Positions 1 to 64,000 of a DNA stretch of 64,000 nt are shown piece by piece. The DNA lies in the NCBI RefSeq assembly GCF_036346105.1, contig NZ_CP107811.1:4034501-4098500 (forward strand), written 5' to 3'. The translations under genes were made by a program, and so were the position numbers. Position 1 is the stretch's first letter, and each line of letters starts with the position of its first letter. Source of the DNA: Streptomyces sp. NBC_00539. Its GTDB lineage: Bacteria > Actinomycetota > Actinomycetes > Streptomycetales > Streptomycetaceae. The notes beneath the pieces are model-generated. The model did not search any database, was not told the origin of the DNA, and saw only the letters and a program-made list of their open reading frames with translations.

Positions 1-504
1 GATCCCCTCGTCGGCCCGGCCCTGCGCGACGGGCTCCTCGCCCTGTGGACCGAGGTCAGCAACGCGGGCGGCGCCGTCGGCTTCGTCCCGCCGGTCACCA
101 CCGACGACATCCGGCCCGCGCTGGTCAAGCACCTCGCGGCGATGGCCGAGGGCACCCACCACCTGGTCGTGGGCCACGACGAGGACGGTGAGGTCGCCGC
201 CGCGGCGGTCCTCGCCCTCAACCCGCACCGGCTCATGCGCCACTGGGTCTGGGCCTACACCGTCATGGTCGCCCCCCGCCTCCAGGGCCGGGGAGCGGGC
301 CGCGCGCTCATGGATGCCGTCGCAGACGCGGCCCGCGCGCTGGACGGCATCGAGGCCGTCCGCTTGACCTGCCGCGGCGGCCTGGGCCTTGAGCACTTCT
401 ACGCCGCCTGCGGCTACAAGGAGGTCGGCCGCGTCCCGGACGCCATCCGCGTGGGCCCCGGCGACGACCGCGACGACATCACGATGCTGCTCCCGCTGCA
501 CTGA
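1..504 (+). CDS. GNAT family N-acetyltransferase, 5' end outside window
   Basis: The reading frame is open from base 1, so the start codon lies before the window and 167 residues are visible. The visible part has the GNAT core: a beta-strand pair ending in the V-A-P-R-L-Q-G-R-G-A-G-R-A-L acetyl-CoA pyrophosphate loop (about bases 268-312), then a helix and a late G-L-E-H-F-Y-A-A-C-G-Y-K segment typical of the family end. GNAT enzymes move an acetyl group from acetyl-CoA to an amine. The substrate cannot be told from sequence. The next gene follows after about 120 bp in the same direction. Confidence 0.85.
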   Translation, partial: DPLVGPALRDGLLALWTEVSNAGGAVGFVPPVTTDDIRPALVKHLAAMAEGTHHLVVGHDEDGEVAAAAVLALNPHRLMRHWVWAYTVMVAPRLQGRGAGRALMDAVADAARALDGIEAVRLTCRGGLGLEHFYAACGYKEVGRVPDAIRVGPGDDRDDITMLLPLH

Positions 505-623
505 CGCGGGCCGCCACGGCCGGCCGCAGGGGTCACACACCCCGGCGGACCGCAGCCCCGCCCCGGCGTGCTTCACTGGATGGGCACGTGCCGCCGTACG
601 AAGACGAGAGAGAAGGGGTCACC

Positions 624-932
624 GTGTCCCTCAAGCCGAGCGCGACGATCCGCTACACCGCGATGCGCCTGGGCATCTTCGTCGGGTGCCTGGTGCTCGT
701 CGCCGTATTCGTCCGGCTCGGCTGGGTGCCCGCGGGCCTCGGTGACGCGAACTTCGCCTGGATCGTGCTGCTGGCCCTCGTGCTCTCCGCGCCGCTGTCC
801 TTCGTGCTCCTGCGCAAGCAGCGCGACGAGATGTCCGCGCAGATCTCCGGACGTGTCGCGGGTGCGAAGCAGAAGCTCGCCGAGAACCGCGGCCAGGAGG
901 ACGCGGCCGACGACGCCGCCCGCGTCGCCTGA
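624..932 (+). CDS. small DUF4229-type membrane protein
   Basis: A 102-residue protein with two hydrophobic segments (about residues 11-31 and 37-60), a basic link (LLRKQRDE) and a charged, Ala-rich C-terminal tail predicted to be helical. This matches the actinobacterial DUF4229 family, whose function is unknown. I chose the GTG at 624 because a GAAGGGG ribosome-binding site sits 5-10 bases upstream; an in-frame ATG at 588 would add 12 non-hydrophobic residues. A terminator-like hairpin follows. Confidence 0.75.
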   Translation: MSLKPSATIRYTAMRLGIFVGCLVLVAVFVRLGWVPAGLGDANFAWIVLLALVLSAPLSFVLLRKQRDEMSAQISGRVAGAKQKLAENRGQEDAADDAARVA

Positions 933-976
933 CGCGGGCCGGTCCCCGGCCCGTAGTTTTCCTCACACACGCATCC

Positions 977-1016
977 GCCCCAGCAACGGGAATACCGCCC
1001 GTAACGCTGGGGCTTT
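977..1016 (+). terminator. Rho-independent-like terminator after the DUF4229 gene
   Basis: GCCCCAGC at 977-984 pairs with GCTGGGGC at 1006-1013. An inner ACGGG/CCCGT stem (986-990 with 998-1002) and a TTT run at 1014 complete the structure. It separates the DUF4229 gene from the leader peptide region. Confidence 0.7.
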
Positions 1017-1080
1017 CGTGCGTCCGGGCAGGTGTGGGTAGGTCCGTGCAGCCCGGGCCTCCGCCCCGTCGCGACCATGG

Positions 1081-1110
1081 CTCAAAGGGTGCCTTTGAGA
1101 TTCTCAAAGG
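1081..1110 (+). promoter_or_regulatory. three-copy CTCAAAGG inverted/direct repeat overlapping a leader RBS
   Basis: CTCAAAGG occurs at 1081-1088 and 1103-1110, and its exact complement CCTTTGAG lies between them at 1092-1099. The middle copy can pair with either flank across 3-base loops. The downstream flank supplies the AAAGGAG ribosome-binding site of the leader ORF. As DNA, 1092-1110 is also a 19-bp palindrome that could be a repressor site. Either reading implies control of the leader/transporter unit. Confidence 0.6.
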
Positions 1111-1122
1111 AGAAGTGTTAGC

Positions 1123-1239
1123 GTGTTCAACATGTTGACCACAGTTGCGCACCAGATGACCGCGAGCGTCCCGCTCGTGGCGCGCCTGCACGTCGACCTC
1201 TGCCGCCGCGTGTCCGCGGCCTGTTGCTGTTGTCGCTGA
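1123..1239 (+). CDS. cysteine-rich leader peptide (38 aa), putative attenuator
   Basis: A short ORF from GTG 1123 (in-frame ATGs at 1132 and 1156), with AAAGGAG about 10 bases upstream of the GTG. It ends in LHVDLCRRVSAACCCCR followed by TGA. Actinobacterial leader peptides with an R-x-H-V-D-L-x-R-x-x-S-A-x-C core are common ahead of sulfur-metabolism genes, and poly-cysteine leaders in mycobacteria sense Cys-tRNA supply. Four consecutive Cys codons (1222-1233) fit an attenuation sensor. It lies about 180 bp before a DAACS transporter on the same strand. The role is inferred; the ORF itself is plainly visible. Confidence 0.7.
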   Translation: MFNMLTTVAHQMTASVPLVARLHVDLCRRVSAACCCCR

Positions 1240-1382
1240 GCCGACTGCCCCATACGGCTCACCGATACGGCAGTGGTCCCGGCCGGCCCGGCTTCCTCCG
1301 GGTGCTGCCGCACCGCGTCACCACCAGCACGCACCACCACCGCAGAAACCTTCCGTCTGTTTCCTGCGCGTCCCCGTTCTTC

Positions 1383-1402
1383 ACGCGTCGTCCGTGACGC
1401 GT
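1383..1402 (+). promoter_or_regulatory. hairpin just upstream of the transporter RBS
   Basis: ACGCGTC (1383-1389) and GACGCGT (1396-1402) form a 7-bp stem with a 6-base loop. It ends 7 bases before the CGGAGA ribosome-binding site of the symporter gene. A 12-bp palindrome GTGACGCGTCAC (1394-1405) overlaps it. It could be the expression-platform element of the Cys leader. Confidence 0.4.
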
Positions 1403-1420
1403 CACCCCCGGAGAGTGTCC

Positions 1421-2737
1421 GTGTCCGCCACCCCCCAGGCCCCGGCCCCCGCCGCCAAGGCCTCGTTCAAGTTCCCGTTCTGGGCCCAGATCGTCACCGG
1501 TCTCGCGCTCGGCGTGCTGTTCGGCTGGCTCGCCAAGAGCCAGGACATCAGCTGGCTCGGTACGACCCTGGAGCAGATCGGCGACATCTTCATCCAGCTG
1601 CTCAAGCTGGCCGTCGCCCCGCTCGTCTTCTTCGCGATCCTGGTGTCGATCACCAACCTGCGGAAGGTGAACAACGCCGCCCGGCTCGCCTCCCGCACCC
1701 TGCTCTGGTTCATGATCACGTCGCTGATCGCGGTCGGTATCGGTCTTGCGATCGGCCTGCTGACCCACCCGGGCTCCGGCACCGGCCTCACCCCGCAGGA
1801 CGGCAAGCTGCCCAAGCACCAGGGCTCGTGGATCGACTTCCTGACCGGCATCGTGCCGAAGGACGTCGTCACGCCGTTCACCGAGCTGAACGTCCTCCAG
1901 ATCGTCTTCCTCGCCGCCGTCGCCGGTATCGCCGCCCTCCAGCTCGGCACCAAGGCGCAGCCCGTCCTCACCCTCGCCGAGTCCGTCCTGGAGCTGCTCC
2001 AGAAGGCCCTGTGGTGGGTCATCCGCCTCGCGCCCATCGGCACCGTCGGCCTCATCGGCACCGCCATCGCCACCTACGGCTGGGACCTGATCGGCAAGTA
2101 CGCCACCTTCACCGCGGACGTCTACGTCGGCTCCGCCCTGGTGATGTTCGGCGTGTACCCGCTGCTCCTCGCGACGGTCGCCAAGGTCAACCCGCTCCAG
2201 TTCTTCAAGGGCGCCTGGCCGGCCATCCAGCTGGCCTTCGTCTCCCGCTCCTCGGTCGGCACCATGCCGGTCACCCAGAAGGTCACCGAACGCCTCGGCG
2301 TCCCGAAGGAGTACGCCTCCTTCGCGGTCCCGTTCGGCGCCACGACCAAGATGGACGGCTGCGCCGCGATCTACCCGGCGCTGGCGGCGATCTTCATCGC
2401 GCAGATCTTCGACGTCCAGCTGGGCATCAAGGAGTACGTGCTCATCGCCTTCGTGTCGGTGGTCGGCTCCGCCGCCACGGCGGGTCTGACCGGCGCCACG
2501 GTCATGCTGACCCTGACCCTCTCCACGCTGGGCCTGCCGCTGGAGGGCGTGGGCCTGCTGATGGCGATCGACCCGATCCTGGACATGATGCGCACCGCCA
2601 CCAACGTGGCCGGCCAGGCCGTGGTCCCGGTCATCGTCTCGGCCCGCGAGGGAATCCTGGACAAGGAGGCCTACGCGGCCGCCTCCTCCTCCCCGCTGGA
2701 GGACCCGGCCCGCACCCCGGTGGCCGTCGCCGCCTGA
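1421..2737 (+). CDS. DAACS-family amino acid/dicarboxylate:cation symporter, candidate cystine importer
   Basis: A 438-residue integral membrane protein with the DAACS (SLC1-like) layout: about eight hydrophobic segments, a serine-containing SRSSVGTMPV hairpin (HP1) and the FGATTKMDGCA signature around residue 310, then DMMRTATNVAGQAVV near the end. The family couples substrate entry to Na+ or H+. Members carry dicarboxylates, glutamate, serine or cystine (TcyP/YdjN). The poly-Cys leader directly upstream makes L-cystine my preferred substrate, by inference. I chose GTG 1421 for its CGGAGA site 7 bases upstream; GTGs at 1394 and 1415 are alternatives. A strong terminator follows. Confidence 0.85.
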   Translation: MSATPQAPAPAAKASFKFPFWAQIVTGLALGVLFGWLAKSQDISWLGTTLEQIGDIFIQLLKLAVAPLVFFAILVSITNLRKVNNAARLASRTLLWFMITSLIAVGIGLAIGLLTHPGSGTGLTPQDGKLPKHQGSWIDFLTGIVPKDVVTPFTELNVLQIVFLAAVAGIAALQLGTKAQPVLTLAESVLELLQKALWWVIRLAPIGTVGLIGTAIATYGWDLIGKYATFTADVYVGSALVMFGVYPLLLATVAKVNPLQFFKGAWPAIQLAFVSRSSVGTMPVTQKVTERLGVPKEYASFAVPFGATTKMDGCAAIYPALAAIFIAQIFDVQLGIKEYVLIAFVSVVGSAATAGLTGATVMLTLTLSTLGLPLEGVGLLMAIDPILDMMRTATNVAGQAVVPVIVSAREGILDKEAYAAASSSPLEDPARTPVAVAA

Positions 2738-2751
2738 GTCCCGTACGCACG

Positions 2752-2791
2752 CACCGCGGCCCCCGCCCCCGTCCGGGCGGGGGCCGCGGTG
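2752..2791 (+). terminator. 17-bp GC-rich terminator hairpin
   Basis: CACCGCGGCCCCCGCCC (2752-2768) pairs perfectly with GGGCGGGGGCCGCGGTG (2775-2791) around a 6-base loop. It lies between the convergent symporter and DUF397 genes and probably serves both. There is no long T run, as is usual in Streptomyces. Confidence 0.8.
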
Positions 2792-2810
2792 TCGTGCGGT
2801 GCGGCGCGGT

Positions 2811-3053
2811 TCAGCGGGCCGAGGCCACGAACCCCGCCCAGGCGGCGGGGCCGAAGGCGAGGTGGGGGATGTCGGTGTCCTTGGAGTCCCGGACGAGGAC
2901 GGCGGCGGGGGTGGCGGCGACCTCGACGCAGTCGTCACCTTCGCTGCTGTCGCTGTAACTGCTCTTGAACCAGGCCACCTCGACGCAGTCGTTGATGTCG
3001 CTGCTGTCGCTGTAGCTGCTCTTGAACCATTGCAGCTCGGACTTGGGGGTCAT
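2811..3053 (-). CDS. DUF397 protein with an internal duplicated motif
   Basis: An 80-residue protein. The DUF397 core W-F-K-S-S-Y-S-D-S-S...D-C-V-E-V-A is present twice in tandem (residues 9-27 and 28-46), followed by the usual V-R-D-S-K-D and F-x-x-x-A-W-x-x-F-V end. DUF397 proteins are actinobacterial partners of XRE/DUF5753 regulators (for example the Scr1/Scr2 and WhiJ-type loci), sometimes described as toxin-antitoxin-like. Its ATG overlaps the stop of the upstream regulator (ATGA), so the two are translationally coupled. The 57-bp duplication is unusual for this normally 60-70 residue family. Confidence 0.85.
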   Translation of the reverse strand: MTPKSELQWFKSSYSDSSDINDCVEVAWFKSSYSDSSEGDDCVEVAATPAAVLVRDSKDTDIPHLAFGPAAWAGFVASAR

Positions 3054-3907
3054 ATTTCTCCCAGCAATTGCTCGATGAAGGCCCGGGACGCCCGTGGTGA
3101 GAGAGCCTGCGCGCGGATCATTCCATAGCGCAGCTCCAAGATCTGGAGCTGTCGTGGCTCGGATACGGGACGGCCGTTGAACACGCCTTCCGAGCGTCCG
3201 ACCGCCGTGCCGTCACCGAACTTCAGCACCTGGATCAGGCCCCCCATCCCGGCGTGGTCATCGCAGTTGGTCGGCATCACCTGAATCGTGACGTTCCGCA
3301 ACTGAGCTAATTCCAGTAGGCGTTCCAGCTGCCTACGCAGAACCATTGTGCCTCCGATGGTGCGCCGAAGGGTTACCTCTTCTTGGACGAAGCTGAGCGC
3401 AGGCGCCGGCATCCGCTCGAAGATCGACTGGCGCGCCAAACGCCCCGCCACCCCTCGTTCGACCTCTTCGGGGGACTGAGGAGGCTGCGCCATCTCGAAC
3501 AGTGCCCGCGCGTAGGCATCCGTCTGGAGCAGCCCGTGCAGGTTGTGGTTGCCGTACGCCGACAGTTCCACCGCCCGCGCCTCCAACTTCGCCAGATCCC
3601 GAACCTTCTTCGGGTACCGCACCTGCTCCATGTCCGGCTTCATCGCGCGGATCTTGCCGCCCGCCCCCAACGCCTCGTCCGCCTTGTCCAGGTACTCCGG
3701 GCGCGGGATGCGCCTGCCCGACTCGACCTTGCGGACCAGGTCCTCCCCGTACCCGATCGCCACGCCCAGGTCCGAGGCCCGCATTCCCGCCTGTTCCCGC
3801 CAGGTGCGGAGCTGGCGACCGAGCGCGGACAGGACCGCGACCCCCTGTTCGTCCTCGGGATCGACGTCCCAGCCGGCGTCTTCCGTACCGTCACTGTCCA
3901 CGCCCAC
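3050..3907 (-). CDS. XRE-family regulator with DUF5753 domain (Scr1/WhiJ-like)
   Basis: A 285-residue protein. The N-terminal helix-turn-helix spans about residues 25-80 (LGRQLRTWREQAGM...DLVRKVESGRR), followed by the DUF5753 ligand or partner domain (GLLQTDAYARALF, then VQEEVTLRRTIGG and QVMPTNCDDHAGMGG). I chose GTG 3907 because GGAGG lies 8 bases upstream; the frame stays open to 4000, but that start would give an atypically long, unstructured N-terminus. It is coupled to the DUF397 gene by an ATGA overlap and is divergent from the ATPase gene. Such regulators control development or antibiotic production in Streptomyces; the target here is unknown. Confidence 0.85.
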   Translation of the reverse strand: MGVDSDGTEDAGWDVDPEDEQGVAVLSALGRQLRTWREQAGMRASDLGVAIGYGEDLVRKVESGRRIPRPEYLDKADEALGAGGKIRAMKPDMEQVRYPKKVRDLAKLEARAVELSAYGNHNLHGLLQTDAYARALFEMAQPPQSPEEVERGVAGRLARQSIFERMPAPALSFVQEEVTLRRTIGGTMVLRRQLERLLELAQLRNVTIQVMPTNCDDHAGMGGLIQVLKFGDGTAVGRSEGVFNGRPVSEPRQLQILELRYGMIRAQALSPRASRAFIEQLLGEI

Positions 3908-3960
3908 GCGCGCCACCTCCGACGAGCCGATGTCCTCAACGCCCCCTTCCCCGGGCAACG

Positions 3961-4009
3961 GTCCGGACGGACCGGACAGCACGGGACAACGTCCGGACAA
4001 AGCCCGGAC
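3961..4009. promoter_or_regulatory. operator-like array of CCGGAC half-sites in the divergent promoter
   Basis: GTCCGGAC occurs at 3961-3968 and 3991-3998, exactly 30 bp apart. Further CCGGAC half-sites lie at 3972-3977 and 4004-4009. The array is between the XRE regulator and the divergent ATPase, a plausible autoregulatory site. The binding protein is inferred. Confidence 0.5.
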
Positions 4010-4061
4010 GCAAGGGCGTTGTGACTTCTCACGCTACGCACACGCCGCCACGCTCTGTGAG

Positions 4062-4514
4062 GTGAACAGTGAACTCGCCGCAAGCGCGCTCGACGCCCGG
4101 CACTATGACGTCCTGCTGTCCGCCACCCCTCGCGGGGCCCGGCTCGCCCGGCTGCTCGCCGTCGAGCAACTGCGCGGCTGGGGCCTGCCCTTGGACGCGC
4201 CCCGCGCCATCGTGGCCGAGCTCGCCGTGAACGCCGTCACCCACGGGCGGGTGCCCGGGAGGGGGTTCCGGATGGAGCTGCTTGCGCGTCCGGGCGTGCT
4301 GCGGATCGAGGTGGCCGATACGCGGGGTGACCGGCTGCCCGTGCTGTGCGCGCGGGGGCGGGGGCTGGTGCTGGTGGACGCGTTCGCCGACCGGTGGGGC
4401 GTGCGGGAGGGGCCCGCGCCGGGGAAGGTGGTGTGGGCGGAGGTCTCGTGGGGCGCCGCTACGTGGAGGGCGTCTCCCAAGCCGTCATCTGCTCGCGGAA
4501 CTTCGGGCAGCTGA
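4062..4514 (+). CDS. HATPase_c-type ATP-binding protein (anti-sigma-factor-kinase-like)
   Basis: A 150-residue single-domain GHKL protein. It has the N-box V-A-E-L-A-V-N-A-V-T-H-G, a D-T-R-G-D G1-like segment and G-R-G-L-V-L-V-D-A-F-A-D-R-W-G near the end. Streptomyces has many such RsbW/SpoIIAB-like proteins, often adjacent to XRE/DUF397 pairs as here. I chose GTG 4062 because the conserved region begins soon after it; the ribosome-binding site is weak. The last 56 bp overlap the 3' end of the convergent merR gene, so the C-terminal tail after W-A-E-V-S-W is probably not part of the fold. Confidence 0.8.
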   Translation: MNSELAASALDARHYDVLLSATPRGARLARLLAVEQLRGWGLPLDAPRAIVAELAVNAVTHGRVPGRGFRMELLARPGVLRIEVADTRGDRLPVLCARGRGLVLVDAFADRWGVREGPAPGKVVWAEVSWGAATWRASPKPSSARGTSGS

Positions 4515-4845
4515 CGATGTCCTCCTCGCCGCACTGGAGGGCGTGGACCAGCAACTGATGGGCGTGGTCGAGGTCGATCATCCGCTGCTCGACCTCGGTG
4601 ATCTTGGCGCGGATCATCGCCTGCCTGCGCGGCTGGTCCTCCTGGAACTCGCCGATCTCCGCCAGGGTCAGTCCGGCCTGCTGGCACTTGCGCAGCACCA
4701 CGATCCGCTGTGCCGCCTCCGGCGGGTAGCGCCGCTGTCCGCCCTGTCGTTCCGGCGCGGGCAGCAGGCCGTGGCGTTCCCAGAACCGGATGGCGGACGC
4801 CGGAACCCTGGTGGCCTCCGAGAGCTGTCCGATGGTCATGCGCAT
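4459..4845 (-). CDS. MerR-family transcriptional regulator
   Basis: A 128-residue protein. The winged-helix motif is MTIGQLSEATRVPASAIRFWERHGLL at residues 3-28, followed by the R-R-Y-P basic wing and a coiled-coil dimerisation helix. A Cys pair (C-G-E-E-D-I-V-S-C) near residues 106-114 could act as a metal or redox sensor. ATG 4845 has GGAGC 6 bases upstream; a GTG at 4863 would start inside that site. It is divergent from the aldolase/CMD operon and likely controls it from the palindrome at 4891-4910. Confidence 0.85.
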   Translation of the reverse strand: MRMTIGQLSEATRVPASAIRFWERHGLLPAPERQGGQRRYPPEAAQRIVVLRKCQQAGLTLAEIGEFQEDQPRRQAMIRAKITEVEQRMIDLDHAHQLLVHALQCGEEDIVSCPKFREQMTAWETPST

Positions 4846-4887
4846 GGGCCGCTCCTCGTCCACGTCCCGGCTCTTCCGGACCGGCGC

Positions 4888-4918
4888 TTGACTTAAACCT
4901 TAGTTCAAGTTGAAGAGT
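4888..4918 (+). promoter_or_regulatory. MerR-type promoter/operator
   Basis: TTGACT (4888-4893) is a good -35 element. ACTTAAAC (4891-4898) and GTTCAAGT (4903-4910) form an inverted repeat with one mismatch. With a 19-bp spacer the -10 would be AAGAGT (4913-4918). A dyad inside an overlong spacer is the hallmark of MerR-activated promoters. Confidence 0.6.
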
Positions 4919-4980
4919 GGGGTGCAGGAGGGCAGCGGCGAACGGAAGCGGCCGCTGCCGGCAGATTTCGGAGGTGCCCG

Positions 4981-5634
4981 ATGGCAACCACGCGTGCACG
5001 GAACGACCTGGTCGCGGCGGCGGAGGCGCTGTTCGCGGCGGGGGTGATGTCCCACTCGGGCCACGCCAACCTCAGCGCCCGGCTCGACGGCGACAGCTTC
5101 CTGCTGACGCCCGGATTCGTCCGGGGGGTCCGGCCCGAGGACCTGGCGGTCGTCAGTCTCGACGGGCAGGTCCTGGAGGGGGAGCTGCGGTCGGTCAGCG
5201 CCGAGATCATCACGATGCACAGCATCGTCTACCGGGCCCGGCCGCAGGTGGGTGCCGTCATCCACACCCACTCGCCCTCCGCGACGGCCTTCGCCGTGGC
5301 CAACCGGCCCCTGCCGTGCCGGACCGAGCCGATGCTCCGCTTCGGGCAGGCCGAGGCCGTCCCGGTGGTTCCCTGGGGGCCGCGCGGGTCCGACGTGGCG
5401 GTGCGCGGCATCGCCGACGTACTGGAGCGGTGCCCGACGACCTCGGCGGCCCTGCTGGCCAACCACGGCATCCTGGTGTTCGGCCCGGACTCGGCGGCGA
5501 CCGCCCACCTGGTGGTGGCGATCGAGGAGAGCGCCGAGGCGGAGATCGCGGCGGCCGCCATCGGCGGGGCCGTGGACTTCCCCGAAGGCGCCCTGGAGGC
5601 CGTACGCGCCTCGATCGCCCGGGTCGCGTCGTGA
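4981..5634 (+). CDS. class II aldolase/adducin family protein
   Basis: A 217-residue protein with GHANLSARL near the N-terminus, the metal-binding H-T-H-S pair around residue 93 and a third His in A-N-H-G-I around residue 162. These are the zinc ligands of the AraD/FucA fold. Members cleave or epimerise sugar phosphates or handle short hydroxy-keto acids; the substrate is not evident. GGAGG precedes the ATG by 6 bases. Its stop overlaps the GTG of the next gene, so the two are co-translated, probably under MerR control. Confidence 0.85.
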   Translation: MATTRARNDLVAAAEALFAAGVMSHSGHANLSARLDGDSFLLTPGFVRGVRPEDLAVVSLDGQVLEGELRSVSAEIITMHSIVYRARPQVGAVIHTHSPSATAFAVANRPLPCRTEPMLRFGQAEAVPVVPWGPRGSDVAVRGIADVLERCPTTSAALLANHGILVFGPDSAATAHLVVAIEESAEAEIAAAAIGGAVDFPEGALEAVRASIARVAS

Positions 5635-6053
5635 GCGACGGCGACTTCGCCCGCCGCACCGAAGCCGTGCGCGCCCGCTACACCTCCACCCTCGGCGGCG
5701 TTCCGGGCGGAGTGCAGGACCGGCTGAGCCTGGCGCGGGACTTCGACCGGCTCCCCACCGAAGAGGCCCTCGCGGCGCTGCGGCACATCGTGCTGACCGA
5801 GAACCCGCTGGGCGCGCGCGTGCAGCAGCTCGTCCACTTCGGGCAGCTCCTGTCCCTCGGCCGTGAACACCCCGCCCGCATCCACGCCCAGGGCGCCCTG
5901 CATGCCGGCGCCACCCTCGCGGACCTCATCGGCGTCGCCGAAACCGCCCTCATCACCTCGGGCGTCCCGGCCTACGTCCTGGGTGCGGAGATCATCGTGG
6001 ATCTCCGGCGCACCAGTGGCGGCGCCGGGTCTGGTAATGGTGCGAGCCGGTAG
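5631..6053 (+). CDS. carboxymuconolactone decarboxylase-like (CMD/AhpD fold) protein
   Basis: A 140-residue mainly helical protein starting at GTG 5631, overlapping the aldolase stop. The central stretch R-I-H-A-Q-G-A-L-H-A-G-A-T-L-A-D-L-I-G-V-A-E-T-A matches the CMD fold. The CxxC pair of AhpD-type peroxidase partners is absent, so a redox role is unlikely. Pairing with a class II aldolase suggests a small catabolic module for an aromatic or keto acid; that is inference. The tail after I-V-D-L-R-R is low complexity. Confidence 0.7.
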   Translation: MSDGDFARRTEAVRARYTSTLGGVPGGVQDRLSLARDFDRLPTEEALAALRHIVLTENPLGARVQQLVHFGQLLSLGREHPARIHAQGALHAGATLADLIGVAETALITSGVPAYVLGAEIIVDLRRTSGGAGSGNGASR

Positions 6054-6374
6054 GGAGCCGGGCGAGAGGTGTCTCCGGCGCGGGGAGTTCGGGTGGGTAT
6101 GTACCTCCTCGGCAGGCAGTGGCGACCGGGTCGCGGTGGGCCGGGACCCGGTGGCGCTGGTGCCTGTACTTCCCAGGACGAGAGAGGGTGAATGACCACC
6201 GACCAACCCTCCCGGCCTCCCGTCGCTCGGACGGGTGAACTGTGGCAACTGGGCTGGATTTGCGCGGGGTTGGCTGGCATATGCTCAGCTTCACAACCCC
6301 AGACATGAAACGGCCCCCGCCGGGACTGGAATCCCGGACGAGGGCCTGACCAACAGGGAAGTAGCAGCTTCCCG
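6054..6374. other. 321-bp intergenic stretch
   Basis: No convincing protein gene here apart from the 14-codon ORF at 6305. CATATGCT (6279-6286) looks like a -10 region for the downstream HTH gene. The final part holds the first of two copies of a hairpin/start-codon unit. Confidence 0.5.
6305..6349 (+). CDS. possible 14-residue upstream ORF (MKRPPPGLESRTRA)
   Basis: ATG 6305 to TGA 6347-6349, lying between a candidate -10 box (6280-6285) and the duplicated initiation region of the HTH gene. It has no clear ribosome-binding site but lies close to the predicted transcript start. It may be a regulatory upstream ORF or simply chance. Confidence 0.35.
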   Translation: MKRPPPGLESRTRA

Positions 6375-6411
6375 ATGGTTACCAACAAGGAAGTAGTGCC
6401 TTCCCCGATGG
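6353..6411 (+). repeat. duplicated translation-initiation unit (hairpin + ATGG)
   Basis: Copy 1 spans 6353-6378 and copy 2 spans 6386-6411, 33 bp apart and in frame. Each has a GGAAG-TAG segment, a complementary CTTCC that folds it into a small hairpin, and a CCGATGG start. The ribosome-binding purines are in the stem in both copies, so either ATG (6375 or 6408) could be used and both could be masked. Confidence 0.65.
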
Positions 6412-7352
6412 CTTTCACGCAGTCTAGTGCGCTGCCGCGCGCGGCCGCCCGGCTTACGCCCCGGAATCACCGGTCCGGCGTCATCCACGTCAAGTCCCGT
6501 CACCGCAAGCGTTTCACGGTGGTGGGCAACCACCTGGCCCAGCACGCCCGGCTGTCGGCGACCGCCATCGGCGTCGCCCTGTACATCCAGTCGTTGCCCG
6601 ACGGCGCGTCCGTCAACATCAAGGCGCTGGCCGCACACTTCCCCGAGGGGCAGATCCGCATGGCCGCGGCGCTGCGGGAGTTGGAGCAGTTCGGCTACGT
6701 CGAGCGGCGTGTCGTACGGCTGGACAACGGGCGGATGGTCACGCGGACGTACTACTACGAGCAGCCGGGTGCCGAGGCGGAGGACCCCGCGGAAACCCGT
6801 CCGGGGCGCGTGCGGCCCGCCCCCGTGCCGGAACCGGAACCGGTGCCCGAGGCCGCAGGGGAGGCCGTAGAGCCGGACCGGGAGGTCGAGGAGCCGGAAC
6901 CGGAACCGGAAGAGCCGGACCGCGAGGCCGAGGAGGCGGAAGCCGGGACCGGAGGGCCGGGAGCGGCCCCCGTCGCCCTCCATCCGGCCACCTTCGACCT
7001 GTTGGCGGGCCTGCGCGGCCTCGACCCCCGGCTGCTCCTGTCCGAACGGGACGTCCTTCGCCTCGCACCCGGGCTCTCCGCCTGGCTCGCACGCGGGATC
7101 GCCCCCGACGTCATCGCCCGGAAGCTGAGCGCCGACCTCCCCGAGCCCCTGCGCAACCCGGCGGGCATCCTCGGCTACCGGCTCACCGCGATGCTCCCAC
7201 CGCCGCTCCCTGCGGCCCTGCCCGTCGTCCCGGTCACCCGCCCGGACCCCTTCCAGACCTGCGACGGCTGCGAACGCGTCTTCCGCTCCAAGGAACCGGG
7301 CCGCTGCCGCGACTGTTCCCCCGGCGAACCGGCCAACGCATCGGCCGCCTAA
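6375..7352 (+). CDS. Streptomyces-type helix-turn-helix protein with C-terminal zinc-finger-like motif
   Basis: A 325-residue protein (314 if ATG 6408 is used). Residues 25-130 form a winged-helix region resembling replication or mobile-element regulators (RFTVVGNHLAQHARLSATAI, then ALAAHFPEGQIRMAAALREL). Residues 140-200 are a Pro/Glu-rich acidic linker. A second helical domain follows, then C-D-G-C...C-R-D-C near the C-terminus, a likely zinc site. Proteins of this layout recur as paralogues in Streptomyces genomes; their function is not known to me. The upstream region carries two copies of a hairpin/start unit. Confidence 0.75.
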   Translation: MVTNKEVVPSPMAFTQSSALPRAAARLTPRNHRSGVIHVKSRHRKRFTVVGNHLAQHARLSATAIGVALYIQSLPDGASVNIKALAAHFPEGQIRMAAALRELEQFGYVERRVVRLDNGRMVTRTYYYEQPGAEAEDPAETRPGRVRPAPVPEPEPVPEAAGEAVEPDREVEEPEPEPEEPDREAEEAEAGTGGPGAAPVALHPATFDLLAGLRGLDPRLLLSERDVLRLAPGLSAWLARGIAPDVIARKLSADLPEPLRNPAGILGYRLTAMLPPPLPAALPVVPVTRPDPFQTCDGCERVFRSKEPGRCRDCSPGEPANASAA

Positions 7353-7580
7353 GGCTCCGCGGCCCCCTGGCAGGGCGAAGCGGCTCCCGGTCGACAGGTT
7401 CCGGGGGGCAGGGGAGCATGGGGGTGGCGGCCTCCTGCCGGGGCCGATCGGGAGGTGCGCACGGCACGCACCCGCCCCCGGCGCACCGCGCCGGCATCGT
7501 GGGCCACGGGTCGTCGGCCCCCTCGCAGTGGTCGGCCACGTGACTCCTTCACCCTGCCCCACCACAGGTGAGGAACAACG

Positions 7581-8189
7581 ATGAACCAACGCACCCGCAT
7601 CACTCTGTTCACCCCCCTGCTGGCCTGTTCGCTGGCCATCGGTACGGCCGCCACCGGTTGGGCCGCCGCGGCCCCGAAGACGGCTCCGGGCGCCGCATCC
7701 GCCTCGGCCGCGTGCTTCGTCGAGGTCAAGGCCGACGACGCGACGAAAGCGATCGTGACCGGCCAGGGATTCGACAAGGCCAAGGGCGATGTCCTCCTCG
7801 ACCAGACCGACGGCGTGGGCGGCGGCACCGCCACCGTCGGCGACGACGGCACGTTCACCTCCGGTGACGTGCCGGCCGGCAAGTACAAGGCCTCCCAGAG
7901 CGGCGGGTACGGCTCCGACTGCGTGGGCGGCGCGGCGGCTCAGGACGCGGTCAACCAGAAGCTGATCACTTCTGAGCGGGAACGCGGCGCCAGCGAGGGC
8001 TTCACGGACGGAAAGGCGCTGGCGCTGGCGGGCACCTGCGACGCCCAGCCGAAGCCCCCGCAGAACCAGAAGCAGAATCAGAACGGCCTGGTCCCGAACT
8101 CCGAAGGGGCGAAGAAGGCCGACGAAGCCCACCACGCGGCGTACGACGCCGCCTTCACCGCGGCGCTCAAGAGGTACTGCACCGGCTAG
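7581..8189 (+). CDS. secreted protein of unknown function
   Basis: A 202-residue protein with a clear signal peptide (MNQRTR basic start, hydrophobic core, cleavage near A-A-A-A-P about residue 30). The mature part has an Ig-like or carrier-like stretch with G-Q-G-F-D and D-G-T-F-T-S-G-D-V-P-A-G-K-Y. A helical region (EGFTDGKALALAGTC) and a C-terminal K-R-Y-C follow. Cys residues near 45, 114, 153 and 200 could form disulfides. The start has G-G-T-G-A-G-G 6 bases upstream. No family was recognised. Confidence 0.7.
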   Translation: MNQRTRITLFTPLLACSLAIGTAATGWAAAAPKTAPGAASASAACFVEVKADDATKAIVTGQGFDKAKGDVLLDQTDGVGGGTATVGDDGTFTSGDVPAGKYKASQSGGYGSDCVGGAAAQDAVNQKLITSERERGASEGFTDGKALALAGTCDAQPKPPQNQKQNQNGLVPNSEGAKKADEAHHAAYDAAFTAALKRYCTG

Positions 8190-8355
8190 CCGTTCCGCCT
8201 GCGCCTGCAGTGCGCCCTCCGCGCGGACCCGGCGGTTCACACCGCCCGGTCCGCGTCGGTGCGTGCGGCGGGCGTGCGCGATAAGTGGAGGACTCGGGTC
8301 CGGGGTGGTCGGGGCGTGTGCAGGGGCTGGTCAGCGGCTGTTACCCGTGCGTAGA

Positions 8356-8368
8356 TTACCGGCGGTAA
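8356..8368. promoter_or_regulatory. 13-bp palindrome in the acyl-CoA ligase promoter
   Basis: TTACCGGCGGTAA is a perfect palindrome around a central G. It overlaps a possible -10 (TAGATT, 8352-8357) and lies 28 bp before the ligase start. It is a likely operator of a dimeric regulator, not identified here. Confidence 0.5.
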
Positions 8369-8396
8369 CTCCGGAGCCGAACCGAGGAGAACGCCC

Positions 8397-10250
8397 GTGC
8401 ATGCCGAGCCGAAGCCCGCTGAGCCGGCCGAGCCCGTGAAGACCGTCATCGACGGGGTGGTGCGGCAGGTCGCGGTACCCCCGCTCGTCGGCCCGCCCGC
8501 GCGGGGGTCGCTCGGGGACATACCGTTCGACAACGCGGCCCAGGCGCCCGGCGAGGCCGTGCTCGCGCGCAAGCAGCCCGACGGCAGCTGGCGCGACGTG
8601 AGCGCCGCCGAATTCGCCGCCGAGGTGCTCGCCGTCGCCAAGGGGCTGATCGCCGAAGGGCTGCGGCCGGGGGACCGGCTCGCCATCATGGCCCGCACCA
8701 CCTACGAGTGGACCCTGCTGGACTTCGCGGGCTGGGCTGCCGGGCTGGTGACGGTGCCGATCTACCCGACCTCCTCGGCGGCCCAGGCGTGCTGGATCAT
8801 CCAGGACTCGGGGGCGGTGGCCTGCGCCGTGGAGGACACCACGCAGGCCCGCATCATCAGCGCCGAACGGGTGAACCTGCCGGGGCTGGTGCACCTGTGG
8901 GAGTTCGACACGGGAGCCGTGGCACGGCTCGTCAGGGCCGGGGAACGCATCCCGGAGGCGCTGGTCCACGAGCGCAGGCGGGTCCGTACACCACAAGACG
9001 TCGCCACGCTCGTCTACACCTCCGGCACCACCGGCCGGCCGAAGGGGTGCGTGCTGACGCACGGGAACTTCTTCGCCGAAGTCGACAACGCGGTGGAACT
9101 GCTGCACCCGGTCTTCCGGGCCGTGACCAGCGAACCGGCCTCCACCCTGCTGTTCCTGCCGCTGTCGCACGTGTTCGGGCGGATGGTGGCCGTGGGCTGC
9201 CTGCGCGCGCGGGTGAAGCTCGGACACGCGCCGAGCATCCGTACGGAGGACCTGATGGCGGACCTCGCCGGGTTCAGACCGACGTTCCTGCTGGCCATCC
9301 CCTACGTCCTGGAGAAGGTCTACAACACCGCGCGGGCGACGGCGGAGCGGATGGGCCGGGGCGCGTCCTTCGACCGGGCGGCGAGGATCGCCCGGCGCTA
9401 CGGCGAGAGCGACGTCCCCGGGTGGGGGCTGCGGGCGGCGCGCGCACTGTACGACCGGCTCGTGTACCGGCGGATCCGCGCGGCGCTGGGCGGGCGCGTG
9501 CGGTACGTCCTGAGCGGGGGTTCGCCGCTCGGCGCGCGGCTGGCGGCCTTCTACGCGGGCGCCGGGGTGGAGGTCTTCGAGGGCTACGGCCTGACGGAGA
9601 CCACGGCGGCCGCGACGGTGACGCCCCCGCTCAAGCCGCGCCTGGGAACGGTCGGGTGGCCGCTGCCGGGGACGGCGGTACGGATCGCCGACGACGGGGA
9701 GGTGCTGCTGCACGGGCCGCACGTCTTCGCGGGCTACTGGAACGGCGGGGCGACCGTGCCAGGCGGGTGGTTCGCGACCGGCGACATCGGGGAGCTGGAC
9801 GCGGACGGGTACCTGACCATCACCGGACGCAAGAAGGACCTGATCATCACCTCCGGCGGCAAGAACGTCGCCCCGGCGGTCCTGGAGGACGCGCTGCGGG
9901 CGCACCCCCTGGTGGCCCAGTGCCTGGTGGTCGGCGAGAACCGGCCCTACGTCGCCGCGCTGATCACCCTGGACGGGGAAGGGCTGGCGCACTGGAGGCA
10001 GATGCACAAGAAGGGCGACCTGCCGACGGCGGAGCTCGTGCGGGACGAGGAACTGCGGGCGGACGTCCAAAGGGGCGTCGACGAGGCGAACGCGCTGGTG
10101 TCGCGCCCGGAGTCGATACGGCGGTTCGTGCTGCTGCCGCAGGACTTCACCGAGGAGCGGGGACACCTGACTCCGTCGCTCAAGCTGCGGCGCGGCGTCA
10201 TCGCGCGGGAGTTCGCGCGGGAGATCGACGCGTTGTACCGGGGGCGGTGA
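8397..10250 (+). CDS. AMP-forming long-chain acyl-CoA ligase (FadD-like)
   Basis: A 617-residue adenylate-forming enzyme that activates fatty acids to acyl-AMP and then acyl-CoA. Motifs visible: YTSGTTGRPKG (about residues 206-216), G-Y-G-L-T-E-T-T (about 396-403), T-G-D-I-G-E-L-D (about 461) and GRKKDLIITSGGKN (about 477-490). The C-terminal S-L-K-L-R-R-G-V-I ends as in the long-chain FadD group. GTG 8397 follows GAGGAG by 7 bases. A 13-bp palindrome sits in the promoter. A secreted lipase lies convergent, and a second ligase lies 2.6 kb on, suggesting local lipid use. Confidence 0.9.
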   Translation: MHAEPKPAEPAEPVKTVIDGVVRQVAVPPLVGPPARGSLGDIPFDNAAQAPGEAVLARKQPDGSWRDVSAAEFAAEVLAVAKGLIAEGLRPGDRLAIMARTTYEWTLLDFAGWAAGLVTVPIYPTSSAAQACWIIQDSGAVACAVEDTTQARIISAERVNLPGLVHLWEFDTGAVARLVRAGERIPEALVHERRRVRTPQDVATLVYTSGTTGRPKGCVLTHGNFFAEVDNAVELLHPVFRAVTSEPASTLLFLPLSHVFGRMVAVGCLRARVKLGHAPSIRTEDLMADLAGFRPTFLLAIPYVLEKVYNTARATAERMGRGASFDRAARIARRYGESDVPGWGLRAARALYDRLVYRRIRAALGGRVRYVLSGGSPLGARLAAFYAGAGVEVFEGYGLTETTAAATVTPPLKPRLGTVGWPLPGTAVRIADDGEVLLHGPHVFAGYWNGGATVPGGWFATGDIGELDADGYLTITGRKKDLIITSGGKNVAPAVLEDALRAHPLVAQCLVVGENRPYVAALITLDGEGLAHWRQMHKKGDLPTAELVRDEELRADVQRGVDEANALVSRPESIRRFVLLPQDFTEERGHLTPSLKLRRGVIAREFAREIDALYRGR

Positions 10251-10293
10251 GGGGCGGGCGCCCCGGACACCGCCGCCCGGCAGCCGCAGCGGA

Positions 10294-11436
10294 TCAGCAG
10301 TTGGCGTGCGTGGCGCGGCCCGCGAAACGGTCCGCGAGCCAGTTGCCGGCCGCCAGGGAGTGGCTGATGACCCCGCTGACGTGCTCACCGACCCAGACGG
10401 TGTCGAACTCGACGTCCGCGCCCCGCGCGCACCACTCGGAGCGCAGCTCGCGGCCGACGGCGTACGGGATCAGCTCGTCGCCGAGCGCGTGGTACTGGTA
10501 CACCGGCGCGGCCGGGGCGGTCCCGCCGAGCCTGCTCTGGCCGAGCCGGGCCCGCCAGTCGGGCTGGGCGAGCGGGTCGCGGGTGGTGAGGTCGGAGATC
10601 CGCTTGAAGGAGCCGGCGATGGCGTCGATGGCGACGCAGCCCTCGCGCAGGCCGCCGACCAGGGCCTTGCCCGCCGGGTTGAGGTAGGAGTCGAGTTTCA
10701 GCTCGGGGAAGGCGGCGTCCTGTCCGGCGGCGGCCATGAAGATCAGCCCGGAGCCGTAGGAGCCGTTGTTGAAGTCGGCGACCTTCATCAGGTCGGCCGG
10801 GACGCCGCCGGTCGCGGTGCCCTTGACCTGCAACTCCGGTGCGTACGAGCCCTGCAGCTCGGCGGCCCAGCTGCTGGCCTGGCCGCCCTGGGAGTAGCCC
10901 ATGATGCCGATCGGCGTGTCCGCGGGCAGCCCCGCCTCGGGGAGGCGCAGGGCCGCCCGGGCGGCGTCGAGCATGGCGTGACCTGCGGAGGGGCCGACGG
11001 TGTAGGTGTGCACGCCGGGCGTGCCGAGGCCCTCGTAGTCGGTGACGACCACCGCCCAGCCGCGCAGGGTGAGTTGCTGGATGAGGTTGGCCTCCATGGC
11101 GGTGCCGTTCGGGAGGTTGTTGCTCGGGGCGCAGGAGTCGCCCATGCCGACGGTGCCGACGGCGTAGGTGATCAGGGGGCGGGGGCCGGTACGGCCGTCC
11201 TGCGGGACGATGACCGTTCCCGAGACGACGTCGGGCGCGCCGTCGGCGGTGGTCGAGCGGTAGCTGATCTTCCAGGCCTTGGTGTTCGTGGGCTGGCCGG
11301 GCAGCGGGTGGAACGCGGAGGGCGCGGTGGCGACGAGGTCGCCGGGGCGGGCGGCGGAGGCGGTGGCGGGGCTCGCGGCCGTGAGGCCGAGGGCCAGGGC
11401 GGCCACGGCGGCGAGGGCGGTGCAGCGCAAACGCAT
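10294..11436 (-). CDS. secreted lipase/esterase (LIP-type alpha/beta hydrolase)
   Basis: A 380-residue protein with a signal peptide (MRLRCTALAAVAALALGLTA, cleavage near A-S-A about residue 29). The nucleophile elbow G-Y-S-Q-G-G is about residue 182. Y-H-A-L-G-D-E-L-I-P carries the likely acid, and G-E-H-V-S-G-V-I-S-H the His. The layout matches the secretory lipase (PF03583-like) family. ATG 11436 has GGGAGA upstream; the open frame to 11523 adds a non-signal extension and is rejected. It likely releases fatty acids outside the cell, feeding the neighbouring acyl-CoA ligases (inference). Confidence 0.85.
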   Translation of the reverse strand: MRLRCTALAAVAALALGLTAASPATASAARPGDLVATAPSAFHPLPGQPTNTKAWKISYRSTTADGAPDVVSGTVIVPQDGRTGPRPLITYAVGTVGMGDSCAPSNNLPNGTAMEANLIQQLTLRGWAVVVTDYEGLGTPGVHTYTVGPSAGHAMLDAARAALRLPEAGLPADTPIGIMGYSQGGQASSWAAELQGSYAPELQVKGTATGGVPADLMKVADFNNGSYGSGLIFMAAAGQDAAFPELKLDSYLNPAGKALVGGLREGCVAIDAIAGSFKRISDLTTRDPLAQPDWRARLGQSRLGGTAPAAPVYQYHALGDELIPYAVGRELRSEWCARGADVEFDTVWVGEHVSGVISHSLAAGNWLADRFAGRATHANC

Positions 11437-11487
11437 GGGCGGCTCTCCCAGGTGTCCGTGTGGGGGCAGGTGAGGAGAAGGTAGTGA

Positions 11488-11499
11488 CCGACCGGTCGG
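11488..11499. promoter_or_regulatory. 12-bp palindrome upstream of the lipase gene
   Basis: CCGACCGGTCGG is a perfect palindrome 52 bp before the lipase start. It resembles TetR-type operators built on GACCG...CGGTC. The regulator is unknown. Confidence 0.5.
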
Positions 11500-11580
11500 C
11501 ACGTCGCTGACTGTGCAGCTCACCTTTGCTGACCGGAGCCATCACCGGGCCGACGCGCGGCCCCCCGCGGCCGCCGCGCC

Positions 11581-11680
11581 GAGCCGCCCACCGCGCCGAG
11601 CCGCCCGTAACCGCGCCCGCCGAGCCGCCCACCGCGCCGAGCCGCCCGCCACCGCGGCCGCCGAGCCGCCCACCGCGCCG
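11581..11680. repeat. 41-bp tandem repeat, about 2.4 copies
   Basis: GAGCCGCCC recurs at 11581, 11598, 11622, 11639 and 11663 with alternating 17- and 24-bp spacing, giving a 41-bp unit (11581-11621, 11622-11662, part of a third). It fills the gap between the lipase promoter and the 3' end of the araC-type gene. Confidence 0.75.
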
Positions 11681-11693
11681 GCCGGGCAGCCCG

Positions 11694-12728
11694 TCAGCCG
11701 CCCGAGGCGATCCGGTAGGCGCCCGGAGTGGTGCCCGTCCAGCGGCGGAATGCGCGGTGGAAGGCGGTGTCCTCGGAGAAGCCCAGCCGGGCGGCCAGCT
11801 CCGCGATGGGCTCGCCGCTCTCCGCGAGCCCCGCGATGGCCGCGTCCCGCCGCACGTGGTCCTTCAACTGCTGGAAGGACGTGCCCTCCTGGCGCAGGCG
11901 CCGCCTCAGCGTCGCCGGGGACACGGCGAGGCGCGCCGCGACCTCCCCGAGCTCCGGCAGCCTGGGCGAGGTGCGCAGCCGCCGCGTCAGGGTCCGGCGT
12001 ACCTGCTCCGCGACCGTGGTCCCGTACTCCGGCCGCGACAGCAGGTCGAAGGGGGCCCGGCGCAGCATCGCGTCGAGGGCGGGCTCCTCCCGTACGAGCG
12101 GAGCGGTCAGCCACTGCGCGGCGAACGCGGCGGCCGTCCGGTCGGCGCCGAAACGGACCGGGCAGTCGAAGAGCAGCTCGTACTCCTGCGCGTAGGGCGG
12201 CGCGGGGTACGCGAACGCCGCGTACAGCAGCGGGATGCGGCGCCCGATCAGCCAGCTGCTCAGCCGGTGCCAGATGGCGAGCACGCACTCGGACAGGAAA
12301 CGCTCCTCGGCCCGGCCGGGGTTCCCGGCGCCGCCCTCCACGAAGTCGCTCCGCACCCCGAACCTGGCTTCGCCGTCGCCGACCTCCAGCGCCAGTTCCG
12401 GGCCGCCCGGGAACAACCCGTAGAACGCCGCGGCCCGTTCGACGGCCGCCCCCAGGTCCCGGCAGCCCAGCGAGGCGTAGCACATCATCGCGAAGGTGCC
12501 GGGCCGGCTCGGCAGCGCGCCCAGCCCGAGGAACTCGTCCTGCGTCGTGCGGTACAGCGCCCGGAACAGCCGGGCGAACTGCGCGGGCGTGATCCGCGCC
12601 CGGTCGTCGCCCAGCAACAGCGGCGGGATCTGCGCCTCTTGCAGCAGCGGCACGGTGTCGATGCCGGCGCGCCGCGCCCCCGCCAGCAGGGCACGCACAT
12701 GGTGCACGGTGATCGTCCGCCTCCCCAT
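11694..12728 (-). CDS. AraC-family regulator with Arabinose_bd-type sensor domain
   Basis: A 344-residue protein. Residues 1-200 resemble the ligand-binding domain of the OruR/ArgR-like AraC group (HVRALLAGARRAGID..., L-F-R-A-L-Y-R-T-T-Q-D-E-F-L-G-L). Residues 245-340 are the two-HTH AraC domain (VAARLAVSPATLRRRLRQEG and IAELAARLGFSEDTAFHRAF). It is divergent from the second acyl-CoA ligase (12847), with about 118 bp between starts, and so is the obvious candidate regulator of it. Members of this subgroup respond to amino acids or lipids. Confidence 0.85.
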   Translation of the reverse strand: MGRRTITVHHVRALLAGARRAGIDTVPLLQEAQIPPLLLGDDRARITPAQFARLFRALYRTTQDEFLGLGALPSRPGTFAMMCYASLGCRDLGAAVERAAAFYGLFPGGPELALEVGDGEARFGVRSDFVEGGAGNPGRAEERFLSECVLAIWHRLSSWLIGRRIPLLYAAFAYPAPPYAQEYELLFDCPVRFGADRTAAAFAAQWLTAPLVREEPALDAMLRRAPFDLLSRPEYGTTVAEQVRRTLTRRLRTSPRLPELGEVAARLAVSPATLRRRLRQEGTSFQQLKDHVRRDAAIAGLAESGEPIAELAARLGFSEDTAFHRAFRRWTGTTPGAYRIASGG

Positions 12729-12846
12729 GGGACCGACGGTAGCCCCAATGAGCTCCGGGGTCAGCGGTGCTGACGCTTCCGGTCATGCCGTACGGGCCGC
12801 TGCGGTGCCTAGCGTCGTCGTACTCACTCCCCGGGAGGCGAAGACG

Positions 12847-14607
12847 ATGGACGCCGCACAGGACCTGGCGCGACCGCGCACGCTGGCTCTCTTCACCGAG
12901 TGGACGGGGGAGCGCTACGGGCACCACAGCGCGCTCCGCTTCCGGCCGGGCACCGCCACCGCCCCGGAAGGCGGCTGGAGCACGCTCTCCTACGAGGACC
13001 TGCGGGCCCGCGTCCGCCGCACCGGGCGGGCCCTGCTGGGCCTGGGGATCGTGGCGGGCGAGCGGGTGGTGGTCCTCGCGGAGACCCGGCCGCAGTGGAC
13101 GTGCACGCACTTCGGGGTGCTGGCGGCGGGCGCCGTCCTGGTGCCGGTGTACCCGACGGCGGGGGAGGAGGAGCTGGCCTGGGTGCTGTCGGACTCCGCG
13201 GCGGTGGTGGCGGTCTGCGACGACGCCGCCCAGGCGGCCAGGGTGGAAGCCCTGCGCGGGCGGCTCCCGGCGCTGCGGCAGGTGGTCCTGATGGACGCCC
13301 TGCCGCAGCTGCCGCCGGCACCGGAGACGGAGCTGCGCGCCCGCGCGGAGGCGGTGACCCCGGACGCGGACGCCGCCGTCGTCTACACCTCGGGGACGAC
13401 CGGGCCGCCGAAGGGCTGCCGGCTCACCCACGGCAACCTCGGCGCCGTCCAGGACGCCACCTTGCCGGTGGTGAAGGGCGGGCCGGGCGACAGGACGTAC
13501 CTCTACCTGCCGCTCGCCCACCTGCTGGCGCAGCTCATCCAGTTCACCACGCTGCTCCAGGGCGGGGAGCTGTGCTACTTCGGCGGCCGGATCGAGAACG
13601 TCCTGGCCGAGGTCGCCGAGGTGGCTCCGACCCACCTGCCCTCCGTACCGCGCCTGTTCGAGAAGCTCCACTCGGTGGTGCTGTCGCTCGCGGAGTCGGT
13701 GGAGGGCGGACGGGAGCGCTTCGAGGAGGCGGTACGGCTGGGCGTACTGGCTGCCGAGGGGCGCCTGCCCGAGGAGGCGCGCACGGCGTACGAGGCGGCG
13801 CGCGAGACGCTGTACGCCCCTGTCCGCGCCGCCTTCGGGGGCCGGCTCACCTGGGCGCTGACCGGCGGCGCCCCGATCGCGCCCGCCACCTTGGACTTCC
13901 TGCGCGCCTGCGGGATCCCGGTCCACGAGGGCTACGGGATGACGGAGTCCGCCGGGGTGATCAGCCTCAACCACCCGGGGTCGGCCCGCCCCGGCACGGT
14001 CGGCCGGCCGGTCGCGGGCTGCGAGGTCCGGATCGCGGAGGACGGCGAGGTCCTGGCCCGGGGCCCGATGGTCTTCCCGGGCTACCACGGCGACGCGAGG
14101 GCGACGGCGGCGACGGTCGACGCCGACGGCTGGCTGCACACCGGCGACCTCGGCTCGCTCGACGCCGACGGCTTCCTGTCGATCATCGGCCGGAAGAAGG
14201 AGCTGGTCATCACCTCGGCGGGGAAGAACATCACCCCGACGGAGGTCGAGTTCGCCCTCCAGGCGTCCCGGTACGTCTCCCGCGCGGTGATGATCGGCGA
14301 CCGCCGCCCCCACCCGGTGGCCCTGATCACCCTGGACGCGGACGAGATCGCGGCCTGGGCGGCCCGGGAGGGGATCGCCCCGGGCACCCTGGCCCGGCCC
14401 GAGGAACACCCGGCGGTCCGGGCCCTGGTGGCGCGGGCCGTCGAGGAGGCCAACGCCACCGTCTCCCGGCCGGCCCGGATCCGTGCCTTCCACCTGCTCG
14501 CCGAGGACTTCTCCGTCGAGGCGGGCACGTTGACCCCGACCTTGAAACTCCGGCGGGCGGTGGTGGCGCAGCGGTACGCCGCCGAGATCGAGAAGCTGTA
14601 CGGCTGA
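12847..14607 (+). CDS. AMP-forming acyl-CoA ligase (second FadD-like enzyme)
   Basis: A 586-residue adenylate-forming enzyme. YTSGTTGPPKG is at about residue 179, G-Y-G-M-T-E at about 362, H-T-G-D-L-G-S-L-D at about 432 and GRKKELVITSAGKN at about 448. The end L-T-P-T-L-K-L-R-R-A-V-V matches the long-chain FadD group. The enzyme converts a carboxylate to its CoA thioester with ATP. ATG 12847 follows GGGAGG by 7 bases. It is divergent from the AraC regulator and only distantly similar to the ligase at 8397, so substrates probably differ. Confidence 0.9.
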   Translation: MDAAQDLARPRTLALFTEWTGERYGHHSALRFRPGTATAPEGGWSTLSYEDLRARVRRTGRALLGLGIVAGERVVVLAETRPQWTCTHFGVLAAGAVLVPVYPTAGEEELAWVLSDSAAVVAVCDDAAQAARVEALRGRLPALRQVVLMDALPQLPPAPETELRARAEAVTPDADAAVVYTSGTTGPPKGCRLTHGNLGAVQDATLPVVKGGPGDRTYLYLPLAHLLAQLIQFTTLLQGGELCYFGGRIENVLAEVAEVAPTHLPSVPRLFEKLHSVVLSLAESVEGGRERFEEAVRLGVLAAEGRLPEEARTAYEAARETLYAPVRAAFGGRLTWALTGGAPIAPATLDFLRACGIPVHEGYGMTESAGVISLNHPGSARPGTVGRPVAGCEVRIAEDGEVLARGPMVFPGYHGDARATAATVDADGWLHTGDLGSLDADGFLSIIGRKKELVITSAGKNITPTEVEFALQASRYVSRAVMIGDRRPHPVALITLDADEIAAWAAREGIAPGTLARPEEHPAVRALVARAVEEANATVSRPARIRAFHLLAEDFSVEAGTLTPTLKLRRAVVAQRYAAEIEKLYG

Positions 14608-14680
14608 GGGCGGGCGGCGGGGGTGACCGGCCGGGGGTGACCGGCCGGGGGTCCCGGTGGGGAGGGGCCGACTGGGGCGA

Positions 14681-15883
14681 CTACCGCAGGGCGCGGCCCA
14701 GCCGGCGCAGGCCCTCGGCGATCTCGGCGGGGGTGTGCGTGACGAAGGACAGCCGCAGGGTCCGGTGGTCGGGGGTGCCGGTGAAGAAGGGGGCCCCGGG
14801 GACGTAGGCCACGTCGTGTGCGACGGCGGACTTGAGCAGGGCCGTCGCGTCGTACCCGGCGGGCAGCCGGGCCCAGACGAACATGCCGCCCTCCGGCCGG
14901 TTCCACTCCGAGCCCGCCGGGAGCGCCTCGGGCAGGCCGGCCAGCAGCGCGTCCCTTCGGACGCGGTAGGCCGCGCGGACGGTGGCGACGTGGGCGTCCA
15001 GGTCCACCGCCGCCAGGTAGTGGGCGGCCGCCAGCTGGTTCACTGTCGAGGTGTGCAGGTCGGCCGCCTGCTTCGCGACGACCGCGGCCCGCAGCAGGGC
15101 CGCCGGGGCGCGGAGCCAGCCCAGCCGCAGGCCCGGTGCCATGAGCTTGGAGAAGCTGCCGAGCAGGGCGGTGCGGTCCTGCGCCCCGGGGTGCGCGGCG
15201 AGCCACGGCTCGTGCGCCCCCTCGTAGCGGAGGTCACCGTACGGGTCGTCCTCCACCAGCCACAGGCCGAGCCGGGAGGCGATCTCCGCGACCGCCGCCC
15301 GGCGGGCTCCGGGGAGGGTGCGGCCCGTCGGGTTCTGGAACGTGGGTATCGCGTACAGCAGCTTGGGCCGCTCCCGCCGGACGATCTCCTCCAGGGCGTC
15401 CGGGAGGATGCCGTCCTCGTCGCAGGGGACGGGCACGACCCGGACCCCGGCCAGGCCGAAGCCCTGGAGCGCCGCCAGGTAGGTCGGGTTCTCGACGAGG
15501 ACGACGTCGCCCGGGTCGAGCAGGGCGCCGGCGAGCAGGGCGAGCCCCTGCTGGGAGCCGCTGGTGACGACGACCTGGTCGGCGGTGGTGGGCAGCCCAC
15601 GGGCGGTGGCGCGGGCGGCGATCGTCGCGCGGAGTTCCGGTACGCCCTCGGTGGTCGAGTACTGCAGGGCCCGGGCGGCGGAGGCGGGGGCGGACAGGGC
15701 CGCGTCGTAGGCCGCACGCAGGCCGGCGGTGTCGAAGAGCTCGGGTGCCGGGTAGCCGCCGGCGAAGGAGACCACCTCGGGGCGGTCGGTGAGGGAGAGG
15801 ATGTCGCGGATGGGCGAACCCGCCACCGCGGCCGTCCTGGCGGCGAAGGCGGGCGGCGGCTGGACGGCGGCGGGGCCGGGCAT
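14681..15883 (-). CDS. PLP-dependent aminotransferase, class I/II (2-aminoadipate-like)
   Basis: A 400-residue fold-type I enzyme. It has SFAGGYPAPELFD at the N-terminal arm, SGSQQGL as phosphate-binding loop, NPTG at the substrate site, D-D-P-Y for the PLP pyridine Asp and GSFSKLMAPGLRLGW with the Schiff-base Lys. The pattern fits the LysN/2-aminoadipate or aromatic aminotransferase group related to MocR regulators but without a DNA-binding domain. ATG 15883 has AAGGAG upstream; the frame extends to 16138, but that stretch overlaps the divergent gene's repeats and is rejected. Confidence 0.85.
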   Translation of the reverse strand: MPGPAAVQPPPAFAARTAAVAGSPIRDILSLTDRPEVVSFAGGYPAPELFDTAGLRAAYDAALSAPASAARALQYSTTEGVPELRATIAARATARGLPTTADQVVVTSGSQQGLALLAGALLDPGDVVLVENPTYLAALQGFGLAGVRVVPVPCDEDGILPDALEEIVRRERPKLLYAIPTFQNPTGRTLPGARRAAVAEIASRLGLWLVEDDPYGDLRYEGAHEPWLAAHPGAQDRTALLGSFSKLMAPGLRLGWLRAPAALLRAAVVAKQAADLHTSTVNQLAAAHYLAAVDLDAHVATVRAAYRVRRDALLAGLPEALPAGSEWNRPEGGMFVWARLPAGYDATALLKSAVAHDVAYVPGAPFFTGTPDHRTLRLSFVTHTPAEIAEGLRRLGRALR

Positions 15884-16025
15884 GGGGACTCCTTCGGCAG
15901 GCGGGTGCGCGCAGCCTAACCGCGAAAGATGCAGAGGACACCTACCCGTCCGCCACGTGAACGGGCCCGGCCGTGGCGGTGTCGGCCCCCTCCACAACTG
16001 ACGCTGCATCAGATAGACCGGTGTC

Positions 16026-16961
16026 ATGACGACAGACGAGACGGCGGCAGACGCAACGGCGGCAGACGCAACGGCGGCAGATGCGATGACGGCAGGCGCG
16101 ACGACGGCGGACGCCATACCGGTGCGGGGCGGCGACACCCGGGCCGAGGACTACGCGGCGCTCGCCTCCGTGGGCCCGTACGGCGTCCGCCCGGGCCACG
16201 CGCTGATCACCATGGTCGAACCGCACCCGGGCCACGAGTTCGCGTACAACCGCTGGTACGAGGACGACCACTACTACGCCGGCGCCATGGCCATGCCCTG
16301 GATGTACGCCGGACGCCGCTGGGTCGCCACCAAGGACCTCCAGGAGCTGCGCTACCCCGAGAAGTCGGCCGTCGCCCAGCCCGTCTCGGCCGGGTGCTAC
16401 CTGTCGACGTACTGGGTGACCGAAGGCCGGTACGACGAGCACATGAAGTGGACCGTCGGCATCAACAAGCGGCTGAACCGCGACGGTCGCGTCTACCAGG
16501 ACCGCACGCACGTCTTCACGGCCTTCCAGGACCACGAGGCCACCGTCTACCGCGACGGTGCGGCCGGGCCGCGCGACTTCCACGCCCTCGACCACCCCTA
16601 CTCGGGGCTGGTCCTCCAGGTCGTCGACGCCGTCGGCCCCGAGCAGCGGGCGCGACTGCTGGAGTGGCTGCGCTCGCGGTCCCTGCCGAAGCGGCTGGCG
16701 GGCGGTCCCGCGGCGATGGTGACGGTCTTCCGGCCGACGCCGCTGCCCGGCGACCGCATGACGTACGTCAAGCAGGTCGAGGGCGTCGGCACCCGGTTGA
16801 CGCTGCTCTGGTTCCTGGAGGCCGATCCCCGGACCTGCTGGCACCGGTTCGAGGGACTGGACGCGGAGGTCGCGGAGGCGGGTCTGGGGCGGGTGGAGCT
16901 GGTGGCCCCGTTCATCCCGACGGTGCCGGGGACGGACCGTTACGTGGACCGGCTGCGCTGA
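16026..16961 (+). CDS. hypothetical protein with a TAADA-repeat N-terminus
   Basis: A 311-residue protein of no family I can name. Residues 1-31 are low complexity, built from a 15-bp repeat (T-A-A-D-A three times, then variants). The rest looks like two ferredoxin-like alpha/beta-barrel halves: H-A-L-I-T-M-V-E-P...F-A-Y-N-R-W-Y-E-D-D-H-Y-Y-A-G-A and a later T-L-L-W-F-L-E-A. That resembles EthD/dimeric-barrel proteins. No ribosome-binding site is evident before ATG 16026; ATG 16086, after the repeat, is an alternative. It is divergent from the aminotransferase. Confidence 0.7.
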   Translation: MTTDETAADATAADATAADAMTAGATTADAIPVRGGDTRAEDYAALASVGPYGVRPGHALITMVEPHPGHEFAYNRWYEDDHYYAGAMAMPWMYAGRRWVATKDLQELRYPEKSAVAQPVSAGCYLSTYWVTEGRYDEHMKWTVGINKRLNRDGRVYQDRTHVFTAFQDHEATVYRDGAAGPRDFHALDHPYSGLVLQVVDAVGPEQRARLLEWLRSRSLPKRLAGGPAAMVTVFRPTPLPGDRMTYVKQVEGVGTRLTLLWFLEADPRTCWHRFEGLDAEVAEAGLGRVELVAPFIPTVPGTDRYVDRLR

Positions 16962-17094
16962 GGGCGGTTCGTTCCGCGGCGCGGCGGCTCCGGTCGGGCT
17001 GCGGACAGGGCAGAGCCCCCTCGGCCTGGACGGCGACCGGTCGAGAGGGCATCAACCAACGGCTTGTTCATGAGGCGGACGGACGTCGTCACGC

Positions 17095-17307
17095 TCAGAC
17101 GAGGCGTCCCAGCCGGCCCTCGGTGACGTCGGCGACGAAGGAGTTCCAGGACCCCGGCGCGAAGGTGAGGGACGGGCCGTCCTGCACCTTCGAGTCGCGG
17201 ACCGCGATGGCCTCCATGACGGGCGACTTGACTTCGACGCAGGCGCCGTTGCCGCCGGAGTAGGAGGACTTGGTCCAGTTTTCCGTAGCGCCCTGACGAA
17301 TAGCCAT
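17095..17307 (-). CDS. DUF397 protein
   Basis: A 70-residue single-domain DUF397 protein: W-T-K-S-S-Y-S-G-G-N-G-A-C-V-E-V then V-R-D-S-K-V-Q-D-G-P and W-N-S-F-V. ATG 17307 follows C-C-G-G-A-G-A. It lies downstream of, and on the same strand as, an XRE/DUF5753 regulator about 200 bp away, the usual partner order, though not overlapping as in the first pair. Confidence 0.85.
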   Translation of the reverse strand: MAIRQGATENWTKSSYSGGNGACVEVKSPVMEAIAVRDSKVQDGPSLTFAPGSWNSFVADVTEGRLGRLV

Positions 17308-17509
17308 GTTTTTCTCCGGTTCAGCGAGTAGTTCCGGGTCTCGTCGGCCTTTGCTTCCGGCCGACGTGATCGACGCTACCCGCACCGTCCGACGGGTGAA
17401 GTGGGCGTTCACTCGACCGGGTGGCATATTCCATTCAGGCCTTCTGTGGCCGGGGAGTGACGGTGTACCGTACCGGCCCCCCTCGCCACCTGCCCGGTTT
17501 CCTCCGCTT

Positions 17510-18394
17510 TTACTTCCCCTTGCCCGCATAGTGGTCAATGATCTCGGCGATGAACTGCCGTGTCTGTTCGACATTGAGCGCTTGGGCGCGCAAGTGCTCG
17601 TACATCACGCTGTACTTCTGAACGTCGTTGGCCTTCTCCAGGTACAAATCGCTCGTCACGCCTTCGATGTAGACCACCGTCGAGTCGGAGGCGTCCGGGA
17701 ATTCGAGGATGGCGTACTGCCCGTTGACGCCCGGATGCGCGCCCATCGAGAACGGCATCACCTGCACGGTGATGTACGGCTGTTCCGACTGCTCTATCAG
17801 GTATTCGAGCTGCCGGATCATCAACTGCGCGTCGCCCACGTGCCGGCGCAGCGCCGCCTCGTCGATCACCGCCCACAGCCGCAGCGGCCCGACCTCCGGG
17901 TTGTTGTTGTCCGTCTCGGAGAGCCGCTTCTGGCGGTGCATCCGGACCTGGACGCGCTTGTCCACGTCGGCCGGCGCGGTCTCCGGGAGCGCGCCGCGGA
18001 TCAGGGCGTGGGCGTACTCGGGGGTCTGGAGCAGGCCGGGGACCATCTGGGGCTCGTACGTGCGCAGACTGGTCGCATCGGTTTCCAGGCCGATGTAGAC
18101 GCTGTACGGGATGTCGCCGAAGGCGTGCCACCAGCCCTGCTGGCGCGAGTCCTTGGCCATCTGCATGAGGGAGTCGACGAGCCGGCGGTCCTCGACCTCG
18201 TACACGTCGCACAGGTCGCGGACGTCGCGCTGGCTGATGGAGCGACGGCCGTTCTCCAGCCGACTGATCTTGGACTGGGAAACGAGCAGACGCTCGGCGA
18301 CCTGCTCGGCCGTCATTCCTTTGTCCTCGCGCAACTTGCGCAGCTCCATGCCCAGTCGGCGGCGTCGGACGGTGGGATTGACATTGGACGCCAC
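17510..18394 (-). CDS. XRE-family regulator with DUF5753 domain
   Basis: A 294-residue protein. The HTH is at about residues 15-75 (LGMELRKLREDKGMTAEQVA, SQSKISRLENGRRSI), followed by DUF5753 (PQMVPGLLQTPEYAHALI, ITVQVMPFSMGAHPGVNGQ, VYIEGVTSDLYLEK). The GTG at 18394 opens V-A-S-N-V-N-P with GGAGG 10 bases upstream; the frame runs open to 18640. It resembles the first regulator (3050) in domain order but is divergent in sequence. Together with the DUF397 gene downstream it forms a second pair in the window. The target genes are unknown. Confidence 0.85.
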   Translation of the reverse strand: MASNVNPTVRRRRLGMELRKLREDKGMTAEQVAERLLVSQSKISRLENGRRSISQRDVRDLCDVYEVEDRRLVDSLMQMAKDSRQQGWWHAFGDIPYSVYIGLETDATSLRTYEPQMVPGLLQTPEYAHALIRGALPETAPADVDKRVQVRMHRQKRLSETDNNNPEVGPLRLWAVIDEAALRRHVGDAQLMIRQLEYLIEQSEQPYITVQVMPFSMGAHPGVNGQYAILEFPDASDSTVVYIEGVTSDLYLEKANDVQKYSVMYEHLRAQALNVEQTRQFIAEIIDHYAGKGK

Positions 18395-18706
18395 GGGGAC
18401 GGCACCTCCGCCTTCTTCTGGATCTGTCTCTCTGCGTGTCTGATGTTCAGCAGACTGCCACCGAAGGGTGCGGCGGCGCTGGGGAACGGACCGGAAAGAC
18501 AGACGTGCGGGGCGGTGGGACCGGTGAACCGGTCTCACCGCCCCGCACGCTGGCGGCTCCCGAACCGGGTCTTTTGGGGGACGGCCGGTTGCGGCGTGGC
18601 GCACGTGGTGCCTGTGGTGCCGGCCCGCTGGGTGGGTCAAGGGGTGTCGCGGGCCGCGGTGCGGGTGGTGGTGCGCGTGGTGGTGCGCGTGCTGCTCAGC
18701 TGCCGT
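18395..18706. other. 312-bp intergenic stretch between GPP34 and XRE genes
   Basis: It holds the double hairpin at 18504-18549 and a G/T-rich repetitive segment at about 18657-18700 (GTGGTGCGCGT twice). I see no credible coding sequence. Confidence 0.5.
18504..18549 (-). terminator. very strong hairpin, probable terminator of the GPP34 gene
   Basis: A perfect 14-bp stem (18504-18517 with 18536-18549) encloses a second perfect 7-bp stem GACCGGT/ACCGGTC (18519-18525 with 18528-18534) around a 2-base loop. In the minus direction it is followed by TCTGTCTTTCC. It lies downstream of the GPP34 gene and upstream of the XRE gene, both on the minus strand. It could also act as a protein-binding palindrome. 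Confidence 0.65.
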
Positions 18707-19468
18707 TCAGTGCGCGGCCACCCGGGCCATCGCACCCGTGCGGCGCGGCTGCATCGGTACGGCGGCGGCCCGGGCGGTGGGTGCCGCCGATGCCGAGGCC
18801 GTTGCCGACGCGGTGGCCGGGGCGCGGTCCCGCCTCGGCTGTGCCGCCACCCCGTTCTGGACGTCCATGACGGCGTGCGCCACGAGACCGCCCATGGGGT
18901 CGTGCCGGATCAGGTCCCGCAGCCGGGACCTGGACGACCGCCCCTCGTTGCCGGGGTACAGGTGCTTGCCGAGTCCGACCGCGTGGGCCAGTGCGGCGAG
19001 CGCCGCGGTCCGCGGGTCCGGCGGTACACCGGTGCGGATCGCACTGTCGAGCCGGGCGCGGATCTCCCGGCTGATCGCCGTGTCCGTCGCCTGGTAGCGA
19101 GTCGTCGGCAGCACCCCGCACATCTGTCCCGCGACGGCATGGACCATGCCGCAGCGCTCCAGGTGAGCGAGGTAAATCTGACGGAGCCCCAGCCGGGGCC
19201 CGCCGATCCAGTGAACGGCCCGGACCGGGCTGCCGCGCCTGCGCAGCAGTTCCAGTGCGGAGTCCAGAGTCGGATCTCCTGTCGGCCGTGGCATCACCAC
19301 GGCGATACGATCCCCATCAGGGGCTATCCGTCCTGCCAGAGCCAGCTCTACTAGCTGTGCCCCGGCCAGGCCGAGGTCGAGCGACTGCGGCTGCGCCGTG
19401 GTTCCCGTGGTCGGGTCCAAGGCGAGCAGCAAAAGCTCCTCCGGAATTGTTCTGCGGCTCCTGCCCAT
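18707..19468 (-). CDS. GPP34 (GOLPH3/VPS74-like) family protein
   Basis: A 253-residue protein starting M-G-R-S-R-R-T-I-P-E-E-L-L-L-L-A-L-D-P, followed by D-L-G-L-A-G-A-Q-L-V-E-L-A-L-A-G-R-I, typical of the GPP34 fold. R-Y-Q-A-T-D at about residue 124 and an L-G-K-H-L-Y-P-G segment follow. The eukaryotic family binds phosphatidylinositol 4-phosphate; bacterial roles are unclear, and Streptomyces has many copies. The last 45 residues are Ala/Thr-rich and disordered. It is divergent from the D,D-carboxypeptidase, so they may share control. Confidence 0.85.
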   Translation of the reverse strand: MGRSRRTIPEELLLLALDPTTGTTAQPQSLDLGLAGAQLVELALAGRIAPDGDRIAVVMPRPTGDPTLDSALELLRRRGSPVRAVHWIGGPRLGLRQIYLAHLERCGMVHAVAGQMCGVLPTTRYQATDTAISREIRARLDSAIRTGVPPDPRTAALAALAHAVGLGKHLYPGNEGRSSRSRLRDLIRHDPMGGLVAHAVMDVQNGVAAQPRRDRAPATASATASASAAPTARAAAVPMQPRRTGAMARVAAH

Positions 19469-19547
19469 CCATGCCTCCCCGCGTGGATGAGTGACAGGGT
19501 GACGCCTCTCACATTCATCTGTCGAGAGCGCCTGGACGCTTTGTGGG

Positions 19548-19576
19548 GGAACCGGCAGCTATGTCGTTCTCGTCTA
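19548..19576 (+). promoter_or_regulatory. candidate ECF-sigma (SigE-like) promoter of the D,D-carboxypeptidase
   Basis: GGAACC (19548-19553) and CGTCTA (19571-19576) are separated by 17 bp, close to the GGAAC/CGTCTA pattern of cell-envelope-stress ECF promoters in Streptomyces. It lies 79 bp before the GTG start at 19655. It also argues against a start further upstream at 19487. Confidence 0.5.
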
Positions 19577-19654
19577 GCGGGTGGGCGATGCCCCCGAGAC
19601 GGGACACTGTTAGACGGTTCGGACAGCGACCGGACGGCGAACGAGGAGGAACTG

Positions 19655-22543
19655 GTGGCGGGCGAGTCCCCCGACAAGTCGGTAGATGAAGGTGCGTCGG
19701 GGACGGCGGAGCCCGCCACGCCGCGTGCGGAGCGGGACCCGAGGCTGTCGGTCCTCCGCCCGCGCGAAGCGGTGGAGCCGGGCGACCGGGACCCCTTGAA
19801 GGAAGCGGTGGCGGCCTGGGTCGCCACGGAGCCCTCCCGGGGTTCGGGGGACCGTGCCCCGGCTCGGGCCGAGGCCGAGGCCGAGGCCGAGGCTTCGGGT
19901 GCCGATGAGGCGGACTCCGCCGAGCCGGCGGGCCCGGCTGACCGGCGGACGACCACGTCCGGTGCCGTGAAGCCCGGCTCCTCCTCCGTCGAGCCGGAGG
20001 AGGAGCCCCGCACGCCCACCCCGGCCAAGTCGGCGGCTGCCGACAGCGAGCAGGCTTCCGCTTCGGACGCCGACGGTCCGGATCCGGCCAAGCCGTCCGG
20101 CTCCGGCGAGGCGGAGAAGACGGCGTCCGGCGCCGCGAAGCCGGGTTCCGGCAAGCCGGAGGACAAGCCGGCCGCGGCCGAGCCGGCCGACAGTGAGCGC
20201 ACCGCGGTCTTCCGTGCCGTGAAGCCGGAGGCTGCCGGGTCGGGTTCTGCTGGTCGGGATTCGGCCAAGGCGTCCGGCTCCGACGCGTCGGAGAAGACGG
20301 CGTTCGGGGTCGCGAAGTCGGGTTCCGGCAAGCCGGAGGACAAGCCGGCCGACAGTGAGCGCACCGCGGTCTTCCGTGCGGTGAAGCCGGAGGTCGCCGG
20401 GTCGGGTTCTGCTGGTCGGGATTCGGCCAAGCCCGCTGGCTCCGGTGAGGCGGAGAAGACGGCGTCCGGTTCGGGTGCCGACGGGGCGTCGGGTTCCGCT
20501 GCGGCGGAGAAGAAGACGGCTGACGAAGCCCGCACCGCTGCCCCGGCGAAGCCCGCGGCGGCTGGCCCGGCCGACAGTGAGCGCACCGCTGTCTTCCGTG
20601 CGGTGAAGCCGGAGGCCGCCGGGTCGGGTTCCGCTGGTCGGGATTCGGCCAAGGCGTCCGGCTCCGGCGAGGCGGAGAAGACGGCGTTCGGGGTCGCGAA
20701 GCCGGGTTCCGGCAAGCCGGAGGACAAGCCGGCCGACAGCGAGCGCACCGCCGTCTTCCGTGCGGTGAAGCCGGAGGCCGCCGGGTCGGGTTCCGCCGGT
20801 CGGGATTCGGCCAAGGCGTCCGGCTCCGACGCGTCGGAGAAGACCGCTTCCGGGGCCGCGAAGCCGCGTGCCGAGAAGCCCGGGGACACCGGCACCGGCC
20901 CCGCCGACAGTGAGCGCACCGCCGTCTTCCGCAAGCCGGGATCCGGGGACCCCCGCACCACCCCGGCCAAGCCGGCCCCGGCCAAGCCGGCCGCGGCCGA
21001 GCCCGCCGACAGTGAGCGCACCGCCGTCTTCCGTGCCGTGAAGCCTGGTACGGCCGCGCCGACCGCCGAGGGCCGGGATGCGGCCAAGCCCGCTCCCGGC
21101 GGCCCCGCCGCCAAGCCGGCCGGAGCCAACCCGCGCGGAAGCACCTTCGTACCCCTCGGCGGCGACGGCCCCCGGCCGCCCGCCCCGCAGACGGCCCGGC
21201 CCCCGGCCCGCCCCCAGCCCTCACCCGACGCCGAGCGGACCACGCAGCAGCCGCTGCCCCCCAAGCCGCCGCTCGACATGCTGGCGGACCTCACCAACAA
21301 CCCGCCCCCGCCGCCGACCCCCCTCCGCACCACGGTCCGGCGGGTCAAGATCTACGCGCCGGTCGTCCTGCTCCTCGCGGTCGTCCTGGCGGTCGTGCAG
21401 CTCGTGCGCCCGCTGCCCGCGCCCCGCCTCGCCCTGAGCGCTAAGGCCTCGTACACCTTCGACGGCGGCGCCCCCACCCTCCCCTGGCCGAAGGAGGGCC
21501 AGGGCTTCATGGCCGCCGCCGGCCTCGGCACCGTCGGCACCTTCGGCGAGCAGAAGCCCATCGCCATCGGCAGCGTCGCCAAGACCATGACGGCGTACGT
21601 GATCCTCAAGAACCACCCCCTCAAGCCGAGGGAAAAGGGTCCGATGATCGACGTCGACAAGACCGCCGTGGACGACGGCCGCAAGGAGTCCGAGGGCGAG
21701 TCCACGGTCAACACGTTGAAGGAGGGCGACAAGATCTCCGAGTACGACGCCCTCGCCGCGATCATGATCCCGTCCGCCAACAACGTCGCGCGCCTGCTCG
21801 CGCGCTGGGACACCGCCGGTGACCAGGAGGCGTTCGTCAAGAAGATGAACGACGCCGCCCGGGAACTCGGCATGACGAACACCACGTACACGGACCCCTC
21901 CGGTCTGGACCCGGCGACGGTCAGCACCGCCGAGGACCAGGTCAAGCTGGGTCTCAAGGTCGTCGAGATGCCGGAGCTGCTCGCGATCACCAAGCTCCCG
22001 AGCTGGACCGACCCCTCGGGCAAGCCCTGGCGGAACTACAACGACCTCGTCCCGTACAACGGCGCCGTCGGCATCAAGACCGGCTCCACCACCAAGGCCG
22101 GCGGCAACCTGCTCTTCGCCGCCGAGAAGAAGGTCGGCAAGACCAACCAGCTGATCGTCGGCGCGGTGCTCGGCCAGTACGGCACCCCGATCCTCGGTAC
22201 CGCGATCGCGGCGAGCAAGGACGTCATGCTCGCCACGCAGAAGGCGCTGACGGACGCGACCGTGGTCAAGAAGGGCGATGTCGTCGGGTACGTGGACGAC
22301 GGGCTCGGCGGTCACACCCCCGTGGTCGCCACCGCCGACGTGCAGGCGGTCGGCTGGCCCTCGCTCACGGTCACGGTGAAGCTGGGCGACGGCGGCTCCA
22401 AGCTGCCGGAGACCGCGAAGGCGGGCACCGAGGTGGGGATGCTGACCGTCGGTGAGGGCGCCAGTCAGGTGAAGGTGCCGGTGGCGTTGAAGAGCGACCT
22501 CGTCGCGCCCGGCATCGGCAGCAAACTGACTCGCGTCGGCTGA
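19655..22543 (+). CDS. D-alanyl-D-alanine carboxypeptidase with long repetitive cytoplasmic arm
   Basis: A 962-residue type II membrane protein. Residues 1-560 are Ala/Lys/Glu/Pro-rich and disordered. They contain six copies of P-A-D-S-E-R-T-A-V-F-R within a longer repeat (about residues 178-462). A transmembrane segment follows (about 566-586), then the penicillin-binding D-Ala carboxypeptidase domain. Its catalytic signatures are S-V-A-K (about 640), S-A-N (about 707) and K-T-G-S-T (about 808). The enzyme trims pentapeptide stems in peptidoglycan outside the cell. GTG 19655 follows G-A-G-G-A-G-G-A by 5 bases. The arm is far longer than in typical DacA (about 400 residues). Confidence 0.9.
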   Translation: MAGESPDKSVDEGASGTAEPATPRAERDPRLSVLRPREAVEPGDRDPLKEAVAAWVATEPSRGSGDRAPARAEAEAEAEASGADEADSAEPAGPADRRTTTSGAVKPGSSSVEPEEEPRTPTPAKSAAADSEQASASDADGPDPAKPSGSGEAEKTASGAAKPGSGKPEDKPAAAEPADSERTAVFRAVKPEAAGSGSAGRDSAKASGSDASEKTAFGVAKSGSGKPEDKPADSERTAVFRAVKPEVAGSGSAGRDSAKPAGSGEAEKTASGSGADGASGSAAAEKKTADEARTAAPAKPAAAGPADSERTAVFRAVKPEAAGSGSAGRDSAKASGSGEAEKTAFGVAKPGSGKPEDKPADSERTAVFRAVKPEAAGSGSAGRDSAKASGSDASEKTASGAAKPRAEKPGDTGTGPADSERTAVFRKPGSGDPRTTPAKPAPAKPAAAEPADSERTAVFRAVKPGTAAPTAEGRDAAKPAPGGPAAKPAGANPRGSTFVPLGGDGPRPPAPQTARPPARPQPSPDAERTTQQPLPPKPPLDMLADLTNNPPPPPTPLRTTVRRVKIYAPVVLLLAVVLAVVQLVRPLPAPRLALSAKASYTFDGGAPTLPWPKEGQGFMAAAGLGTVGTFGEQKPIAIGSVAKTMTAYVILKNHPLKPREKGPMIDVDKTAVDDGRKESEGESTVNTLKEGDKISEYDALAAIMIPSANNVARLLARWDTAGDQEAFVKKMNDAARELGMTNTTYTDPSGLDPATVSTAEDQVKLGLKVVEMPELLAITKLPSWTDPSGKPWRNYNDLVPYNGAVGIKTGSTTKAGGNLLFAAEKKVGKTNQLIVGAVLGQYGTPILGTAIAASKDVMLATQKALTDATVVKKGDVVGYVDDGLGGHTPVVATADVQAVGWPSLTVTVKLGDGGSKLPETAKAGTEVGMLTVGEGASQVKVPVALKSDLVAPGIGSKLTRVG
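20188..21040 (+). repeat. coding repeats encoding six PADSERTAVFR units
   Basis: Six in-frame copies begin near 20188, 20350, 20573, 20735, 20908 and 21007. The first four are followed by near-identical A-V-K-P-E-x-A-G-S-G-S-A-G-R-D-S-A-K segments. DNA identity between copies is high, so recent expansion is likely and copy number may vary between strains. Confidence 0.8.
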
Positions 22544-22654
22544 CCCACGGCCCACCGCCTACGGCCCCACGGGCCCCACGGCCCCCGACCCGCACGGGCG
22601 CCCCGGACAACCCCGGGGCGCCTGAGCGCGTCTGAGAAGGGGGGCCGGAACCCG

Positions 22655-22716
22655 AACCGGCAGAACCGGCAGAACCGGCAGAACCGGCACAACCGGCAGA
22701 TCCGGCAGAACCGGGA
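22655..22716. repeat. 9-bp tandem repeat (AACCGGCAG), nearly seven copies
   Basis: Units start at 22655, 22664, 22673, 22682, 22691, 22700 and 22709, with single-base variants (AACCGGCAC, ATCCGGCAG). The repeat ends 35 bp before the next start codon, so changes in copy number could alter the leader of the downstream mRNA. Confidence 0.85.
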
Positions 22717-22751
22717 CGGACGCGTGAACGCGACGGAAGAGAGCGTCGGCA

Positions 22752-24530
22752 GTGACCACCGCTGAGCAGTACAGGCGACCGGAGCGCGCCCGCGACACCG
22801 GACCGCGCGACGGGACCGACGGGAGCTGGGCGCACCGGCACCCGGTGGCCGTCGCCGCCGCCCTCGCCGCGCTCCTGCACGTCGTCTGGTTCTTCAGCTT
22901 CGCCAACAGCGGGGGCGACCTCGCGGCGCAGGACGCGTGGGCGGAGTTCGTCGGCCGCCACCCCGACACGGCGTACAACCTCGCCTGGTACGGGGGCATG
23001 CACCCGGTCTCGTACAGCGTGGTCTCGCCGTACCTCATGCACGTGCTCGGCGTCCGGACCACCATGATGGTCGCCGGCACCGTCTCGGCGGCGCTGCTCG
23101 CGCTGATCCTCACCCGGTGCCGGGGCGCCGTGCGGCGTCCGCTGTGGCCGGCCCTGGCCGGGGTGTACGGGCTGCTGTGCAACGCCCTGTCCGGCCGCGT
23201 CACCTTCGGGCTCGGGGCGATGTTCGCGCTGGCCGCCGTCGCCGCGGTCTTCTGCTGGCCGCGCAAGTGGGCGGAGCGCCGCTGGGCCAAGGCCGCCGTC
23301 GCCGCCCCGCTCGCGGGGCTCGCCACCGCTTCCAGCCCGGTGGCCGGCCTCTTCCTCGGGGTGGTCGCGGCCGCGCTGTTCCTGAGCGGGCGGCGGCCGG
23401 GGGCGTACGCGCTGGGGCTGGCGCCGGTGGCCGTGGTCGGGCTGTCGGCGTGGCTGTTCCCGTTCTCGGGCACGCAGCCGATGAAGCTGGGCTCGGCCTG
23501 GCTGCCGTTCGTGTTCGGGCTGGCGATCCTGTTCCTGGTGCCGAAGCGGTGGAAGACGGTCCGGATCGCCTCGGCCGTGTACACCGTCGGGGTGTTCCTG
23601 ACCTGGGCGATCGACTCCCAGGTGGGGTCGAACGTCACCCGCCTCGTGATGCTGTTCGGCGGGGCGGTGCTGCTGGCGGCGCTCCCGTATTCGATCCCGC
23701 GCTCGCGGCGCTGGTACGCCGTGGTCGTCGCCTTCGCCGGGCTGACGGTCTGGATCACCGCCAACAGCATCACCGACATCATCCGCACCACCCCGCTCGC
23801 CGCATGGAACCGGGAGCTGGCTCCGCTGGTCGACCAGCTCCAGAAGTCGGGCGCCGACCGGGGGCGGGTGGAGGTGGTACCGGCCAGCAGCCACCGCGAG
23901 TCCTCGGCCTTCCCGTCGTACGTGAACCTCGCGCGCGGCTGGAACCGCCAGGCCGACCTGGAGCGCAACCCGCTCTTCTACGACGACACCCTCACGGCCG
24001 AGAGCTACCGGTCCTGGCTGGAGCGCTGGGCCGTGCACTACGTGGTGCTGCCCGCCGACAAACCCGACTCGGGCGGGGCGGACGAGGCGAAGCTCGTGCG
24101 CGAGGGGCTGCCGTACCTCCAGCAGGTGTGGGGCGACGCGAACTGGCAGCTGTACAAGGTGCTCGCCCCGACGGACCTGGTGGCCGGGGCCGCCACGGTG
24201 GTGCGGGCGGGCGCGGACCAGCTGGTCATCGCGGTGCGGGAGCCGGGGCGGGTCCTGGTGCGGATCCCGCACTCGCCCTGGCTGGGGCTGGTCGACGCGG
24301 CGGGCCGGGCGGTGGCGCCGCCCCAGGAGACCTTCGCGTCGAAGGCGGCCGCAACGGCGCCGAAGCAGTACGCGAACACGGCCGGCTGCCTGTTCAAGGC
24401 CCCCGTGGACGCCGACGGGGACGTCTGGACGGAGCTGCTGGCGCCGGCCGCGGGACAGTACCGGGTGTCGGCGAAGTACCAGCTCCCCCGGGGTACCCCC
24501 TGCCCGGAGGAACTCCTGCGCGGCCCTTGA
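22752..24530 (+). CDS. polytopic membrane protein of unknown function
   Basis: A 592-residue protein with an acidic/basic cytoplasmic start, about ten hydrophobic segments between residues 30 and 345, and a large soluble C-terminal domain (about 360-592) predicted outside. Near residue 75 it has N-L-A-W-Y-G-G-M-H-P-V-S-Y-S-V-V-S-P-Y, reminiscent of PMT-type (GT-C) glycosyltransferases. I cannot see a clear catalytic Asp-Glu pair, so function is open. GTG 22752 follows G-G-A-A-G-A-G-A-G. It is downstream of the carboxypeptidase, so a cell-envelope role is plausible. Confidence 0.75.
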   Translation: MTTAEQYRRPERARDTGPRDGTDGSWAHRHPVAVAAALAALLHVVWFFSFANSGGDLAAQDAWAEFVGRHPDTAYNLAWYGGMHPVSYSVVSPYLMHVLGVRTTMMVAGTVSAALLALILTRCRGAVRRPLWPALAGVYGLLCNALSGRVTFGLGAMFALAAVAAVFCWPRKWAERRWAKAAVAAPLAGLATASSPVAGLFLGVVAAALFLSGRRPGAYALGLAPVAVVGLSAWLFPFSGTQPMKLGSAWLPFVFGLAILFLVPKRWKTVRIASAVYTVGVFLTWAIDSQVGSNVTRLVMLFGGAVLLAALPYSIPRSRRWYAVVVAFAGLTVWITANSITDIIRTTPLAAWNRELAPLVDQLQKSGADRGRVEVVPASSHRESSAFPSYVNLARGWNRQADLERNPLFYDDTLTAESYRSWLERWAVHYVVLPADKPDSGGADEAKLVREGLPYLQQVWGDANWQLYKVLAPTDLVAGAATVVRAGADQLVIAVREPGRVLVRIPHSPWLGLVDAAGRAVAPPQETFASKAAATAPKQYANTAGCLFKAPVDADGDVWTELLAPAAGQYRVSAKYQLPRGTPCPEELLRGP

Positions 24531-24570
24531 TCGGCGTGCGGTGGCCCCCGTACCTGCATACGATCCGGTT

Positions 24571-24594
24571 AGACCGATTGGCAGACCGATTGGG
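24571..24594 (+). repeat. two adjacent 12-bp direct repeats (AGACCGATTGG)
   Basis: AGACCGATTGGC (24571-24582) is followed immediately by AGACCGATTGGG (24583-24594). They lie just after a possible -10 (TACGAT, 24559-24564) and 26 bp before the small gene's start, so they are probably in its leader or a binding site. Confidence 0.6.
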
Positions 24595-24619
24595 TGCTTC
24601 CCGAGGGAGTGACGACGGG

Positions 24620-24823
24620 ATGAGTAAACCGCACAAGCAGGACGTCCGGACGGCGATCACGAAGGCCGCGGAGCAGACCCACCTCCCCCGCACGCCGGGT
24701 CACGGCTTCGAAGGTCCGGTCCCCAGCAAGGTCAAGGGCGGAGCGCACACGAAAGCGGCCCTCAAGCGCTCCGGCGCCCCCCAGGGCGACCGCATCGGCG
24801 AACGCACCAAAGGCCTGAGCTGA
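24620..24823 (+). CDS. small basic hypothetical protein
   Basis: A 67-residue, strongly basic protein (M-S-K-P-H-K-Q-D-V-R-T-A-I-T-K...). It has no hydrophobic segment and a Gly/Lys-rich second half (PVPSKVKGGAHTKAALKRSG). No family was recognised. G-G-G-A-G precedes the ATG by about 11 bases. A strong terminator follows within 40 bp, so it is probably a single-gene transcript. Confidence 0.65.
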   Translation: MSKPHKQDVRTAITKAAEQTHLPRTPGHGFEGPVPSKVKGGAHTKAALKRSGAPQGDRIGERTKGLS

Positions 24824-24862
24824 CCCCATCGCCTGCCCGGCCCCCCGGCAGCCGAAAACCCG

Positions 24863-24895
24863 GAAGGCCCCCCACCATCCCGGCGGGGGGCCTTC
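24863..24895 (+). terminator. terminator hairpin after the small basic protein gene
   Basis: GAAGGCCCCCC (24863-24873) pairs with GGGGGGCCTTC (24885-24895) around an 11-base loop. It separates the plus-strand gene from the convergent tRNA gene. Confidence 0.75.
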
Positions 24896-24913
24896 TCCAT
24901 GCGTCGTGCAACG

Positions 24914-24986
24914 TGCCCTCGGCAGGATTCGAACCTGCGACACCGGCTTTAGGAGAGCCGTGCTCTATCCCCTGAGCTACGAAGGC
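24914..24986 (-). tRNA. tRNA-Arg (anticodon CCU)
   Basis: A 73-base cloverleaf reads on the minus strand. The acceptor GCCTTCG pairs with CGAGGGC (one G-U pair), the D arm is GCTC...GAGC, and the anticodon stem CGGCT/AGCCG has loop CTCCTAA (anticodon CCT). The T arm is GCAGG TTCGAAT CCTGC, and A is the discriminator base. CCA is not encoded. It decodes AGG, a rare codon in high-GC genomes. No integrase or attachment-site duplication was seen beside it. Confidence 0.95.
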
Positions 24987-25360
24987 GGGGCCCTGGCGTG
25001 AAACGTGTCCGAATGCTCCGCATGAGAGCCCGGCTCGCCTCGGCAAGGTCCTGGGCTGCCACGAGGGCAGCCCAGGGACAGGGTAGCGGATCAGGGCGGG
25101 GCTCTGCGGCTCGGTTCCCGGGCGATCGGCGCGGTCGCGGACGGGGCGGCCGGACGCACACCGCAGGCCGGGGCCGATGCGATCCCCGGAGCCGGAACAC
25201 CAGTTGGGGACCGACCGCAGCCGCCGGTGGTCCGGCACCCCGACAGGAGGGCACGGCGTGCCTGCGAGGGTGCATGGGACCCCGGCGCGCACAATGCCCG
25301 TGCATTTCCGATCCACGAGGAAAGTCCGTTCCGAGTTCCCGACACAAGGAGTGCCTGCCG
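24987..25360. other. 374-bp intergenic stretch between tRNA-Arg and the SDR gene
   Basis: It contains an 11-bp inverted repeat, CCTGGGCTGCC (25050-25060) with GGCAGCCCAGG (25066-25076), that could be a terminator or a processing signal upstream of the tRNA. The rest must hold the tRNA and SDR promoters, which I cannot place. An open frame covers it in the SDR frame, but its composition is not protein-like. Confidence 0.5.
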
Positions 25361-26155
25361 ATGGATCTGGAACTCACCGGAAAAGTCGCCGTCGTCACCG
25401 GTGCCGGCAAGGGCATCGGCCTGGCCATCACCGAGGCGTTCCTGCGCGAGGGCGGCCGTGTGGTCGCCGGCAGCCGTTCCGAGACCCCCGAGCTGGCCGC
25501 ATTGCGCGAGAGGTACGACGTGGCCTTCGTCGCCGGCGATCTGGCTACCGCCGAAGGCGTGGATGCGCTGATCCAGGCGGCGATGGAACGGCAGGGCAGG
25601 ATCGACGTCTTGGTCAACAACGTCGGAGCCACGAAGCCCCGCGTCGATTTCCTCTCCATCGACGACGCACAGTGGCAGCGGGCCTTCGACGTGAACTTCT
25701 TCAGCGCCGTCCGCGCCGTCCGCGCCGCGCTGCCGCACTTGCTCGCGGGCGGCGGAGGCGCGGTCGTCAACATCAGTTCCCTCAACGCCCGGCTGCCCTT
25801 CCCCACGGTGGTGGACTACTCGGCGGCCAAGGCCGCGCTGACCAGCCTCACCAAGGCACTGTCGGAGGAGTTCGCGCCGCGCGGCGTACGGGTGAACTCC
25901 ATCGCTCCGGGCCCGGTCCGCACCCCGTTCTGGACCGCCCCCGGCGGCTTCGCCGAGGCCGTGGCGGCCGGCGCGGGCACCACGGCCCAGGAGGCCATGG
26001 ACGTGGTGGTGCCGCAGCAGACGGGCATCAGTACGGGACGCTTCACCGAACCCCAGGAGGTCGCCGACCTCGCGCTCTTCCTGGCCTCGCCCCGCGCCGC
26101 GAACATCACGGGCGCCGAATTCCTCATCGACGGCGGCCAGACCAAGACGACCTGA
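25361..26155 (+). CDS. short-chain dehydrogenase/reductase (SDR)
   Basis: A 264-residue classical SDR. The Rossmann motif is TGAGKGIG (residues 14-21), NNVG is at about 87-90, the catalytic Ser is in N-I-S-S, and the catalytic Y-x-x-x-K is Y-S-A-A-K at about 158-162. The end F-L-I-D-G-G-Q is typical. It reduces or oxidises a carbonyl or alcohol with NAD(P)H; the substrate is unknown. ATG 25361 follows A-A-G-G-A-G by 9 bases, and homology begins exactly there. Confidence 0.9.
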   Translation: MDLELTGKVAVVTGAGKGIGLAITEAFLREGGRVVAGSRSETPELAALRERYDVAFVAGDLATAEGVDALIQAAMERQGRIDVLVNNVGATKPRVDFLSIDDAQWQRAFDVNFFSAVRAVRAALPHLLAGGGGAVVNISSLNARLPFPTVVDYSAAKAALTSLTKALSEEFAPRGVRVNSIAPGPVRTPFWTAPGGFAEAVAAGAGTTAQEAMDVVVPQQTGISTGRFTEPQEVADLALFLASPRAANITGAEFLIDGGQTKTT

Positions 26156-26199
26156 GCGGGCCGGTCGGGGATGCGCGGCCCCGGGCGGGAGAGACGATC

Positions 26200-27477
26200 T
26201 CAGGGGCGGGTCACCCGGATCTGGAAGCTGCCGTCGGGGCGTTCGGACGTGACGGCGATGGTGATGCGCGCCTTGGGGTCGGTGAAGGTTTCACCGGGGC
26301 GGAAGGGGGCGTCCGAGAGCTCCGAGTGGACGTTCGGGCGGCGGGTGCAGCCGCCGCTGGCGGTCGTGCTGTCGGAGACCGTGACCGGGCCGCGGCCGGT
26401 GTCCACCTGGGAGTCCACCTTGTAGATCAGCACTCCCGGCTTGCACACGGACTCGTCGTTCCCGGCCTGCGTGCGCACCTCCACCGCGTACCCGCTGTTC
26501 TCCGTCAGCGGTACGAAGGCCAGCTTCATGCCGCCCTCCACCCCCAGCGGCGTCAGTACCTGCTCCGTGACCCCGGACTTCGACGCGCAGCCGATCTGGT
26601 TGCTGTCCAGCCAGCCCAGCTTCCACTTGTGCCAGCCCAGCAGGTCGTTGTTGGAGCCCCAGTCCTCGCTCATGATGTCCCAGTGCCCGACCGCGCCGCC
26701 CCCGTCGGGGGTGTACAGGTCCGGCAGCCCGAAGACGTGGCCGTTCTCGTGGGGGAGGACCCGGTAGCCGGTCTCCCGGTAGGAGCCCGAACCGTCGTCC
26801 TGCCGGCTGTAGACGAAGGACGTGTTGGAGAGCGGCACCCCGTCGGCCATCGGTGCCTCGCCGTTGCCGGAGAACGTCACCGACAGGACGGTGTCCAGGG
26901 CCGACGGCCCGGCGTTCGGCGTGACCAGGACGTTGATCAGGTCGTAGCGGCTGAAGTCGACCTCGGGGTCGGCGGCCTGCGCTATGTGCTCGACCAGCTG
27001 CCGGTAGCCCGGTTCGTACGCGGACCCGCGGCCGATCCCGTACGCCGCGAACGGCATCGGCATCCTCAGCCAGTTCCGTATCGGCGCCTCGGCCCGGTAG
27101 GTGAGCCGGCCGTAGGAGCTGGTCCGGAACCAGTCCGAGGTCTGCGGGAAGAACTCCGCCAGCCGGTCCACGGCCGAGCCCTCGCCCTTGGCGTCGGGAA
27201 AGTCGATCATCAGGTTCAGTGCCCGGACCTCGCCGGTCGAGCGGGAGTACCCGGGCGGCGTCGGAAGTCCCTCGGACATCTGGACGCCCATCGTGCTCGC
27301 GATCCGGCAGGGCGCGAGCGCCGAGTCGACGCTCGTGGCCACGGGACCCGCGGCGGAGTGGGTGCGGCTGGATATCCCGGCGCTGGCGGTGGCGGTGACG
27401 CCGATGGCCAGCGCGGCGATGCCGACGTACGCGCAGGTGCGGCGCGGACTGCGTATCCGGTGGCGGGTCTGCGTCAT
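26200..27477 (-). CDS. secreted M6-family metalloprotease
   Basis: A 425-residue protein with an N-terminal signal (basic start, hydrophobic core at residues 15-33, cleavage near A-S-A). The zinc motif H-E-N-G-H is at about residues 242-246, followed by VFGLPDLY, as in immune-inhibitor-A-type M6 peptidases. A W-D-I-M-S met-turn comes about 17 residues later. The C-terminal part looks like a beta-sandwich. It likely degrades extracellular protein. It is divergent from the TetR gene with the twin operators between, so it may be under that regulator. Confidence 0.88.
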   Translation of the reverse strand: MTQTRHRIRSPRRTCAYVGIAALAIGVTATASAGISSRTHSAAGPVATSVDSALAPCRIASTMGVQMSEGLPTPPGYSRSTGEVRALNLMIDFPDAKGEGSAVDRLAEFFPQTSDWFRTSSYGRLTYRAEAPIRNWLRMPMPFAAYGIGRGSAYEPGYRQLVEHIAQAADPEVDFSRYDLINVLVTPNAGPSALDTVLSVTFSGNGEAPMADGVPLSNTSFVYSRQDDGSGSYRETGYRVLPHENGHVFGLPDLYTPDGGGAVGHWDIMSEDWGSNNDLLGWHKWKLGWLDSNQIGCASKSGVTEQVLTPLGVEGGMKLAFVPLTENSGYAVEVRTQAGNDESVCKPGVLIYKVDSQVDTGRGPVTVSDSTTASGGCTRRPNVHSELSDAPFRPGETFTDPKARITIAVTSERPDGSFQIRVTRP

Positions 27478-27631
27478 GGAGCTCGCCTTCGGGCCGCGGC
27501 AGCCGGCCGGGCCCGGTCTGCTCTCTGTGCGCTCACCCTCCGACGGCTGTGGCGCGCCCGCGCGTCAGGAGCGGCCAAACGGGAGCACGGTGCGGCAGGG
27601 GTGTGATCCAGGTCATACGAAGGAGTGAAAT

Positions 27632-27693
27632 AACCGGGGAGTCGATCCCCGTTTGGAGTATTGACCCCGCAAACGGGGACGGCTTCCCCGTTT
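27632..27693. promoter_or_regulatory. twin 23-bp operators upstream of the TetR gene
   Basis: Two palindromes of the same 9-5-9 build: AACCGGGGA/TCCCCGTTT (27632-27654) and AAACGGGGA/TCCCCGTTT (27671-27693), with centres 39 bp apart. They lie between the M6 protease and tetR starts, where an autoregulating TetR protein would bind. The shared arms are perfect or nearly so. Confidence 0.75.
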
Positions 27694-27739
27694 CTGGTGG
27701 TCGCCGTGCAGACGAGTCCCGTGCCGAGGAGGCCCCGGA

Positions 27740-28447
27740 ATGAAGCGCTCCACCACCGCCGCGGCTCCGACCGCGCCCCGGGTGCCGGTGGACCTCGCGG
27801 CTCCGGCCCCCGGTCGCGGCGACGGGCTCCCGCGCCCGCGCGCCGACGCCGTCCGCAACCGGGAGCGCATCCTGGCGGCGGCCCGCGAGCTCTTCGTGGA
27901 GTTCGGCTCCGCCGCCCCCTTCGACGAGGTCGCCCGCCGGGCCGGCGTCGGCAACGCCACGCTGTACCGGCACTTCCCCGACCGGGCCGCGCTGGTCCAC
28001 CACGTCGTGCTGTACGTCATGGACCGGGTCGTCCTCCACGCCGAGGAGGCCCTCGCCGAGGAACCCGACGCCTTCGCCGCGCTGTGCCGGTTCACGCACG
28101 CGGCCGCGGACGAGCGGTTCGGCGCCCTGTGCCCGATGCTCTCCGCCGACTTCGACCACGACCACCCCGAACTCCACGCGGCACGCGGTGCGTTGGCGGT
28201 GGCCATCGAGAACCTGCTGGCTGCGGGCCAGGGTGGCGGACTCGTCCGCACCGACATCGGGGCCGGTGACCTGATGATCGCCCTCTCCCAGCTCGGCCGC
28301 CCCCTCCCGGGCACCGGTTGCATGGACGCGGACCGCTTCGTCCACCGTCACCTCCAGGTGTTCCTCGACGGGTTGCGGGCCCCGGCCCGCTCCGAGCTGT
28401 CGGGCGGCGCGACCACCCTGGAAGACCTGAGGCGGACCGCCATGTAA
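27740..28447 (+). CDS. TetR-family transcriptional regulator
   Basis: A 235-residue protein. After a 35-residue tail comes the TetR HTH (NRERILAAARELFVEFG, then VARRAGVGNATLYRHFPDRAALV) at about residues 40-88. The C-terminal ligand domain is helical. Two matching palindromes lie 47-108 bp upstream, so autoregulation is likely. Directly after its stop comes the C-terminal third of an MFS drug transporter with no N-terminal part; a tetR plus efflux pump pair is the usual arrangement, so the intact ancestor was probably a drug-responsive pump operon. Confidence 0.88.
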   Translation: MKRSTTAAAPTAPRVPVDLAAPAPGRGDGLPRPRADAVRNRERILAAARELFVEFGSAAPFDEVARRAGVGNATLYRHFPDRAALVHHVVLYVMDRVVLHAEEALAEEPDAFAALCRFTHAAADERFGALCPMLSADFDHDHPELHAARGALAVAIENLLAAGQGGGLVRTDIGAGDLMIALSQLGRPLPGTGCMDADRFVHRHLQVFLDGLRAPARSELSGGATTLEDLRRTAM

Positions 28448-28962
28448 CGCCCCACACCGCCGGCTTCCTCCTCGCCGCCACCGGCATGCTGCTGCTCACG
28501 CAGCTCGAGGTCGGCTCCTCGTACCCGGCGCTGATCCTGCCGGCGCAGCTGCTGCTGGGCCTGGGGATGGGTTCGGCGTTCATGCCGGCGATGTCGCTGG
28601 CCACCCACGGGGTGAACCCGGCCGACGCCGGCGTCGCCTCCGCCATGGTGAACACCTCGCAGCAGGTGGGCGGCGCCATCGGTACCGCGCTGCTGAACAC
28701 CATCGCCGCCTCGGCGACGACCGCGTACCTGACCGACCACGCGGCGCAGGCCGCCGCGGGCGGTGCGGCGGCGAAGCTGATCCAGGCGCAGGCCATGGTG
28801 GAGGGCTACTCCTCGGCCATCTGGTGGGCCGTCGGCATCCTGGTCACCAGCTCGCTCATCGCGTTCACCCTGATCAACACGGGTCGGCCCGGCTCGGCCG
28901 GTCCGGTCGCCTCGGGTGACGGCGTGGCGGACGAGGTGCGGATCCCGGTGGTCGCCCACTGA
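28448..28962 (+). pseudogene. MFS (DHA2/EmrB-type) transporter remnant, C-terminal part only
   Basis: From 28448 the frame encodes about 170 residues with four hydrophobic segments. The typical late DHA2 motifs are present: L-L-L-G-L-G-M-G-S-A-F-M-P-A, ADAGVASAMVNTSQQVGGAI and G-T-A-L-L-N-T-I. A full pump is about 500 residues with 14 segments, so roughly the first 330 residues are missing. The tetR stop (GCC ATG TAA) abuts the remnant, suggesting a deletion joined the pump's start region to its last third. No ribosome-binding site or proper start is present; an internal ATG at 28483 could give a fragment. Confidence 0.75.
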
Positions 28963-28997
28963 CGCGGGCGCCGGGCGCCGTACGGGAATGACGGATG

Positions 28998-29040
28998 ACC
29001 CCGCTTCGTTCAAATTTGAACGAAGCGGGGTTAGTCTTTT
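28998..29040 (+). terminator. 34-bp perfect palindrome with T-rich tail
   Basis: Positions 28998-29031 read identically on both strands, centred on TTCAAATTTGAA with ACCCCGCTTCG arms. TTAGTCTTTT follows at 29031-29040. The tail and GC arms favour a terminator for the tetR/MFS unit. The AT-rich TTCAAATTTGAA core also resembles MarR-type operators, and it lies 67 bp before the dioxygenase gene. Confidence 0.65.
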
Positions 29041-29097
29041 CGAAGGGACCGCGTACCGCGTACGGGACCCCGCGACCGGCCATGAGGAGCGCGCGCT

Positions 29098-29898
29098 GTG
29101 ACTGCGAACACCACCACCCCCCGAGCGGGCCGCATGCCCGCGCTGTACCTGAGCCACGGCGCCCCGCCGCTCGCCGACGACCCGGTCTGGCCCGGCGAAC
29201 TGGCCGCCTGGTCGGCCGCCCTGCCCCGCCCCCGCGCGATCCTGATGGTCTCCGCGCACTGGGAAGAGGCCCCGCTGGCCCTCGGTGCCACCGAGCGGGC
29301 CCCGCTCGTGTACGACTTCTGGGGCTTCCCCGAGCACTACTACCGGGTGTGCTACGACGCCCCGGGCGCCCCCGAGCTGGCCGCCTCCGTGCGCAAACTG
29401 CTGCGCGCGCCCGGAACCCCGGTCCAGGACATCCCGGACCGCGGGCTCGACCACGGGGCCTACGTCCCGCTCGTGGAGATGTTCCCGGAGGCCGACGTCC
29501 CGGTGCTCCAGATATCGATGCCGACGCTCGACCCGGCCCGCCTGATGGAGATCGGCCGCACCCTCGCCCCGCTGCGGGACGAAGGGGTCCTGATCGTGGG
29601 CAGCGGCTTCTTCACGCACAACCTCGCCGCGCTCCGGCACGCGGGCGGCGTGCCCGGCTGGTCGACGGAGTTCGACGCCTGGGGCCGTGAGGCGCTGGCC
29701 GCCGCCGACGTGGACGCCCTGCTCGACTTCGAGGCCAAATCCCCGGCCGGCCGTCTGGCCCACCCGCGTACCGAGCACTTCGCGCCGCTGTTCGTCACCC
29801 TGGGAGCCGCCGAGGCCTCCGGCGATCTCGGAGCCCCGGGCACCCCCGTGGACGGCTTCTGGATGGGGTTGTCGAAGCGCTCGCTCCAGTTCGGCTAG
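29098..29898 (+). CDS. class III extradiol dioxygenase, DODA type
   Basis: A 266-residue protein of the LigB/DODA group (relatives cleave L-DOPA or other catechols with Fe or Zn). Metal and catalytic His candidates: L-S-H-G-A-P-P (residue 20), M-V-S-A-H-W-E (about 55), L-D-H-G-A-Y-V-P-L (about 120) and G-F-F-T-H-N-L (about 177). The end P-V-D-G-F-W-M-G-L-S-K-R-S matches YgiD-like proteins. GTG 29098 follows GAGGAG by 7 bases. The large palindrome upstream is either a terminator or its operator. Confidence 0.88.
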   Translation: MTANTTTPRAGRMPALYLSHGAPPLADDPVWPGELAAWSAALPRPRAILMVSAHWEEAPLALGATERAPLVYDFWGFPEHYYRVCYDAPGAPELAASVRKLLRAPGTPVQDIPDRGLDHGAYVPLVEMFPEADVPVLQISMPTLDPARLMEIGRTLAPLRDEGVLIVGSGFFTHNLAALRHAGGVPGWSTEFDAWGREALAAADVDALLDFEAKSPAGRLAHPRTEHFAPLFVTLGAAEASGDLGAPGTPVDGFWMGLSKRSLQFG

Positions 29899-29904
29899 GC
29901 CGCA

Positions 29905-29930
29905 GCCGGGCCCCTTTCCCGGGGGCCGGC
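29905..29930 (+). terminator. terminator hairpin after the dioxygenase
   Basis: GCCGG and CCCC (29905-29914) pair with GGGG and CCGGC (29921-29930), interrupted by one G-G mismatch, with a TTT in the loop. It lies 7 bp after the stop. Confidence 0.55.
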
Positions 29931-30166
29931 GGTTCGCCCCGTATCCGGCCATTGGGGTCATTCGCTCACCAGTCCAGGCAACCAGGCGCTGGTCGCGGCC
30001 GTCTTGACAGGAGAGGCGCGCCGAGAAGGGCTACAGAGAAGTGCGCGGGGGAATGCGCGGAGGAGCGCGGGAGAACCGCCCAGGAGAAACGTGCCCTCCG
30101 CTGCCGTGAAAGACGGCGATAGCGGGGCAGGGTACTGCAAGATGTGGAAAAAAGACGGCCCCCGTG

Positions 30167-30194
30167 GGAATTCTGTCCCGATTCCAGTCGTTGT
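30167..30194 (+). promoter_or_regulatory. possible ECF-type promoter of the sigma gene
   Basis: GGAATT (30167-30172), 16-bp spacer, CGTTGT (30189-30194), about 125 bp before the start codon. Streptomyces hrdD is known to be transcribed by the ECF factor SigE, which fits this pattern only loosely. Confidence 0.35.
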
Positions 30195-30319
30195 TTCCAT
30201 CGGAAGCGGGCACTCGGGAGAGTGTCCGAAGGACGCGTCGACCGTGCCGCACTTCTCACAGCCGAGGCGTCCGGCAGCCGCACCGCGAACGAAATCCATC
30301 GCATCGCAAGGGAGCACGC

Positions 30320-31300
30320 ATGGCAACCCGCGCCGTCGCCCGCAGTCAGTCCACGGGCAGTGCCCGCGCCGCGGGCGGCGAGATCGCCGACCGCGACCTG
30401 GTCGGCATGTACCTGGACGAGATCGCGCGCACCCCGCTGCTCGACGCGGCCAAGGAAGTGGAGCTGTCGCAGATCATCGAGGCGGGCGTCTACGCCCAGC
30501 AGATCCTCGACGGTGCGATAGAGCGCGCAGGGCAGACGTCCCCGGCGCGTGAGGAGCTGGAGGCCCTGGCGGCCGAGGGAGAGCGCGCCAAGGAAGTCTT
30601 CATCCGCTCCAACCTCCGCCTGGTCGTGGCCGTCGCCCGCCGCTACCCGCGCAGCGGGCTCCCCCTGCTCGACCTGATCCAGGAGGGCAACGCCGGCCTG
30701 GTCCGCGCGGTCGAGAAGTTCGACTACACCAAGGGCTTCAAGTTCTCCACGTACGCCACGTGGTGGATCCGCCAGGCCATCACCCGTTCCATCGCCGACC
30801 AGTCCCGGACCATCCGCCTCCCCGTCCACCTGGTCGAGGAGCTCGGCCGCATCCGCCGGATCCAGCGCGAGTTCAACCGCGAGAACGGGCGGGACCCGGA
30901 GCACGCGGAGATCGCCGCCGAGCTGGACACGACGGAGAAGCGCGTCGGTGACGTACTGGACTGGGCGCGCGACCCGGTCAGCCTCAACATGTCCGTCGAC
31001 GACGAGGGCGACACCCAGTTCGGGGACCTGCTGGAGGACACCTCCGCGATCTCCCCGGAGCAGTCCGTGCTGTCCCTGCTCCGCAGTGAGGAGCTGGAGG
31101 ACCTGCTCGGCAAGCTCGACCAGCGCACCGCGTCGATCATCAAGATGCGGTACGGGATCGAGGACGGGCGCGAGCGCACGCTGACCGAGGTCGGCAAGCA
31201 GCACGGCCTGACCCGGGAGCGGATCCGGCAGATCGAGAAGCACGCGCTGCTGGAGCTCAAGCGGATGGCGCGCGACACCGGCTTCGACGCCGTGGCCTGA
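30320..31300 (+). CDS. hrdD: RpoD-family group 2 sigma factor, HrdD-like
   Basis: A 326-residue sigma-70 protein. Region 1.2 is DLVGMYLDEIARTPLLDA, region 2 contains the -10 recognition helix KGFKFSTYATWWIRQAITRS (about residues 140-160), and region 3 includes I-R-L-P-V-H-L-V-E-E-L. Region 4 ends in LTEVGKQHGLTRERIRQIEK. It lacks the long acidic region 1.1 of HrdB. The N-terminus M-A-T-R-A-V-A-R and the length match HrdD of Streptomyces as I remember it. ATG 30320 follows A-A-G-G-G-A-G. Group 2 factors are non-essential and stress- or stage-related. A terminator follows. Confidence 0.85.
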   Translation: MATRAVARSQSTGSARAAGGEIADRDLVGMYLDEIARTPLLDAAKEVELSQIIEAGVYAQQILDGAIERAGQTSPAREELEALAAEGERAKEVFIRSNLRLVVAVARRYPRSGLPLLDLIQEGNAGLVRAVEKFDYTKGFKFSTYATWWIRQAITRSIADQSRTIRLPVHLVEELGRIRRIQREFNRENGRDPEHAEIAAELDTTEKRVGDVLDWARDPVSLNMSVDDEGDTQFGDLLEDTSAISPEQSVLSLLRSEELEDLLGKLDQRTASIIKMRYGIEDGRERTLTEVGKQHGLTRERIRQIEKHALLELKRMARDTGFDAVA

Positions 31301-31369
31301 TCGGCCCCGCCCGACCGGCCCCACAAGACGCCCCGCCCGACCGGCTACGGAAGGCGGAGCCCCCAGAAC

Positions 31370-31408
31370 GAGCCCCCGGTGCCTATCCCCCCCAGGCGCC
31401 GGGGGCTC
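31370..31408. terminator. bidirectional terminator between hrdD-like and WYL genes
   Basis: GAGCCCCCGG (31370-31379) pairs with CCGGGGGCTC (31399-31408), with an inner GCCT/AGGC extension (31381-31384 with 31394-31397). The flanking genes converge on it. Confidence 0.7.
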
Positions 31409-31493
31409 CCTGCTGCCCGGGCGACGGAACCGCCCGGGCACGGCCCGCCCGGACGGGGGAACCGCCCCGGGCGCGGCCCGCCCGGACCGCGAC

Positions 31494-32444
31494 TCACGCC
31501 CCGACGGGGCTCGACCTCGTCAGCCGCGCGGCCAGCGCCCGGGCGGCCTCCGCGAGCGCCGGCGGGGTGTGGACCGTGAAGTCCGCTCCCGCCAGAGCGA
31601 GCCGGGCCGCCAGCCACTCCGGCGCGTCCCCGCTCTCGAACCGCACCCGGCAGCCCCGTGCCACCGGCACCACCTGCCCCCTCAGCCAGCCCGGCAGCGC
31701 CTCGGCCGGCGCATCGAAGGTCACCTCGACCGCGTACGTCTGCTCCCCGCGCAGCCCCCGCCGCACGAACTCCGCCGCCTCCACCGGCAGCGCCCGCGGG
31801 GCGAACCGCGCGCCCGTCGCGAACGGGTCGCTGACCCGGTCCACCCGGAAGGTGCGCCAGTCGTCCCGTTCCAGGTCGTACGCGACGAGGTACCACCGGC
31901 TCCCCGTGCTCACCAGCCGGTACGGCTCCACCAGCCGCCGGGACTCCGCCCCGTCCCGCGCCCGGTAGGCGAACCGCAGCCGCTCCGGTCCCGCCACCGC
32001 CGCCGCCATCGTCGTCAGCGTCCGCGGATCCACGCTCGCCCCGTCGCCGCGGGCCACCGCCACCGTGGCCGACTGCAGCGCGCCCACCCGGTGCCGCAGC
32101 CGCGCCGGCAGGACCTGCTCCAGCTTCGCGAGGGCCCGTACGGACGCCTCCTCCACCCCCTCGATGGCGTGCCCGGCCCCCGCCCGCAGCCCCACCGCGA
32201 TCGCCACCGCCTCCTCGTCGTCCAGCAGCAGCGGCGGCATCGCCGCGCCCGCCACCAGCCGGTACCCGCCCTCCGACCCCAGCGTGGCCTCCACCGGGTA
32301 CCCCAGCTCCCGCAGCCGCTCGATGTCCCGCCGGATGGTCCGGGCGCTGACCCCGAGCCGATCGGCCAGCTCGCTGCCGGGCCACTCGCGCGGGGTCTGG
32401 AGCAGGGAGAGCAGGGTGAGCAGCCGGCCGGGGGTGTCGTTCAT
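31494..32444 (-). CDS. WYL-domain helix-turn-helix regulator
   Basis: A 316-residue protein. The N-terminal HTH_11-type winged helix (LLTLLSLLQTPREWPGSELA, GVSARTIRRDIERLRELGYP) spans residues 6-60. The WYL domain is at about residues 135-220 (RLFAYRARDG-like start, RLVEPYRLVSTGSRWYLVAY, then W-R-T-F-R-V-D-R), and a WCX-like C-terminal part follows. WYL domains sense nucleic acids or small ligands. It is divergent from the MFS transporter 62 bp away, the likely target, in the common regulator-pump arrangement. Confidence 0.88.
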   Translation of the reverse strand: MNDTPGRLLTLLSLLQTPREWPGSELADRLGVSARTIRRDIERLRELGYPVEATLGSEGGYRLVAGAAMPPLLLDDEEAVAIAVGLRAGAGHAIEGVEEASVRALAKLEQVLPARLRHRVGALQSATVAVARGDGASVDPRTLTTMAAAVAGPERLRFAYRARDGAESRRLVEPYRLVSTGSRWYLVAYDLERDDWRTFRVDRVSDPFATGARFAPRALPVEAAEFVRRGLRGEQTYAVEVTFDAPAEALPGWLRGQVVPVARGCRVRFESGDAPEWLAARLALAGADFTVHTPPALAEAARALAARLTRSSPVGA

Positions 32445-32493
32445 GACATCAGGCTGCCAGGGAAATAGGACACCACCTGACCTACATGCCGTC

Positions 32494-32499
32494 TAGGTT
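32494..32499 (+). promoter_or_regulatory. candidate -10 box of a leaderless MFS transcript
   Basis: TAGGTT (32494-32499) lies 7 bases before ATG 32507. No ribosome-binding site is present, so transcription would start at or next to the A of the ATG. No good -35 was found, which may mean activator dependence. Confidence 0.4.
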
Positions 32500-32506
32500 G
32501 CTTCCT

Positions 32507-34066
32507 ATGAGCACCGAGACAGCCCAGACATCGCCCGAAAGAGAGACCGGGCCCGTACGAGAAGAGCGGAACGACACCCTCGACGACCACACGAGCGACC
32601 ACCCGAACGACCACGCGGGCAGCAGCTCGCCCGCCGACCGCCGCCGCTGGCTGGCGCTCGCCATCGTGATGACCGCGGCGTTCATGGACCTGGTCGACGT
32701 CACGATCGTCAACATCGCGATACCCAGCATGCGCGAGGACTTCGGCGCCTCCACCAGCGCGATCCAGTGGATCACCGCCGGGTACGCCCTCGCCTTCGCC
32801 GCCGGTCTGATCACGGGCGGCCGTCTCGGTGACATCTACGGCCGCAAGCGCCTGTTCCTCATCGGCATCGCCGGTTTCACCGCCGCCTCGGCGCTCTGCG
32901 GCATCGCCGCCAACCCGTCCGTGCTCGTCGCCTCCCGCATCCTCCAGGGCGGTATGGCCGCCATGATGGTGCCGCAGGTGCTGGCGATCATCCACGTCAC
33001 CTTCCCGCCCCACGAGCGCGGCAAGGTCTTCGGCATGTTCGGCGCGATCGTGGGCCTCGGCGCCGTCTCGGGCCCGATGCTCGGCGCGCTGCTCACCGAG
33101 TGGAACCTCTTCGGCCTCGAATGGCGCCCGATCTTCCTGATCAACCTGCCCGTCGGAATCGCGGGCGTGATCCTGGGCGTCAAGTTCATCACCGAGTCCA
33201 AGGCCCCCAAGGCGCTGCGGCTCGACCTGGTCGGCGTCGTGCTCGCGACCCTCGCCCTGGTGATGCTGATCTTCCCGCTGACGCACGGCCGTGAGAACGA
33301 CTGGCCGCTGTGGGGCTTCGTCTGCATGATCGCCGCGCCGTTCCTGTTCGCCGGCTTCATCGCCTACGAGAAGCACAAGATCCGCAAGGACGGCTCGCCG
33401 CTGGTGGAGCTCTCCCTCTTCAAGATCAAGAGCTTCGCGGGCGGCATCGCCGTCCAGCTGACCTTCGGCATCGCGACCGGCATCTTCTTCCTGGTCTGGA
33501 CGCTGTACATGCAGATGGGCCTCGGCTGGACCCCGCTGCGCGCGGGCACCACCGGCATCCCCTTCTCGATCGCGGTGTCCGCGGCCGCGGGCATGTCCGT
33601 GCAGAAGCTCGTGCCGCGCTTCGGCCGCAAGGTGCTCCAGGCGGGCGCGCTGACCATGGCCGCGGGCCTGCTCCTCTACATCTGGGAGTCCGCCCACTAC
33701 GGCATGGGGATCGCCTCCTGGCAGATGGCCGCGCCCCTGGTCGTCATGGGCATCGGTATGGGCCTGATCGTGGCCCCGCTCACCGACACCGTCCTCTCCC
33801 AGGTGCCGCGCGAGCACGCCGGCTCCGCCTCCGGCCTGATCAACACCACGGGGCAGATGGGCAACGCGCTCGGTCTGGGCCTGACGTCCGTCGTCTTCTT
33901 CGGAGTGATCGACGACGACATGGTCTACGGGGCCCCGTACGTCGAGGCCTTCCGCAGCGCGCTGTGGTGGGTCGTGGCGGTCCTGGTCGTGATCTTCACG
34001 GTGATGTTCATGCTGCCGCGCAAGCAGGTCCCGATGGACGAACGCGAGGGCGCCGAGACCGCCTGA
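32507..34066 (+). CDS. MFS multidrug efflux transporter (DHA2, 14-TM type)
   Basis: A 519-residue membrane protein. A 45-residue acidic, His/Asp-containing tail leads into TM1 (MTAAFMDLVDVTIVNIAIPS, motif D1-like). Motif A is G-G-R-L-G-D-I-Y-G-R-K-R and motif C is V-G-L-G-A-V-S-G-P-M-L-G-A. About 14 hydrophobic segments are visible. The end has EHAGSASGLINTTGQMGNAL as in EmrB/QacA pumps. It exports drugs or metabolites by proton antiport. ATG 32507 is preferred over 32486. It is divergent from the WYL regulator, probably controlled by it. Confidence 0.9.
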   Translation: MSTETAQTSPERETGPVREERNDTLDDHTSDHPNDHAGSSSPADRRRWLALAIVMTAAFMDLVDVTIVNIAIPSMREDFGASTSAIQWITAGYALAFAAGLITGGRLGDIYGRKRLFLIGIAGFTAASALCGIAANPSVLVASRILQGGMAAMMVPQVLAIIHVTFPPHERGKVFGMFGAIVGLGAVSGPMLGALLTEWNLFGLEWRPIFLINLPVGIAGVILGVKFITESKAPKALRLDLVGVVLATLALVMLIFPLTHGRENDWPLWGFVCMIAAPFLFAGFIAYEKHKIRKDGSPLVELSLFKIKSFAGGIAVQLTFGIATGIFFLVWTLYMQMGLGWTPLRAGTTGIPFSIAVSAAAGMSVQKLVPRFGRKVLQAGALTMAAGLLLYIWESAHYGMGIASWQMAAPLVVMGIGMGLIVAPLTDTVLSQVPREHAGSASGLINTTGQMGNALGLGLTSVVFFGVIDDDMVYGAPYVEAFRSALWWVVAVLVVIFTVMFMLPRKQVPMDEREGAETA

Positions 34067-34080
34067 GCAGCAACGTGACA

Positions 34081-34115
34081 GTCGGGCGCGCCCACCTGCG
34101 GAGGGCGCGCCCGAC
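34081..34115. terminator. 13-bp terminator hairpin between convergent genes
   Basis: GTCGGGCGCGCCC (34081-34093) pairs perfectly with GGGCGCGCCCGAC (34103-34115) around a 9-base loop, between the MFS gene and the convergent DUF6227-like gene. Confidence 0.8.
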
Positions 34116-34135
34116 GCGCTGAAGGGCGCCCCCCG

Positions 34136-34897
34136 TCAGCGGACCCGGGCGCGCAGCTCCATCGCCTCGCGCGCGGTGGCCTCGCTCTCGTACACCTCGC
34201 ACATGTGGCGGCCGTCCGGCGTGGCCGTGTGCTCGACCTCCCACAGGCTCACCTCGCTGCCGTCCACGAGGACGAACGCGTGCTCGTACAGGGTGAATCC
34301 CACGCCCCGCCCGTCCGACAGCCACTGCCGGCCGCCGAAGGCCTGGGTGATCTGGTGCGCGTAGGCCGACCGCAGGCGCAGCGCCACCCGCTCGCCGGGC
34401 CGGTCCGCGTTCTCCGCCCGGCGCAGCACCCGGCGGGCGTGGTCGGCGGACTGCTCCACCGCGTACTCCCGGTGCGGGGCGCGCGCCGGGTCCGCGAACA
34501 GGGCACTGAGGGCGGCCGCGTCGTCCTGCTGCTCCGCCCCTTCCGGCGCCAGGTCCCGCGCCACTTGTGAGGGCACCTCACCGAACGTGCGGGCCACCGC
34601 GAGGCAGAGCTCGGACCGGCTCGCGAACAGCTCGTACCGCACGACCCGGTCGCCCTGCCGGCGGTAGACCAGTTCCCAGAGCGACTCCGCGCCGCCGTCG
34701 GCCAGGAGGTAGGTGTGCCGGTGGGTCTCCCGCCACAGTCCCGCCGACGGGCTGTGGTGGGTGGTGTGCAGCGAAGAGCTGTGGGCGAGCGCCGTACGCA
34801 GGCGCCCGACCAGCCGGTCCGGCAGGTCGAAGGAGTTGAGGGCGCGGCCCAGGAGTCGATCGAGGTGGGCCTCGGTTGTCTCGTACGGATCGCTCAA
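34136..34897 (-). CDS. Streptomyces-conserved protein (DUF6227-like)
   Basis: A 253-residue soluble protein beginning M-S-D-P-Y-E-T-T-E-A-H-L-D-R-L-L-G-R-A-L-N-S-F-D. Two similar strand-rich halves each contain a W-E-x-x-Y/E-H unit: E-S-L-W-E-L-V-Y-R-R near residue 73 and V-S-L-W-E-V-E-H near residue 221. This suggests an internal duplication. I associate it with the DUF6227 family found in Streptomyces; no activity is known to me. It ends at the shared terminator with the MFS gene. Confidence 0.7.
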   Translation of the reverse strand: MSDPYETTEAHLDRLLGRALNSFDLPDRLVGRLRTALAHSSSLHTTHHSPSAGLWRETHRHTYLLADGGAESLWELVYRRQGDRVVRYELFASRSELCLAVARTFGEVPSQVARDLAPEGAEQQDDAAALSALFADPARAPHREYAVEQSADHARRVLRRAENADRPGERVALRLRSAYAHQITQAFGGRQWLSDGRGVGFTLYEHAFVLVDGSEVSLWEVEHTATPDGRHMCEVYESEATAREAMELRARVR

Positions 34898-35080
34898 GGT
34901 GGGTCTCCAGGCCGTCGCAGCTTGTCACTTCGCGGAAGCACAACGTAGCCCCTGGCACTGACATCACGTCCGGGATTCGTTAAAACGTCCGGGAAGCATC
35001 AGGGGTTCCCGCCACCCCATCAGGTCAACTTGCGTACGAATGCGTACGGTTGGCCCCGGTCTGCTGGGAAGCGCGGGACT

Positions 35081-35752
35081 ATGGGCCACATGGCAACGAA
35101 CGGCACGGCACCAGACAGCACCACAACCACCCCAGTGGGCCTCCCGCGCCAACAGGACCGCTCCAGACGGACCGGTGACGAACCCGCCCGCGCCCCGCGC
35201 GGATTGGCGTGGTTGCTGGTCCTCACCGGATGCGCAGGCGTGCTGGCCTCCTGGGTGATCACGCTCGACAAGTTCCTCCTGCTGGAAGACCCGTCCTTCA
35301 AGCCGGCGTGCAGCCTGAACCCCGTGGTCTCCTGCGGCAGCGTCATGCAGAGCGAGCAGGCGCAGGCCTTCGGCTTCCCCAACCCCATGCTGGGGCTGGT
35401 CGCCTACGGGGCCGTCGTGTGCGTGGGCGCGGGCCTGCTGGCCGGGGCCCGCTACCGGGGCTGGTTCTGGCTCGGACTGAACGCCGGGATGCTCTTCGGC
35501 ACCGGCTTCTGCACCTGGCTCATGGCCCAGTCCCTCTACGAGATCAACGCGCTCTGCCTGTGGTGCTGTCTGACCTGGGCGGCGACGCTGGTGATGTTCT
35601 GGGCGGTCACCGCGCACAACCTCCGTACGAGCGCGGCCCCCGGCGCGCTGCGCCAGTTCTTCACCGAGTTCGGCTGGGCGCCGCCCGCCCTGCACCTGGG
35701 CGTGATCGGGATGCTGATCCTCACCCGGTGGTGGGAGTTCTGGACGAGCTGA
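35081..35752 (+). CDS. vitamin K epoxide reductase (VKOR) family protein
   Basis: A 223-residue membrane protein with five hydrophobic segments. It has the VKOR Cys pair C-S-L-N-P-V-V-S-C-G-S-V at about residue 87 and the active-site C-L-W-C at about residues 162-165. Bacterial VKORs re-oxidise DsbA-like partners and so drive disulfide formation outside the membrane. GGGAAG lies 9 bases before ATG 35081; ATG 35090 is an alternative. It sits beside chaplins and rodlins, some of which carry Cys pairs, so it could serve them (inference). A strong terminator follows. Confidence 0.88.
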   Translation: MGHMATNGTAPDSTTTTPVGLPRQQDRSRRTGDEPARAPRGLAWLLVLTGCAGVLASWVITLDKFLLLEDPSFKPACSLNPVVSCGSVMQSEQAQAFGFPNPMLGLVAYGAVVCVGAGLLAGARYRGWFWLGLNAGMLFGTGFCTWLMAQSLYEINALCLWCCLTWAATLVMFWAVTAHNLRTSAAPGALRQFFTEFGWAPPALHLGVIGMLILTRWWEFWTS

Positions 35753-35764
35753 CGCGGCCACGCG

Positions 35765-35801
35765 CGAGGGCCCCGGCAGCTGGAGGCTGCCGGGGCCCTC
35801 G
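35765..35801 (+). terminator. 16-bp terminator hairpin after the VKOR gene
   Basis: CGAGGGCCCCGGCAGC (35765-35780) pairs perfectly with GCTGCCGGGGCCCTCG (35786-35801), loop TGGAG. The convergent rodlin gene ends 90 bp further on. Confidence 0.8.
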
Positions 35802-35891
35802 TCACCTCACACACCGCACCGCGTCACCGCGTCGCTCCACGGGCGCCGGGGCCCGGCCCTGCGGCCGGTCGGGCCGCCGGGGGAACGGCGA

Positions 35892-36302
35892 TCAGCTGCC
35901 GTTGGACAGGTTGCCGGAGAGGACCGGGATGTTGTCCAGGATGTGCGAGAGCGGCTCGTCGCCCTTGGCCTGGGTGGAGTTCTCGGTGCACTGCTGGTTC
36001 TGCGGGTTGGACAGGACGTTGATGTCCTGGACACCGACGTTGATCAGGGCGAGGATCGACTGCACGTTGGCCTTGACCGGCAGGCCGATGCAGGGCTTGT
36101 TCAGCGTGCCCTGGACCAGGCCGAGCTGCGGGCTCAGGGGCCCCTCGGTCTTCTGGTTGCCGTAGATCTGGGTCGCCCCGTTGCCGTTGACGGTGTTGAT
36201 CCCGTTGTCGTTGCCGATGGCCATGGCCGGGGCCGCGACAGCAGCGCCCGCGCCGACAGCGGCGGCGGTGACCGCGGCAGCAGTCATGATCTTCTTGAGC
36301 AT
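35892..36302 (-). CDS. rdl: rodlin (aerial hypha rodlet-layer protein), copy 1
   Basis: A 136-residue secreted protein. The signal peptide is residues 1-31 (M-L-K-K start, A-P-A-M-A cleavage), and the mature protein opens I-G-N-D-N-G-I-N-T-V-N-G-N-G. The rodlin hallmarks follow: PQLGLVQGTLNKPCIGLP, then LSNPQNQQCTENSTQAKGDE and P-L-S-H-I-L-D-N-I-P-V-L-S-G-N. Rodlins organise chaplin fibrils into rodlets on aerial hyphae and spores. I take ATG 36302 (AAAGGA 6 bases before) rather than 36305. The symbol is the family prefix; RdlA and RdlB cannot be told apart. It is very similar to the copy at 39949. Confidence 0.93.
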   Translation of the reverse strand: MLKKIMTAAAVTAAAVGAGAAVAAPAMAIGNDNGINTVNGNGATQIYGNQKTEGPLSPQLGLVQGTLNKPCIGLPVKANVQSILALINVGVQDINVLSNPQNQQCTENSTQAKGDEPLSHILDNIPVLSGNLSNGS

Positions 36303-36634
36303 CATTGGTCCTTTTGTCGCACGAGTGCCCGCTAGTGGAGCGCCCTGATCAACTGCCTCCGCAGGGGGTTGGTTCCGCTGCTTCACTCAAACGGCCCGTT
36401 CGGAGGAGCGCGTTTCCCCGCCCGGGTGAGGGCGCCCCGGACGTGTGCGCGAAGTCCGTACGCGGCCCGCACGTACGAGCTGTCAGGGCGGCCCGTACGG
36501 GCGGTCCCCTCGGACGGCCCGCACGCGGAGGGCCGTCCGTGGCCCTCCGGTTGCGCTCCGTGCAAGGTGTTCGCACGGTGGGTAAGGAAGTGGATCGTTG
36601 GGGTCCACTTCGTGCGACCACCGTAAGGAAGCCC
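36303..36634. other. 332-bp divergent promoter region, rodlin 1 / secreted protein
   Basis: It holds the rodlin upstream block and a 10-bp inverted repeat CGGACGGCCC/GGGCCGTCCG (36511-36520 with 36530-36539). Near 36559-36578 there is a CGTGC...GCACG dyad before the plus-strand gene. No ORF here looks real. Confidence 0.5.
36306..36353 (-). promoter_or_regulatory. conserved upstream block of rodlin copy 1
   Basis: Read on the minus strand it is GTTGATC-x-GGG-x-GCTCCA, 4 bases, CGGGCA-x-TC-x-TGC, then the ribosome-binding site. The same block precedes the second rodlin gene, with a 5-base gap. Chaplin and rodlin genes are known targets of the ECF factor BldN, so this may include its promoter. 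Confidence 0.55.
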
Positions 36635-37117
36635 ATGCGCACGAAGCCGTTCCGCACCCGCGTCCTCGTCCCGTCGGCCCTCGCCGCCGTCATACTTGCC
36701 GGCGCGGCAGCCCCTGCGGGCGCCGCGGGCGGCGACAGTTCCGCCTCGCTCTCGCGTCGAGTGGCGGCCGTCCAGCAGCAGGTGAAGGAAGTGGAGGCGG
36801 CCAAGGCGGCGGCCGGGCCGGTCGACGATCTGCTCGCCGGTCTGCTCAAGACGCTGCAGGACCTGCTCAAGTCGTTGACGAGCCTGCTGCCGGCCGGGGT
36901 GACCCTGCCGCCGATCGAGCTGCCGAAGCTGCCGGAGATCCCCGCGTTGCCGGCGCTGCCCGCCCTGCCGACGCTGCCGGTCGACGCGGTCAAGAAGACC
37001 CCGTCCGTCATCGTCCCGGCGGTACCCGCCACTCCGGCGGTTCCGCCGGTGGCGAGTCCCCTCAAGCCGCCCGCCGACCTGATCCCGGAGATCCCCGACG
37101 TGCCCGACCTGCCCTGA
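36635..37117 (+). CDS. small secreted Leu/Pro-rich protein in the chaplin cluster
   Basis: A 160-residue protein. The signal peptide is at about residues 1-32 (M-R-T-K-P-F-R-T-R-V then a hydrophobic core, A-G-A-A-G). A helical stretch follows (VAAVQQQVKEVEAAKAAAG, LLAGLLKTLQDLLKSL). The C-terminal half is a Pro-rich rod (LPKLPEIPALPALPALPTLP). No Cys is present. No family was recognised. ATG 36635 follows T-A-A-G-G-A-A-G. Its location between a rodlin and a chaplin gene suggests a cell-surface role, but nothing in the sequence proves it. Confidence 0.75.
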   Translation: MRTKPFRTRVLVPSALAAVILAGAAAPAGAAGGDSSASLSRRVAAVQQQVKEVEAAKAAAGPVDDLLAGLLKTLQDLLKSLTSLLPAGVTLPPIELPKLPEIPALPALPALPTLPVDAVKKTPSVIVPAVPATPAVPPVASPLKPPADLIPEIPDVPDLP

Positions 37118-37300
37118 GGGCGGGACGGGCCGTCGCCGCCGGGCGGCGGAGTGCGGACGCGAACGCGGCGCGGGGTTACGACTATTGAGCTGAACAGGTC
37201 TGATCCCGCCCGTACCCGTGTCGTTCGGGAACCTGAACCGTTTCGCTCGATGTGAGCCCCAAAGATCGGGGCAGGACGTCGAAGAGAAGGTGCACTTCCC

Positions 37301-37543
37301 ATGAACTCTGCTGCCAAGAAGGCCGCCGTGGCCCTGGCCTCCGCTGGTCTCGCTGTGGCCGGTGCCGCGGGCGCCGCCTCCGCCGACGCGGGTGCCGAGG
37401 GTGTGGCCGCGGGGTCCCCCGGTGTCCTCTCGGGCAACCTGGTCCAGGTCCCGGTCCACGTTCCGATCAACGTCTGCGGTAACTCCGTCAACATCGTTGG
37501 TCTGCTGAACCCGGCGTTCGGCAACGTCTGCGTCAACGACTGA
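37301..37543 (+). CDS. chp: short chaplin, copy 1
   Basis: An 80-residue protein. The signal peptide spans residues 1-28, and one chaplin domain fills residues 38-79: G-S-P-G-V-L-S-G-N-L-V-Q-V-P-V-H-V-P, then N-V-C-G-N-S-V-N and L-N-P-A-F-G-N-V-C. The two Cys form the usual disulfide of short chaplins. Chaplins are amyloid-forming surfactants that let hyphae break the water surface and coat spores. GAGAAGG lies about 11 bases before the ATG. The symbol is the family prefix only. A terminator follows at 37559. Confidence 0.95.
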   Translation: MNSAAKKAAVALASAGLAVAGAAGAASADAGAEGVAAGSPGVLSGNLVQVPVHVPINVCGNSVNIVGLLNPAFGNVCVND

Positions 37544-37558
37544 CGTCGGCACACCCGT

Positions 37559-37594
37559 CTGTGGGCGCCCCGGCCTCGCCGGTGGCGCCCACAG
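37559..37594. terminator. terminator between short chaplin 1 and the convergent secreted gene
   Basis: CTGTGGGCGCC (37559-37569) pairs with GGCGCCCACAG (37584-37594), and an inner CCGGC/GCCGG extends it. Confidence 0.75.
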
Positions 37595-37629
37595 TCATGC
37601 CGGTACCCGGCCGGTCCGGTCCGATCGGG

Positions 37630-37974
37630 TCAGTTGGCCCCGCCGTTGAGGTGGACGCCGCCGAGCATCGGGGTCGCCTGGGTGGCCCCGTCCGCGAGCT
37701 TCATCACCTGGCCGGGCGCGTCGTTGCGGACCTTGTTGACGCTCTGCACGGTGCCGACCACCTTGCCCACGGTGTCGCCCTGCTCGGCCAGGGCGTTGCC
37801 CGCGGTCTGGGGGAGGGCCTCGGAGACCGGGTTGACGGCGTTCAAGGTCTCCGTCACCCCGCCCGTCAGGCTCATGGGGGGCATGGCCGCCGTCTCGGCC
37901 GCGAAGGCGGGAGCGGTGGCGGCGAGGGCGGCGACCGAGCCGGCGACGACTGCGGCGACCTTCGTGAACTTCAT
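37630..37974 (-). CDS. small secreted protein in the chaplin cluster
   Basis: A 114-residue protein with a signal peptide (M-K-F-T-K-V-A-A-V-V-A-G..., cleavage near A-F-A-A about residue 26). The mature region is Ala/Gly/Val-rich and amphipathic (TETLNAVNPVSEALPQTAGN, VGKVVGTVQSVNKVRNDAPG), with no Cys. It ends G-G-V-H-L-N-G-G-A-N. No family was recognised. AAAGGA is about 10 bases before ATG. It lies between a short chaplin and the long chaplin on the same strand as the latter. Confidence 0.75.
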   Translation of the reverse strand: MKFTKVAAVVAGSVAALAATAPAFAAETAAMPPMSLTGGVTETLNAVNPVSEALPQTAGNALAEQGDTVGKVVGTVQSVNKVRNDAPGQVMKLADGATQATPMLGGVHLNGGAN

Positions 37975-38135
37975 TTTTTCGAAATCCTTTTCCAGCGGCG
38001 ACCGTCGCGCCGCTTTCGACCTGGCTAACGATTCCCGGGGGATACGGAAACGCGCGAGCGAACACGGCGACGGCCGGAAAATCCGAACCAGGGATTCTCC
38101 GGCCGATATTTCTTCCGATTACCGGTATTGCCCGG

Positions 38136-39353
38136 TCAGGCGGCCCGGGAGCGCCGGTAGAGAATGGCGCCGCCCAGGACCAGCGCCGCGGCGAGCGCCG
38201 CCGCCGCGCCGGGCTGGCCGGCTCCGGTGGCGGCCAGCTCCGGTGCCCGGACCTGCGGGCGGGCCGGTACGGGGGCCGGTGCCGGAGCGGGTGCCGGTGC
38301 CGGTGCCGGTGCGGGCAGGACGTGGACGGGGAGGTCTCCGGCGGGGGCGGCCGGCGGCTGGTCCGCGGGACGCGGGGCCTGCGGCGCGGGCGCCGGGGCC
38401 GGGTGCTCCACGACCTGGCTGCCGTGCGGCGGGCCGCCGGGACCCTCTTCCACCGGGGCCGGGAGGGTGTGGGGGGCCTCTTCCTCGACCGGGGCCGGGA
38501 GGGTGTGCGGGGCCTCCTCCTCGGCCTGCGGCGGCGCGGGCGGTGCGGGGTGCCCGGCCCGCGGGTGGTCGTCGCACTCCTCCTCGCCCCGGCCCCCACG
38601 GGAGTCGAAGCCGCCGTGCGAGTCCGCGGGCTGCGGGAGTTCGGTCCGGGGGGCCGTGTGGTGCGGGGCCTGGTGCTGGGGGGCCGCGTGCGCCGGGGCC
38701 TGGTGCTGCGGGGCCGCGTGGGGTGCCTGGTGCTGGGGAGCCGCGTGCTGGGGCGCCTCGTGGTGCACCGCTCCCTGGTGCTGGGGTGCCGTGTGCGCCG
38801 GGGCCTGCTGCTGCGGGGCTGCGTGCGCCGGGGCCTGCTGCTGCGGGGCCTGCTGCTGCGGGGCTGCGTGCGCCGGGGCCTGCTGCTGCGGGGCCTCGTG
38901 GTGCATGGCCCCGTGGGGCGGGGCCGCGGGCTGCGGAGCGGCGTGGCGGGGGGCGTGGTGCCGGGGGGCGGCCTCGTCTTCGTGGCGCTGCCGCGGGAGC
39001 GCGTGGCGGCCCTGCCGCTCGTCGAGGTAGCGCTCGAAGGCCTCGGCGTGCTCCGGGCTCAGGTAGCGCTCGTAGTCGAAGTCGGCGTCGGATCCGGTGG
39101 TGTTGGCACAGGTGTTCCCGAACGCCGGGTTGAGCGCCGCACCCCCGTCCATGCTGTTGCCGCACACGTTCGGGGAGAACGTGATCGGTACGGAGACGGC
39201 GTTCCCGGACGCCACACCAGGCGAGTGCGCGGCTTCGGCCATCGCCCCCGGGAATGCGTAGGCCGCGCCGGTCGCGATCGACAGCAGGCTCGAAGCGGCC
39301 GCCGCCGTGAGCACCCCCTTGCCCAGTACCTGTCGGCTCAGTACCTGTCGCAT
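38136..39353 (-). CDS. chp: long chaplin with one chaplin domain, His/Gln/Pro-rich stalk and LAATG sorting signal
   Basis: A 405-residue protein. The signal peptide is residues 1-33. A single chaplin domain is at about 43-84 (SPGVASGNAVSVPITFSPNV, C-G-N-S-M-D, A-L-N-P-A-F-G-N-T-C). An acidic, Tyr-rich link follows, then a roughly 250-residue stalk of A-P-Q-Q-Q-A-P-A-H-A repeats and V-E-E-E-A-P-H-T-L-P-A-P repeats. The C-terminus has L-A-A-T-G, a hydrophobic helix and R-R-S-R, a sortase substrate signal that anchors it to peptidoglycan. Known long chaplins (ChpA-C) have two chaplin domains, so this one is unusual. ATG 39353 follows G-G-A-A-G-G. Confidence 0.92.
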   Translation of the reverse strand: MRQVLSRQVLGKGVLTAAAASSLLSIATGAAYAFPGAMAEAAHSPGVASGNAVSVPITFSPNVCGNSMDGGAALNPAFGNTCANTTGSDADFDYERYLSPEHAEAFERYLDERQGRHALPRQRHEDEAAPRHHAPRHAAPQPAAPPHGAMHHEAPQQQAPAHAAPQQQAPQQQAPAHAAPQQQAPAHTAPQHQGAVHHEAPQHAAPQHQAPHAAPQHQAPAHAAPQHQAPHHTAPRTELPQPADSHGGFDSRGGRGEEECDDHPRAGHPAPPAPPQAEEEAPHTLPAPVEEEAPHTLPAPVEEGPGGPPHGSQVVEHPAPAPAPQAPRPADQPPAAPAGDLPVHVLPAPAPAPAPAPAPAPVPARPQVRAPELAATGAGQPGAAAALAAALVLGGAILYRRSRAA

Positions 39354-39388
39354 GGGTCCTTCCCTGTCTACCGGCGCTCTCGCCGGTG

Positions 39389-39435
39389 CTGAATCGAAAT
39401 GGCCTCGGAGTGCACCGCCGTGCACTCCGAGGCCA
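39389..39435 (-). terminator. strong terminator between short chaplin 2 and the long chaplin
   Basis: TGGCCTCGGAGTGCAC (39400-39415) pairs perfectly with GTGCACTCCGAGGCCA (39420-39435), loop CGCC. In the minus direction TTTCGATTCA follows. It separates the two minus-strand chaplin genes into distinct transcripts. Confidence 0.85.
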
Positions 39436-39474
39436 CTGGCGAGGAGGTGTGCCCTTGCGGGCGCGAGCGCTTCG

Positions 39475-39708
39475 TCAGTCGTTGACGCAGACGTTGCCGA
39501 ACGCCGGGTTCAGCAGCGCGATCACGTTGACGGTGTTGCCGCAGACGTTCACCGGCACGTGCACCGGGACCTGGACGAGGTTGCCCGAGAGGACACCGGG
39601 GGACCCCACGGCCGCGCCCTCGGCACCCGCGTCGGCCATGGCGGGAGAGGCGGCACCGGCGGCCATCAGAACGCCGGCGGCCAGCACCACTGCCTTCTTG
39701 TACGTCAT
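39475..39708 (-). CDS. chp: short chaplin, copy 2
   Basis: A 77-residue protein. The signal peptide is residues 1-25 (M-T-Y-K-K-A-V-V-L-A-A-G), followed by one chaplin domain: G-S-P-G-V-L-S-G-N-L-V-Q-V-P-V-H-V-P-V-N, C-G-N-T-V-N-V-I and L-N-P-A-F-G-N-V-C. The domain is nearly identical to that of copy 1 (37301). AGGAAGGA lies before ATG 39708; the frame runs open to 39756, but that extension is not a signal peptide. It is followed by a terminator and preceded by about 240 bp before rodlin 2. Confidence 0.94.
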   Translation of the reverse strand: MTYKKAVVLAAGVLMAAGAASPAMADAGAEGAAVGSPGVLSGNLVQVPVHVPVNVCGNTVNVIALLNPAFGNVCVND

Positions 39709-39898
39709 TTGTTTTCGATCCTTCCTGCAGAGGCGTATCCACTGCAAAATTAACAACGAGTGGCTTCGGAAAAAGAAACCGGCTATTTCCGGGGGCGTGC
39801 GGTCATTTCACCCCGATGCCGCGCGCGCGTGCTCCGGAATTCGCCGGCGGATTCGGTCGGGGACCTGCGTCGGCCCGTGGAAAGGGCTCATACGCGGC

Positions 39899-39931
39899 GG
39901 GGCCGCCGCGACCCGAAGGTGCGGCGGCCCC
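39899..39931 (-). terminator. terminator hairpin after rodlin copy 2
   Basis: GGGGCCGCCGC (39899-39909) pairs with GCGGCGGCCCC (39921-39931), 18 bp after the rodlin stop in the minus direction. Confidence 0.75.
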
Positions 39932-39948
39932 GTCCCGGCGCGGTGCGC

Positions 39949-40359
39949 TCAGCTGCCGGAGGAGACGTTGCCCGACAGGACCGGGATGTTGTCCAGGATG
40001 TGCGAGAGCGGCTCGTCGCCCTTGGCCTGGGTGGAGTTCTCGGTGCACTGCTGGTTCTGCGGGTTGGACAGGATCGGGACGTCCTGGACGCCGACGTTGA
40101 CCAGGGCGAGGATCGACTGCACGTTGGCCTTGGCCGGCAGGGCGATGCAGGGCTTGTTGAACGAGCCCTGGATCAGCGCCATCTGGGGGCTCATGTTGCC
40201 GTAGGTGGCCTGGTTGCCGTAGATCTGCGAGGCGCCGTTGCCGTTGACGGTGTTGATGCCGTTGTCGTTGCCGATGGCCATCGCCTGGGGCGCCATGGCG
40301 GCACCAAGGCCCACGACGGAGGCGGCAACCGCTGCGCCGGCCGCAAACTTCTTGATCAT
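39949..40359 (-). CDS. rdl: rodlin, copy 2
   Basis: A 136-residue secreted protein with a signal peptide (M-I-K-K-F-A-A-G..., A-P-Q-A-M-A cleavage near residue 28). It carries the same rodlin body as the copy at 35892: I-G-N-D-N-G-I-N-T-V-N-G-N-G-A-S, N-K-P-C-I-A-L-P, NPQNQQCTENSTQAKGDEPL, and the S-H-I-L-D-N-I-P-V-L-S-G-N end. The two are the same length and differ mainly in the signal peptide and residues 50-70. ATG 40359 follows AAGGGA. Rodlins act with chaplins; having two matches the RdlA/RdlB pair, here separated by the chaplin genes. Confidence 0.93.
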   Translation of the reverse strand: MIKKFAAGAAVAASVVGLGAAMAPQAMAIGNDNGINTVNGNGASQIYGNQATYGNMSPQMALIQGSFNKPCIALPAKANVQSILALVNVGVQDVPILSNPQNQQCTENSTQAKGDEPLSHILDNIPVLSGNVSSGS

Positions 40360-40410
40360 TGTCGTCCCTTTTTTGCAGGATTGCCCGTTACTTGGAGCAC
40401 CCGGATCAAC
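40360..40410 (-). promoter_or_regulatory. conserved upstream block of rodlin copy 2
   Basis: On the minus strand it is GTTGATC-x-GGG-x-GCTCCA, 5 bases, CGGGCA-x-TC-x-TGC, then AAAAAAGGGA. It matches the block before rodlin copy 1 at nearly every position. It probably carries the shared promoter. Confidence 0.55.
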
Positions 40411-40796
40411 GGCCCGCCCCCGGCTCGGGTTGCGTGTCTTCACCCGGATGCCGAAGTTTCGGACATCACGGTTGACGTCGGGCGTTGACGCGGGTGGTGC
40501 CGAGCGTGTGGCGCGGCGGAGGGTCGGGCGCGGCGAGGGCGCGGGTGGCGGTGATCCCTGCGGCGGCCCCGGCGGCGGGTCCGCCCGGGACGGGGGTGTC
40601 CGCCGTCGCACCGTCCTTCATCTCCGCTTTTCCCTTTCCGTTCGAACAAGGTGCACCTGCATAACGACCCGCCCACTGCGAGGGTGCGTGTTATCGCCCA
40701 AAAGGCCGTACGAGCGAGTCCCGCGTGATTTCAGCCCTGATATCTGCCAAAGTTCACTCCTGTTTTGTCCCCTTGATCGAAATAGGAGGCAGGGTC
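40360..40796. other. 437-bp divergent promoter region, rodlin 2 / polysaccharide operon
   Basis: Besides the rodlin block it has two TTGACG boxes (40472 and 40485 areas) and a palindrome AGGTGCACCT (40649-40658). An AT-richer stretch runs from about 40690 to 40790, just ahead of the operon, where a promoter would be expected. No gene is visible. Confidence 0.5.
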
Positions 40797-41912
40797 ATGG
40801 GTTCCCCCCGAAGAATCCTCGGCGCGCTGGGTCTTCTGTCCTGCCTCATGCTTTCGGCCAACGTCCCCGTGGCCGGTGCGGCCACGCCCGCCGCGACGGA
40901 GACCGCCGCCGTCGGGGAGCTGCCCCGCGTCCCGTTCACCCAGCGCTACCAGGCCGTGCTGCACGGCGGGCTGGTCCGGGCGTCGAACTCCTCGATCTCC
41001 TGCCGCAAGGAGGAGGCGCCGCAGGCAGAGCCGTGCGCGGAGGTCAAGCGCGGCGCGGCGGGGGTCAACGGCGACTACGACATGTTCTACACGGAGGTCG
41101 ACAAGGACCCCGACACCTACAACTCCACCCGCGCCGAGCTCAAGATCCCCCAGGGGGCGAAGGTCGCGTACGCCCGGCTGTACTGGGGCGGGAACCTGCG
41201 CGTGGGCGAGCAGAAACCGCCGGAGGACAGCGGCCGGGTGCTGGTCGCCGAGCCCGGCGGGGCGTACAAGGAAGTCCTGGCGGACACCGTGGTCGGGCAC
41301 CGCACCGACGCGGCGAGCGACGCCTACCAGGCCTCGGCCGACGTGACCCCGCTCGTGCGCAAGGGCGGTACCGGGATGTGGACGGTCGCCCAGCTGAACA
41401 TCGCCATGGGCCGCTCGGAGGCGGGCGCCTGGGGCGGCTGGACGCTCGTCGCCGCGTACGAGCAGCCGCAGGAGCCGCTGCGCCGCGTCTCGCTGTGGGA
41501 CGGCTTCGAGGGCCTGGCGTCCGGGGCCGGCGAGGCGGCCGGGGAGACGGTGGAGCTGACCGGGCTGAACGCCCCGGCGGGCTCCACCGGGCGGCTCGGG
41601 GTGGTCGCGTACGACGGCGACCGGGGGAGCCTCGGGGACTCGCTCACGGTGACCGCCGACAGTGGCCGCCGGGTGAGCATCAGTGATGCGGAAAATCCTT
41701 TCAATGACGTCATGAATTCCACCATCACGGAATTCGGGCAGGCGTTCGTGCGACAGCCTGAATATATGAACAATCTCGGATACGACGCGGACGTGTTCGA
41801 TCTGAGTCCCGCCCTGTCCGGTGGCGCCCGCAGCCTGAGCTTCAAGTTCACGGGCGAAAGCCAGGGGCAATTCCTCGGCGTGCTCTTCGTTCAGACAGAC
41901 GCGCGCCGCTGA
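40797..41912 (+). CDS. secreted DUF3344-type protein, first gene of the polysaccharide operon
   Basis: A 371-residue protein with a signal peptide (residues 1-29, L-S-A-N-V-P-V-A-G-A-A). The body carries D-Y-D-M-F-Y-T-E-V-D-K-D-P-D-T-Y-N-S-T, then V-A-Y-A-R-L-Y-W-G-G-N. W-T-V-A-Q-L-N-I-A and GGWTLVAAYEQPQEPLRRVS follow, the pattern of DUF3344, a secreted beta-rich family of unknown function. AGGAGG lies 8 bases before the ATG. The next gene starts 19 bp after the stop, so it is probably co-transcribed with the glycosyltransferases. It could be a matrix or polymer-binding protein (inference). Confidence 0.8.
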   Translation: MGSPRRILGALGLLSCLMLSANVPVAGAATPAATETAAVGELPRVPFTQRYQAVLHGGLVRASNSSISCRKEEAPQAEPCAEVKRGAAGVNGDYDMFYTEVDKDPDTYNSTRAELKIPQGAKVAYARLYWGGNLRVGEQKPPEDSGRVLVAEPGGAYKEVLADTVVGHRTDAASDAYQASADVTPLVRKGGTGMWTVAQLNIAMGRSEAGAWGGWTLVAAYEQPQEPLRRVSLWDGFEGLASGAGEAAGETVELTGLNAPAGSTGRLGVVAYDGDRGSLGDSLTVTADSGRRVSISDAENPFNDVMNSTITEFGQAFVRQPEYMNNLGYDADVFDLSPALSGGARSLSFKFTGESQGQFLGVLFVQTDARR

Positions 41913-41931
41913 ACGCAGGAGACCACTCCAC

Positions 41932-43206
41932 GTGCCGACACATCGTTCGACAGCACACTCCCCGCACCCGCCCTCCCCGCACCCGGCCACCGAGCCGTTC
42001 ACCGTCCTCCACCTGGTCCAGCCCGTCGACGGCGGGGTCGCCCGGGTCGTCACCGACCTCGTGCGGGCCCAGTCCGCCGCCGGGCTGCGCGTCGTCGTCG
42101 GCTGCCCGGGCGGCGGGCAGCTCGGCGAAGCCGCCCGCGACGCCGGGGCCGAGGTCCACACCTGGCACGCCGGACGGTCGCCCGGGCCGGCCCTGCCCGC
42201 CGAAGTCCTCGGCGCGCTGCGGCTGGTCCGCCGCGTCCGGCCCGACCTCCTGCACGCCCACAGCGCCAAGGCCGGCCTCGCCGGACGGCTCGCCGTCCGG
42301 GGCTCCGTGCCCACCGTCTTCCAGCCCCACGCCTGGTCCTTCGACGCCGTCGGCGGGGCCACCGCCGCGCTCGCGCTGCGCTGGGAGCGGTTCGGGGCCC
42401 GCTGGGCCGACCGGGTGCTCTGCGTCAGCGAATCGGAGCGCCGGGCCGGGGAGTCGGAGGGCGTCACCGCCCGCTGGTCGGTGATCCGCAACGGCGTGGA
42501 CCTGTCCCACTTCCGCCCCGGCCGCGACGACCGGGACGAGGGCCGGGCCGCGGCGCGCGCCGCACTGCCGCTGCCCGACGCCTTCCGCGGCGGCGGACCG
42601 CTGGCCGTCTGCGTCGGACGGCTCTGCCCCCAAAAGGGCCAGGACATCCTGCTCCGCGCCTGGCCCGAGGTGCTGGGGACGGTCCCGGACGCCCGTCTGG
42701 TCCTGGTCGGCGACGGCCCCGACGGCGAGGCACTACGGCACTGCGCGCCGCCCGGCGTGCACTTCGCCGGAGCCGCCGCCGACATCCGACCGTGGCTTCG
42801 GGCCGCCGACATCGTTGTACTGCCGTCGCGGTGGGAAGGAATGGCGCTCGCCCCGCTCGAAGCCATGGCCTGCGGCCGCCCGGTCCTGGTCTCCGACGTC
42901 AGCGGTGCCCGGGAGAGCCTGCCGCCCGGCCAGGGACGGCTGTGCCTGGTGCCTGCGGAGGACCCGACGGCGCTGGCCAAGGCCCTGGGACGGCTGCTCG
43001 CCGAACCGCGGCTGCTCACCGAACTGGGGGAGCAGGCCCGGCAGCACGCCCGGACCGAGTTCGACGTGCGGAGGACCACGGACGCGGTCACCGGCCTGTA
43101 CCTCGAAATGCTGGGCAGGGCCGCCCCCTCGCCCGGCCGGGACCAGACCCCCGGCTCCGCCGCGGGGACCCCCAAGCCCTCGAACATGGAGCGCATCAGC
43201 CGATGA
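41932..43206 (+). CDS. GT4-family glycosyltransferase
   Basis: A 424-residue GT-B enzyme. The N-terminal domain has H-L-V-Q-P-V-D-G-G-V-A-R-V-V and the usual acceptor region L-L-H-A-H-S-A-K-A-G-L. The C-terminal donor domain has V-C-V-G-R-L-C-P-Q-K-G-Q-D, then LPSRWEGMALAPLEAMACGR with the E-x7-E motif of GT4 retaining enzymes. It adds a nucleotide-activated sugar to a growing lipid-linked unit in the cytoplasm. GTG 41932 follows G-C-A-G-G-A-G. Its stop overlaps the ATG of the sugar transferase. Confidence 0.9.
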   Translation: MPTHRSTAHSPHPPSPHPATEPFTVLHLVQPVDGGVARVVTDLVRAQSAAGLRVVVGCPGGGQLGEAARDAGAEVHTWHAGRSPGPALPAEVLGALRLVRRVRPDLLHAHSAKAGLAGRLAVRGSVPTVFQPHAWSFDAVGGATAALALRWERFGARWADRVLCVSESERRAGESEGVTARWSVIRNGVDLSHFRPGRDDRDEGRAAARAALPLPDAFRGGGPLAVCVGRLCPQKGQDILLRAWPEVLGTVPDARLVLVGDGPDGEALRHCAPPGVHFAGAAADIRPWLRAADIVVLPSRWEGMALAPLEAMACGRPVLVSDVSGARESLPPGQGRLCLVPAEDPTALAKALGRLLAEPRLLTELGEQARQHARTEFDVRRTTDAVTGLYLEMLGRAAPSPGRDQTPGSAAGTPKPSNMERISR

Positions 43207-44708
43207 CGATGGACAGCGCACCCGCCCGGCACACCGGGCAGAGCGGCACGGGGCCCGCCGGCGGCACCACCGCCGTCCGACGTGCCGGAACCGCCATCCA
43301 CCCGCCGCGCCGGCCCAAGGCCGAGCAGGCCCGGCCCGCCGTCCGGCCGCAGCGGGCCCGGCGCGGCTACGGGAACCTCCCGCTGCTGACCGCCGACGCG
43401 CTGGCCGCCGCACTCACCACCACGGCCGTACCCGGACTGGAACCCACCGCCGGCCTCGTGGCACCCCTCGCCGTACTGGTCACCGCACTGCACGCGCAGG
43501 CCGGGCTCTACCGGCCCCGGCTCGCGCCCTCCGCGCTGCGCGAGCTGCCGGCGCTGGCCGGACGGGCCGCGGTGCTGTGGTGCGGGGCCGCCGCCGTGCT
43601 GGCCGCCGTCCGGCCGGGGCAGGCGCTCGGCTGGGAGGTGCTGCTCGGCGCCCTGTGCGTGCAGACCGTACTGGCCTGCGCGGGCCGGGGGTTCGTCAAC
43701 CAGCTCCGCCGCCGGGCGGCCCTGCGCAGACCCTGCTCGGCGCTGGTCGTCGGGCGCGGGGAGGGCGCGGGAGCCGTCGCCGCCGCGCTCCACGGGCGGC
43801 GCGAGTACGGGCTGCGGCCGGTCGGGATCGCCGACACCGGCTCCGCGCCCGACGCGGAGAGCGGCCCGCTGCCGGTGCTGTGCACCCACGAGGACGTGCG
43901 GCGCGCCGTCATCCAGAACTCCGTCCGGCACGCCGTGTTCACCCGGCCGCCCGAGGCCGACGAGCGCACCGCCTCGCTGGTCCGGCTCTTCCACGACCAC
44001 GGTTGCCGGCTCTGGCTCGCCGATCCCGCCGGGACCGCCAAGGTGACCGGCATGCGGGTGGCCGAGCCCGCCGACCAGCTGTGGGGGTACGCCGTGCAGC
44101 CGCTGCTCCCGCGGCCCGCCCGGTCGCTGGAGCGGCACGCGAAGCGCATCATCGACTCCACCCTCGCCGCGGTGGCGCTGCTGGCCGCGGCGCCCGTGAT
44201 GGGTGCGTGCGCCCTGGCCGTACGGCTCTCCGACGGGCCGGGGGTGATCTTCCGTCAGGAGCGCGTCGGCCTGTACGGGCGGCCCTTCACCCTGCTCAAG
44301 TTCCGCACCCTGAGCGCCGACGCGCACGAGTCCGCCACCCGGTGGACCGTCGCCGGGGACCGCCGGATGAGCCCGATCGGGTCCTTCCTGCGCAAGTCCT
44401 CGCTGGACGAGCTGCCGCAGCTGTGGAACGTCGTACGGGGCGACATGAGCCTGGTCGGCCCCCGCCCCGAAAGGCCGTTCTTCGTCGCGAAGTTCAGCAC
44501 CGTCCACCCCGGCTACGAGGCCCGCCACCGGATGCCCGTCGGGATCACCGGACTCGCCCAGATCAACGGCCTGCGGGGGGACACCTCCATCGAGGACCGG
44601 GCCCGCTTCGACAACCACTACATCGACACCTGGTCGCTGTGGCAGGACCTGTGGATCCTGGCCCGGACCGCGGCCTCCTTCTTCCGTTTCCGGCTGGGAG
44701 GCAGCTGA
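43203..44708 (+). CDS. polyprenyl-phosphate sugar-1-phosphate transferase (WbaP/WcaJ-like initiating enzyme)
   Basis: A 501-residue membrane protein. About 50 disordered residues are followed by four hydrophobic segments and a CoA-binding-like domain. From about residue 315 comes the bacterial sugar transferase domain: K-R-I-I-D-S-T-L-A-A-V-A-L, F-R-Q-E-R-V-G-L-Y-G-R-P-F, LLKFRTLSADAHES, F-L-R-K-S-S-L-D-E-L-P-Q-L-W-N-V and M-S-L-V-G-P-R-P-E. It loads the first sugar phosphate onto undecaprenyl phosphate and so starts the repeat unit. It overlaps the upstream GT4 gene by 4 bp; the next gene begins 2 bp after. Confidence 0.92.
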   Translation: MTMDSAPARHTGQSGTGPAGGTTAVRRAGTAIHPPRRPKAEQARPAVRPQRARRGYGNLPLLTADALAAALTTTAVPGLEPTAGLVAPLAVLVTALHAQAGLYRPRLAPSALRELPALAGRAAVLWCGAAAVLAAVRPGQALGWEVLLGALCVQTVLACAGRGFVNQLRRRAALRRPCSALVVGRGEGAGAVAAALHGRREYGLRPVGIADTGSAPDAESGPLPVLCTHEDVRRAVIQNSVRHAVFTRPPEADERTASLVRLFHDHGCRLWLADPAGTAKVTGMRVAEPADQLWGYAVQPLLPRPARSLERHAKRIIDSTLAAVALLAAAPVMGACALAVRLSDGPGVIFRQERVGLYGRPFTLLKFRTLSADAHESATRWTVAGDRRMSPIGSFLRKSSLDELPQLWNVVRGDMSLVGPRPERPFFVAKFSTVHPGYEARHRMPVGITGLAQINGLRGDTSIEDRARFDNHYIDTWSLWQDLWILARTAASFFRFRLGGS

Positions 44709-44710
44709 GC

Positions 44711-46090
44711 ATGACCCTCGCCGCATCGCACGCCCGCCCGCGGGGCCGCCCGTACAGCGGGCCGCTGCTGCGCCGGCACTGGCCGCTGCTGCCGCTGGCC
44801 GCGACCGTCCTGCTGCTGCTCGCCCCGCTGCCCGCGGGGGACGCGAGCACCTCCGGCAAGGTCGGGCCGGCCGACGCCGCCTCCCTGCTGCTCGTGGCCG
44901 TCTGCGCGCTGCGGGCCCTGCAGGGCAGGGTGCGGGCGCTGAGCCCGCTCGGCGCGCTCGTCCTCGGGCTGCCCGCGGTGGGGCTCGCGGTGGCGACGGT
45001 GACGGCGGGGGACCCGTACGCGGCCCTGCCGGGGTTCGTGCGCTACCTCCAGGTCTTCGTACTGGTCCCGGCGGCGATCGTGCTGCTGGTGCGGGACGCC
45101 GGGGAGTTCCGGCTGGCCGCGGCCTGCTTCGTGGTCCTGGCGCTGGTACAGGGCGCATGGGGCGTCGTCCAGTTCGTCACCCACACCGGCGCCTCGTACC
45201 AGGGCGCGGACATCCGGGCGGTGGGCACCTTCGGCCCCGGCGACGTCATGGGCATGGCCACGGTCGTCGCCTACGGGCTGGTCGTGGCGACCGCTGCCGC
45301 CCTCGCGCCGGGGCTGCCCGGCCGGGTCCGGCGGATCGCGACCGTCAGCGCCGCGGCGCTGACGGTGCCGCTGGTGCTGTCGTTCAGCCGGGGCGCGTGG
45401 ATCGCGACGGCCGGTGCGGCGGTCCTGGTGATGGTGCTCGCCGGGATCCGGCGGGCGCTCAAGGTGGTGGTGGCGCTGGCAGCCGTGGGCGTGGTGCTGG
45501 TGGGCGGGTTCGGGGTCGGCTCCGAGATGGTCACCGAGCGGCTGACCTCGATCACCCAGGTCTCCGACGCCCCCGACCAGTCGGTCACCGACCGGTACAC
45601 GATGTGGGCCGCCGCCGAGTCGATGTGGCGGGAGCGGCCGGCCGCCGGGGTGGGCCTCAAGGGCTTCCCGGCCAACCGGGACGGCCACTCCTCGCTGGCG
45701 CTGTCCTCGGGCAGCGACACCGCGGGCGCCGGCCAGGCCTTCGTCAAGCAGCCGCTGCTGTCGCCGCACAACATGTACCTGCTGGTGCTGAGCGAGCAGG
45801 GACTGATCGGGCTGACGGCGCTGGCGGGCGGCTGGGCCGCGCTGCTGGTCGCGGGCCTGCGCCGGTACGCGGCCGGTGGTGAACGGGGCCTGCGCGACTG
45901 CGGGCTGATCGCGGTCGGACTGCTCGTGTGGCAGCTGACCGACTTCCTCTACGCCGACATCGGGGGGCCGTCGACCGTGCTGACCGGAGTGATCATCGGA
46001 CTGGCGGCGTGGTGGGCCCTGCCCTCCGGACCCGGGGGTGCCGCCGTGCTCCCGGCCCGGCCCGTCCCCGAGGGGCCGGCCGGCCGGTGA
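44711..46090 (+). CDS. O-antigen ligase/polymerase-like membrane protein (Wzy)
   Basis: A 459-residue protein with about 11-12 hydrophobic segments. The large external loop (about residues 290-355) carries T-D-R-Y-T-M-W-A-A-A-E-S-M-W-R-E-R-P, G-V-G-L-K-G-F-P and the family's H-N-M-Y-L signature (S-P-H-N-M-Y-L-L-V-L-S-E-Q-G-L-I-G). This Wzy_C/WaaL pattern marks enzymes that polymerise or ligate lipid-linked repeat units outside the membrane. In this operon a Wzy polymerase is the natural role. It starts 2 bp after the sugar transferase and overlaps the flippase gene by 4 bp. Confidence 0.9.
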   Translation: MTLAASHARPRGRPYSGPLLRRHWPLLPLAATVLLLLAPLPAGDASTSGKVGPADAASLLLVAVCALRALQGRVRALSPLGALVLGLPAVGLAVATVTAGDPYAALPGFVRYLQVFVLVPAAIVLLVRDAGEFRLAAACFVVLALVQGAWGVVQFVTHTGASYQGADIRAVGTFGPGDVMGMATVVAYGLVVATAAALAPGLPGRVRRIATVSAAALTVPLVLSFSRGAWIATAGAAVLVMVLAGIRRALKVVVALAAVGVVLVGGFGVGSEMVTERLTSITQVSDAPDQSVTDRYTMWAAAESMWRERPAAGVGLKGFPANRDGHSSLALSSGSDTAGAGQAFVKQPLLSPHNMYLLVLSEQGLIGLTALAGGWAALLVAGLRRYAAGGERGLRDCGLIAVGLLVWQLTDFLYADIGGPSTVLTGVIIGLAAWWALPSGPGGAAVLPARPVPEGPAGR

Positions 46091-47970
46091 CCGATACGAC
46101 GCCGTGGCGGCCCGCGGCCTCGGCGACCGACCTCGCCGGGGCCGCGGGCCGTCCGCCCGACCCCCAGCCCCCGTCGGCCCCGTCACCCGCCGAGCCGCCC
46201 GGGGAGCGCGTCCGCCCGGCCCGGGCCGCCCGCCCCGAGCCGACGGCGCCCGCGCCGGACACGACGGGGCCCGGCACGGACGGGAGCGGGCCGGCGGGCC
46301 CCGGCGCGGCGGCGGACGACGGGGCCGGGCAGGACGCGCGGCGCGGCGGGGGCGGACCGGCCCCGCTCGGGCGGTTCCTGGCCAAGGCCGCCGCCGTCAC
46401 CGCCGGACTCACCGCGGCGGGGGCGGTGTTCGGCCTCGTACGGGACCAGACCATCGCGCACCTCTTCGGCGCCGGCCACGACAGTGACGCCTTCCTCATC
46501 GCCTGGACCGTCCCCGAGATGGCCTCCACGCTGCTCATCGAGGACGCCATGGCACTGCTGATGGTGCCCGCGTTCAGCCACGCGCTGGCCCGCCGGGCCG
46601 CCAGCCGGGCCGGGCGCACCCGCAAGGAGGCCCGTAGCCAGGACCCCGTACGGCTGCTCGTCGGAGCCACCCTGCCCCGCCTCGCCGTGTTCCTGGCTGC
46701 CGTCGCCTCCGTACTGGTCCTCGCCGCGCCGCTCGTCGTGGGCGTGCTCGCGCCCGGCCTGCCCGACCCCGAACTCGCCGTCCAGTGCACCCGGATGACC
46801 GCGCTCACCGTCCTCACCTTCGGCGTCGCCGGGTATTTCAGCGCCGCGCTGCGCGCGCACCGCTCGTTCCTGCCACCCGCCGCGATCTACGTCTCGTACA
46901 ACGTCGGCATCATCGGCACGATGGTCGCGCTGCACGCCCTGTGGGGGGTGCGCGCGGCGGCCGCCGGGGTCGCCGTCGGCGGGGCGCTCATGGTCCTCGT
47001 CCAGCTCCCCGCGTTCCTTCGCAACGTGGGCTTCGGACCGGGCCGCGTGAAGGCGGCCCACCGCAGCGAGCGCGACCGCGACCGGCCGACGCTGATCGCC
47101 TTCGGGCTGATCGCCCCGGTCATCTTCTTCGCCGTGTTCCGCCAGTCGCAGGTGCTCGTCGAACGCTTCCTCGCCGCCTCCCTGCCGCCCGGCGCCATCT
47201 CGCACCTCAACTACGCGCAGAAGGTCGCGCAGATGCCGATGGTGCTCTCCTTGATGATCTGCACCGTCACCTTCCCCGTCGTCGCCCAGGCCATGGCCGG
47301 CGGCGAGCGCGAGAAGGCCCGCCGGCGCGTGGAACAGGACCTGGCACTCGCCTCGCTCGCCGTGCTGATGGGCACCGCCTTCGTCATCGGCTACGCGCCC
47401 CAGATCATCCAGGTCCTCTTCGAACGCGGGGCGTTCACCCACCACGACACCCAGGCCACCGCCTCCGTCATGCGCGTCTACGGCCTCGGGCTGCTGGGGC
47501 ACTGCCTCGTCGGGGCGCTGAGCAGGCCCTTCTTCTCGACCGACCGGCCCACCTGGTTCCCCGCGCTCGCCATGGGCGCCGGGCTCCTCGTCAACGTCGT
47601 GGCCGGTGCCTTCGCCGTCGGCTGGTGGGGCACGTACGGGATCGCCGCCGCCAACGCCGCCGGCATCACCGCCACCGCCGCCCTCCTCCTCACCGGACTC
47701 GGCTCTCGGATCGTCCCCATCCAGGTCCGCCGGGTAGCCGTCAGCATCGGCCGGCTCGCCGTCGCCGCCTTCGCCGCCTGCACCACGGGGTGGATCGCCG
47801 GACCGATGATCCCCGACCCGCTGCTCAGCGCCGCGCTCGGCTGCCTGCTCGTCCCGGCCATGTTCGGGGCCACCGGGATGGCCATGCGGGCACTGGAGAT
47901 CACCGCCCTGCCCGAACAGATCAGCCAGCTCACCTCCCAGCTCACCCAGAGGTTCCGTCATGCCCGCTGA
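46087..47970 (+). CDS. MurJ/Wzx-type lipid-linked oligosaccharide flippase
   Basis: A 627-residue protein. The first 100 residues are a Pro/Ala-rich cytoplasmic tail. About 14 hydrophobic segments follow, with the MviN/MurJ pattern: GLVRDQTIAHLFGAGHDSDA, F-L-I-A-W-T-V-P, S-H-L-N-Y-A-Q-K-V-A-Q-M-P, LFERGAFTHHDTQATASVMR. MurJ flips lipid II; in an exopolysaccharide operon this copy is most likely the Wzx-equivalent that exports the undecaprenyl-linked repeat unit. It overlaps the polymerase gene (GTGA) and the deacetylase gene by 11 bp, so translation is coupled. Confidence 0.9.
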   Translation: MTDTTPWRPAASATDLAGAAGRPPDPQPPSAPSPAEPPGERVRPARAARPEPTAPAPDTTGPGTDGSGPAGPGAAADDGAGQDARRGGGGPAPLGRFLAKAAAVTAGLTAAGAVFGLVRDQTIAHLFGAGHDSDAFLIAWTVPEMASTLLIEDAMALLMVPAFSHALARRAASRAGRTRKEARSQDPVRLLVGATLPRLAVFLAAVASVLVLAAPLVVGVLAPGLPDPELAVQCTRMTALTVLTFGVAGYFSAALRAHRSFLPPAAIYVSYNVGIIGTMVALHALWGVRAAAAGVAVGGALMVLVQLPAFLRNVGFGPGRVKAAHRSERDRDRPTLIAFGLIAPVIFFAVFRQSQVLVERFLAASLPPGAISHLNYAQKVAQMPMVLSLMICTVTFPVVAQAMAGGEREKARRRVEQDLALASLAVLMGTAFVIGYAPQIIQVLFERGAFTHHDTQATASVMRVYGLGLLGHCLVGALSRPFFSTDRPTWFPALAMGAGLLVNVVAGAFAVGWWGTYGIAAANAAGITATAALLLTGLGSRIVPIQVRRVAVSIGRLAVAAFAACTTGWIAGPMIPDPLLSAALGCLLVPAMFGATGMAMRALEITALPEQISQLTSQLTQRFRHAR

Positions 47971-48736
47971 CACCGACACGGCGCCCGCCGCCACGGTGGT
48001 ACCACCCCGTCGCACCCCGTCCCCGTGGATCCTGATGTACCACTCGGTCGCCGAGTTCACCGACCCCGCCGAGGACCCGTACGGCATCACCGTCACGCCG
48101 GGCGCCCTGGAGGCCCAGCTGCTGTGGCTGCGCTCCCGGGGCCTGCGCGGGGTGTCCGTCGGCGAACTGCTGCGGGCCCGCGACGCCGGGCGGGACGCCG
48201 GGCTCGTCGGGCTCACCTTCGACGACGGCTACACCGACTTCCTGACCCGGGCGCTGCCCCTGCTGCGCCGCTACGACTGCACCTCCACCCTGTTCGTACT
48301 GCCCGGGCGGCTCGGCGTCGACAACGTGTGGGACCCGCTCGGACCGCGCAAGCCGCTGCTCACCGCCGAAGGCATCCGCGAAGTCGCCGCCTCGGGACAG
48401 GAGATCGGCTCTCACGGGCTGCTGCACCAGGACCTCACCGCCACGCCCGACGACGTGCTCCAGCAGGAGCTGCGGGGCAGCCGCGAGCTGATCCGCGAGC
48501 TGACCGGGACCCTGCCCGAGGGGTTCTGCTACCCGTACGGGCACCTCGACCCCCGGGTCGTGGAGGCGACCGCGGCCGCCGGGTACCGGTACGCGTGCGC
48601 CATCGACCCCGGCCGGCTCGCGGGGCGGCACGCCATGCCGCGCACGCACGTCAGCCAGGCCGACGGCGGGGCCCGGCTGCGCGTCAAGCAGCTGCGCCAC
48701 CAGGGCCGGCAGCTGGTGCGCGGGGTGCGCTGGTGA
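47960..48736 (+). CDS. polysaccharide deacetylase (NodB-type, CE4)
   Basis: A 258-residue CE4-fold protein. It begins near residue 22 with W-I-L-M-Y-H-S-V-A. The metal/catalytic motif L-T-F-D-D-G-Y-T-D-F is at about residues 87-96, S-H-G-L-L-H-Q-D-L at about 152-160, and F-C-Y-P-Y-G-H-L-D later. These give the Asp-His-His site that removes N- or O-acetyl groups from polysaccharide. There is no signal peptide, so action may be on the inner face or on lipid-linked precursors. It overlaps both neighbours. Confidence 0.9.
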   Translation: MPADTDTAPAATVVPPRRTPSPWILMYHSVAEFTDPAEDPYGITVTPGALEAQLLWLRSRGLRGVSVGELLRARDAGRDAGLVGLTFDDGYTDFLTRALPLLRRYDCTSTLFVLPGRLGVDNVWDPLGPRKPLLTAEGIREVAASGQEIGSHGLLHQDLTATPDDVLQQELRGSRELIRELTGTLPEGFCYPYGHLDPRVVEATAAAGYRYACAIDPGRLAGRHAMPRTHVSQADGGARLRVKQLRHQGRQLVRGVRW

Positions 48737-50016
48737 AGGCGCTGCACATCATCACGGGGCTGGGCGTGGGCGGCGCCGAACAGCAACTGCGGCTGCTGCT
48801 GCGGCACATGCCGATGCACTGCGACGTCCTGACGCTGACCAACCCGGGACCGGTCGCCGAGGGGCTGCGGGCCGACGGGGTCCGGGTCGTACACCTCGCC
48901 ATGAAGGGCAACCGGGACCTGGCCGCGCTGCCGAAGCTGGTGCGGTTCATCCGGCGCGGCCGGTACGACCTGGTCCACACCCACCTGTACCGGGCCTGCC
49001 TGTACGGGCGGCTCGCGGCCCGGCTCGCGGGGGTCCGGGCGATCGTCGCCACGGAACACTCCCTGGGCGCGGCCGAGATCGAGGGCCGACCGCTGTCGGG
49101 CGGGGTACGGGCGCTGTACCTGGCCGGAGAGCGGCTCGGCGCGGCGACGGTGGCCGTCTCGGAGACGGTGGCGGCCCGGCTGGAGGCCTGGGGGGTGCCG
49201 GCCGGGCGGGTGCACGTCGTACCGAACGGGATCGAGGCCGCACGGTTCCGCTTCGACGAGGACGTACGGCGCTCCACGCGGGCCCGGACCGGGCTGCCCG
49301 AGCGGGCGTTCGTGGTGGGCGGGGTCGGCCGGTTGGTGCCGGGGAAGCGCTTCGACGTGCTGGTGCGGGCCGTGGCGGCGGTGCCGGGAGCACACCTGGT
49401 GCTGGCCGGGGACGGTCCGCAGCGGTCCGCGCTGCGGCGGCTCGCCGGGGAACTCGGGGCGCAGGGCCGGATCCACCTGGTGGGGGAGCGGGACCCGCTG
49501 GGGGACGGCGCGGACGGGCGCACGCCCGGGGTCGCGGCGCTGCTGGCGGCGATGGACGTGTTCGTGTCGCCCTCGCGGGAGGAGGCGTTCGGGCTGGCCG
49601 TGGTCGAGGCGCTGGCGGCGGGCCTGCCGGTGCTCCACGTCACCTGCCCGGCGATCGACGACCTTCCGGCGGCGCAGGCGCCGGGGGCGCGGCGGATCGG
49701 GACGGGCACGGAGGAGCTGGTCGCGGCCCTGCGGGGACACATGGAGGCGGGCGTGCGGCGCCTGCCGGTACCCCCGGTGGTGCGGCGGTACGACATCGCG
49801 GGAAGTGCGCAGCGGCTTCTCGCGGTCTACGACACGGTCCTGCCGGGGCGGGGCCGCGGCCCGGCTCCCGAGGGGCCGGAGCTGCCCCGGCCCGCCGGGC
49901 GGGACGGCCGGGGCGCCGCCCCGGGCCCCGCGCCCCGGACTCCCCCGGCGGCCGCCGCGGGCGCCCCCACGGGGCCGGGTTCGCCTCACGCGCCGGCCGT
50001 CACGTCCGGTGAGTAG
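48733..50016 (+). CDS. GT4-family glycosyltransferase, second in the operon
   Basis: A 427-residue GT-B enzyme. The N-terminal motif is H-I-I-T-G-L-G-V-G-G-A-E-Q-Q-L-R, then L-V-H-T-H-L-Y-R-A. The donor domain has GGVGRLVPGKRFDVLVRAVA, L-A-G-D-G-P-Q-R and VSPSREEAFGLAVVEALAAG with the paired Glu. The last 50 residues are Pro/Ala-rich and probably disordered. It differs from the first GT4 enzyme and likely adds another sugar of the repeat unit. GTG 48733 overlaps the deacetylase stop. Confidence 0.9.
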   Translation: MKALHIITGLGVGGAEQQLRLLLRHMPMHCDVLTLTNPGPVAEGLRADGVRVVHLAMKGNRDLAALPKLVRFIRRGRYDLVHTHLYRACLYGRLAARLAGVRAIVATEHSLGAAEIEGRPLSGGVRALYLAGERLGAATVAVSETVAARLEAWGVPAGRVHVVPNGIEAARFRFDEDVRRSTRARTGLPERAFVVGGVGRLVPGKRFDVLVRAVAAVPGAHLVLAGDGPQRSALRRLAGELGAQGRIHLVGERDPLGDGADGRTPGVAALLAAMDVFVSPSREEAFGLAVVEALAAGLPVLHVTCPAIDDLPAAQAPGARRIGTGTEELVAALRGHMEAGVRRLPVPPVVRRYDIAGSAQRLLAVYDTVLPGRGRGPAPEGPELPRPAGRDGRGAAPGPAPRTPPAAAAGAPTGPGSPHAPAVTSGE

Positions 50017-50083
50017 TCCTCCCGCAAGGGTCCCCGTCCGGGGGCCGAAGGAAGTCCCCTCCACTCAGGAAGCGAGCACGCAC

Positions 50084-50818
50084 ATGGCCGACACCGCCGA
50101 TCAGAAGAAGAAGTCCGACCACCGCCGCCGGATCCGCGTCCCGCGCCCGCCCGCATGGTGGCCGTTGCCCGCCTGCGCGCTGCTGGGGCTGGCCGCGGGC
50201 GGGGCGTACGGGGTGCTCAAGGCGCCCGAGTACGCCGCCACCAGCTACGTCGTCGCCGTCCCCAACGAGACCACCGAGCCCGCCACCGCGCTCGGCTTCG
50301 CCCAGGCCTACGCCCGCATCGCCACCAGCAGCTCCACCCTCGCCTACGCCCAGCCCCGCGCGGGCATCGGCGCCCGGCAGCTGCGGACGCAGGTGCGTGC
50401 GGAGACCTCGCCCGACTCACCGATGATCGCCATCACCGGCACCTCCAAGAGCCCGTCGGAGGCCGCCGACATCGCCAACGCCGTTGCCGACGCACTTTCC
50501 CTGAGCAGCAATCAGGCCGCCAAGAACACCGGCGTCCAGTTGATCCTGTTCAACCAGGCCGTCGCACCGGCCGACCCCGCCTCCCCGTCCGCACCCGTCA
50601 GCGGCGCCGTCGGCATGTGCGCCGGCGGCCTGATCGGCGGGCTGTGGCTGCTCGCCGCTCCCGCCCGGCGCCGCCGCGGGACGCCCGCCGCCGAGGGGGC
50701 CGTGGAAGGGGCGGTCGTGGACGGGGCCGCCGCGGAGGAGACCGTGGTGGAGGAGTACGCCTCGCTGCCCGCGCAGGGCGAGCCCGCCCCGGCCAAGGAG
50801 AAGGAGCCCGTGCGATGA
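50084..50818 (+). CDS. Wzz/YveK-like chain-length or export cofactor
   Basis: A 244-residue protein. A basic cytoplasmic start (K-K-K-S-D-H-R-R-R) leads to TM1 (about residues 25-43) and an external domain with Y-A-A-T-S-Y-V-V and ITGTSKSPSEAADIANAVAD. TM2 follows near residues 178-198, with a Glu/Ala-rich tail. This is the layout of polysaccharide co-polymerases of the Wzz family. The tyrosine-kinase domain seen in some relatives is absent and no kinase lies nearby. It follows a 67-bp gap; the ribosome-binding site is weak. It overlaps the acyltransferase gene by 4 bp. Confidence 0.8.
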   Translation: MADTADQKKKSDHRRRIRVPRPPAWWPLPACALLGLAAGGAYGVLKAPEYAATSYVVAVPNETTEPATALGFAQAYARIATSSSTLAYAQPRAGIGARQLRTQVRAETSPDSPMIAITGTSKSPSEAADIANAVADALSLSSNQAAKNTGVQLILFNQAVAPADPASPSAPVSGAVGMCAGGLIGGLWLLAAPARRRRGTPAAEGAVEGAVVDGAAAEETVVEEYASLPAQGEPAPAKEKEPVR

Positions 50819-51957
50819 CTGCGGGCCGCACCGGGGCCCTGTCGGTGACGCTGTGCCGCGACCCCCGGCAGTTCGCCGCGCTGGAGGAGGAATGGAACCG
50901 GCTCCTGCGCGCCTGCCCCACCGCCACCCCCTTCCAGAGCCACGCCTGGCTGCACTCCTGGTGGCTGTCGTACGGCCGTGAGGGCAGGCTGCGGCTGCTC
51001 GTCGTACGGCGCGGGGAGGAACTGGTCGGCGCGGCCGCCCTGACGCTCGTGCACCGGCCGTTGCCGCTGCTGGTGCCGCTCGGCGGCGGGATCACCGACT
51101 ACTTCGACGTGCTCGTGGCCCCCGGCCACGCCGACCAGGTCGTCCCGGCGCTGGCCCAGGGCCTGCACCGGGCCGCCCGCGGCGCCGTCGTGGACCTGCG
51201 CGAGGTCAGGCCCGGCGCCGCGGCCGAAGCCGTCTTCGAGGCCTGGCCCGGTGCCCGCGCCAAGCTGGCCGACTCCACCTGCATGGAGCTGCCGACCATG
51301 CCCTTCGACGAGCTGGTCAAGCGCATGCCCGCGTCCGGGGCGCAGCGGGTCCGGGCCAAGCTGCGCAAGACCGACGCCGCCGGGATCGAGGAGCACGAGG
51401 TCACCGAACGGGAAGTACCGGGGGCGGTGCGGACGCTGCTGCGGCTGCACGAGAAGCAGTGGCGCGGGCGCGGGGTCACCCCCGAGCACCTCAAGCCGCG
51501 CTTCGCCGAGCACCTCACGCGGGCGACCCGGCGGATGGTCCGGGCGGGCGAGGGCCGGCTGACGGAGTTCCGGCTGGACGGGAAGGTGGTGGCCGCCAAC
51601 GTCACGCTGCTGTCGGCGGCGCTGAGCGGCGGCTACCTGTACGGGGCCGATCCGGACCTGCGCAACCGGAAGGTGGACATCGCCACCCTGCTGCTGCGCT
51701 ACGAGACCGGCCGCGCCCTCGCCGAGGGCCGCCCGGTGGTGAGTTTCCTGCGCGGCAACGAGCCGTACAAGAACCACTGGCGGCCCGAGACGGTCGTCAA
51801 CCAGCGGCTCCTGCTGTCCACGAACGCGCTCGCGCCCCTGCTGCGGCTGCACGAGTCGCAGCTGACGGGGCGCGAGCGGGCGGTGGACGCGTTGCGCGAG
51901 GCGCTGCCGGCCGCCAGGGACTGGCGGGCGCGGCTGAACGAACTGCGGGTGCGATGA
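50815..51957 (+). CDS. CelD/FemAB-type acyltransferase (GNAT-like)
   Basis: A 380-residue protein with two GNAT-like halves. The first has W-N-R-L-L-R-A-C-P-T-A-T-P-F-Q-S-H-A-W-L, the pattern of the BcsL/CelD (Acetyltransf_6) family. The second has LTEFRLDGKVVAANVTLLSA, G-Y-L-Y-G-A-D-P-D-L-R and FLRGNEPYKNHW. CelD-type proteins occur in polysaccharide operons and probably acylate or aminoacylate sugars, though the reaction is not settled. It is the last gene of the nine-gene operon, overlapping the Wzz-like gene. Confidence 0.85.
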   Translation: MTAGRTGALSVTLCRDPRQFAALEEEWNRLLRACPTATPFQSHAWLHSWWLSYGREGRLRLLVVRRGEELVGAAALTLVHRPLPLLVPLGGGITDYFDVLVAPGHADQVVPALAQGLHRAARGAVVDLREVRPGAAAEAVFEAWPGARAKLADSTCMELPTMPFDELVKRMPASGAQRVRAKLRKTDAAGIEEHEVTEREVPGAVRTLLRLHEKQWRGRGVTPEHLKPRFAEHLTRATRRMVRAGEGRLTEFRLDGKVVAANVTLLSAALSGGYLYGADPDLRNRKVDIATLLLRYETGRALAEGRPVVSFLRGNEPYKNHWRPETVVNQRLLLSTNALAPLLRLHESQLTGRERAVDALREALPAARDWRARLNELRVR

Positions 51958-52019
51958 CGGGAGGGACGCGCCCGCGACCGTGCCGGTGCCCCGGCCGGAG
52001 CCGGAGCCGGGGCCGGCGG

Positions 52020-53654
52020 CTAGAACGGCCAGAGCGAGCCCTTGCTCCAGTCGATCTTGATGCAGACGGCCTGGTTGCCGACGAGCTTGGACAGCCACTC
52101 GCCGAAGTTGATCGGCACGCACCACTGGGTGCTGTTCGTGCCGGGCGGCTTCGGCTTGGGCGGCACCACGGGGAGGTGGGGCGCGACGGGCACCAGCGGA
52201 CTCGGCACGACGGAGGGGGCGGGCGTGGGTGTCGGCGTGGGTGTCGGCGTGGGCTCGGGTGTGGGCGACGGCACGGGGACCGGGACGGGCACCGGGTCGG
52301 GGACGACGGGGTCGACCGGCGGGACCGAGGGGCTCGCCGGGGCCGGATCCGGTGTGCTCGGCAGCGGGACCGGGCTCTCGGACACCGGCGCCTCGGGAGT
52401 GGGGGAGGCGGGTGTGGGCGTGGGAGTGGGTGTGGGCGTGGGAGTCGGAGTGGGCTTCGGCGACGGGACCTGTGGGCTCGGCGCCACCGGTTCGGACGCG
52501 ACGGGTGCCGGCAGGCTGGGGCTGGGCACGACCGGCGGCGTCGGGACCGCGGGCGGCGTCGGGACGACCGGTGGCGTCGGGACGACCGGTGGGGTCGGGA
52601 CCACCGGCGGCGTCGGGACCACGGGCGGCGTCGGGACGACGGGCGTCGGGGTGACCGGGTCCGGCTTGCGCGGGGTCAGCGCGGTACGGAACGCCTGGGC
52701 CGACCGCGGGTTCGCCTTGCACTGCCACACGCCGTGCGGGCAGTAGTCCGTGATGGTGTGGTAGAGCGGCTTGTGCTGCTCGATCCACTTGAGCATGCGC
52801 CGTACGTACTCGGGATTGTCCCCGCGCCGGAACAGCCCCCACTCCGGGTACGAGATCGGCTTGCCGTGTGCTTTCGCGAAGTCGACGTGCTGCTGGAGCC
52901 CGTACGACTGGCTGATCTGCTCGTCGAACGTCCGGCCGGGGCCCTGGTCGTACGAATCCATCCCGATGACGTCGACCACGTCGTCACCCGGGTAGCACCG
53001 GGTCCAGCCGATCGCGTCCGAACCCCGGTTCGGGGCGAAATCGAACTTGAACTTCTGTCCGGGCACGGAGCGCATCGTGTTGACCACGCGCCTCCAGTAC
53101 GCCTTCCACCTGTCCGGGTCGGGACCGCAGCGGTGGGTGTACGTGGCCCCGTTCATCTCCCACCCGAGCACGATGACGGTGTCCGGCACGCCCAGGTCCA
53201 CCAGCCTCTCGGCGAGCTTGCGGAAGTGGCCGTCGTACTCGCCCCGCGCACCGGCGGCGATCAGCCGGGCCACCTGCCAGTCCGACACCCGGTCCTCGTT
53301 GCGGGCCTGCATGGGCACGTTGAGCACGAACATCCGGTCGTCGCGGGCCTGGCGCCACTCGGCCCAGTCCTCCAGGAAGTCCACGGAGCCCTCGATCCCG
53401 GCCCACCGGTCGCCGGGCAGATAGGTGTGCCCGACCCGGATCTCCTTGCCGCCCAGCCAGCGCGACAGGTACGGGATCCGCGCGACACCGGGCGGCCCGA
53501 AGTCGAGGTAGGCGCCCATGGCGATGTCGGCGCCGGAACCGGAGCCGGACGGCGGCTGCGGTTCCGGCGCCGCCAGAGCCGCGCCGGATGCGAGGAGTCC
53601 GGCCGTGACCGTACCGATGCAGGTGCTCGCCAGTCGGCGGTGTGGTCTGCGCAT
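52020..53654 (-). CDS. secreted GH26-like glycoside hydrolase with Pro/Thr stalk
   Basis: A 544-residue protein. The signal peptide is residues 1-29. A (beta/alpha)8 catalytic domain spans about 40-330, with V-L-G-W-E-M-N-G-A-T-Y (acid/base Glu about 165) and I-S-Y-P-E-W-G-L (nucleophile Glu about 271). These are the GH26 endo-mannanase family signatures. A roughly 170-residue stalk follows (V-V-P-T-P-P repeats, P-T-P-T runs), then a 40-residue C-terminal module with two Cys (Q-W-C-V-P-I-N-F-G-E-W). It probably cleaves or trims the polymer made by the neighbouring operon, as hydrolases in exopolysaccharide loci do (inference). Confidence 0.85.
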   Translation of the reverse strand: MRRPHRRLASTCIGTVTAGLLASGAALAAPEPQPPSGSGSGADIAMGAYLDFGPPGVARIPYLSRWLGGKEIRVGHTYLPGDRWAGIEGSVDFLEDWAEWRQARDDRMFVLNVPMQARNEDRVSDWQVARLIAAGARGEYDGHFRKLAERLVDLGVPDTVIVLGWEMNGATYTHRCGPDPDRWKAYWRRVVNTMRSVPGQKFKFDFAPNRGSDAIGWTRCYPGDDVVDVIGMDSYDQGPGRTFDEQISQSYGLQQHVDFAKAHGKPISYPEWGLFRRGDNPEYVRRMLKWIEQHKPLYHTITDYCPHGVWQCKANPRSAQAFRTALTPRKPDPVTPTPVVPTPPVVPTPPVVPTPPVVPTPPVVPTPPAVPTPPVVPSPSLPAPVASEPVAPSPQVPSPKPTPTPTPTPTPTPTPASPTPEAPVSESPVPLPSTPDPAPASPSVPPVDPVVPDPVPVPVPVPSPTPEPTPTPTPTPTPAPSVVPSPLVPVAPHLPVVPPKPKPPGTNSTQWCVPINFGEWLSKLVGNQAVCIKIDWSKGSLWPF

Positions 53655-53803
53655 GGCATCTCCCGAGCTTCCTGAACCGGTGCGGTCACCAACGACGTTA
53701 GACATCACATCCGACGAATGGCCTGTCCGATGACCCATCAGTAGGCCATTCGCAGGTGCGTACCATTCCCGCTTGGTCCGACTAGGTGAAAGACACCGCT
53801 GCC

Positions 53804-55201
53804 ATGCACGCGTTCGCCAACCATGTGCCCGCCGTACTGCTCAGACTCGATCGCAATCCGTTCCACCACGGAACCCTCGGCGCCGTCAGATCCCTTGGCC
53901 GCAGGGGCGTGGAGGTCCATGCCGTCGTCGAGGCCGGGGGAGGTCCCATGGGACGTTCGCGGTACCTGCGCGCCGCGCATCCGGGGCCCGAGGGAGGGCT
54001 GGATCCGCAGGCACCGGAGGCGTTGCTGGAGTGCCTCGTCGGGGTGTCCGAGCGGATCGGGCGGCCGGCGGTGCTGGTCGCGATGGACGACCTGAGCGCC
54101 ATCGCCGTGTCGCGGATGGCGCCGATGCTGACCGGGCGTTACCGGATCCCCCATCAGCCCGACGGCCTGCCCGCCCGGGTGGCCGACAAGGCGGAGCTGT
54201 CCCGGCTGTGCGCGCGCTGGGACATCCCGCACCCGGAGACGGTGATCCCGGCGAGCGCGACCGAGGCCGCGGAGGCCGCGTGGCGGCTGGGCCTGCCGGT
54301 GGTGGCGAAGTGGAGCCGGCCGTGGCTGCTGCCCTCGGGCGCCGGGCTGCGGAGCACCACGCTGCTGCACTGCGCCGCCGAGGCGCGTCGGCTGTACGAG
54401 CGCTCGGCGGAGGCGGGGAGCCGGCTGCTGCTCCAGCGGTTCCTGCCGGCCGGTACGGACACGGACTGGTTCTTCCACGGCGCCTTCGGCCGGGACGGCC
54501 ACCCGCTGCTGGTCGGCTCGGGCCGCAAGGAGCTGTCCTGGCCGGTGCGGACGGGGCTGACGGCGGTGGGGCGGTGGCTGCCGGACCCGGCGGTGGAGGA
54601 GGCGGGGCTGCGGCTCGCCGAACGGCTCGGCTACCAGGGCATCTTGGACCTCGACTTCCGCCGCGACGAGCGGGGCTGCTTCCGGCTGGTGGACTTCAAC
54701 CCGCGTCCCGGAGCGCAGTTCCGGCTGTTCACCGACGCGAGCGGGCTGGACGTGGTGCAGGCGATGTACATGGATCTGACGGGGCAACGGGTACCGCAGC
54801 CGTCGGGCGGTCCCGGCCGGGTGTTCCTCGCGGAGAACTACGCGCTGCTGGCGGCCGTACGGGGCCGTCGCCTGCCGTTCGGCCCGCGCGCCGGCCGGGG
54901 CACGGCGACGGCCGGCCCGGTCGCGCCGCGGTCCGGCCGGGTGGAGGCGGCCTGGTTCGCCGCCGACGACCTGGCGCCGTTCCTGGCGATGCTGGCCGCG
55001 TTCCTCGGGCGGGGCGCGGAGAAGGGCGCACGGGTGCTGCGCGGGGTTCCCGCGCGGGGCCGGCGCACCGCCCGGATGGTGGTCCGCGCGCCCCGCCAGC
55101 GGGGTCGGCAGCAGCCTCCGGCCGCCTCGGGCGGCTCGTCGCCCCGCAGCGCCGCGCCGCCGGAGGCGCCGGCGGAACCGGACGAGCTGGTGACGCGGTG
55201 A
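53804..55201 (+). CDS. ATP-grasp ligase (carboxylate-amine ligase type)
   Basis: A 465-residue ATP-grasp protein. It has L-D-R-N-P-F-H-H-G-T-L-G-A-V-R-S-L-G-R near the N-terminus and L-P-V-V-A-K-W-S-R-P-W with the ATP-binding Lys at about residue 172. LRLAERLGYQGILDLDFRRD and L-V-D-F-N-P-R-P-G-A-Q-F-R with the metal Asp/Asn follow. Such enzymes join a carboxylate to an amine at ATP cost, often in polysaccharide loci; the substrate is not known. The last 60 residues are disordered. GTG 53786 is an alternative start. Confidence 0.85.
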   Translation: MHAFANHVPAVLLRLDRNPFHHGTLGAVRSLGRRGVEVHAVVEAGGGPMGRSRYLRAAHPGPEGGLDPQAPEALLECLVGVSERIGRPAVLVAMDDLSAIAVSRMAPMLTGRYRIPHQPDGLPARVADKAELSRLCARWDIPHPETVIPASATEAAEAAWRLGLPVVAKWSRPWLLPSGAGLRSTTLLHCAAEARRLYERSAEAGSRLLLQRFLPAGTDTDWFFHGAFGRDGHPLLVGSGRKELSWPVRTGLTAVGRWLPDPAVEEAGLRLAERLGYQGILDLDFRRDERGCFRLVDFNPRPGAQFRLFTDASGLDVVQAMYMDLTGQRVPQPSGGPGRVFLAENYALLAAVRGRRLPFGPRAGRGTATAGPVAPRSGRVEAAWFAADDLAPFLAMLAAFLGRGAEKGARVLRGVPARGRRTARMVVRAPRQRGRQQPPAASGGSSPRSAAPPEAPAEPDELVTR

Positions 55202-55332
55202 TCCGGTGACCCGGTGAGTCCGCCGGACCCTCCCGCGCCGCCCGCCGGGCCGCGCGGAGGGTTCCGGCGGCCGGGGCGAGGGCCGCTCGCACCAGGGCGC
55301 GGCCGGGCATCCATGGGACGGGAAGGACAGCG

Positions 55333-56619
55333 ATGACGCGGATGGACGATCTCGTGGTGGTCGGCGCGGGACCGTACGGGCTGTCGATCGCCGCGCACGC
55401 GGCGGCCGCCGGGCTCGGAGTACGGGTCCTGGGACGGCCCATGGCGTCGTGGCGGGACCACATGCCCGCGGGCATGTACCTCAAGTCGGAGCCCTGGTCC
55501 TCGAACCTGTCCGCGCCCGCGGGGCGGCACACCCTCGCGGACTACTGCGCCACCCGGGGGCTGGCCGCCGAGCACGGCAGCCCGCTGCCGATCCGCACGT
55601 TCAGCGCGTACGGGCTCTGGTTCGCCCGGCACGCCGGCGGTCCCGAGGTGGAGGAGGTCACCGTCACCGAGGTGGCCCCGCGCGGCGACGGCTTCGTGGT
55701 CAGGACCGCGGAGGGGCCGCCGCTGCTCACCCGTACGGTCGCGCTCGCCGTCGGGGTCATGCCGTTCGTGAACCTCCCCGCGGCACTGCGCGACCTGCCG
55801 CCCGGTCACTGCTCGCACAGCAGCGGCCACCGCGACCTCACCCGTTTCGCCGGCCGCGAGGTCGCCGTCCTCGGCGCCGGGCAGGCGGCCCTGGAGACCG
55901 CCGCGCTGCTGGCCGAGGCGGGGGCCCGGCCGTGCCTGGTGGCCCGGCGCCGGCGGCTGGACTGGAACACCGTCCCCCAGCCGCTGGAGCGGCCCCTGAC
56001 CCGCGCCCTGCGCGACCCGCACAGCGGTCTGGGCACCGGCTGGCGCAGCTGGGTGTGGTCGGAGCTGCCCTGGGCGGTACGGCGGCTGCCCGCGGCCACC
56101 CGGGAGCGGATCGCCGCCACCGCGCTGGGGCCGGCCGGGGCGTGGTGGCTGAGGGACCGCTTCGAGCAGCGGGTCCCCGTACTGCTCGGGCACCACCTGC
56201 ACCGGGCGGTCGCCGTCGGCGAGCGGACCCGGCTGGGGCTGACGACGGCGGCCGGGGAGTCCGTCGTCCTGGACGTCGCGCACGTCATCGCGGCCACCGG
56301 TTTCGCCCCGGAGCTGCGCCGGCTGGAGCTGCTGGACGCAGGGCTGCGGGCCGCGCTGGCGACCGTGGGCGACGGCGGCACGCCCGAGCTGGGCCCGCGT
56401 TTCGAGTCCTCGTGGCCCGGCCTGTTCTTCGCGGGGCTGCTGACCGCTCCCTCGTTCGGCCCTTCCATGCGATTCGTGCACGGCGCCGGCTTCACGGCGG
56501 GGAGACTGGTCAAGGGAGTCCTGGAGCGCCTCGGCGGCCGGGGCGCGCTGCCGGGCTCCCCCGGCGGGACCGGGGTCGACCGGGCGCCCGCGGGGTATCC
56601 CAAGACGTATCTGCGGTGA
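55333..56619 (+). CDS. FAD-dependent oxidoreductase (flavin monooxygenase-like)
   Basis: A 428-residue two-dinucleotide-fold protein. The FAD motif is VVVGAGPYGLSIAAH (residues 8-22), the second GxGxxA fold is V-A-V-L-G-A-G-Q-A-A-L-E-T-A at about 176-189, and A-A-T-G-F-A-P-E-L is at about 318. Y-L-K-S-E-P-W-S-S-N-L resembles the lysine/ornithine N-monooxygenase and related FMO group. GGGAAGG lies before the ATG. It follows the ATP-grasp gene in the same direction, and the two may modify one small molecule or sugar substituent (inference). Confidence 0.85.
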   Translation: MTRMDDLVVVGAGPYGLSIAAHAAAAGLGVRVLGRPMASWRDHMPAGMYLKSEPWSSNLSAPAGRHTLADYCATRGLAAEHGSPLPIRTFSAYGLWFARHAGGPEVEEVTVTEVAPRGDGFVVRTAEGPPLLTRTVALAVGVMPFVNLPAALRDLPPGHCSHSSGHRDLTRFAGREVAVLGAGQAALETAALLAEAGARPCLVARRRRLDWNTVPQPLERPLTRALRDPHSGLGTGWRSWVWSELPWAVRRLPAATRERIAATALGPAGAWWLRDRFEQRVPVLLGHHLHRAVAVGERTRLGLTTAAGESVVLDVAHVIAATGFAPELRRLELLDAGLRAALATVGDGGTPELGPRFESSWPGLFFAGLLTAPSFGPSMRFVHGAGFTAGRLVKGVLERLGGRGALPGSPGGTGVDRAPAGYPKTYLR

Positions 56620-56649
56620 GCGACGTCGGTGCGCTGAGAAGGGGTCGTG

Positions 56650-56973
56650 ATGGGCGCGGAGCGAGCACAGGGCGGCGGCCGTGGCTGGGTACGCATTCCG
56701 GCGAGCCGCGGGGAGCAGCCCCCGGCCGGGCCCGCCCCGGGCCCCGGCCCCGGATTCGGTTCCGGTTCCGGCCCCGGATTCGGCCCCGGTTCCGGCCCCG
56801 GATTCGGCCCCGGCCCCGGCCCCGGATTCGGTTCCGGTTTCGCGTCCGGCGAGCAGCACACGATCTACCTCGCCCTCCTCTCGCGCTGGCGAGAGGCCGG
56901 GCGGACCCTTCCGGGGCATCCTGACGAGGAGTGGGAGCGGCTGATCTCCCAGCCGTGCTGGCCGGGCCGTTAG
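56650..56973 (+). CDS. small protein with Pro-Gly-Phe repeat, next to the SpoIIE-type gene
   Basis: A 107-residue protein. Residues 28-65 are a glycine/proline/phenylalanine repeat (P-G-F-G units; the GGCCCCGG-type DNA repeat runs at about 56735-56830). The C-terminal 40 residues are conserved-looking: H-T-I-Y-L-A-L-L-S-R-W-R-E-A-G-R-T-L-P-G, then E-E-W-E-R-L-I-S. AAGGGG precedes ATG 56650. The stop is at 56971-56973 and the phosphatase GTG at 56979, so the two are probably co-translated. It may be a partner or target of the phosphatase; no family was recognised. Confidence 0.65.
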   Translation: MGAERAQGGGRGWVRIPASRGEQPPAGPAPGPGPGFGSGSGPGFGPGSGPGFGPGPGPGFGSGFASGEQHTIYLALLSRWREAGRTLPGHPDEEWERLISQPCWPGR

Positions 56974-56978
56974 GTGGT

Positions 56979-59087
56979 GTGAGTCTCTTGGCAGCGGCGG
57001 AGCGATCCGACGGACCCGGGCCGGACGGCCCGGCATCACGGGAGCCCCTGACCGGGCCCGGGGAACGGCTCGCCCTGAACGGTATGGGCAGCTTCGACTG
57101 GAACCTGGGCACCGGGGTGCTGGTGCTGGACGACGCCGGCCTGACCGTCTTCGACCTGGAGCGGGCGGAGTTCCACGACACCCCGGAAGGCCTCGGGCTG
57201 CGGATCCCGGCCGATGACAGCGCGCGCCTCGCGGACACCGTGCAGGGCGTCCTGGACAGCGGGGAGGAGACGTACGGCGCGTACTTCACGGTGCGCCGGC
57301 GCGACGGCCGCGACCAGTGGACGCACACGCAGGGCCGGGTGCTGCGCGATGCGGGCGGCAGGCCCGTACGGATCATCGGGATCGTCCGGGACGCGACGGC
57401 CGAACTCGCCCAGCTGACCGCCCTGCGGAAACTGGAGACGGCCCGCGCCCACCAGGCGACCATCGTGCAGCGCACCACGGAGGCCCTGTCCCGGGCGGTG
57501 ACCGTGGACGACGTGACGGCCAGCCTGACCGGCGCGGGCGCGCTGGAGCGGCTCGGCGCGGACGGGCTGGCGCTGGGGCTGGTCGAGAACGACGCCATCA
57601 AGATCATCGCGTTGAGCGGGGAGAGCCTGGAGATCCTCAGCGAGCGGCAGTTCACCCGGCTGGACGGTTCGCTGCCGCTCTCGCACGCGGTGGTCACCCG
57701 GGAGGCGCGCTTCGTCACCTCGCTCACCGACCTCGCGGCCGAGTTCCCGCTGCTCGCGGACTACCTCGCCCGGATCCCGTACGACGCGGCCGCCTACCTC
57801 CCGCTGATCGCGCAGGCCAAGGCGATCGGCGGGCTGGTGCTGTTCTACCGGCGGCGCAGCGAGTTCAGCCCCGAGGAACGCAACCTGTGCCTGGGCCTGG
57901 CCGGCATCGTGGCCCAGTCGCTCCAGCGGGCCCTGCTCTTCGACCAGGAGCGGGAGTTCGCCACCGGCCTCCAGGCCGCGATGCTGCCCCGCCGCATCCC
58001 CGGGATCAGCGGCGGGGAGATCGCCGTGCGCTACCACTCGGCCTGGAGCGGGCGCGAGGTCGGCGGGGACTGGTACGACGTGATCGCGCTGCCCCGCGAC
58101 CGGGTCGGCATCGTGGTGGGCGACGTACAGGGCCACGACACGCACGCGGCGGCCATCATGGGCCAGCTGAGGATCGCGCTGCGGGCCTACGCGGGCGAGG
58201 GGCACCCCCCGTCCACGGTGCTCGCCAGGGCCTCGCGCTTCCTCGCCGAGCTCGACACCGAACGCTTCGCGACCTGCATGTACGCGCAGGTGGACCTGGA
58301 GACGGGAGGCGTACGGGCGGTCCGCGCGGGCCACCTCGGACCGCTGATCCGGCACACCGACGGCCGAACCGGCTGGCCCAACGTGCGCGGCGGCCTGCCG
58401 CTCGGACTGGCTTCGGTGTTCGAGCAGGAGGAGTTCCCCGAGACCCGCCTCGACCTGGTGCCCGGAGAGACGCTCGTGCTGTGCACCGACGGGCTCGTGG
58501 AGGAACCCGGGACCGCCATCACGCAGGGCATGGAGGCGCTCGCCCACGCGGTGCGCAGCGGCCCCGAGGACGCCGGTGCCCTCGCCGACCACCTCTCGGA
58601 CCGGCTCTGGGAGCGCTGGGGCTCCGGGGACGACGTGGCCCTGCTGGTGCTGCGCCGGGCCCCCGACCCGGGCACGCACCGCGCTCCCCGGATCCACCAG
58701 TACATCCACCAGGCCGACCCGGAAGGCCTCTCGGAGGCCCGCTACGCCCTGCGGCAGGCGCTGCGCGACTGGGGCATGCCGGAGCTCGCCGACGACGTGG
58801 AGCTGGCGGCCGGGGAGCTGCTGGTCAACGCCCTGCTGCACACCGACGGCGGGGCCGTGCTGACGATGGAGGTGCTGCCCGAGCCGGTCCGGCGGATCCG
58901 GCTGTGGGTCAAGGACCGCTCCAGCGTGTGGCCGCGCCGGCGCACCCCGGGGGAGTCGGCGACCACCGGGCGCGGGCTGCTGCTGGTGGACGCGCTGGCC
59001 TCGCACTGGGGGGTGGAGTCCCGGGGCGAGGGGAAGGCCGTCTGGTGCGAGTTCGAGGCGACGGGCGTGCCCCACGGCGGAAAGTGA
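56979..59087 (+). CDS. PAS/GAF-SpoIIE phosphatase with C-terminal HATPase domain
   Basis: A 702-residue cytoplasmic signalling protein. A PAS-like domain (about 20-135) is followed by a GAF domain (about 150-315). The SpoIIE/RsbU PP2C phosphatase is at about 330-555, with G-G-D-W-Y-D at 360, G-D-V-Q-G-H-D at 380, C-T-D-G-L-V-E at 500 and G-S-G-D-D-V-A at 547. The GHKL ATPase domain (about 575-695) has N-A-L-L-H-T-D-G-G and G-R-G-L-L-L-V-D. Such proteins combine anti-anti-sigma phosphatase and anti-sigma kinase activities in one chain. GTG 56979 has a weak ribosome site, fitting coupling to the upstream gene. Confidence 0.9.
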   Translation: MSLLAAAERSDGPGPDGPASREPLTGPGERLALNGMGSFDWNLGTGVLVLDDAGLTVFDLERAEFHDTPEGLGLRIPADDSARLADTVQGVLDSGEETYGAYFTVRRRDGRDQWTHTQGRVLRDAGGRPVRIIGIVRDATAELAQLTALRKLETARAHQATIVQRTTEALSRAVTVDDVTASLTGAGALERLGADGLALGLVENDAIKIIALSGESLEILSERQFTRLDGSLPLSHAVVTREARFVTSLTDLAAEFPLLADYLARIPYDAAAYLPLIAQAKAIGGLVLFYRRRSEFSPEERNLCLGLAGIVAQSLQRALLFDQEREFATGLQAAMLPRRIPGISGGEIAVRYHSAWSGREVGGDWYDVIALPRDRVGIVVGDVQGHDTHAAAIMGQLRIALRAYAGEGHPPSTVLARASRFLAELDTERFATCMYAQVDLETGGVRAVRAGHLGPLIRHTDGRTGWPNVRGGLPLGLASVFEQEEFPETRLDLVPGETLVLCTDGLVEEPGTAITQGMEALAHAVRSGPEDAGALADHLSDRLWERWGSGDDVALLVLRRAPDPGTHRAPRIHQYIHQADPEGLSEARYALRQALRDWGMPELADDVELAAGELLVNALLHTDGGAVLTMEVLPEPVRRIRLWVKDRSSVWPRRRTPGESATTGRGLLLVDALASHWGVESRGEGKAVWCEFEATGVPHGGK

Positions 59088-59169
59088 CGGGAATGTCACA
59101 GGTTGTGCGGTTCGGGGTGTGGGGTGATGATGCGGCCATGGAACCGACGTGTGACGCGGGGACCGTGAC

Positions 59170-59337
59170 GTGCGCCGCCTGAACGGGCGTGCCGCCACCG
59201 GGATCCTCGCACTGCTCCTGCTGCTGGCCGGCGTCCCGGCCGTCGTGGACTGGACGACGGGCCGCCCGCACGCGGAGCCGGGCTGCCAGACGGTCGCCTT
59301 CATGTCGATGACCGGCGCCGCACCCCGTTGCCGCTGA
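59170..59337 (+). CDS. small single-TM or secreted peptide (55 aa)
   Basis: GTG 59170 to TGA 59335-59337. It has a basic start (V-R-R-L-N-G-R), a hydrophobic stretch (ILALLLLLAGVPAVV) and a tail with two Cys (P-G-C-Q-T-V-A-F and C-R end). The ribosome-binding site is poor (GGGGACC). A 14-codon ORF in another frame (59138-59182, M-E-P-T-C-D-A-G-T-V-T-C-A-A) overlaps its start and could act as a leader. I did not recognise either. Confidence 0.45.
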   Translation: MRRLNGRAATGILALLLLLAGVPAVVDWTTGRPHAEPGCQTVAFMSMTGAAPRCR

Positions 59338-59476
59338 CGGCCCGGCTCGCGGGAGGACGCCGTCGCCGTCGGCCCGTTGCCGACGGCCTCGCGTATGACC
59401 CGGCCGCGGCCGTCCCTCCCGGTAGCGGCGGCTACCGGAGGGGCCGGCGCTATACCTGCCGGGCTCTCGGCCCCGG

Positions 59477-59926
59477 TCACCGGTGGTCGACCACCTCGGC
59501 GCCGTGGACGTCCTCCGCCAGGGTGTCGACCGACTTCGGCATGATGCCGCCGGCCCGGTTGACCCGCTGGAGCCGCGCCTCGACGCCCGCCTCACCGGCG
59601 TGCAGGCCGGGGGTCCAGGCGAGCCTGGCGTGGCTGTGCCAGCTGTGCTCCGCGCCGTCGCAGACGGGCTCCTCGTCCGCGTTGCCGCCGAGGCGGACCG
59701 AGTCCTGGACGACCACGGTCATCAGCTGCACCGCCCCCGCGGGTGAGGGGTCGTTGCAGACGTACGTCCCGGAAAGGGTGATCGTGCCCTCCGGCGTGAT
59801 GTGGGCGTACGGGCGTACGGAAATCGAATTGTCGTAAGAGGTGGCGGTGGCCGGGGTGGCGCATACCGCTGCGGCGGCCAGTGCGGAGAACGCGGACAGA
59901 GCCATTCGGGGGCCGGTCAGGGCCAT
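59477..59926 (-). CDS. small secreted protein (DUF6299-like)
   Basis: A 149-residue protein with a signal peptide (residues 1-29, A-T-P-A-T-A). The mature part has S-Y-D-N-S-I-S-V-R-P-Y-A-H-I-T-P-E-G-T-I-T-L-S-G-T-Y-V-C, a beta-rich immunoglobulin-like opening. Two Cys (about 55 and 89) suit a disulfide. The pattern fits DUF6299, a Streptomyces secreted family of unknown function. I took ATG 59926 (GGAGG 4 bases upstream); ATG 59929 would leave one base of spacing. Confidence 0.7.
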   Translation of the reverse strand: MALTGPRMALSAFSALAAAAVCATPATATSYDNSISVRPYAHITPEGTITLSGTYVCNDPSPAGAVQLMTVVVQDSVRLGGNADEEPVCDGAEHSWHSHARLAWTPGLHAGEAGVEARLQRVNRAGGIMPKSVDTLAEDVHGAEVVDHR

Positions 59927-60090
59927 CATTCCTCCAGGTGGATGTGGGTGGCGGAATTCCGCCGGAACGCATTGTGCTGGCAGTCGGGCGCCGATGTGCT
60001 TCGCCGGCTCGTGTCGGTGTGTGCAATTTCCCGCCCGGCCGCGTGAAACTGGCCGGAATACATCCCCGAAGATCCCCGAAGGGATCCCGT

Positions 60091-60705
60091 ATGCGCAGCC
60101 ACTCCGCTTCCGCCCTCGCCGTCGCCGCCCTCCTGCCCTGCCTGCTGTTCGGTGCCACCGCCTGCCAGAGCGCGCCCGCGGGGGAGGCCCCGGCCCCCGC
60201 GGCGGCGCCCGGGGTCCCGGTGGACGACGGGGCGCCCGGCGCCGGTGAGGATCCGGCCGGGTCCGGCGCGCAGGCCCAGGCCGGCGCCGCGAAGGACGCT
60301 CATGTGGGTGAGTCCGTACGGGTGCGGGGGCGCCAGGTGGGCCGTCACCTCCAGGTGGTGCTGAACGCGTACGTGGACCCGGCCGTCAGCGTCGACAAGA
60401 ACTTCGCGCCGGCCGCCGGGACGCGCTGGGCGGCCGCCTCGATGTCGTTCGTCAACGTGGGCGGCGCTTCGTACGGGGCGCTCGGGCGCATGTGGGCGTA
60501 CGACAGTGCAGGCGGCCGGCACGCGGTGGTGCCCACCGGTGAACTGACGACGGGCAAACCGCTCGTCTTCGATTCCCTCGCGGTCGGCGAACGGGCCGAA
60601 GGGTGGGTGGTGTTCGAAATCCCGGAAAAGGTGCGCGTCGTACGGCTCCAGTACCAGGACGCGAACATCCAGGCGAATTCCGGCGGGGGATTCTGGGCGG
60701 TCTAG
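60091..60705 (+). CDS. putative lipoprotein, DUF4352-like
   Basis: A 204-residue protein. The N-terminal signal ends F-G-A-T-A-C at residue 25, an acceptable lipobox, so the mature protein is probably lipid-anchored. A 45-residue Ala/Gly/Pro linker follows. The C-terminal domain (about 75-204) is beta-rich: AASMSFVNVGGASYGALGRM, E-L-T-T-G-K-P-L-V-F-D-S-L-A-V-G-E, W-V-V-F-E-I-P. This resembles DUF4352. GAAGGGA lies 7 bases before the ATG. Function is unknown. Confidence 0.75.
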   Translation: MRSHSASALAVAALLPCLLFGATACQSAPAGEAPAPAAAPGVPVDDGAPGAGEDPAGSGAQAQAGAAKDAHVGESVRVRGRQVGRHLQVVLNAYVDPAVSVDKNFAPAAGTRWAAASMSFVNVGGASYGALGRMWAYDSAGGRHAVVPTGELTTGKPLVFDSLAVGERAEGWVVFEIPEKVRVVRLQYQDANIQANSGGGFWAV

Positions 60706-60773
60706 CGGCGTCGTAGCCCGCGCGGGTGAAAGGCCGTGAAAGGGCCGTGGGAGAGAGCACTAAGGTGCGGCGC

Positions 60774-61268
60774 ATGACTTCAACCCAAGCCGAAATCGAC
60801 CGGTCCGAACTCGGCACCCTCTCGGTGCTCGCCTGGATCGGCGACCCCTCCGAAGGCCACGACATCCCCTACCTCCTCGCCTACACCCTCGGCGACGGCC
60901 CGAAGGGCAAGGAGGCCGGTGAGGCGGCCGCCCGCGGGCTGCTGGAGGAGATCGGGCTGCCCATCGGCGACGTGGTCATGGACGGCACCCGCAGCCCCTC
61001 CACCTTCGCGGTGAAGATCCTGCTGGCGGGCAACCAGGTCGCGCTCACCCTGCCCGGCCTGAACGCCACCTGCACCGCCCCCGACGAGTGGGTGACGGCG
61101 GCCGGCGAGAGCGGGCAGGCGTACTTCCTCTTCGCCACCACCGCCTGGCCCGAGGCCGTCCCGGGCCGGCCGGTGAGCCCGGAGCTGCTCCAGGCGTTCG
61201 CGGGTGACGAGGCGGTGCTGACCAGCAGCGCCCACTGCGTCATCACGGTGCAGAGCCTGCGCCAGTAG
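60774..61268 (+). CDS. Streptomyces-conserved hypothetical protein (DUF5949-like)
   Basis: A 164-residue soluble alpha/beta protein with no signal. It begins M-T-S-T-Q-A-E-I-D-R-S-E-L-G-T-L-S-V-L-A-W-I-G and contains TLGDGPKGKEAGEAAARGLL, V-M-D-G-T-R-S-P-S-T-F and YFLFATTAWPEAVPGRPVSP. I associate this with DUF5949, a Streptomyces family of unknown function. T-A-A-G-G-T-G precedes ATG 60774; the frame opens at 60726, but that part is not similar. Confidence 0.7.
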   Translation: MTSTQAEIDRSELGTLSVLAWIGDPSEGHDIPYLLAYTLGDGPKGKEAGEAAARGLLEEIGLPIGDVVMDGTRSPSTFAVKILLAGNQVALTLPGLNATCTAPDEWVTAAGESGQAYFLFATTAWPEAVPGRPVSPELLQAFAGDEAVLTSSAHCVITVQSLRQ

Positions 61269-61351
61269 CCCGGCGCACCTTTCTCCGGCCGCCGGGCCCC
61301 CAGCCCGCCCGGCGGCCGGCACCCGCCGCACCGCTTCGAACCGCCCTCTCG

Positions 61352-62605
61352 TCAGGGCTGGTCGAAGGAGAACCGGAGCGAGCGGACCCGGTTGTCGAAG
61401 CTGGAGCCCGCCAGATCGGGCAGGCCCGCCGCCCGCAGCCCCACCGGCCGGGTCAGGAGCTCCCGGAACAGCGCTTTCATCTCCACCCGGGCCAGATGCG
61501 CGCCCAGGCAGAAGTGCGGGCCGCCGCCCCCGAACCCCAGGTGCGGGTTGGGCGAGCGGGTGATGTCGAAGGCGTCCGGGTCGGGGAAGACGGCCTCGTC
61601 ACGGTTGGCGGAGGCGTAGTACAGCACCACCTTGTCGCCCGGCCGGAACAGGTGGCCGCCCAGCCGGTGTTCGGCGATCACCGTCCGGCGGAACTGGATG
61701 ATCGGCGTCGAGTGGCGGACCATCTCGTCCACCGCCCCGTCGGCGTACGTCTCGAAGTCGCCGAGCAGCAGGCCGCGTTGGTCGGGGAAGTCGGTGAGCA
61801 GGGTCAGGCCGTGCGTGATGGCGTTGCGGGTGGTCTCCACCCCCGCCACCATCAACAGCGAGAAGAACGCGCCCAGCTGCCGCGCCCCGAGCGCCTGGCC
61901 GTCCACGTTCGCGCAGATCAGCGCGGAGATCAGGTCGTCCTGAGGGTTCCTGCGCCGCTCGCGCCCGATGCCCGCGACCATCCGCTGCATCCGGGCCAGC
62001 GCCCGCAGCCCCCGGCCGGGCATCCGCAGCCGGGCCGCCAGGCCGCGCTCGACCCCGATGTTCTCGGAGGCGTGGTTGACCCGGTCGGCGATCTCCGGCC
62101 GGTAGCGCTCCGGGATGCCCATCATGTTGCAGATGACCTCCAGGGGCAGCCGGGAAGCCACGGCCGAGACGAACTCGTCGGGCCGGTGCGCCAGTACGTC
62201 GTCCACGATCCGGGCCGCCACCGCGTGGATGTCCGCCTCGGCCGCGGCCAGCAGCCGGGGCGTGAAGGCGCGCTGCACGATCTTCCGCAGCTGCGCGTGG
62301 TCCGGCCCGTCCAGATTGACCATGGAGTCCCCGAACAGTGCCCGCACCCAGCGGGCCGGTTCCGGGGTGGTGACCCCGGGCGCGCTGGCGAACACCTTCG
62401 GCAGCCGGCTCGCCTCCTGCACGTCCGCGTGCCGTACCAGCGCCCAGTGGCCGCGCCCCCGGCCCTCGGGGACGAACACCGGGGCGTCCAGCGCCCGCAG
62501 CCGGGCGAAAGCGGCCAGGCGGTCATCGGGGGGCAGTTGCCAGAAGGCCGGATCGGCCAGCTCCTGCCCGGGCCGGTCCGCGTACCGCTGTGCCGGGACT
62601 GTCAT
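61352..62605 (-). CDS. cytochrome P450
   Basis: A 417-residue P450. The I-helix A-G-V-E-T-T-R-N is at about residue 253, the E-x-x-R is E-M-V-R-H-S-T-P, and the haem-binding H-L-G-F-G-G-G-G-P-H-F-C-L-G-A-H-L has its Cys at about residue 366. The G-G-G-G-P-H-F haem loop and the T-S-like I-helix resemble the CYP124/CYP125/CYP142 group that oxidises sterols or methyl-branched lipids, but the substrate is open. ATG 62605 is used; GTG 62614 is possible. No ferredoxin gene lies beside it. Confidence 0.92.
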   Translation of the reverse strand: MTVPAQRYADRPGQELADPAFWQLPPDDRLAAFARLRALDAPVFVPEGRGRGHWALVRHADVQEASRLPKVFASAPGVTTPEPARWVRALFGDSMVNLDGPDHAQLRKIVQRAFTPRLLAAAEADIHAVAARIVDDVLAHRPDEFVSAVASRLPLEVICNMMGIPERYRPEIADRVNHASENIGVERGLAARLRMPGRGLRALARMQRMVAGIGRERRRNPQDDLISALICANVDGQALGARQLGAFFSLLMVAGVETTRNAITHGLTLLTDFPDQRGLLLGDFETYADGAVDEMVRHSTPIIQFRRTVIAEHRLGGHLFRPGDKVVLYYASANRDEAVFPDPDAFDITRSPNPHLGFGGGGPHFCLGAHLARVEMKALFRELLTRPVGLRAAGLPDLAGSSFDNRVRSLRFSFDQP

Positions 62606-62665
62606 GGCCCGCACCTTCTTCCTCGTCGTCGGCGCAGTCGCCGTGCCGCCCCCGACCGTCTGTAC

Positions 62666-63820
62666 TCACGCACCAGAACGCGTCCGCTCGGTCAAGGTCA
62701 CGCCCACCGCCACCGAGGCCCCCATGACCAGGCCGGCCCACAGCACCGCGTCCTCCCCGCTCCAGGAGCAGGCCAGGATCGCCAGCGCGGAGAGCGGCAG
62801 CAGCAGTTGCTGGGCCGTCGTGCGCTTGAAGTGGCGGGCGTGCAGGAACCAGACGGCGACCAGATACAGGGCGGTGGGTACGGTGACCGTCAGATTCGCC
62901 GCCAGCTGCGAGATGTGGGCCTTGCCCACCGCCTGCTCGACCGCCACTTCCATCCCGGCGCCGACGGCCGCCGCCGCACCGAGGATCACGTAGTGCCCGT
63001 AACCCCAGGGGATCGCCTGGCGGTTGCCGGACAGCCGCTCGTGGGCGGGAACCGCGAAGTAGATCCACCAGGCGGAGAAGACGATCAGCAGGCCGCCGGC
63101 CGCGATCGGCAGCAGCACGCCCAGAGCCTCCTGCTCGTCGAGGGCGGACTGTACGGCGACGGTGCTCGCCGACACCGTCTCGCCGAGGACGATCAGCGTG
63201 AACAGGCCGTACCGCTCCACGATGTGGTGCGGGTGCCAGGCCGTCTGGTGACGCCTCTCGGCGATCAACGGGACGGAGAGCTCGGCGGCCACCAGCACCA
63301 GGAACAGCCAGCGCCGTGCGCCCGCGGGAGCCGCGAGCAGGGCGATCCAACCCGCCTGGCACACCACCAGACCGGCGGCGTACATCAGTGCCGAGCGCCG
63401 GGCCGGTCCGCTCTCGCCCGCGGCGGCGCGCAACCACTGCGCGGTCAGCGCGATGCGCATCACCACGTAGCCGAAGACCGCCACGGTCCAGTCCTGGGCG
63501 TCGAAGGCCCGCGGCACCCCGGCCGCGTAGATCAGCACGCCGGCGATCTGGACCAGGGTCGCCACCCGGTACGGGATGTCGTCGCAGTCGTAGGCGGAGG
63601 CGAACCAGGAGAAGTTGAGCCAGGCCCAGAACACCCCGAAGAAGACGAAGAGGTAGCCGGTGATGCCGGCGCCGAAGTGCCCCTCGGCCAAGGCGTGGAC
63701 CAGCCGTGCCCCGGCCTGGGCGACCGCGACGACGAAGCAGAGGTCGAAGAACAGCTCCAGCGGCGTCGCGGTCCGGTGCGCCTCGTCCGGGCGCCGGGCG
63801 GTCATTCGTACGTACAACAT
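62666..63820 (-). CDS. ltrA: LtrA-family membrane protein
   Basis: A 384-residue protein with about ten hydrophobic segments. It begins near residue 18 with T-P-L-E-L-F-F-D-L-C-F-V-V-A-V-A-Q, the LtrA signature. VERYGLFTLIVLGETVSAST at about residue 206 is the second conserved segment. The family is named for a low-temperature-requirement phenotype in Listeria; the molecular function is unknown. ATG 63820 has only a weak ribosome-binding site, and ATG 63805 is an alternative. About 180 bp of sequence beyond it, up to the window end, shows no gene. Confidence 0.88.
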   Translation of the reverse strand: MLYVRMTARRPDEAHRTATPLELFFDLCFVVAVAQAGARLVHALAEGHFGAGITGYLFVFFGVFWAWLNFSWFASAYDCDDIPYRVATLVQIAGVLIYAAGVPRAFDAQDWTVAVFGYVVMRIALTAQWLRAAAGESGPARRSALMYAAGLVVCQAGWIALLAAPAGARRWLFLVLVAAELSVPLIAERRHQTAWHPHHIVERYGLFTLIVLGETVSASTVAVQSALDEQEALGVLLPIAAGGLLIVFSAWWIYFAVPAHERLSGNRQAIPWGYGHYVILGAAAAVGAGMEVAVEQAVGKAHISQLAANLTVTVPTALYLVAVWFLHARHFKRTTAQQLLLPLSALAILACSWSGEDAVLWAGLVMGASVAVGVTLTERTRSGA

Positions 63821-64000
63821 GGCGCCCAGGACAGCAGCCGGACGCCGGCCGGCACCCGAGGCGCGCGGGTCCGCGGTGAAACGGGGTACCGCTCGCGGGC
63901 CCGCGTCCCGGGGTGTGCGCCGGTGGGGCTGTGCCGCCCCGCGGGCGGGGTCCGGCGGCTGACCGGTGGCCCCGGCGGGAGCGAACGTACCCTGGGGGCA

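Follow-up and report, generated by a model that had tools for sequence, protein, structure and literature searches.

Related polysaccharide systems

The closest described systems are Wzx/Wzy polysaccharide clusters of the actinobacterium Actinoplanes missouriensis. The imp cluster has been proposed to direct the Wzx/Wzy-dependent synthesis of the matrix polysaccharide of a developmental structure (PMC12691653). Similar to the locus described here, it is actinobacterial and adjoins a secreted glycoside hydrolase gene (GimA/GimB), whereas it differs in having three GT4s together with a GT2, in the use of GH5 hydrolases, and in that no initiating PGT is described (PMC12691653). The wps-1 cluster, also of the Wzx/Wzy type, likewise encodes a GH26 enzyme (WpsE), but its transferases are of the GT2 and GT26 families, it carries two sulfotransferases, and neither a deacetylase nor a BioF2-like enzyme is described (PMC13390465). 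Nearest in gene families is wps-3, which combines GT4, Wzx, Wzy, Wzz, a polysaccharide deacetylase, a BioF2-like acyltransferase and an FAD monooxygenase, but for which no GH26 or PGT is described (PMC13390465). Deletion of wps-3 is reported there to leave sporangium formation normal, which counts against the explanation favored below, and the authors state that they knew of no characterized GH26-bearing Wzx/Wzy system outside Actinoplanes (PMC13390465). The locus described here would be such a system.

Surface glycans tied to aggregation and attachment in Streptomyces include the CslA/GlxA glycan, which is encoded at a different locus and, like the MatAB glycan, is synthase-dependent. The MatAB poly-N-acetylglucosamine is likewise tied to aggregation and attachment and made by a different locus (PMC5972031). 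In Caulobacter, the holdfast is shaped by the deacetylase HfsH and the FemX-like N-acyltransferase HfsK, which act on an exopolysaccharide precursor, resembling the enzyme pair found here (PMC5362036, PMC8449245). Models of the XrtA system, which belong to PEP-CTERM/exosortase A loci, are the best NCBIfam matches of both GT4 enzymes and of Wzy in the window (the whole stretch analyzed, 64,000 nucleotides from Streptomyces sp. NBC_00539), all scoring far below cut-off, and no exosortase was found among the window proteins that were profile-scanned. A FemAB protein is typical of PEP-CTERM/exosortase A exopolysaccharide loci.

Gene content and conservation of the operon

Gene calls combined with Pfam and NCBIfam profiles identify nine genes on the + strand (40797..51957) that form a predicted exopolysaccharide operon. 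This gene content supports the original prediction of a nine-gene Wzx/Wzy exopolysaccharide locus, and its wording "near-complete" is fair for nine genes that include no kinase or sugar-nucleotide gene. The further statement that every step is encoded holds insofar as family matches cover the steps, with the Wzz-like protein matched only weakly and the DUF3344 match falling below cut-off.

The first gene (40797..41912) encodes a secreted protein with a single hydrophobic segment, located at the N-terminus; its score of 25.3 bits to PF11824 falls short of the gathering cut-off of 27.2, and it is therefore termed DUF3344-like only. An alignment of this protein with 34 of its 42 listed homologues contains 61 invariant columns across the 35 sequences, and no PDB sequence match was obtained at E 1. 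The genes gtA (41932..43206) and gtB (48733..50016) encode GT4 glycosyltransferases that both match Glyco_transf_4 and Glycos_transf_1. The product of pgt (43203..44708), a polyprenyl glycosylphosphotransferase, scores 343.6 bits to TIGR03025 (cut-off 295.6) and 205.7 bits to Bac_transf and contains an SLDELPQ motif, consistent with an initiating transferase; two more PF02397 transferases are encoded elsewhere in the genome. The product of the polymerase gene wzy (44711..46090, Wzy_C) matches PF04932 at 72 bits (cut-off 31.7), and at E 1e-5 no other protein of this genome does; the family includes ligases too. The flippase (46087..47970) matches PF03023 at 205.5 bits (cut-off 27.4), consistent with a Wzx-type function, and carries a long Pro/Ala/Gly-rich N-terminal extension; its TIGR01695 score of 219.9 bits is below the MurJ equivalog cut-off of 235.6, and it is consequently not named MurJ itself.

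The CE4 polysaccharide deacetylase (47960..48736) matches Polysacc_deac_1 at 91.8 bits and contains the motifs TFDDG and SHGLLH, and no hydrophobic segment was seen at its N-terminus. The Wzz-like polysaccharide co-polymerase (50084..50818) is a weak call, with 27.3 bits to TIGR01006 (cut-off 296) and no Pfam match. The last operon gene (50815..51957) encodes a FemAB/BioF2-type acyltransferase (Acetyltransf_6, PF13480, 79.5 bits) that has no PDB sequence match at E 0.01 and that we take to belong to one family with HfsK. The three downstream genes that had also been predicted are present: a GH26-family hydrolase on the opposite strand (52020..53654, −), an ATP-grasp-like protein (53786..55201, +) whose match to ATP-grasp_5 (PF13549) is below cut-off (20.3 bits, cut-off 27.6), and an FAD/NAD(P)-binding oxidoreductase (55333..56619, +; PF13738, 56.5 bits).

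Conservation was surveyed across 151 Streptomyces genomes, from which 110 loci were retrieved, 91 of them with full flanks. The operon Wzy is present in 111 of the 151 genomes. Within the 91 full neighborhoods, gtA, pgt and gtB are each found in all 91, the flippase, deacetylase and Wzz-like genes each in 90, and the acyltransferase in 85, while the DUF3344-like gene occurs in only 42. The ATP-grasp-like gene accompanies 52 of the 91 loci and the FAD enzyme 33, a count to be read knowing that some stretches may end before its position.

The GH26 hydrolase

The hydrolase matches PF02156 (Glyco_hydro_26) at 27.1 bits, above the cut-off of 20.2, and aligns partially to GH26 mannanases. The residues E166 (GWEMNG) and E271 (YPEWG), conserved in 100% and 99% of 134 sequences, are presumably the catalytic glutamates, as judged from the motifs of this family. 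Inspection of the N-terminus by eye suggests that the protein is probably secreted, and its architecture includes a Pro-rich linker and a Cys-bracketed C-terminal tail. GH26 is present in 82 of the 91 full neighborhoods, and 36 of the 40 operon-lacking genomes have no match at E 1e-20; the four matches in the remainder comprise three that are 64–85% identical and one at 33%. Co-inheritance with the operon is strong (Fisher p 1e-20 when the match of 33% identity is scored as absent), and GH26 is a tighter partner of the operon than are the chaplins and rodlins.

The tail, which occurs once in this genome, has a Cys spacing similar to that of chaplins, but its identification as a chaplin-like domain was rejected, since profile comparisons returned probabilities of 0.0 and 0.2%. 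A comparison of the tail with chaplin linkage (tail pattern in 44/56 linked and 7/16 unlinked GH26 proteins) was discarded because the pattern missed several clear tails and the relatives are non-independent.

Linkage to chaplins and rodlins

Chaplins and rodlins make up the textbook coat of Streptomyces; what keeps them on the surface of the hyphae is, to our knowledge, not settled. In the window the operon is preceded by two rodlin genes and three genes with a chaplin domain. The rodlins rdl1 (35892..36302, −; 136 aa) and rdl2 (39949..40359, −; divergent from the operon) score 214.9 and 226.2 bits to NF041022, both above the cut-off of 75. Each of the three remaining genes contains a PF03777 chaplin domain: two short chaplins at 37301..37543 (+; 99 bits) and 39475..39708 (−; 101 bits, scored on ORF 39475–39756), and a long chaplin at 38136..39353 (−; 60 bits, scored on ORF 38136–39425) with a single chaplin domain, a repeat-rich middle, an LAATG sorting signal and a C-terminal hydrophobic segment.

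This proximity extends well beyond the strain in which it was predicted. A chaplin lies within the stretch in 71 of the 91 full Streptomyces neighborhoods and is the immediate neighbor in 59, where chance would place one nearby in about 2% of loci; the linkage is far beyond chance and conserved across Streptomyces. The immediate chaplins are divergent from the first operon gene in 45 cases and directly follow the acyltransferase on the same strand in 14. At least three arrangements occur: chaplins and rodlins all upstream, as in the window, chaplins on both sides, and one chaplin right after the last operon gene. Nearby chaplins are absent from 20 of the 91 loci, and 18 of these 20 remain without one when the flanks reach out to some 30 kb, or less in three genomes where the contig ends sooner. 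Nearby chaplins are likewise lacking in the seven operon-bearing genomes that belong to a different family. In a set of named loci that is biased to close relatives and overlaps the 91-locus set by at least 11 loci, 48 of 61 are chaplin-linked. The linkage reaches Actinacidiphila, and the named loci without nearby chaplins include Kitasatospora and Planomonospora. Published locus tags suggest that the equivalent interval in S. coelicolor lies between chpF (SCO2705) and chpA (SCO2716). No polysaccharide locus adjoining chaplins was found described in the openly licensed literature that was searched.

Rodlins behave differently from GH26: they are present in 78 of 111 operon-bearing and 31 of 40 operon-lacking genomes, so that among the 151 Streptomyces genomes no co-inheritance of rodlins with the operon was detected.

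Proposed function and alternatives

The gene families and their conservation point to a locus that makes a matrix polysaccharide of the hyphae by the Wzx/Wzy route, includes a dedicated hydrolase and is conserved beside coat genes, and we regard this as the probable explanation. The phosphoglycosyltransferase would begin a short repeat on undecaprenyl phosphate, which the two GT4 enzymes would extend. The CE4 enzyme, predicted to be cytoplasmic, would take N-acetyl groups off the repeat and the FemAB-type enzyme would acylate it, before flipping by the MurJ-family protein and polymerization by Wzy and the Wzz-like protein. Outside, the dedicated GH26 may trim or release the polymer, which would be deposited on the hyphae at the site of chaplin secretion. 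The genes present, their conservation as a unit, the co-inheritance of GH26 and the conserved linkage to chaplins are directly observed; polymer chemistry, step order, location and any chaplin contact are inferred from sequence.

Whether the linkage reflects joint function is a separate matter, as the operon and the chaplins may merely be old neighbors in the conserved chromosome core, in which case their proximity is uninformative. This reading has about an even chance. A VKOR gene is also found near the operon in 36 of the 91 loci, six of them without chaplins, a quick tree with 95 rows requires only nine changes between the linked and unlinked states, no rodlin-type promoter motif precedes the operon, and rodlins and operon are inherited independently. 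On the other hand, chaplin linkage persists through the different arrangements, and chaplins are immediate neighbors (59/91) more often than VKOR is found anywhere in the stretch (36/91). A functional coupling of the operon to the chaplin coat is judged plausible, albeit at somewhat less than even chances. The polymer may, as originally suggested, cooperate with chaplins in attachment or on aerial hyphae.

The product could instead be an adhesin resembling the holdfast: a cationic polysaccharide, N-acylated and in part de-N-acetylated, that serves hyphal attachment independently of the aerial coat. Chaplins have been reported to function in attachment (PMC4255298), and the operon's deacetylase and acyltransferase are of the same broad families as HfsH and HfsK; the likeness is nevertheless broad only, as the equivalog scores of the holdfast system are not reached (HfsE model 146.9 bits, cut-off 750; HfsH 23.5, cut-off 400), and we consider such an adhesin rather unlikely. 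More improbable still is a wall glycopolymer or protein glycan made with no free exopolysaccharide. The name O-antigen ligase borne by PF04932 and the best NCBIfam match of Wzy, an O-glycosylation ligase model (41.8 bits, cut-off 188), fit this reading, but the Wzz-like gene and the co-inherited GH26 better suit a long free polymer, and the possible carrier, the DUF3344-like protein, is encoded at fewer than half of the loci.

Returning to the matrix-polysaccharide explanation, the presence of polysaccharide genes beside coat genes across much of the genus means that a polymer as yet unstudied may be part of the coat. A more speculative and rather doubtful extension is that the aerial coat is a protein–polysaccharide composite, in which chaplins would assemble on or bind a de-N-acetylated polymer that GH26 tunes or releases, with SCO2706–SCO2715 as the S. 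coelicolor operon between chpF and chpA. This interval lies inside the classical chaplin/rodlin region and is so far unexamined in the openly licensed literature searched. With a conserved polymer locus and its own hydrolase amid coat genes, single-gene deletions could probe a polysaccharide scaffold in the coat.

Operon upstream regions

The operon and rdl2 have a common intergenic region (40360..40796). A rodlin-type motif, AACC-N16..18-GTTGA, which we take to be of the sigma-BldN type, was sought in upstream regions. The exact motif is found in 34 of 44 rodlin and 23 of 196 chaplin upstream regions and in none of 127 operon upstream regions; with one mismatch allowed, it is found in 11 of the 127 versus 7.9 in shuffles. 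In the window, an exact AACC-N17-GTTGA precedes both rdl1 and rdl2, whereas no such motif occurs on the operon's strand within 300 bases upstream of the operon, nor ahead of the three chaplin genes. Consequently, the idea that the operon shares a rodlin-type promoter is unsupported.

Allowing one mismatch, AACC-CGTTG occurs in 7 of 127 operon regions (15.2 shuffled), GGTT-CGTTG in 11 (10.8 shuffled) and CAAC-N16/17-CGTTG in 28 (11.6 shuffled; exact 0/127). The CAAC-N16/17-CGTTG matches are concentrated in regions with a divergent chaplin (23/56, versus 5/71 without), and the excess may therefore reflect the chaplin's own control region read on the opposite strand, or operon and chaplin may share an element. 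Other blocks that recur in operon upstream regions are CTAGAGTTG and the palindrome GGATTAATCC, which were matched to no regulator.

Gene Content of the Locus

The interest of the polysaccharide locus lies in its position beside coat genes. The operon occupies positions 40797–51957 (+ strand) of the window, in a host genome of 7.5 Mb; judged by its nearest named relatives, the strain is a Streptomyces close to S. cirratus (97% for the initiating transferase). Its nine genes overlap or almost abut, with the sole exception of a 67-base gap 5′ of the Wzz-like gene. Two rodlins and three chaplin-domain genes lie 5′ of the operon, and it is followed by a GH26 gene on the opposite strand and then by genes for an ATP-grasp-like protein and an FAD enzyme. 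Family searches bore out the gene list of the original prediction, which described a Wzx/Wzy locus beside a rodlin-chaplin cluster, although the score for DUF3344 falls slightly below cut-off and the Wzz-like call is weak.

The long sortase-type chaplin (38136–39353) carries only one chaplin domain, together with an extended repeat-rich middle region and the sorting signal LAATG; the long chaplins described so far typically contain two chaplin domains each. Two small secreted-looking proteins (36635–37117 and 37630–37974) without an NCBIfam match are also encoded within the chaplin-rodlin cluster; beyond the window's clade they are almost absent, occurring at 0 and 2 of 82 loci. A PAS-GAF-SpoIIE-HATPase protein (56931–59087) is encoded 3′ of the FAD gene, and is unmatched in the stretches of 91 other operon loci, which may stop short of its position.

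Linkage to Chaplin Genes

The operon Wzy is present in 111 of 151 Streptomyces genomes (including that of the window), while 40 are without it at an E-value of 1e-20. In a class-wide sample of 295 genomes, Wzy was found in 37 at 1e-40, comprising 30 of the window's genus and seven from one other family (four genera). Named loci with Wzy outside Streptomyces include those of Kitasatospora sp. DSM 101779, Actinacidiphila acididurans, and Planomonospora venezuelensis.

Wzy neighbourhoods were fetched for 110 of the 111 genomes (the window's own being left out), and 91 of these form a full-flank set (≥9 kb of upstream and ≥10 kb of downstream sequence), the other 19 being excluded because of contig ends. 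A chaplin domain lies in the stretch at 71 of the 91 loci (on the upstream side alone at 40, on the downstream side alone at 16, and on both sides at 15) and is absent from 20. At 45 loci a divergent chaplin lies no more than 1.1 kb from the first operon gene found, and at 14 a same-strand chaplin lies no more than 0.6 kb from the last, so that 59 of 91 have one in either immediate position. By chance, a chaplin would be expected in ~2% of random 20 kb stretches (chaplin domains occur at eight places in the window's genome), although the binomial significance is overstated because the 91 loci are related. A named set is skewed toward close relatives and overlaps the unnamed set by 11 loci or more; in it, 76 of 79 loci have Wzy, and a chaplin is present in 48 of the 61 with 9 kb on both sides. 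The predicted linkage is thus conserved well beyond one strain, and the observation of a polysaccharide locus beside coat genes holds more generally than one sequence could reveal.

A quick tree was built from 95 rows (the 91 loci, the window, and three outside loci), for which the program gave a long-branch warning; on it, the linked/unlinked state requires 9 changes and the arrangement 18. Extending the flanks of the 20 unlinked loci to ~30 kb (shorter in three genomes owing to contig ends) revealed chaplins in only two, ~20 kb off; all five unlinked Streptomyces checked have chaplins elsewhere in the genome. In the seven other-family genomes, chaplin-like domains and the operon occupy separate contigs or, in G261 and G323, lie over 1 Mb apart on one contig.

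Arrangements and the Predicted S. coelicolor Interval

Three arrangements recur. In that of the window, every chaplin and rodlin is upstream of the operon. In the second, chaplins flank the operon, and rodlins can sit ~9–14 kb downstream (e.g., genomes G013, G042, G076, G086, and G144). In the third, one chaplin lies 6–175 nt 3′ of the acyltransferase gene, as read out at 12 loci that include one genome twice (L044, L100), the gap varying with the start chosen. A promoter-like GTTACC...GCGTTGTC stretch occurs in 8 of the 12 printed gaps, and therefore this chaplin probably has its own promoter. Of the 16 loci with a chaplin on the downstream side alone, 10 have a GH26 piece ~10.4 kb on, at the stretch end and on the operon's strand, one has it at 7.2 kb, and five show none.

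Where Wzy is >75% identical, an extra chaplin lies directly beside the DUF3344 gene in divergent orientation at 28 loci and is missing at 15 (some genomes counted twice). The window has no such immediate chaplin (40360–40796), so this strain may have lost its copy.

Two papers place chpG, chpF, chpA, and chpD of S. coelicolor at SCO2699, SCO2705, SCO2716, and SCO2717 (PMC5650626) and rdlA and rdlB at SCO2718 and SCO2719 (PMC5826349). This order matches the both-sides type, as in S. pyxinicus, where chaplins lie at −8.2, −3.5, +8.7, and +9.0 kb from Wzy, followed by a rodlin at +9.6 kb. Consequently, locus-tag order predicts an equivalent operon at SCO2706–SCO2715 of S. coelicolor. In the open-licence literature, no paper was found on SCO2706–SCO2711, and for SCO2712–SCO2715 SCO2713 alone turned up, as an RNA control.

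Upstream Motifs and a Possible Joint Function

Upstream regions were taken from loci L009–L197 with mechanically picked starts; once near-copies had been removed, the set comprised 44 rodlin regions (from 105), 196 chaplin regions (from 298), and 127 operon regions (from 177). The exact rodlin dyad AACC-N16..18-GTTGA occurs in 34 of 44 rodlin, 23 of 196 chaplin, and 0 of 127 operon regions (shuffled means <0.4). Allowing one mismatch, these counts become 41, 70, and 11, with a shuffled value of 7.9 for the operon. In the window, the exact dyad precedes both rodlins, but neither the operon nor any of the three chaplin genes has it, even with one mismatch, so it is no marker of chaplins there either. 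Rodlins also show no co-occurrence with the operon, being present in 78 of 111 operon-bearing versus 31 of 40 operon-lacking genomes (Fisher p 0.42; lists matched by hand). The original prediction, that the polymer works with chaplins, is half right: the linkage is conserved, but a joint function is only a possibility, favoured by none of three tests (rodlin-type promoter, rodlin co-occurrence, unlinked operons).

A looser pair, CAAC-N16/17-CGTTG (one mismatch), is in excess before the operon, with 28 of 127 regions versus 11.6 shuffled. As a spaced CAACG...GTTG pair, it is nearly limited to regions with a divergent chaplin (23 of 56 versus 5 of 71; e.g., L116, L140, L166, and L181), and may be the chaplin's own element or a control element common to chaplin and operon. 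The operon upstream regions of L116, L119, and L140 contain a palindromic GGATTAATCC, followed by CTAGAGTTG or TTAGAGTTG, which is perhaps a regulator site.

Proposed Mechanism

Steps are assigned from the established roles of the protein families. The initiating transferase and two GT4 enzymes would assemble a repeat of about three sugars, as judged from transferase number. The CE4 enzyme carries the motifs TFDDG and SHGLLH and lacks a hydrophobic segment at its N-terminus; together with the FemAB-type acyltransferase it would modify the repeat in the cytoplasm, in line with the proposal for the holdfast enzymes HfsH and HfsK (PMC5362036). The MurJ-family flippase, Wzy, and the Wzz-like protein would then export and polymerise the repeat, with GH26 predicted to work outside the cell.

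Among worked-out developmental systems, the closest analogues are clusters for the sporangium matrix of Actinoplanes missouriensis (PMC12691653, PMC13390465). Sporangia are deformed when imp or wps-1 is deleted, and spores are released by the hydrolases GimA/GimB, but deletion of wps-3, the nearest cluster by gene families, leaves sporangia unaffected (PMC13390465). The analogy suggests that in Streptomyces the polymer may fill the coat layer or anchor it.

Partners Inherited with the Operon

GH26 is present at 82 of the 91 full-flank loci and is unmatched at 1e-20 in 36 of the 40 Wzy-lacking genomes (the four matches being three at 64–85% identity and one at 33%), a comparison of local with whole-genome searches in which assembly gaps may explain some Wzy absences. 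DUF3344, ATP-grasp, and the FAD enzyme are found at 42, 52, and 33 loci, respectively. GH26 aligns to GH26 mannanases across part of its length, and its two putative catalytic glutamates are conserved in 100% and 99% of 134 sequences (some genomes twice). Its C-terminus (52020–52130, − strand) is a Cys-bracketed tail of the C..L.LG.W....GG..C type behind a Pro-rich linker, seen in 99 of the 134 and once in the window's genome; profile comparison shows no relationship of this tail to chaplins. Cysteine pairs are present in both the chaplins and this tail, and a disulfide-forming VKOR gene (35081–35752), one of two in the genome, adjoins the cluster; VKOR lies inside the fetched stretch at 36 of 91 operon loci.
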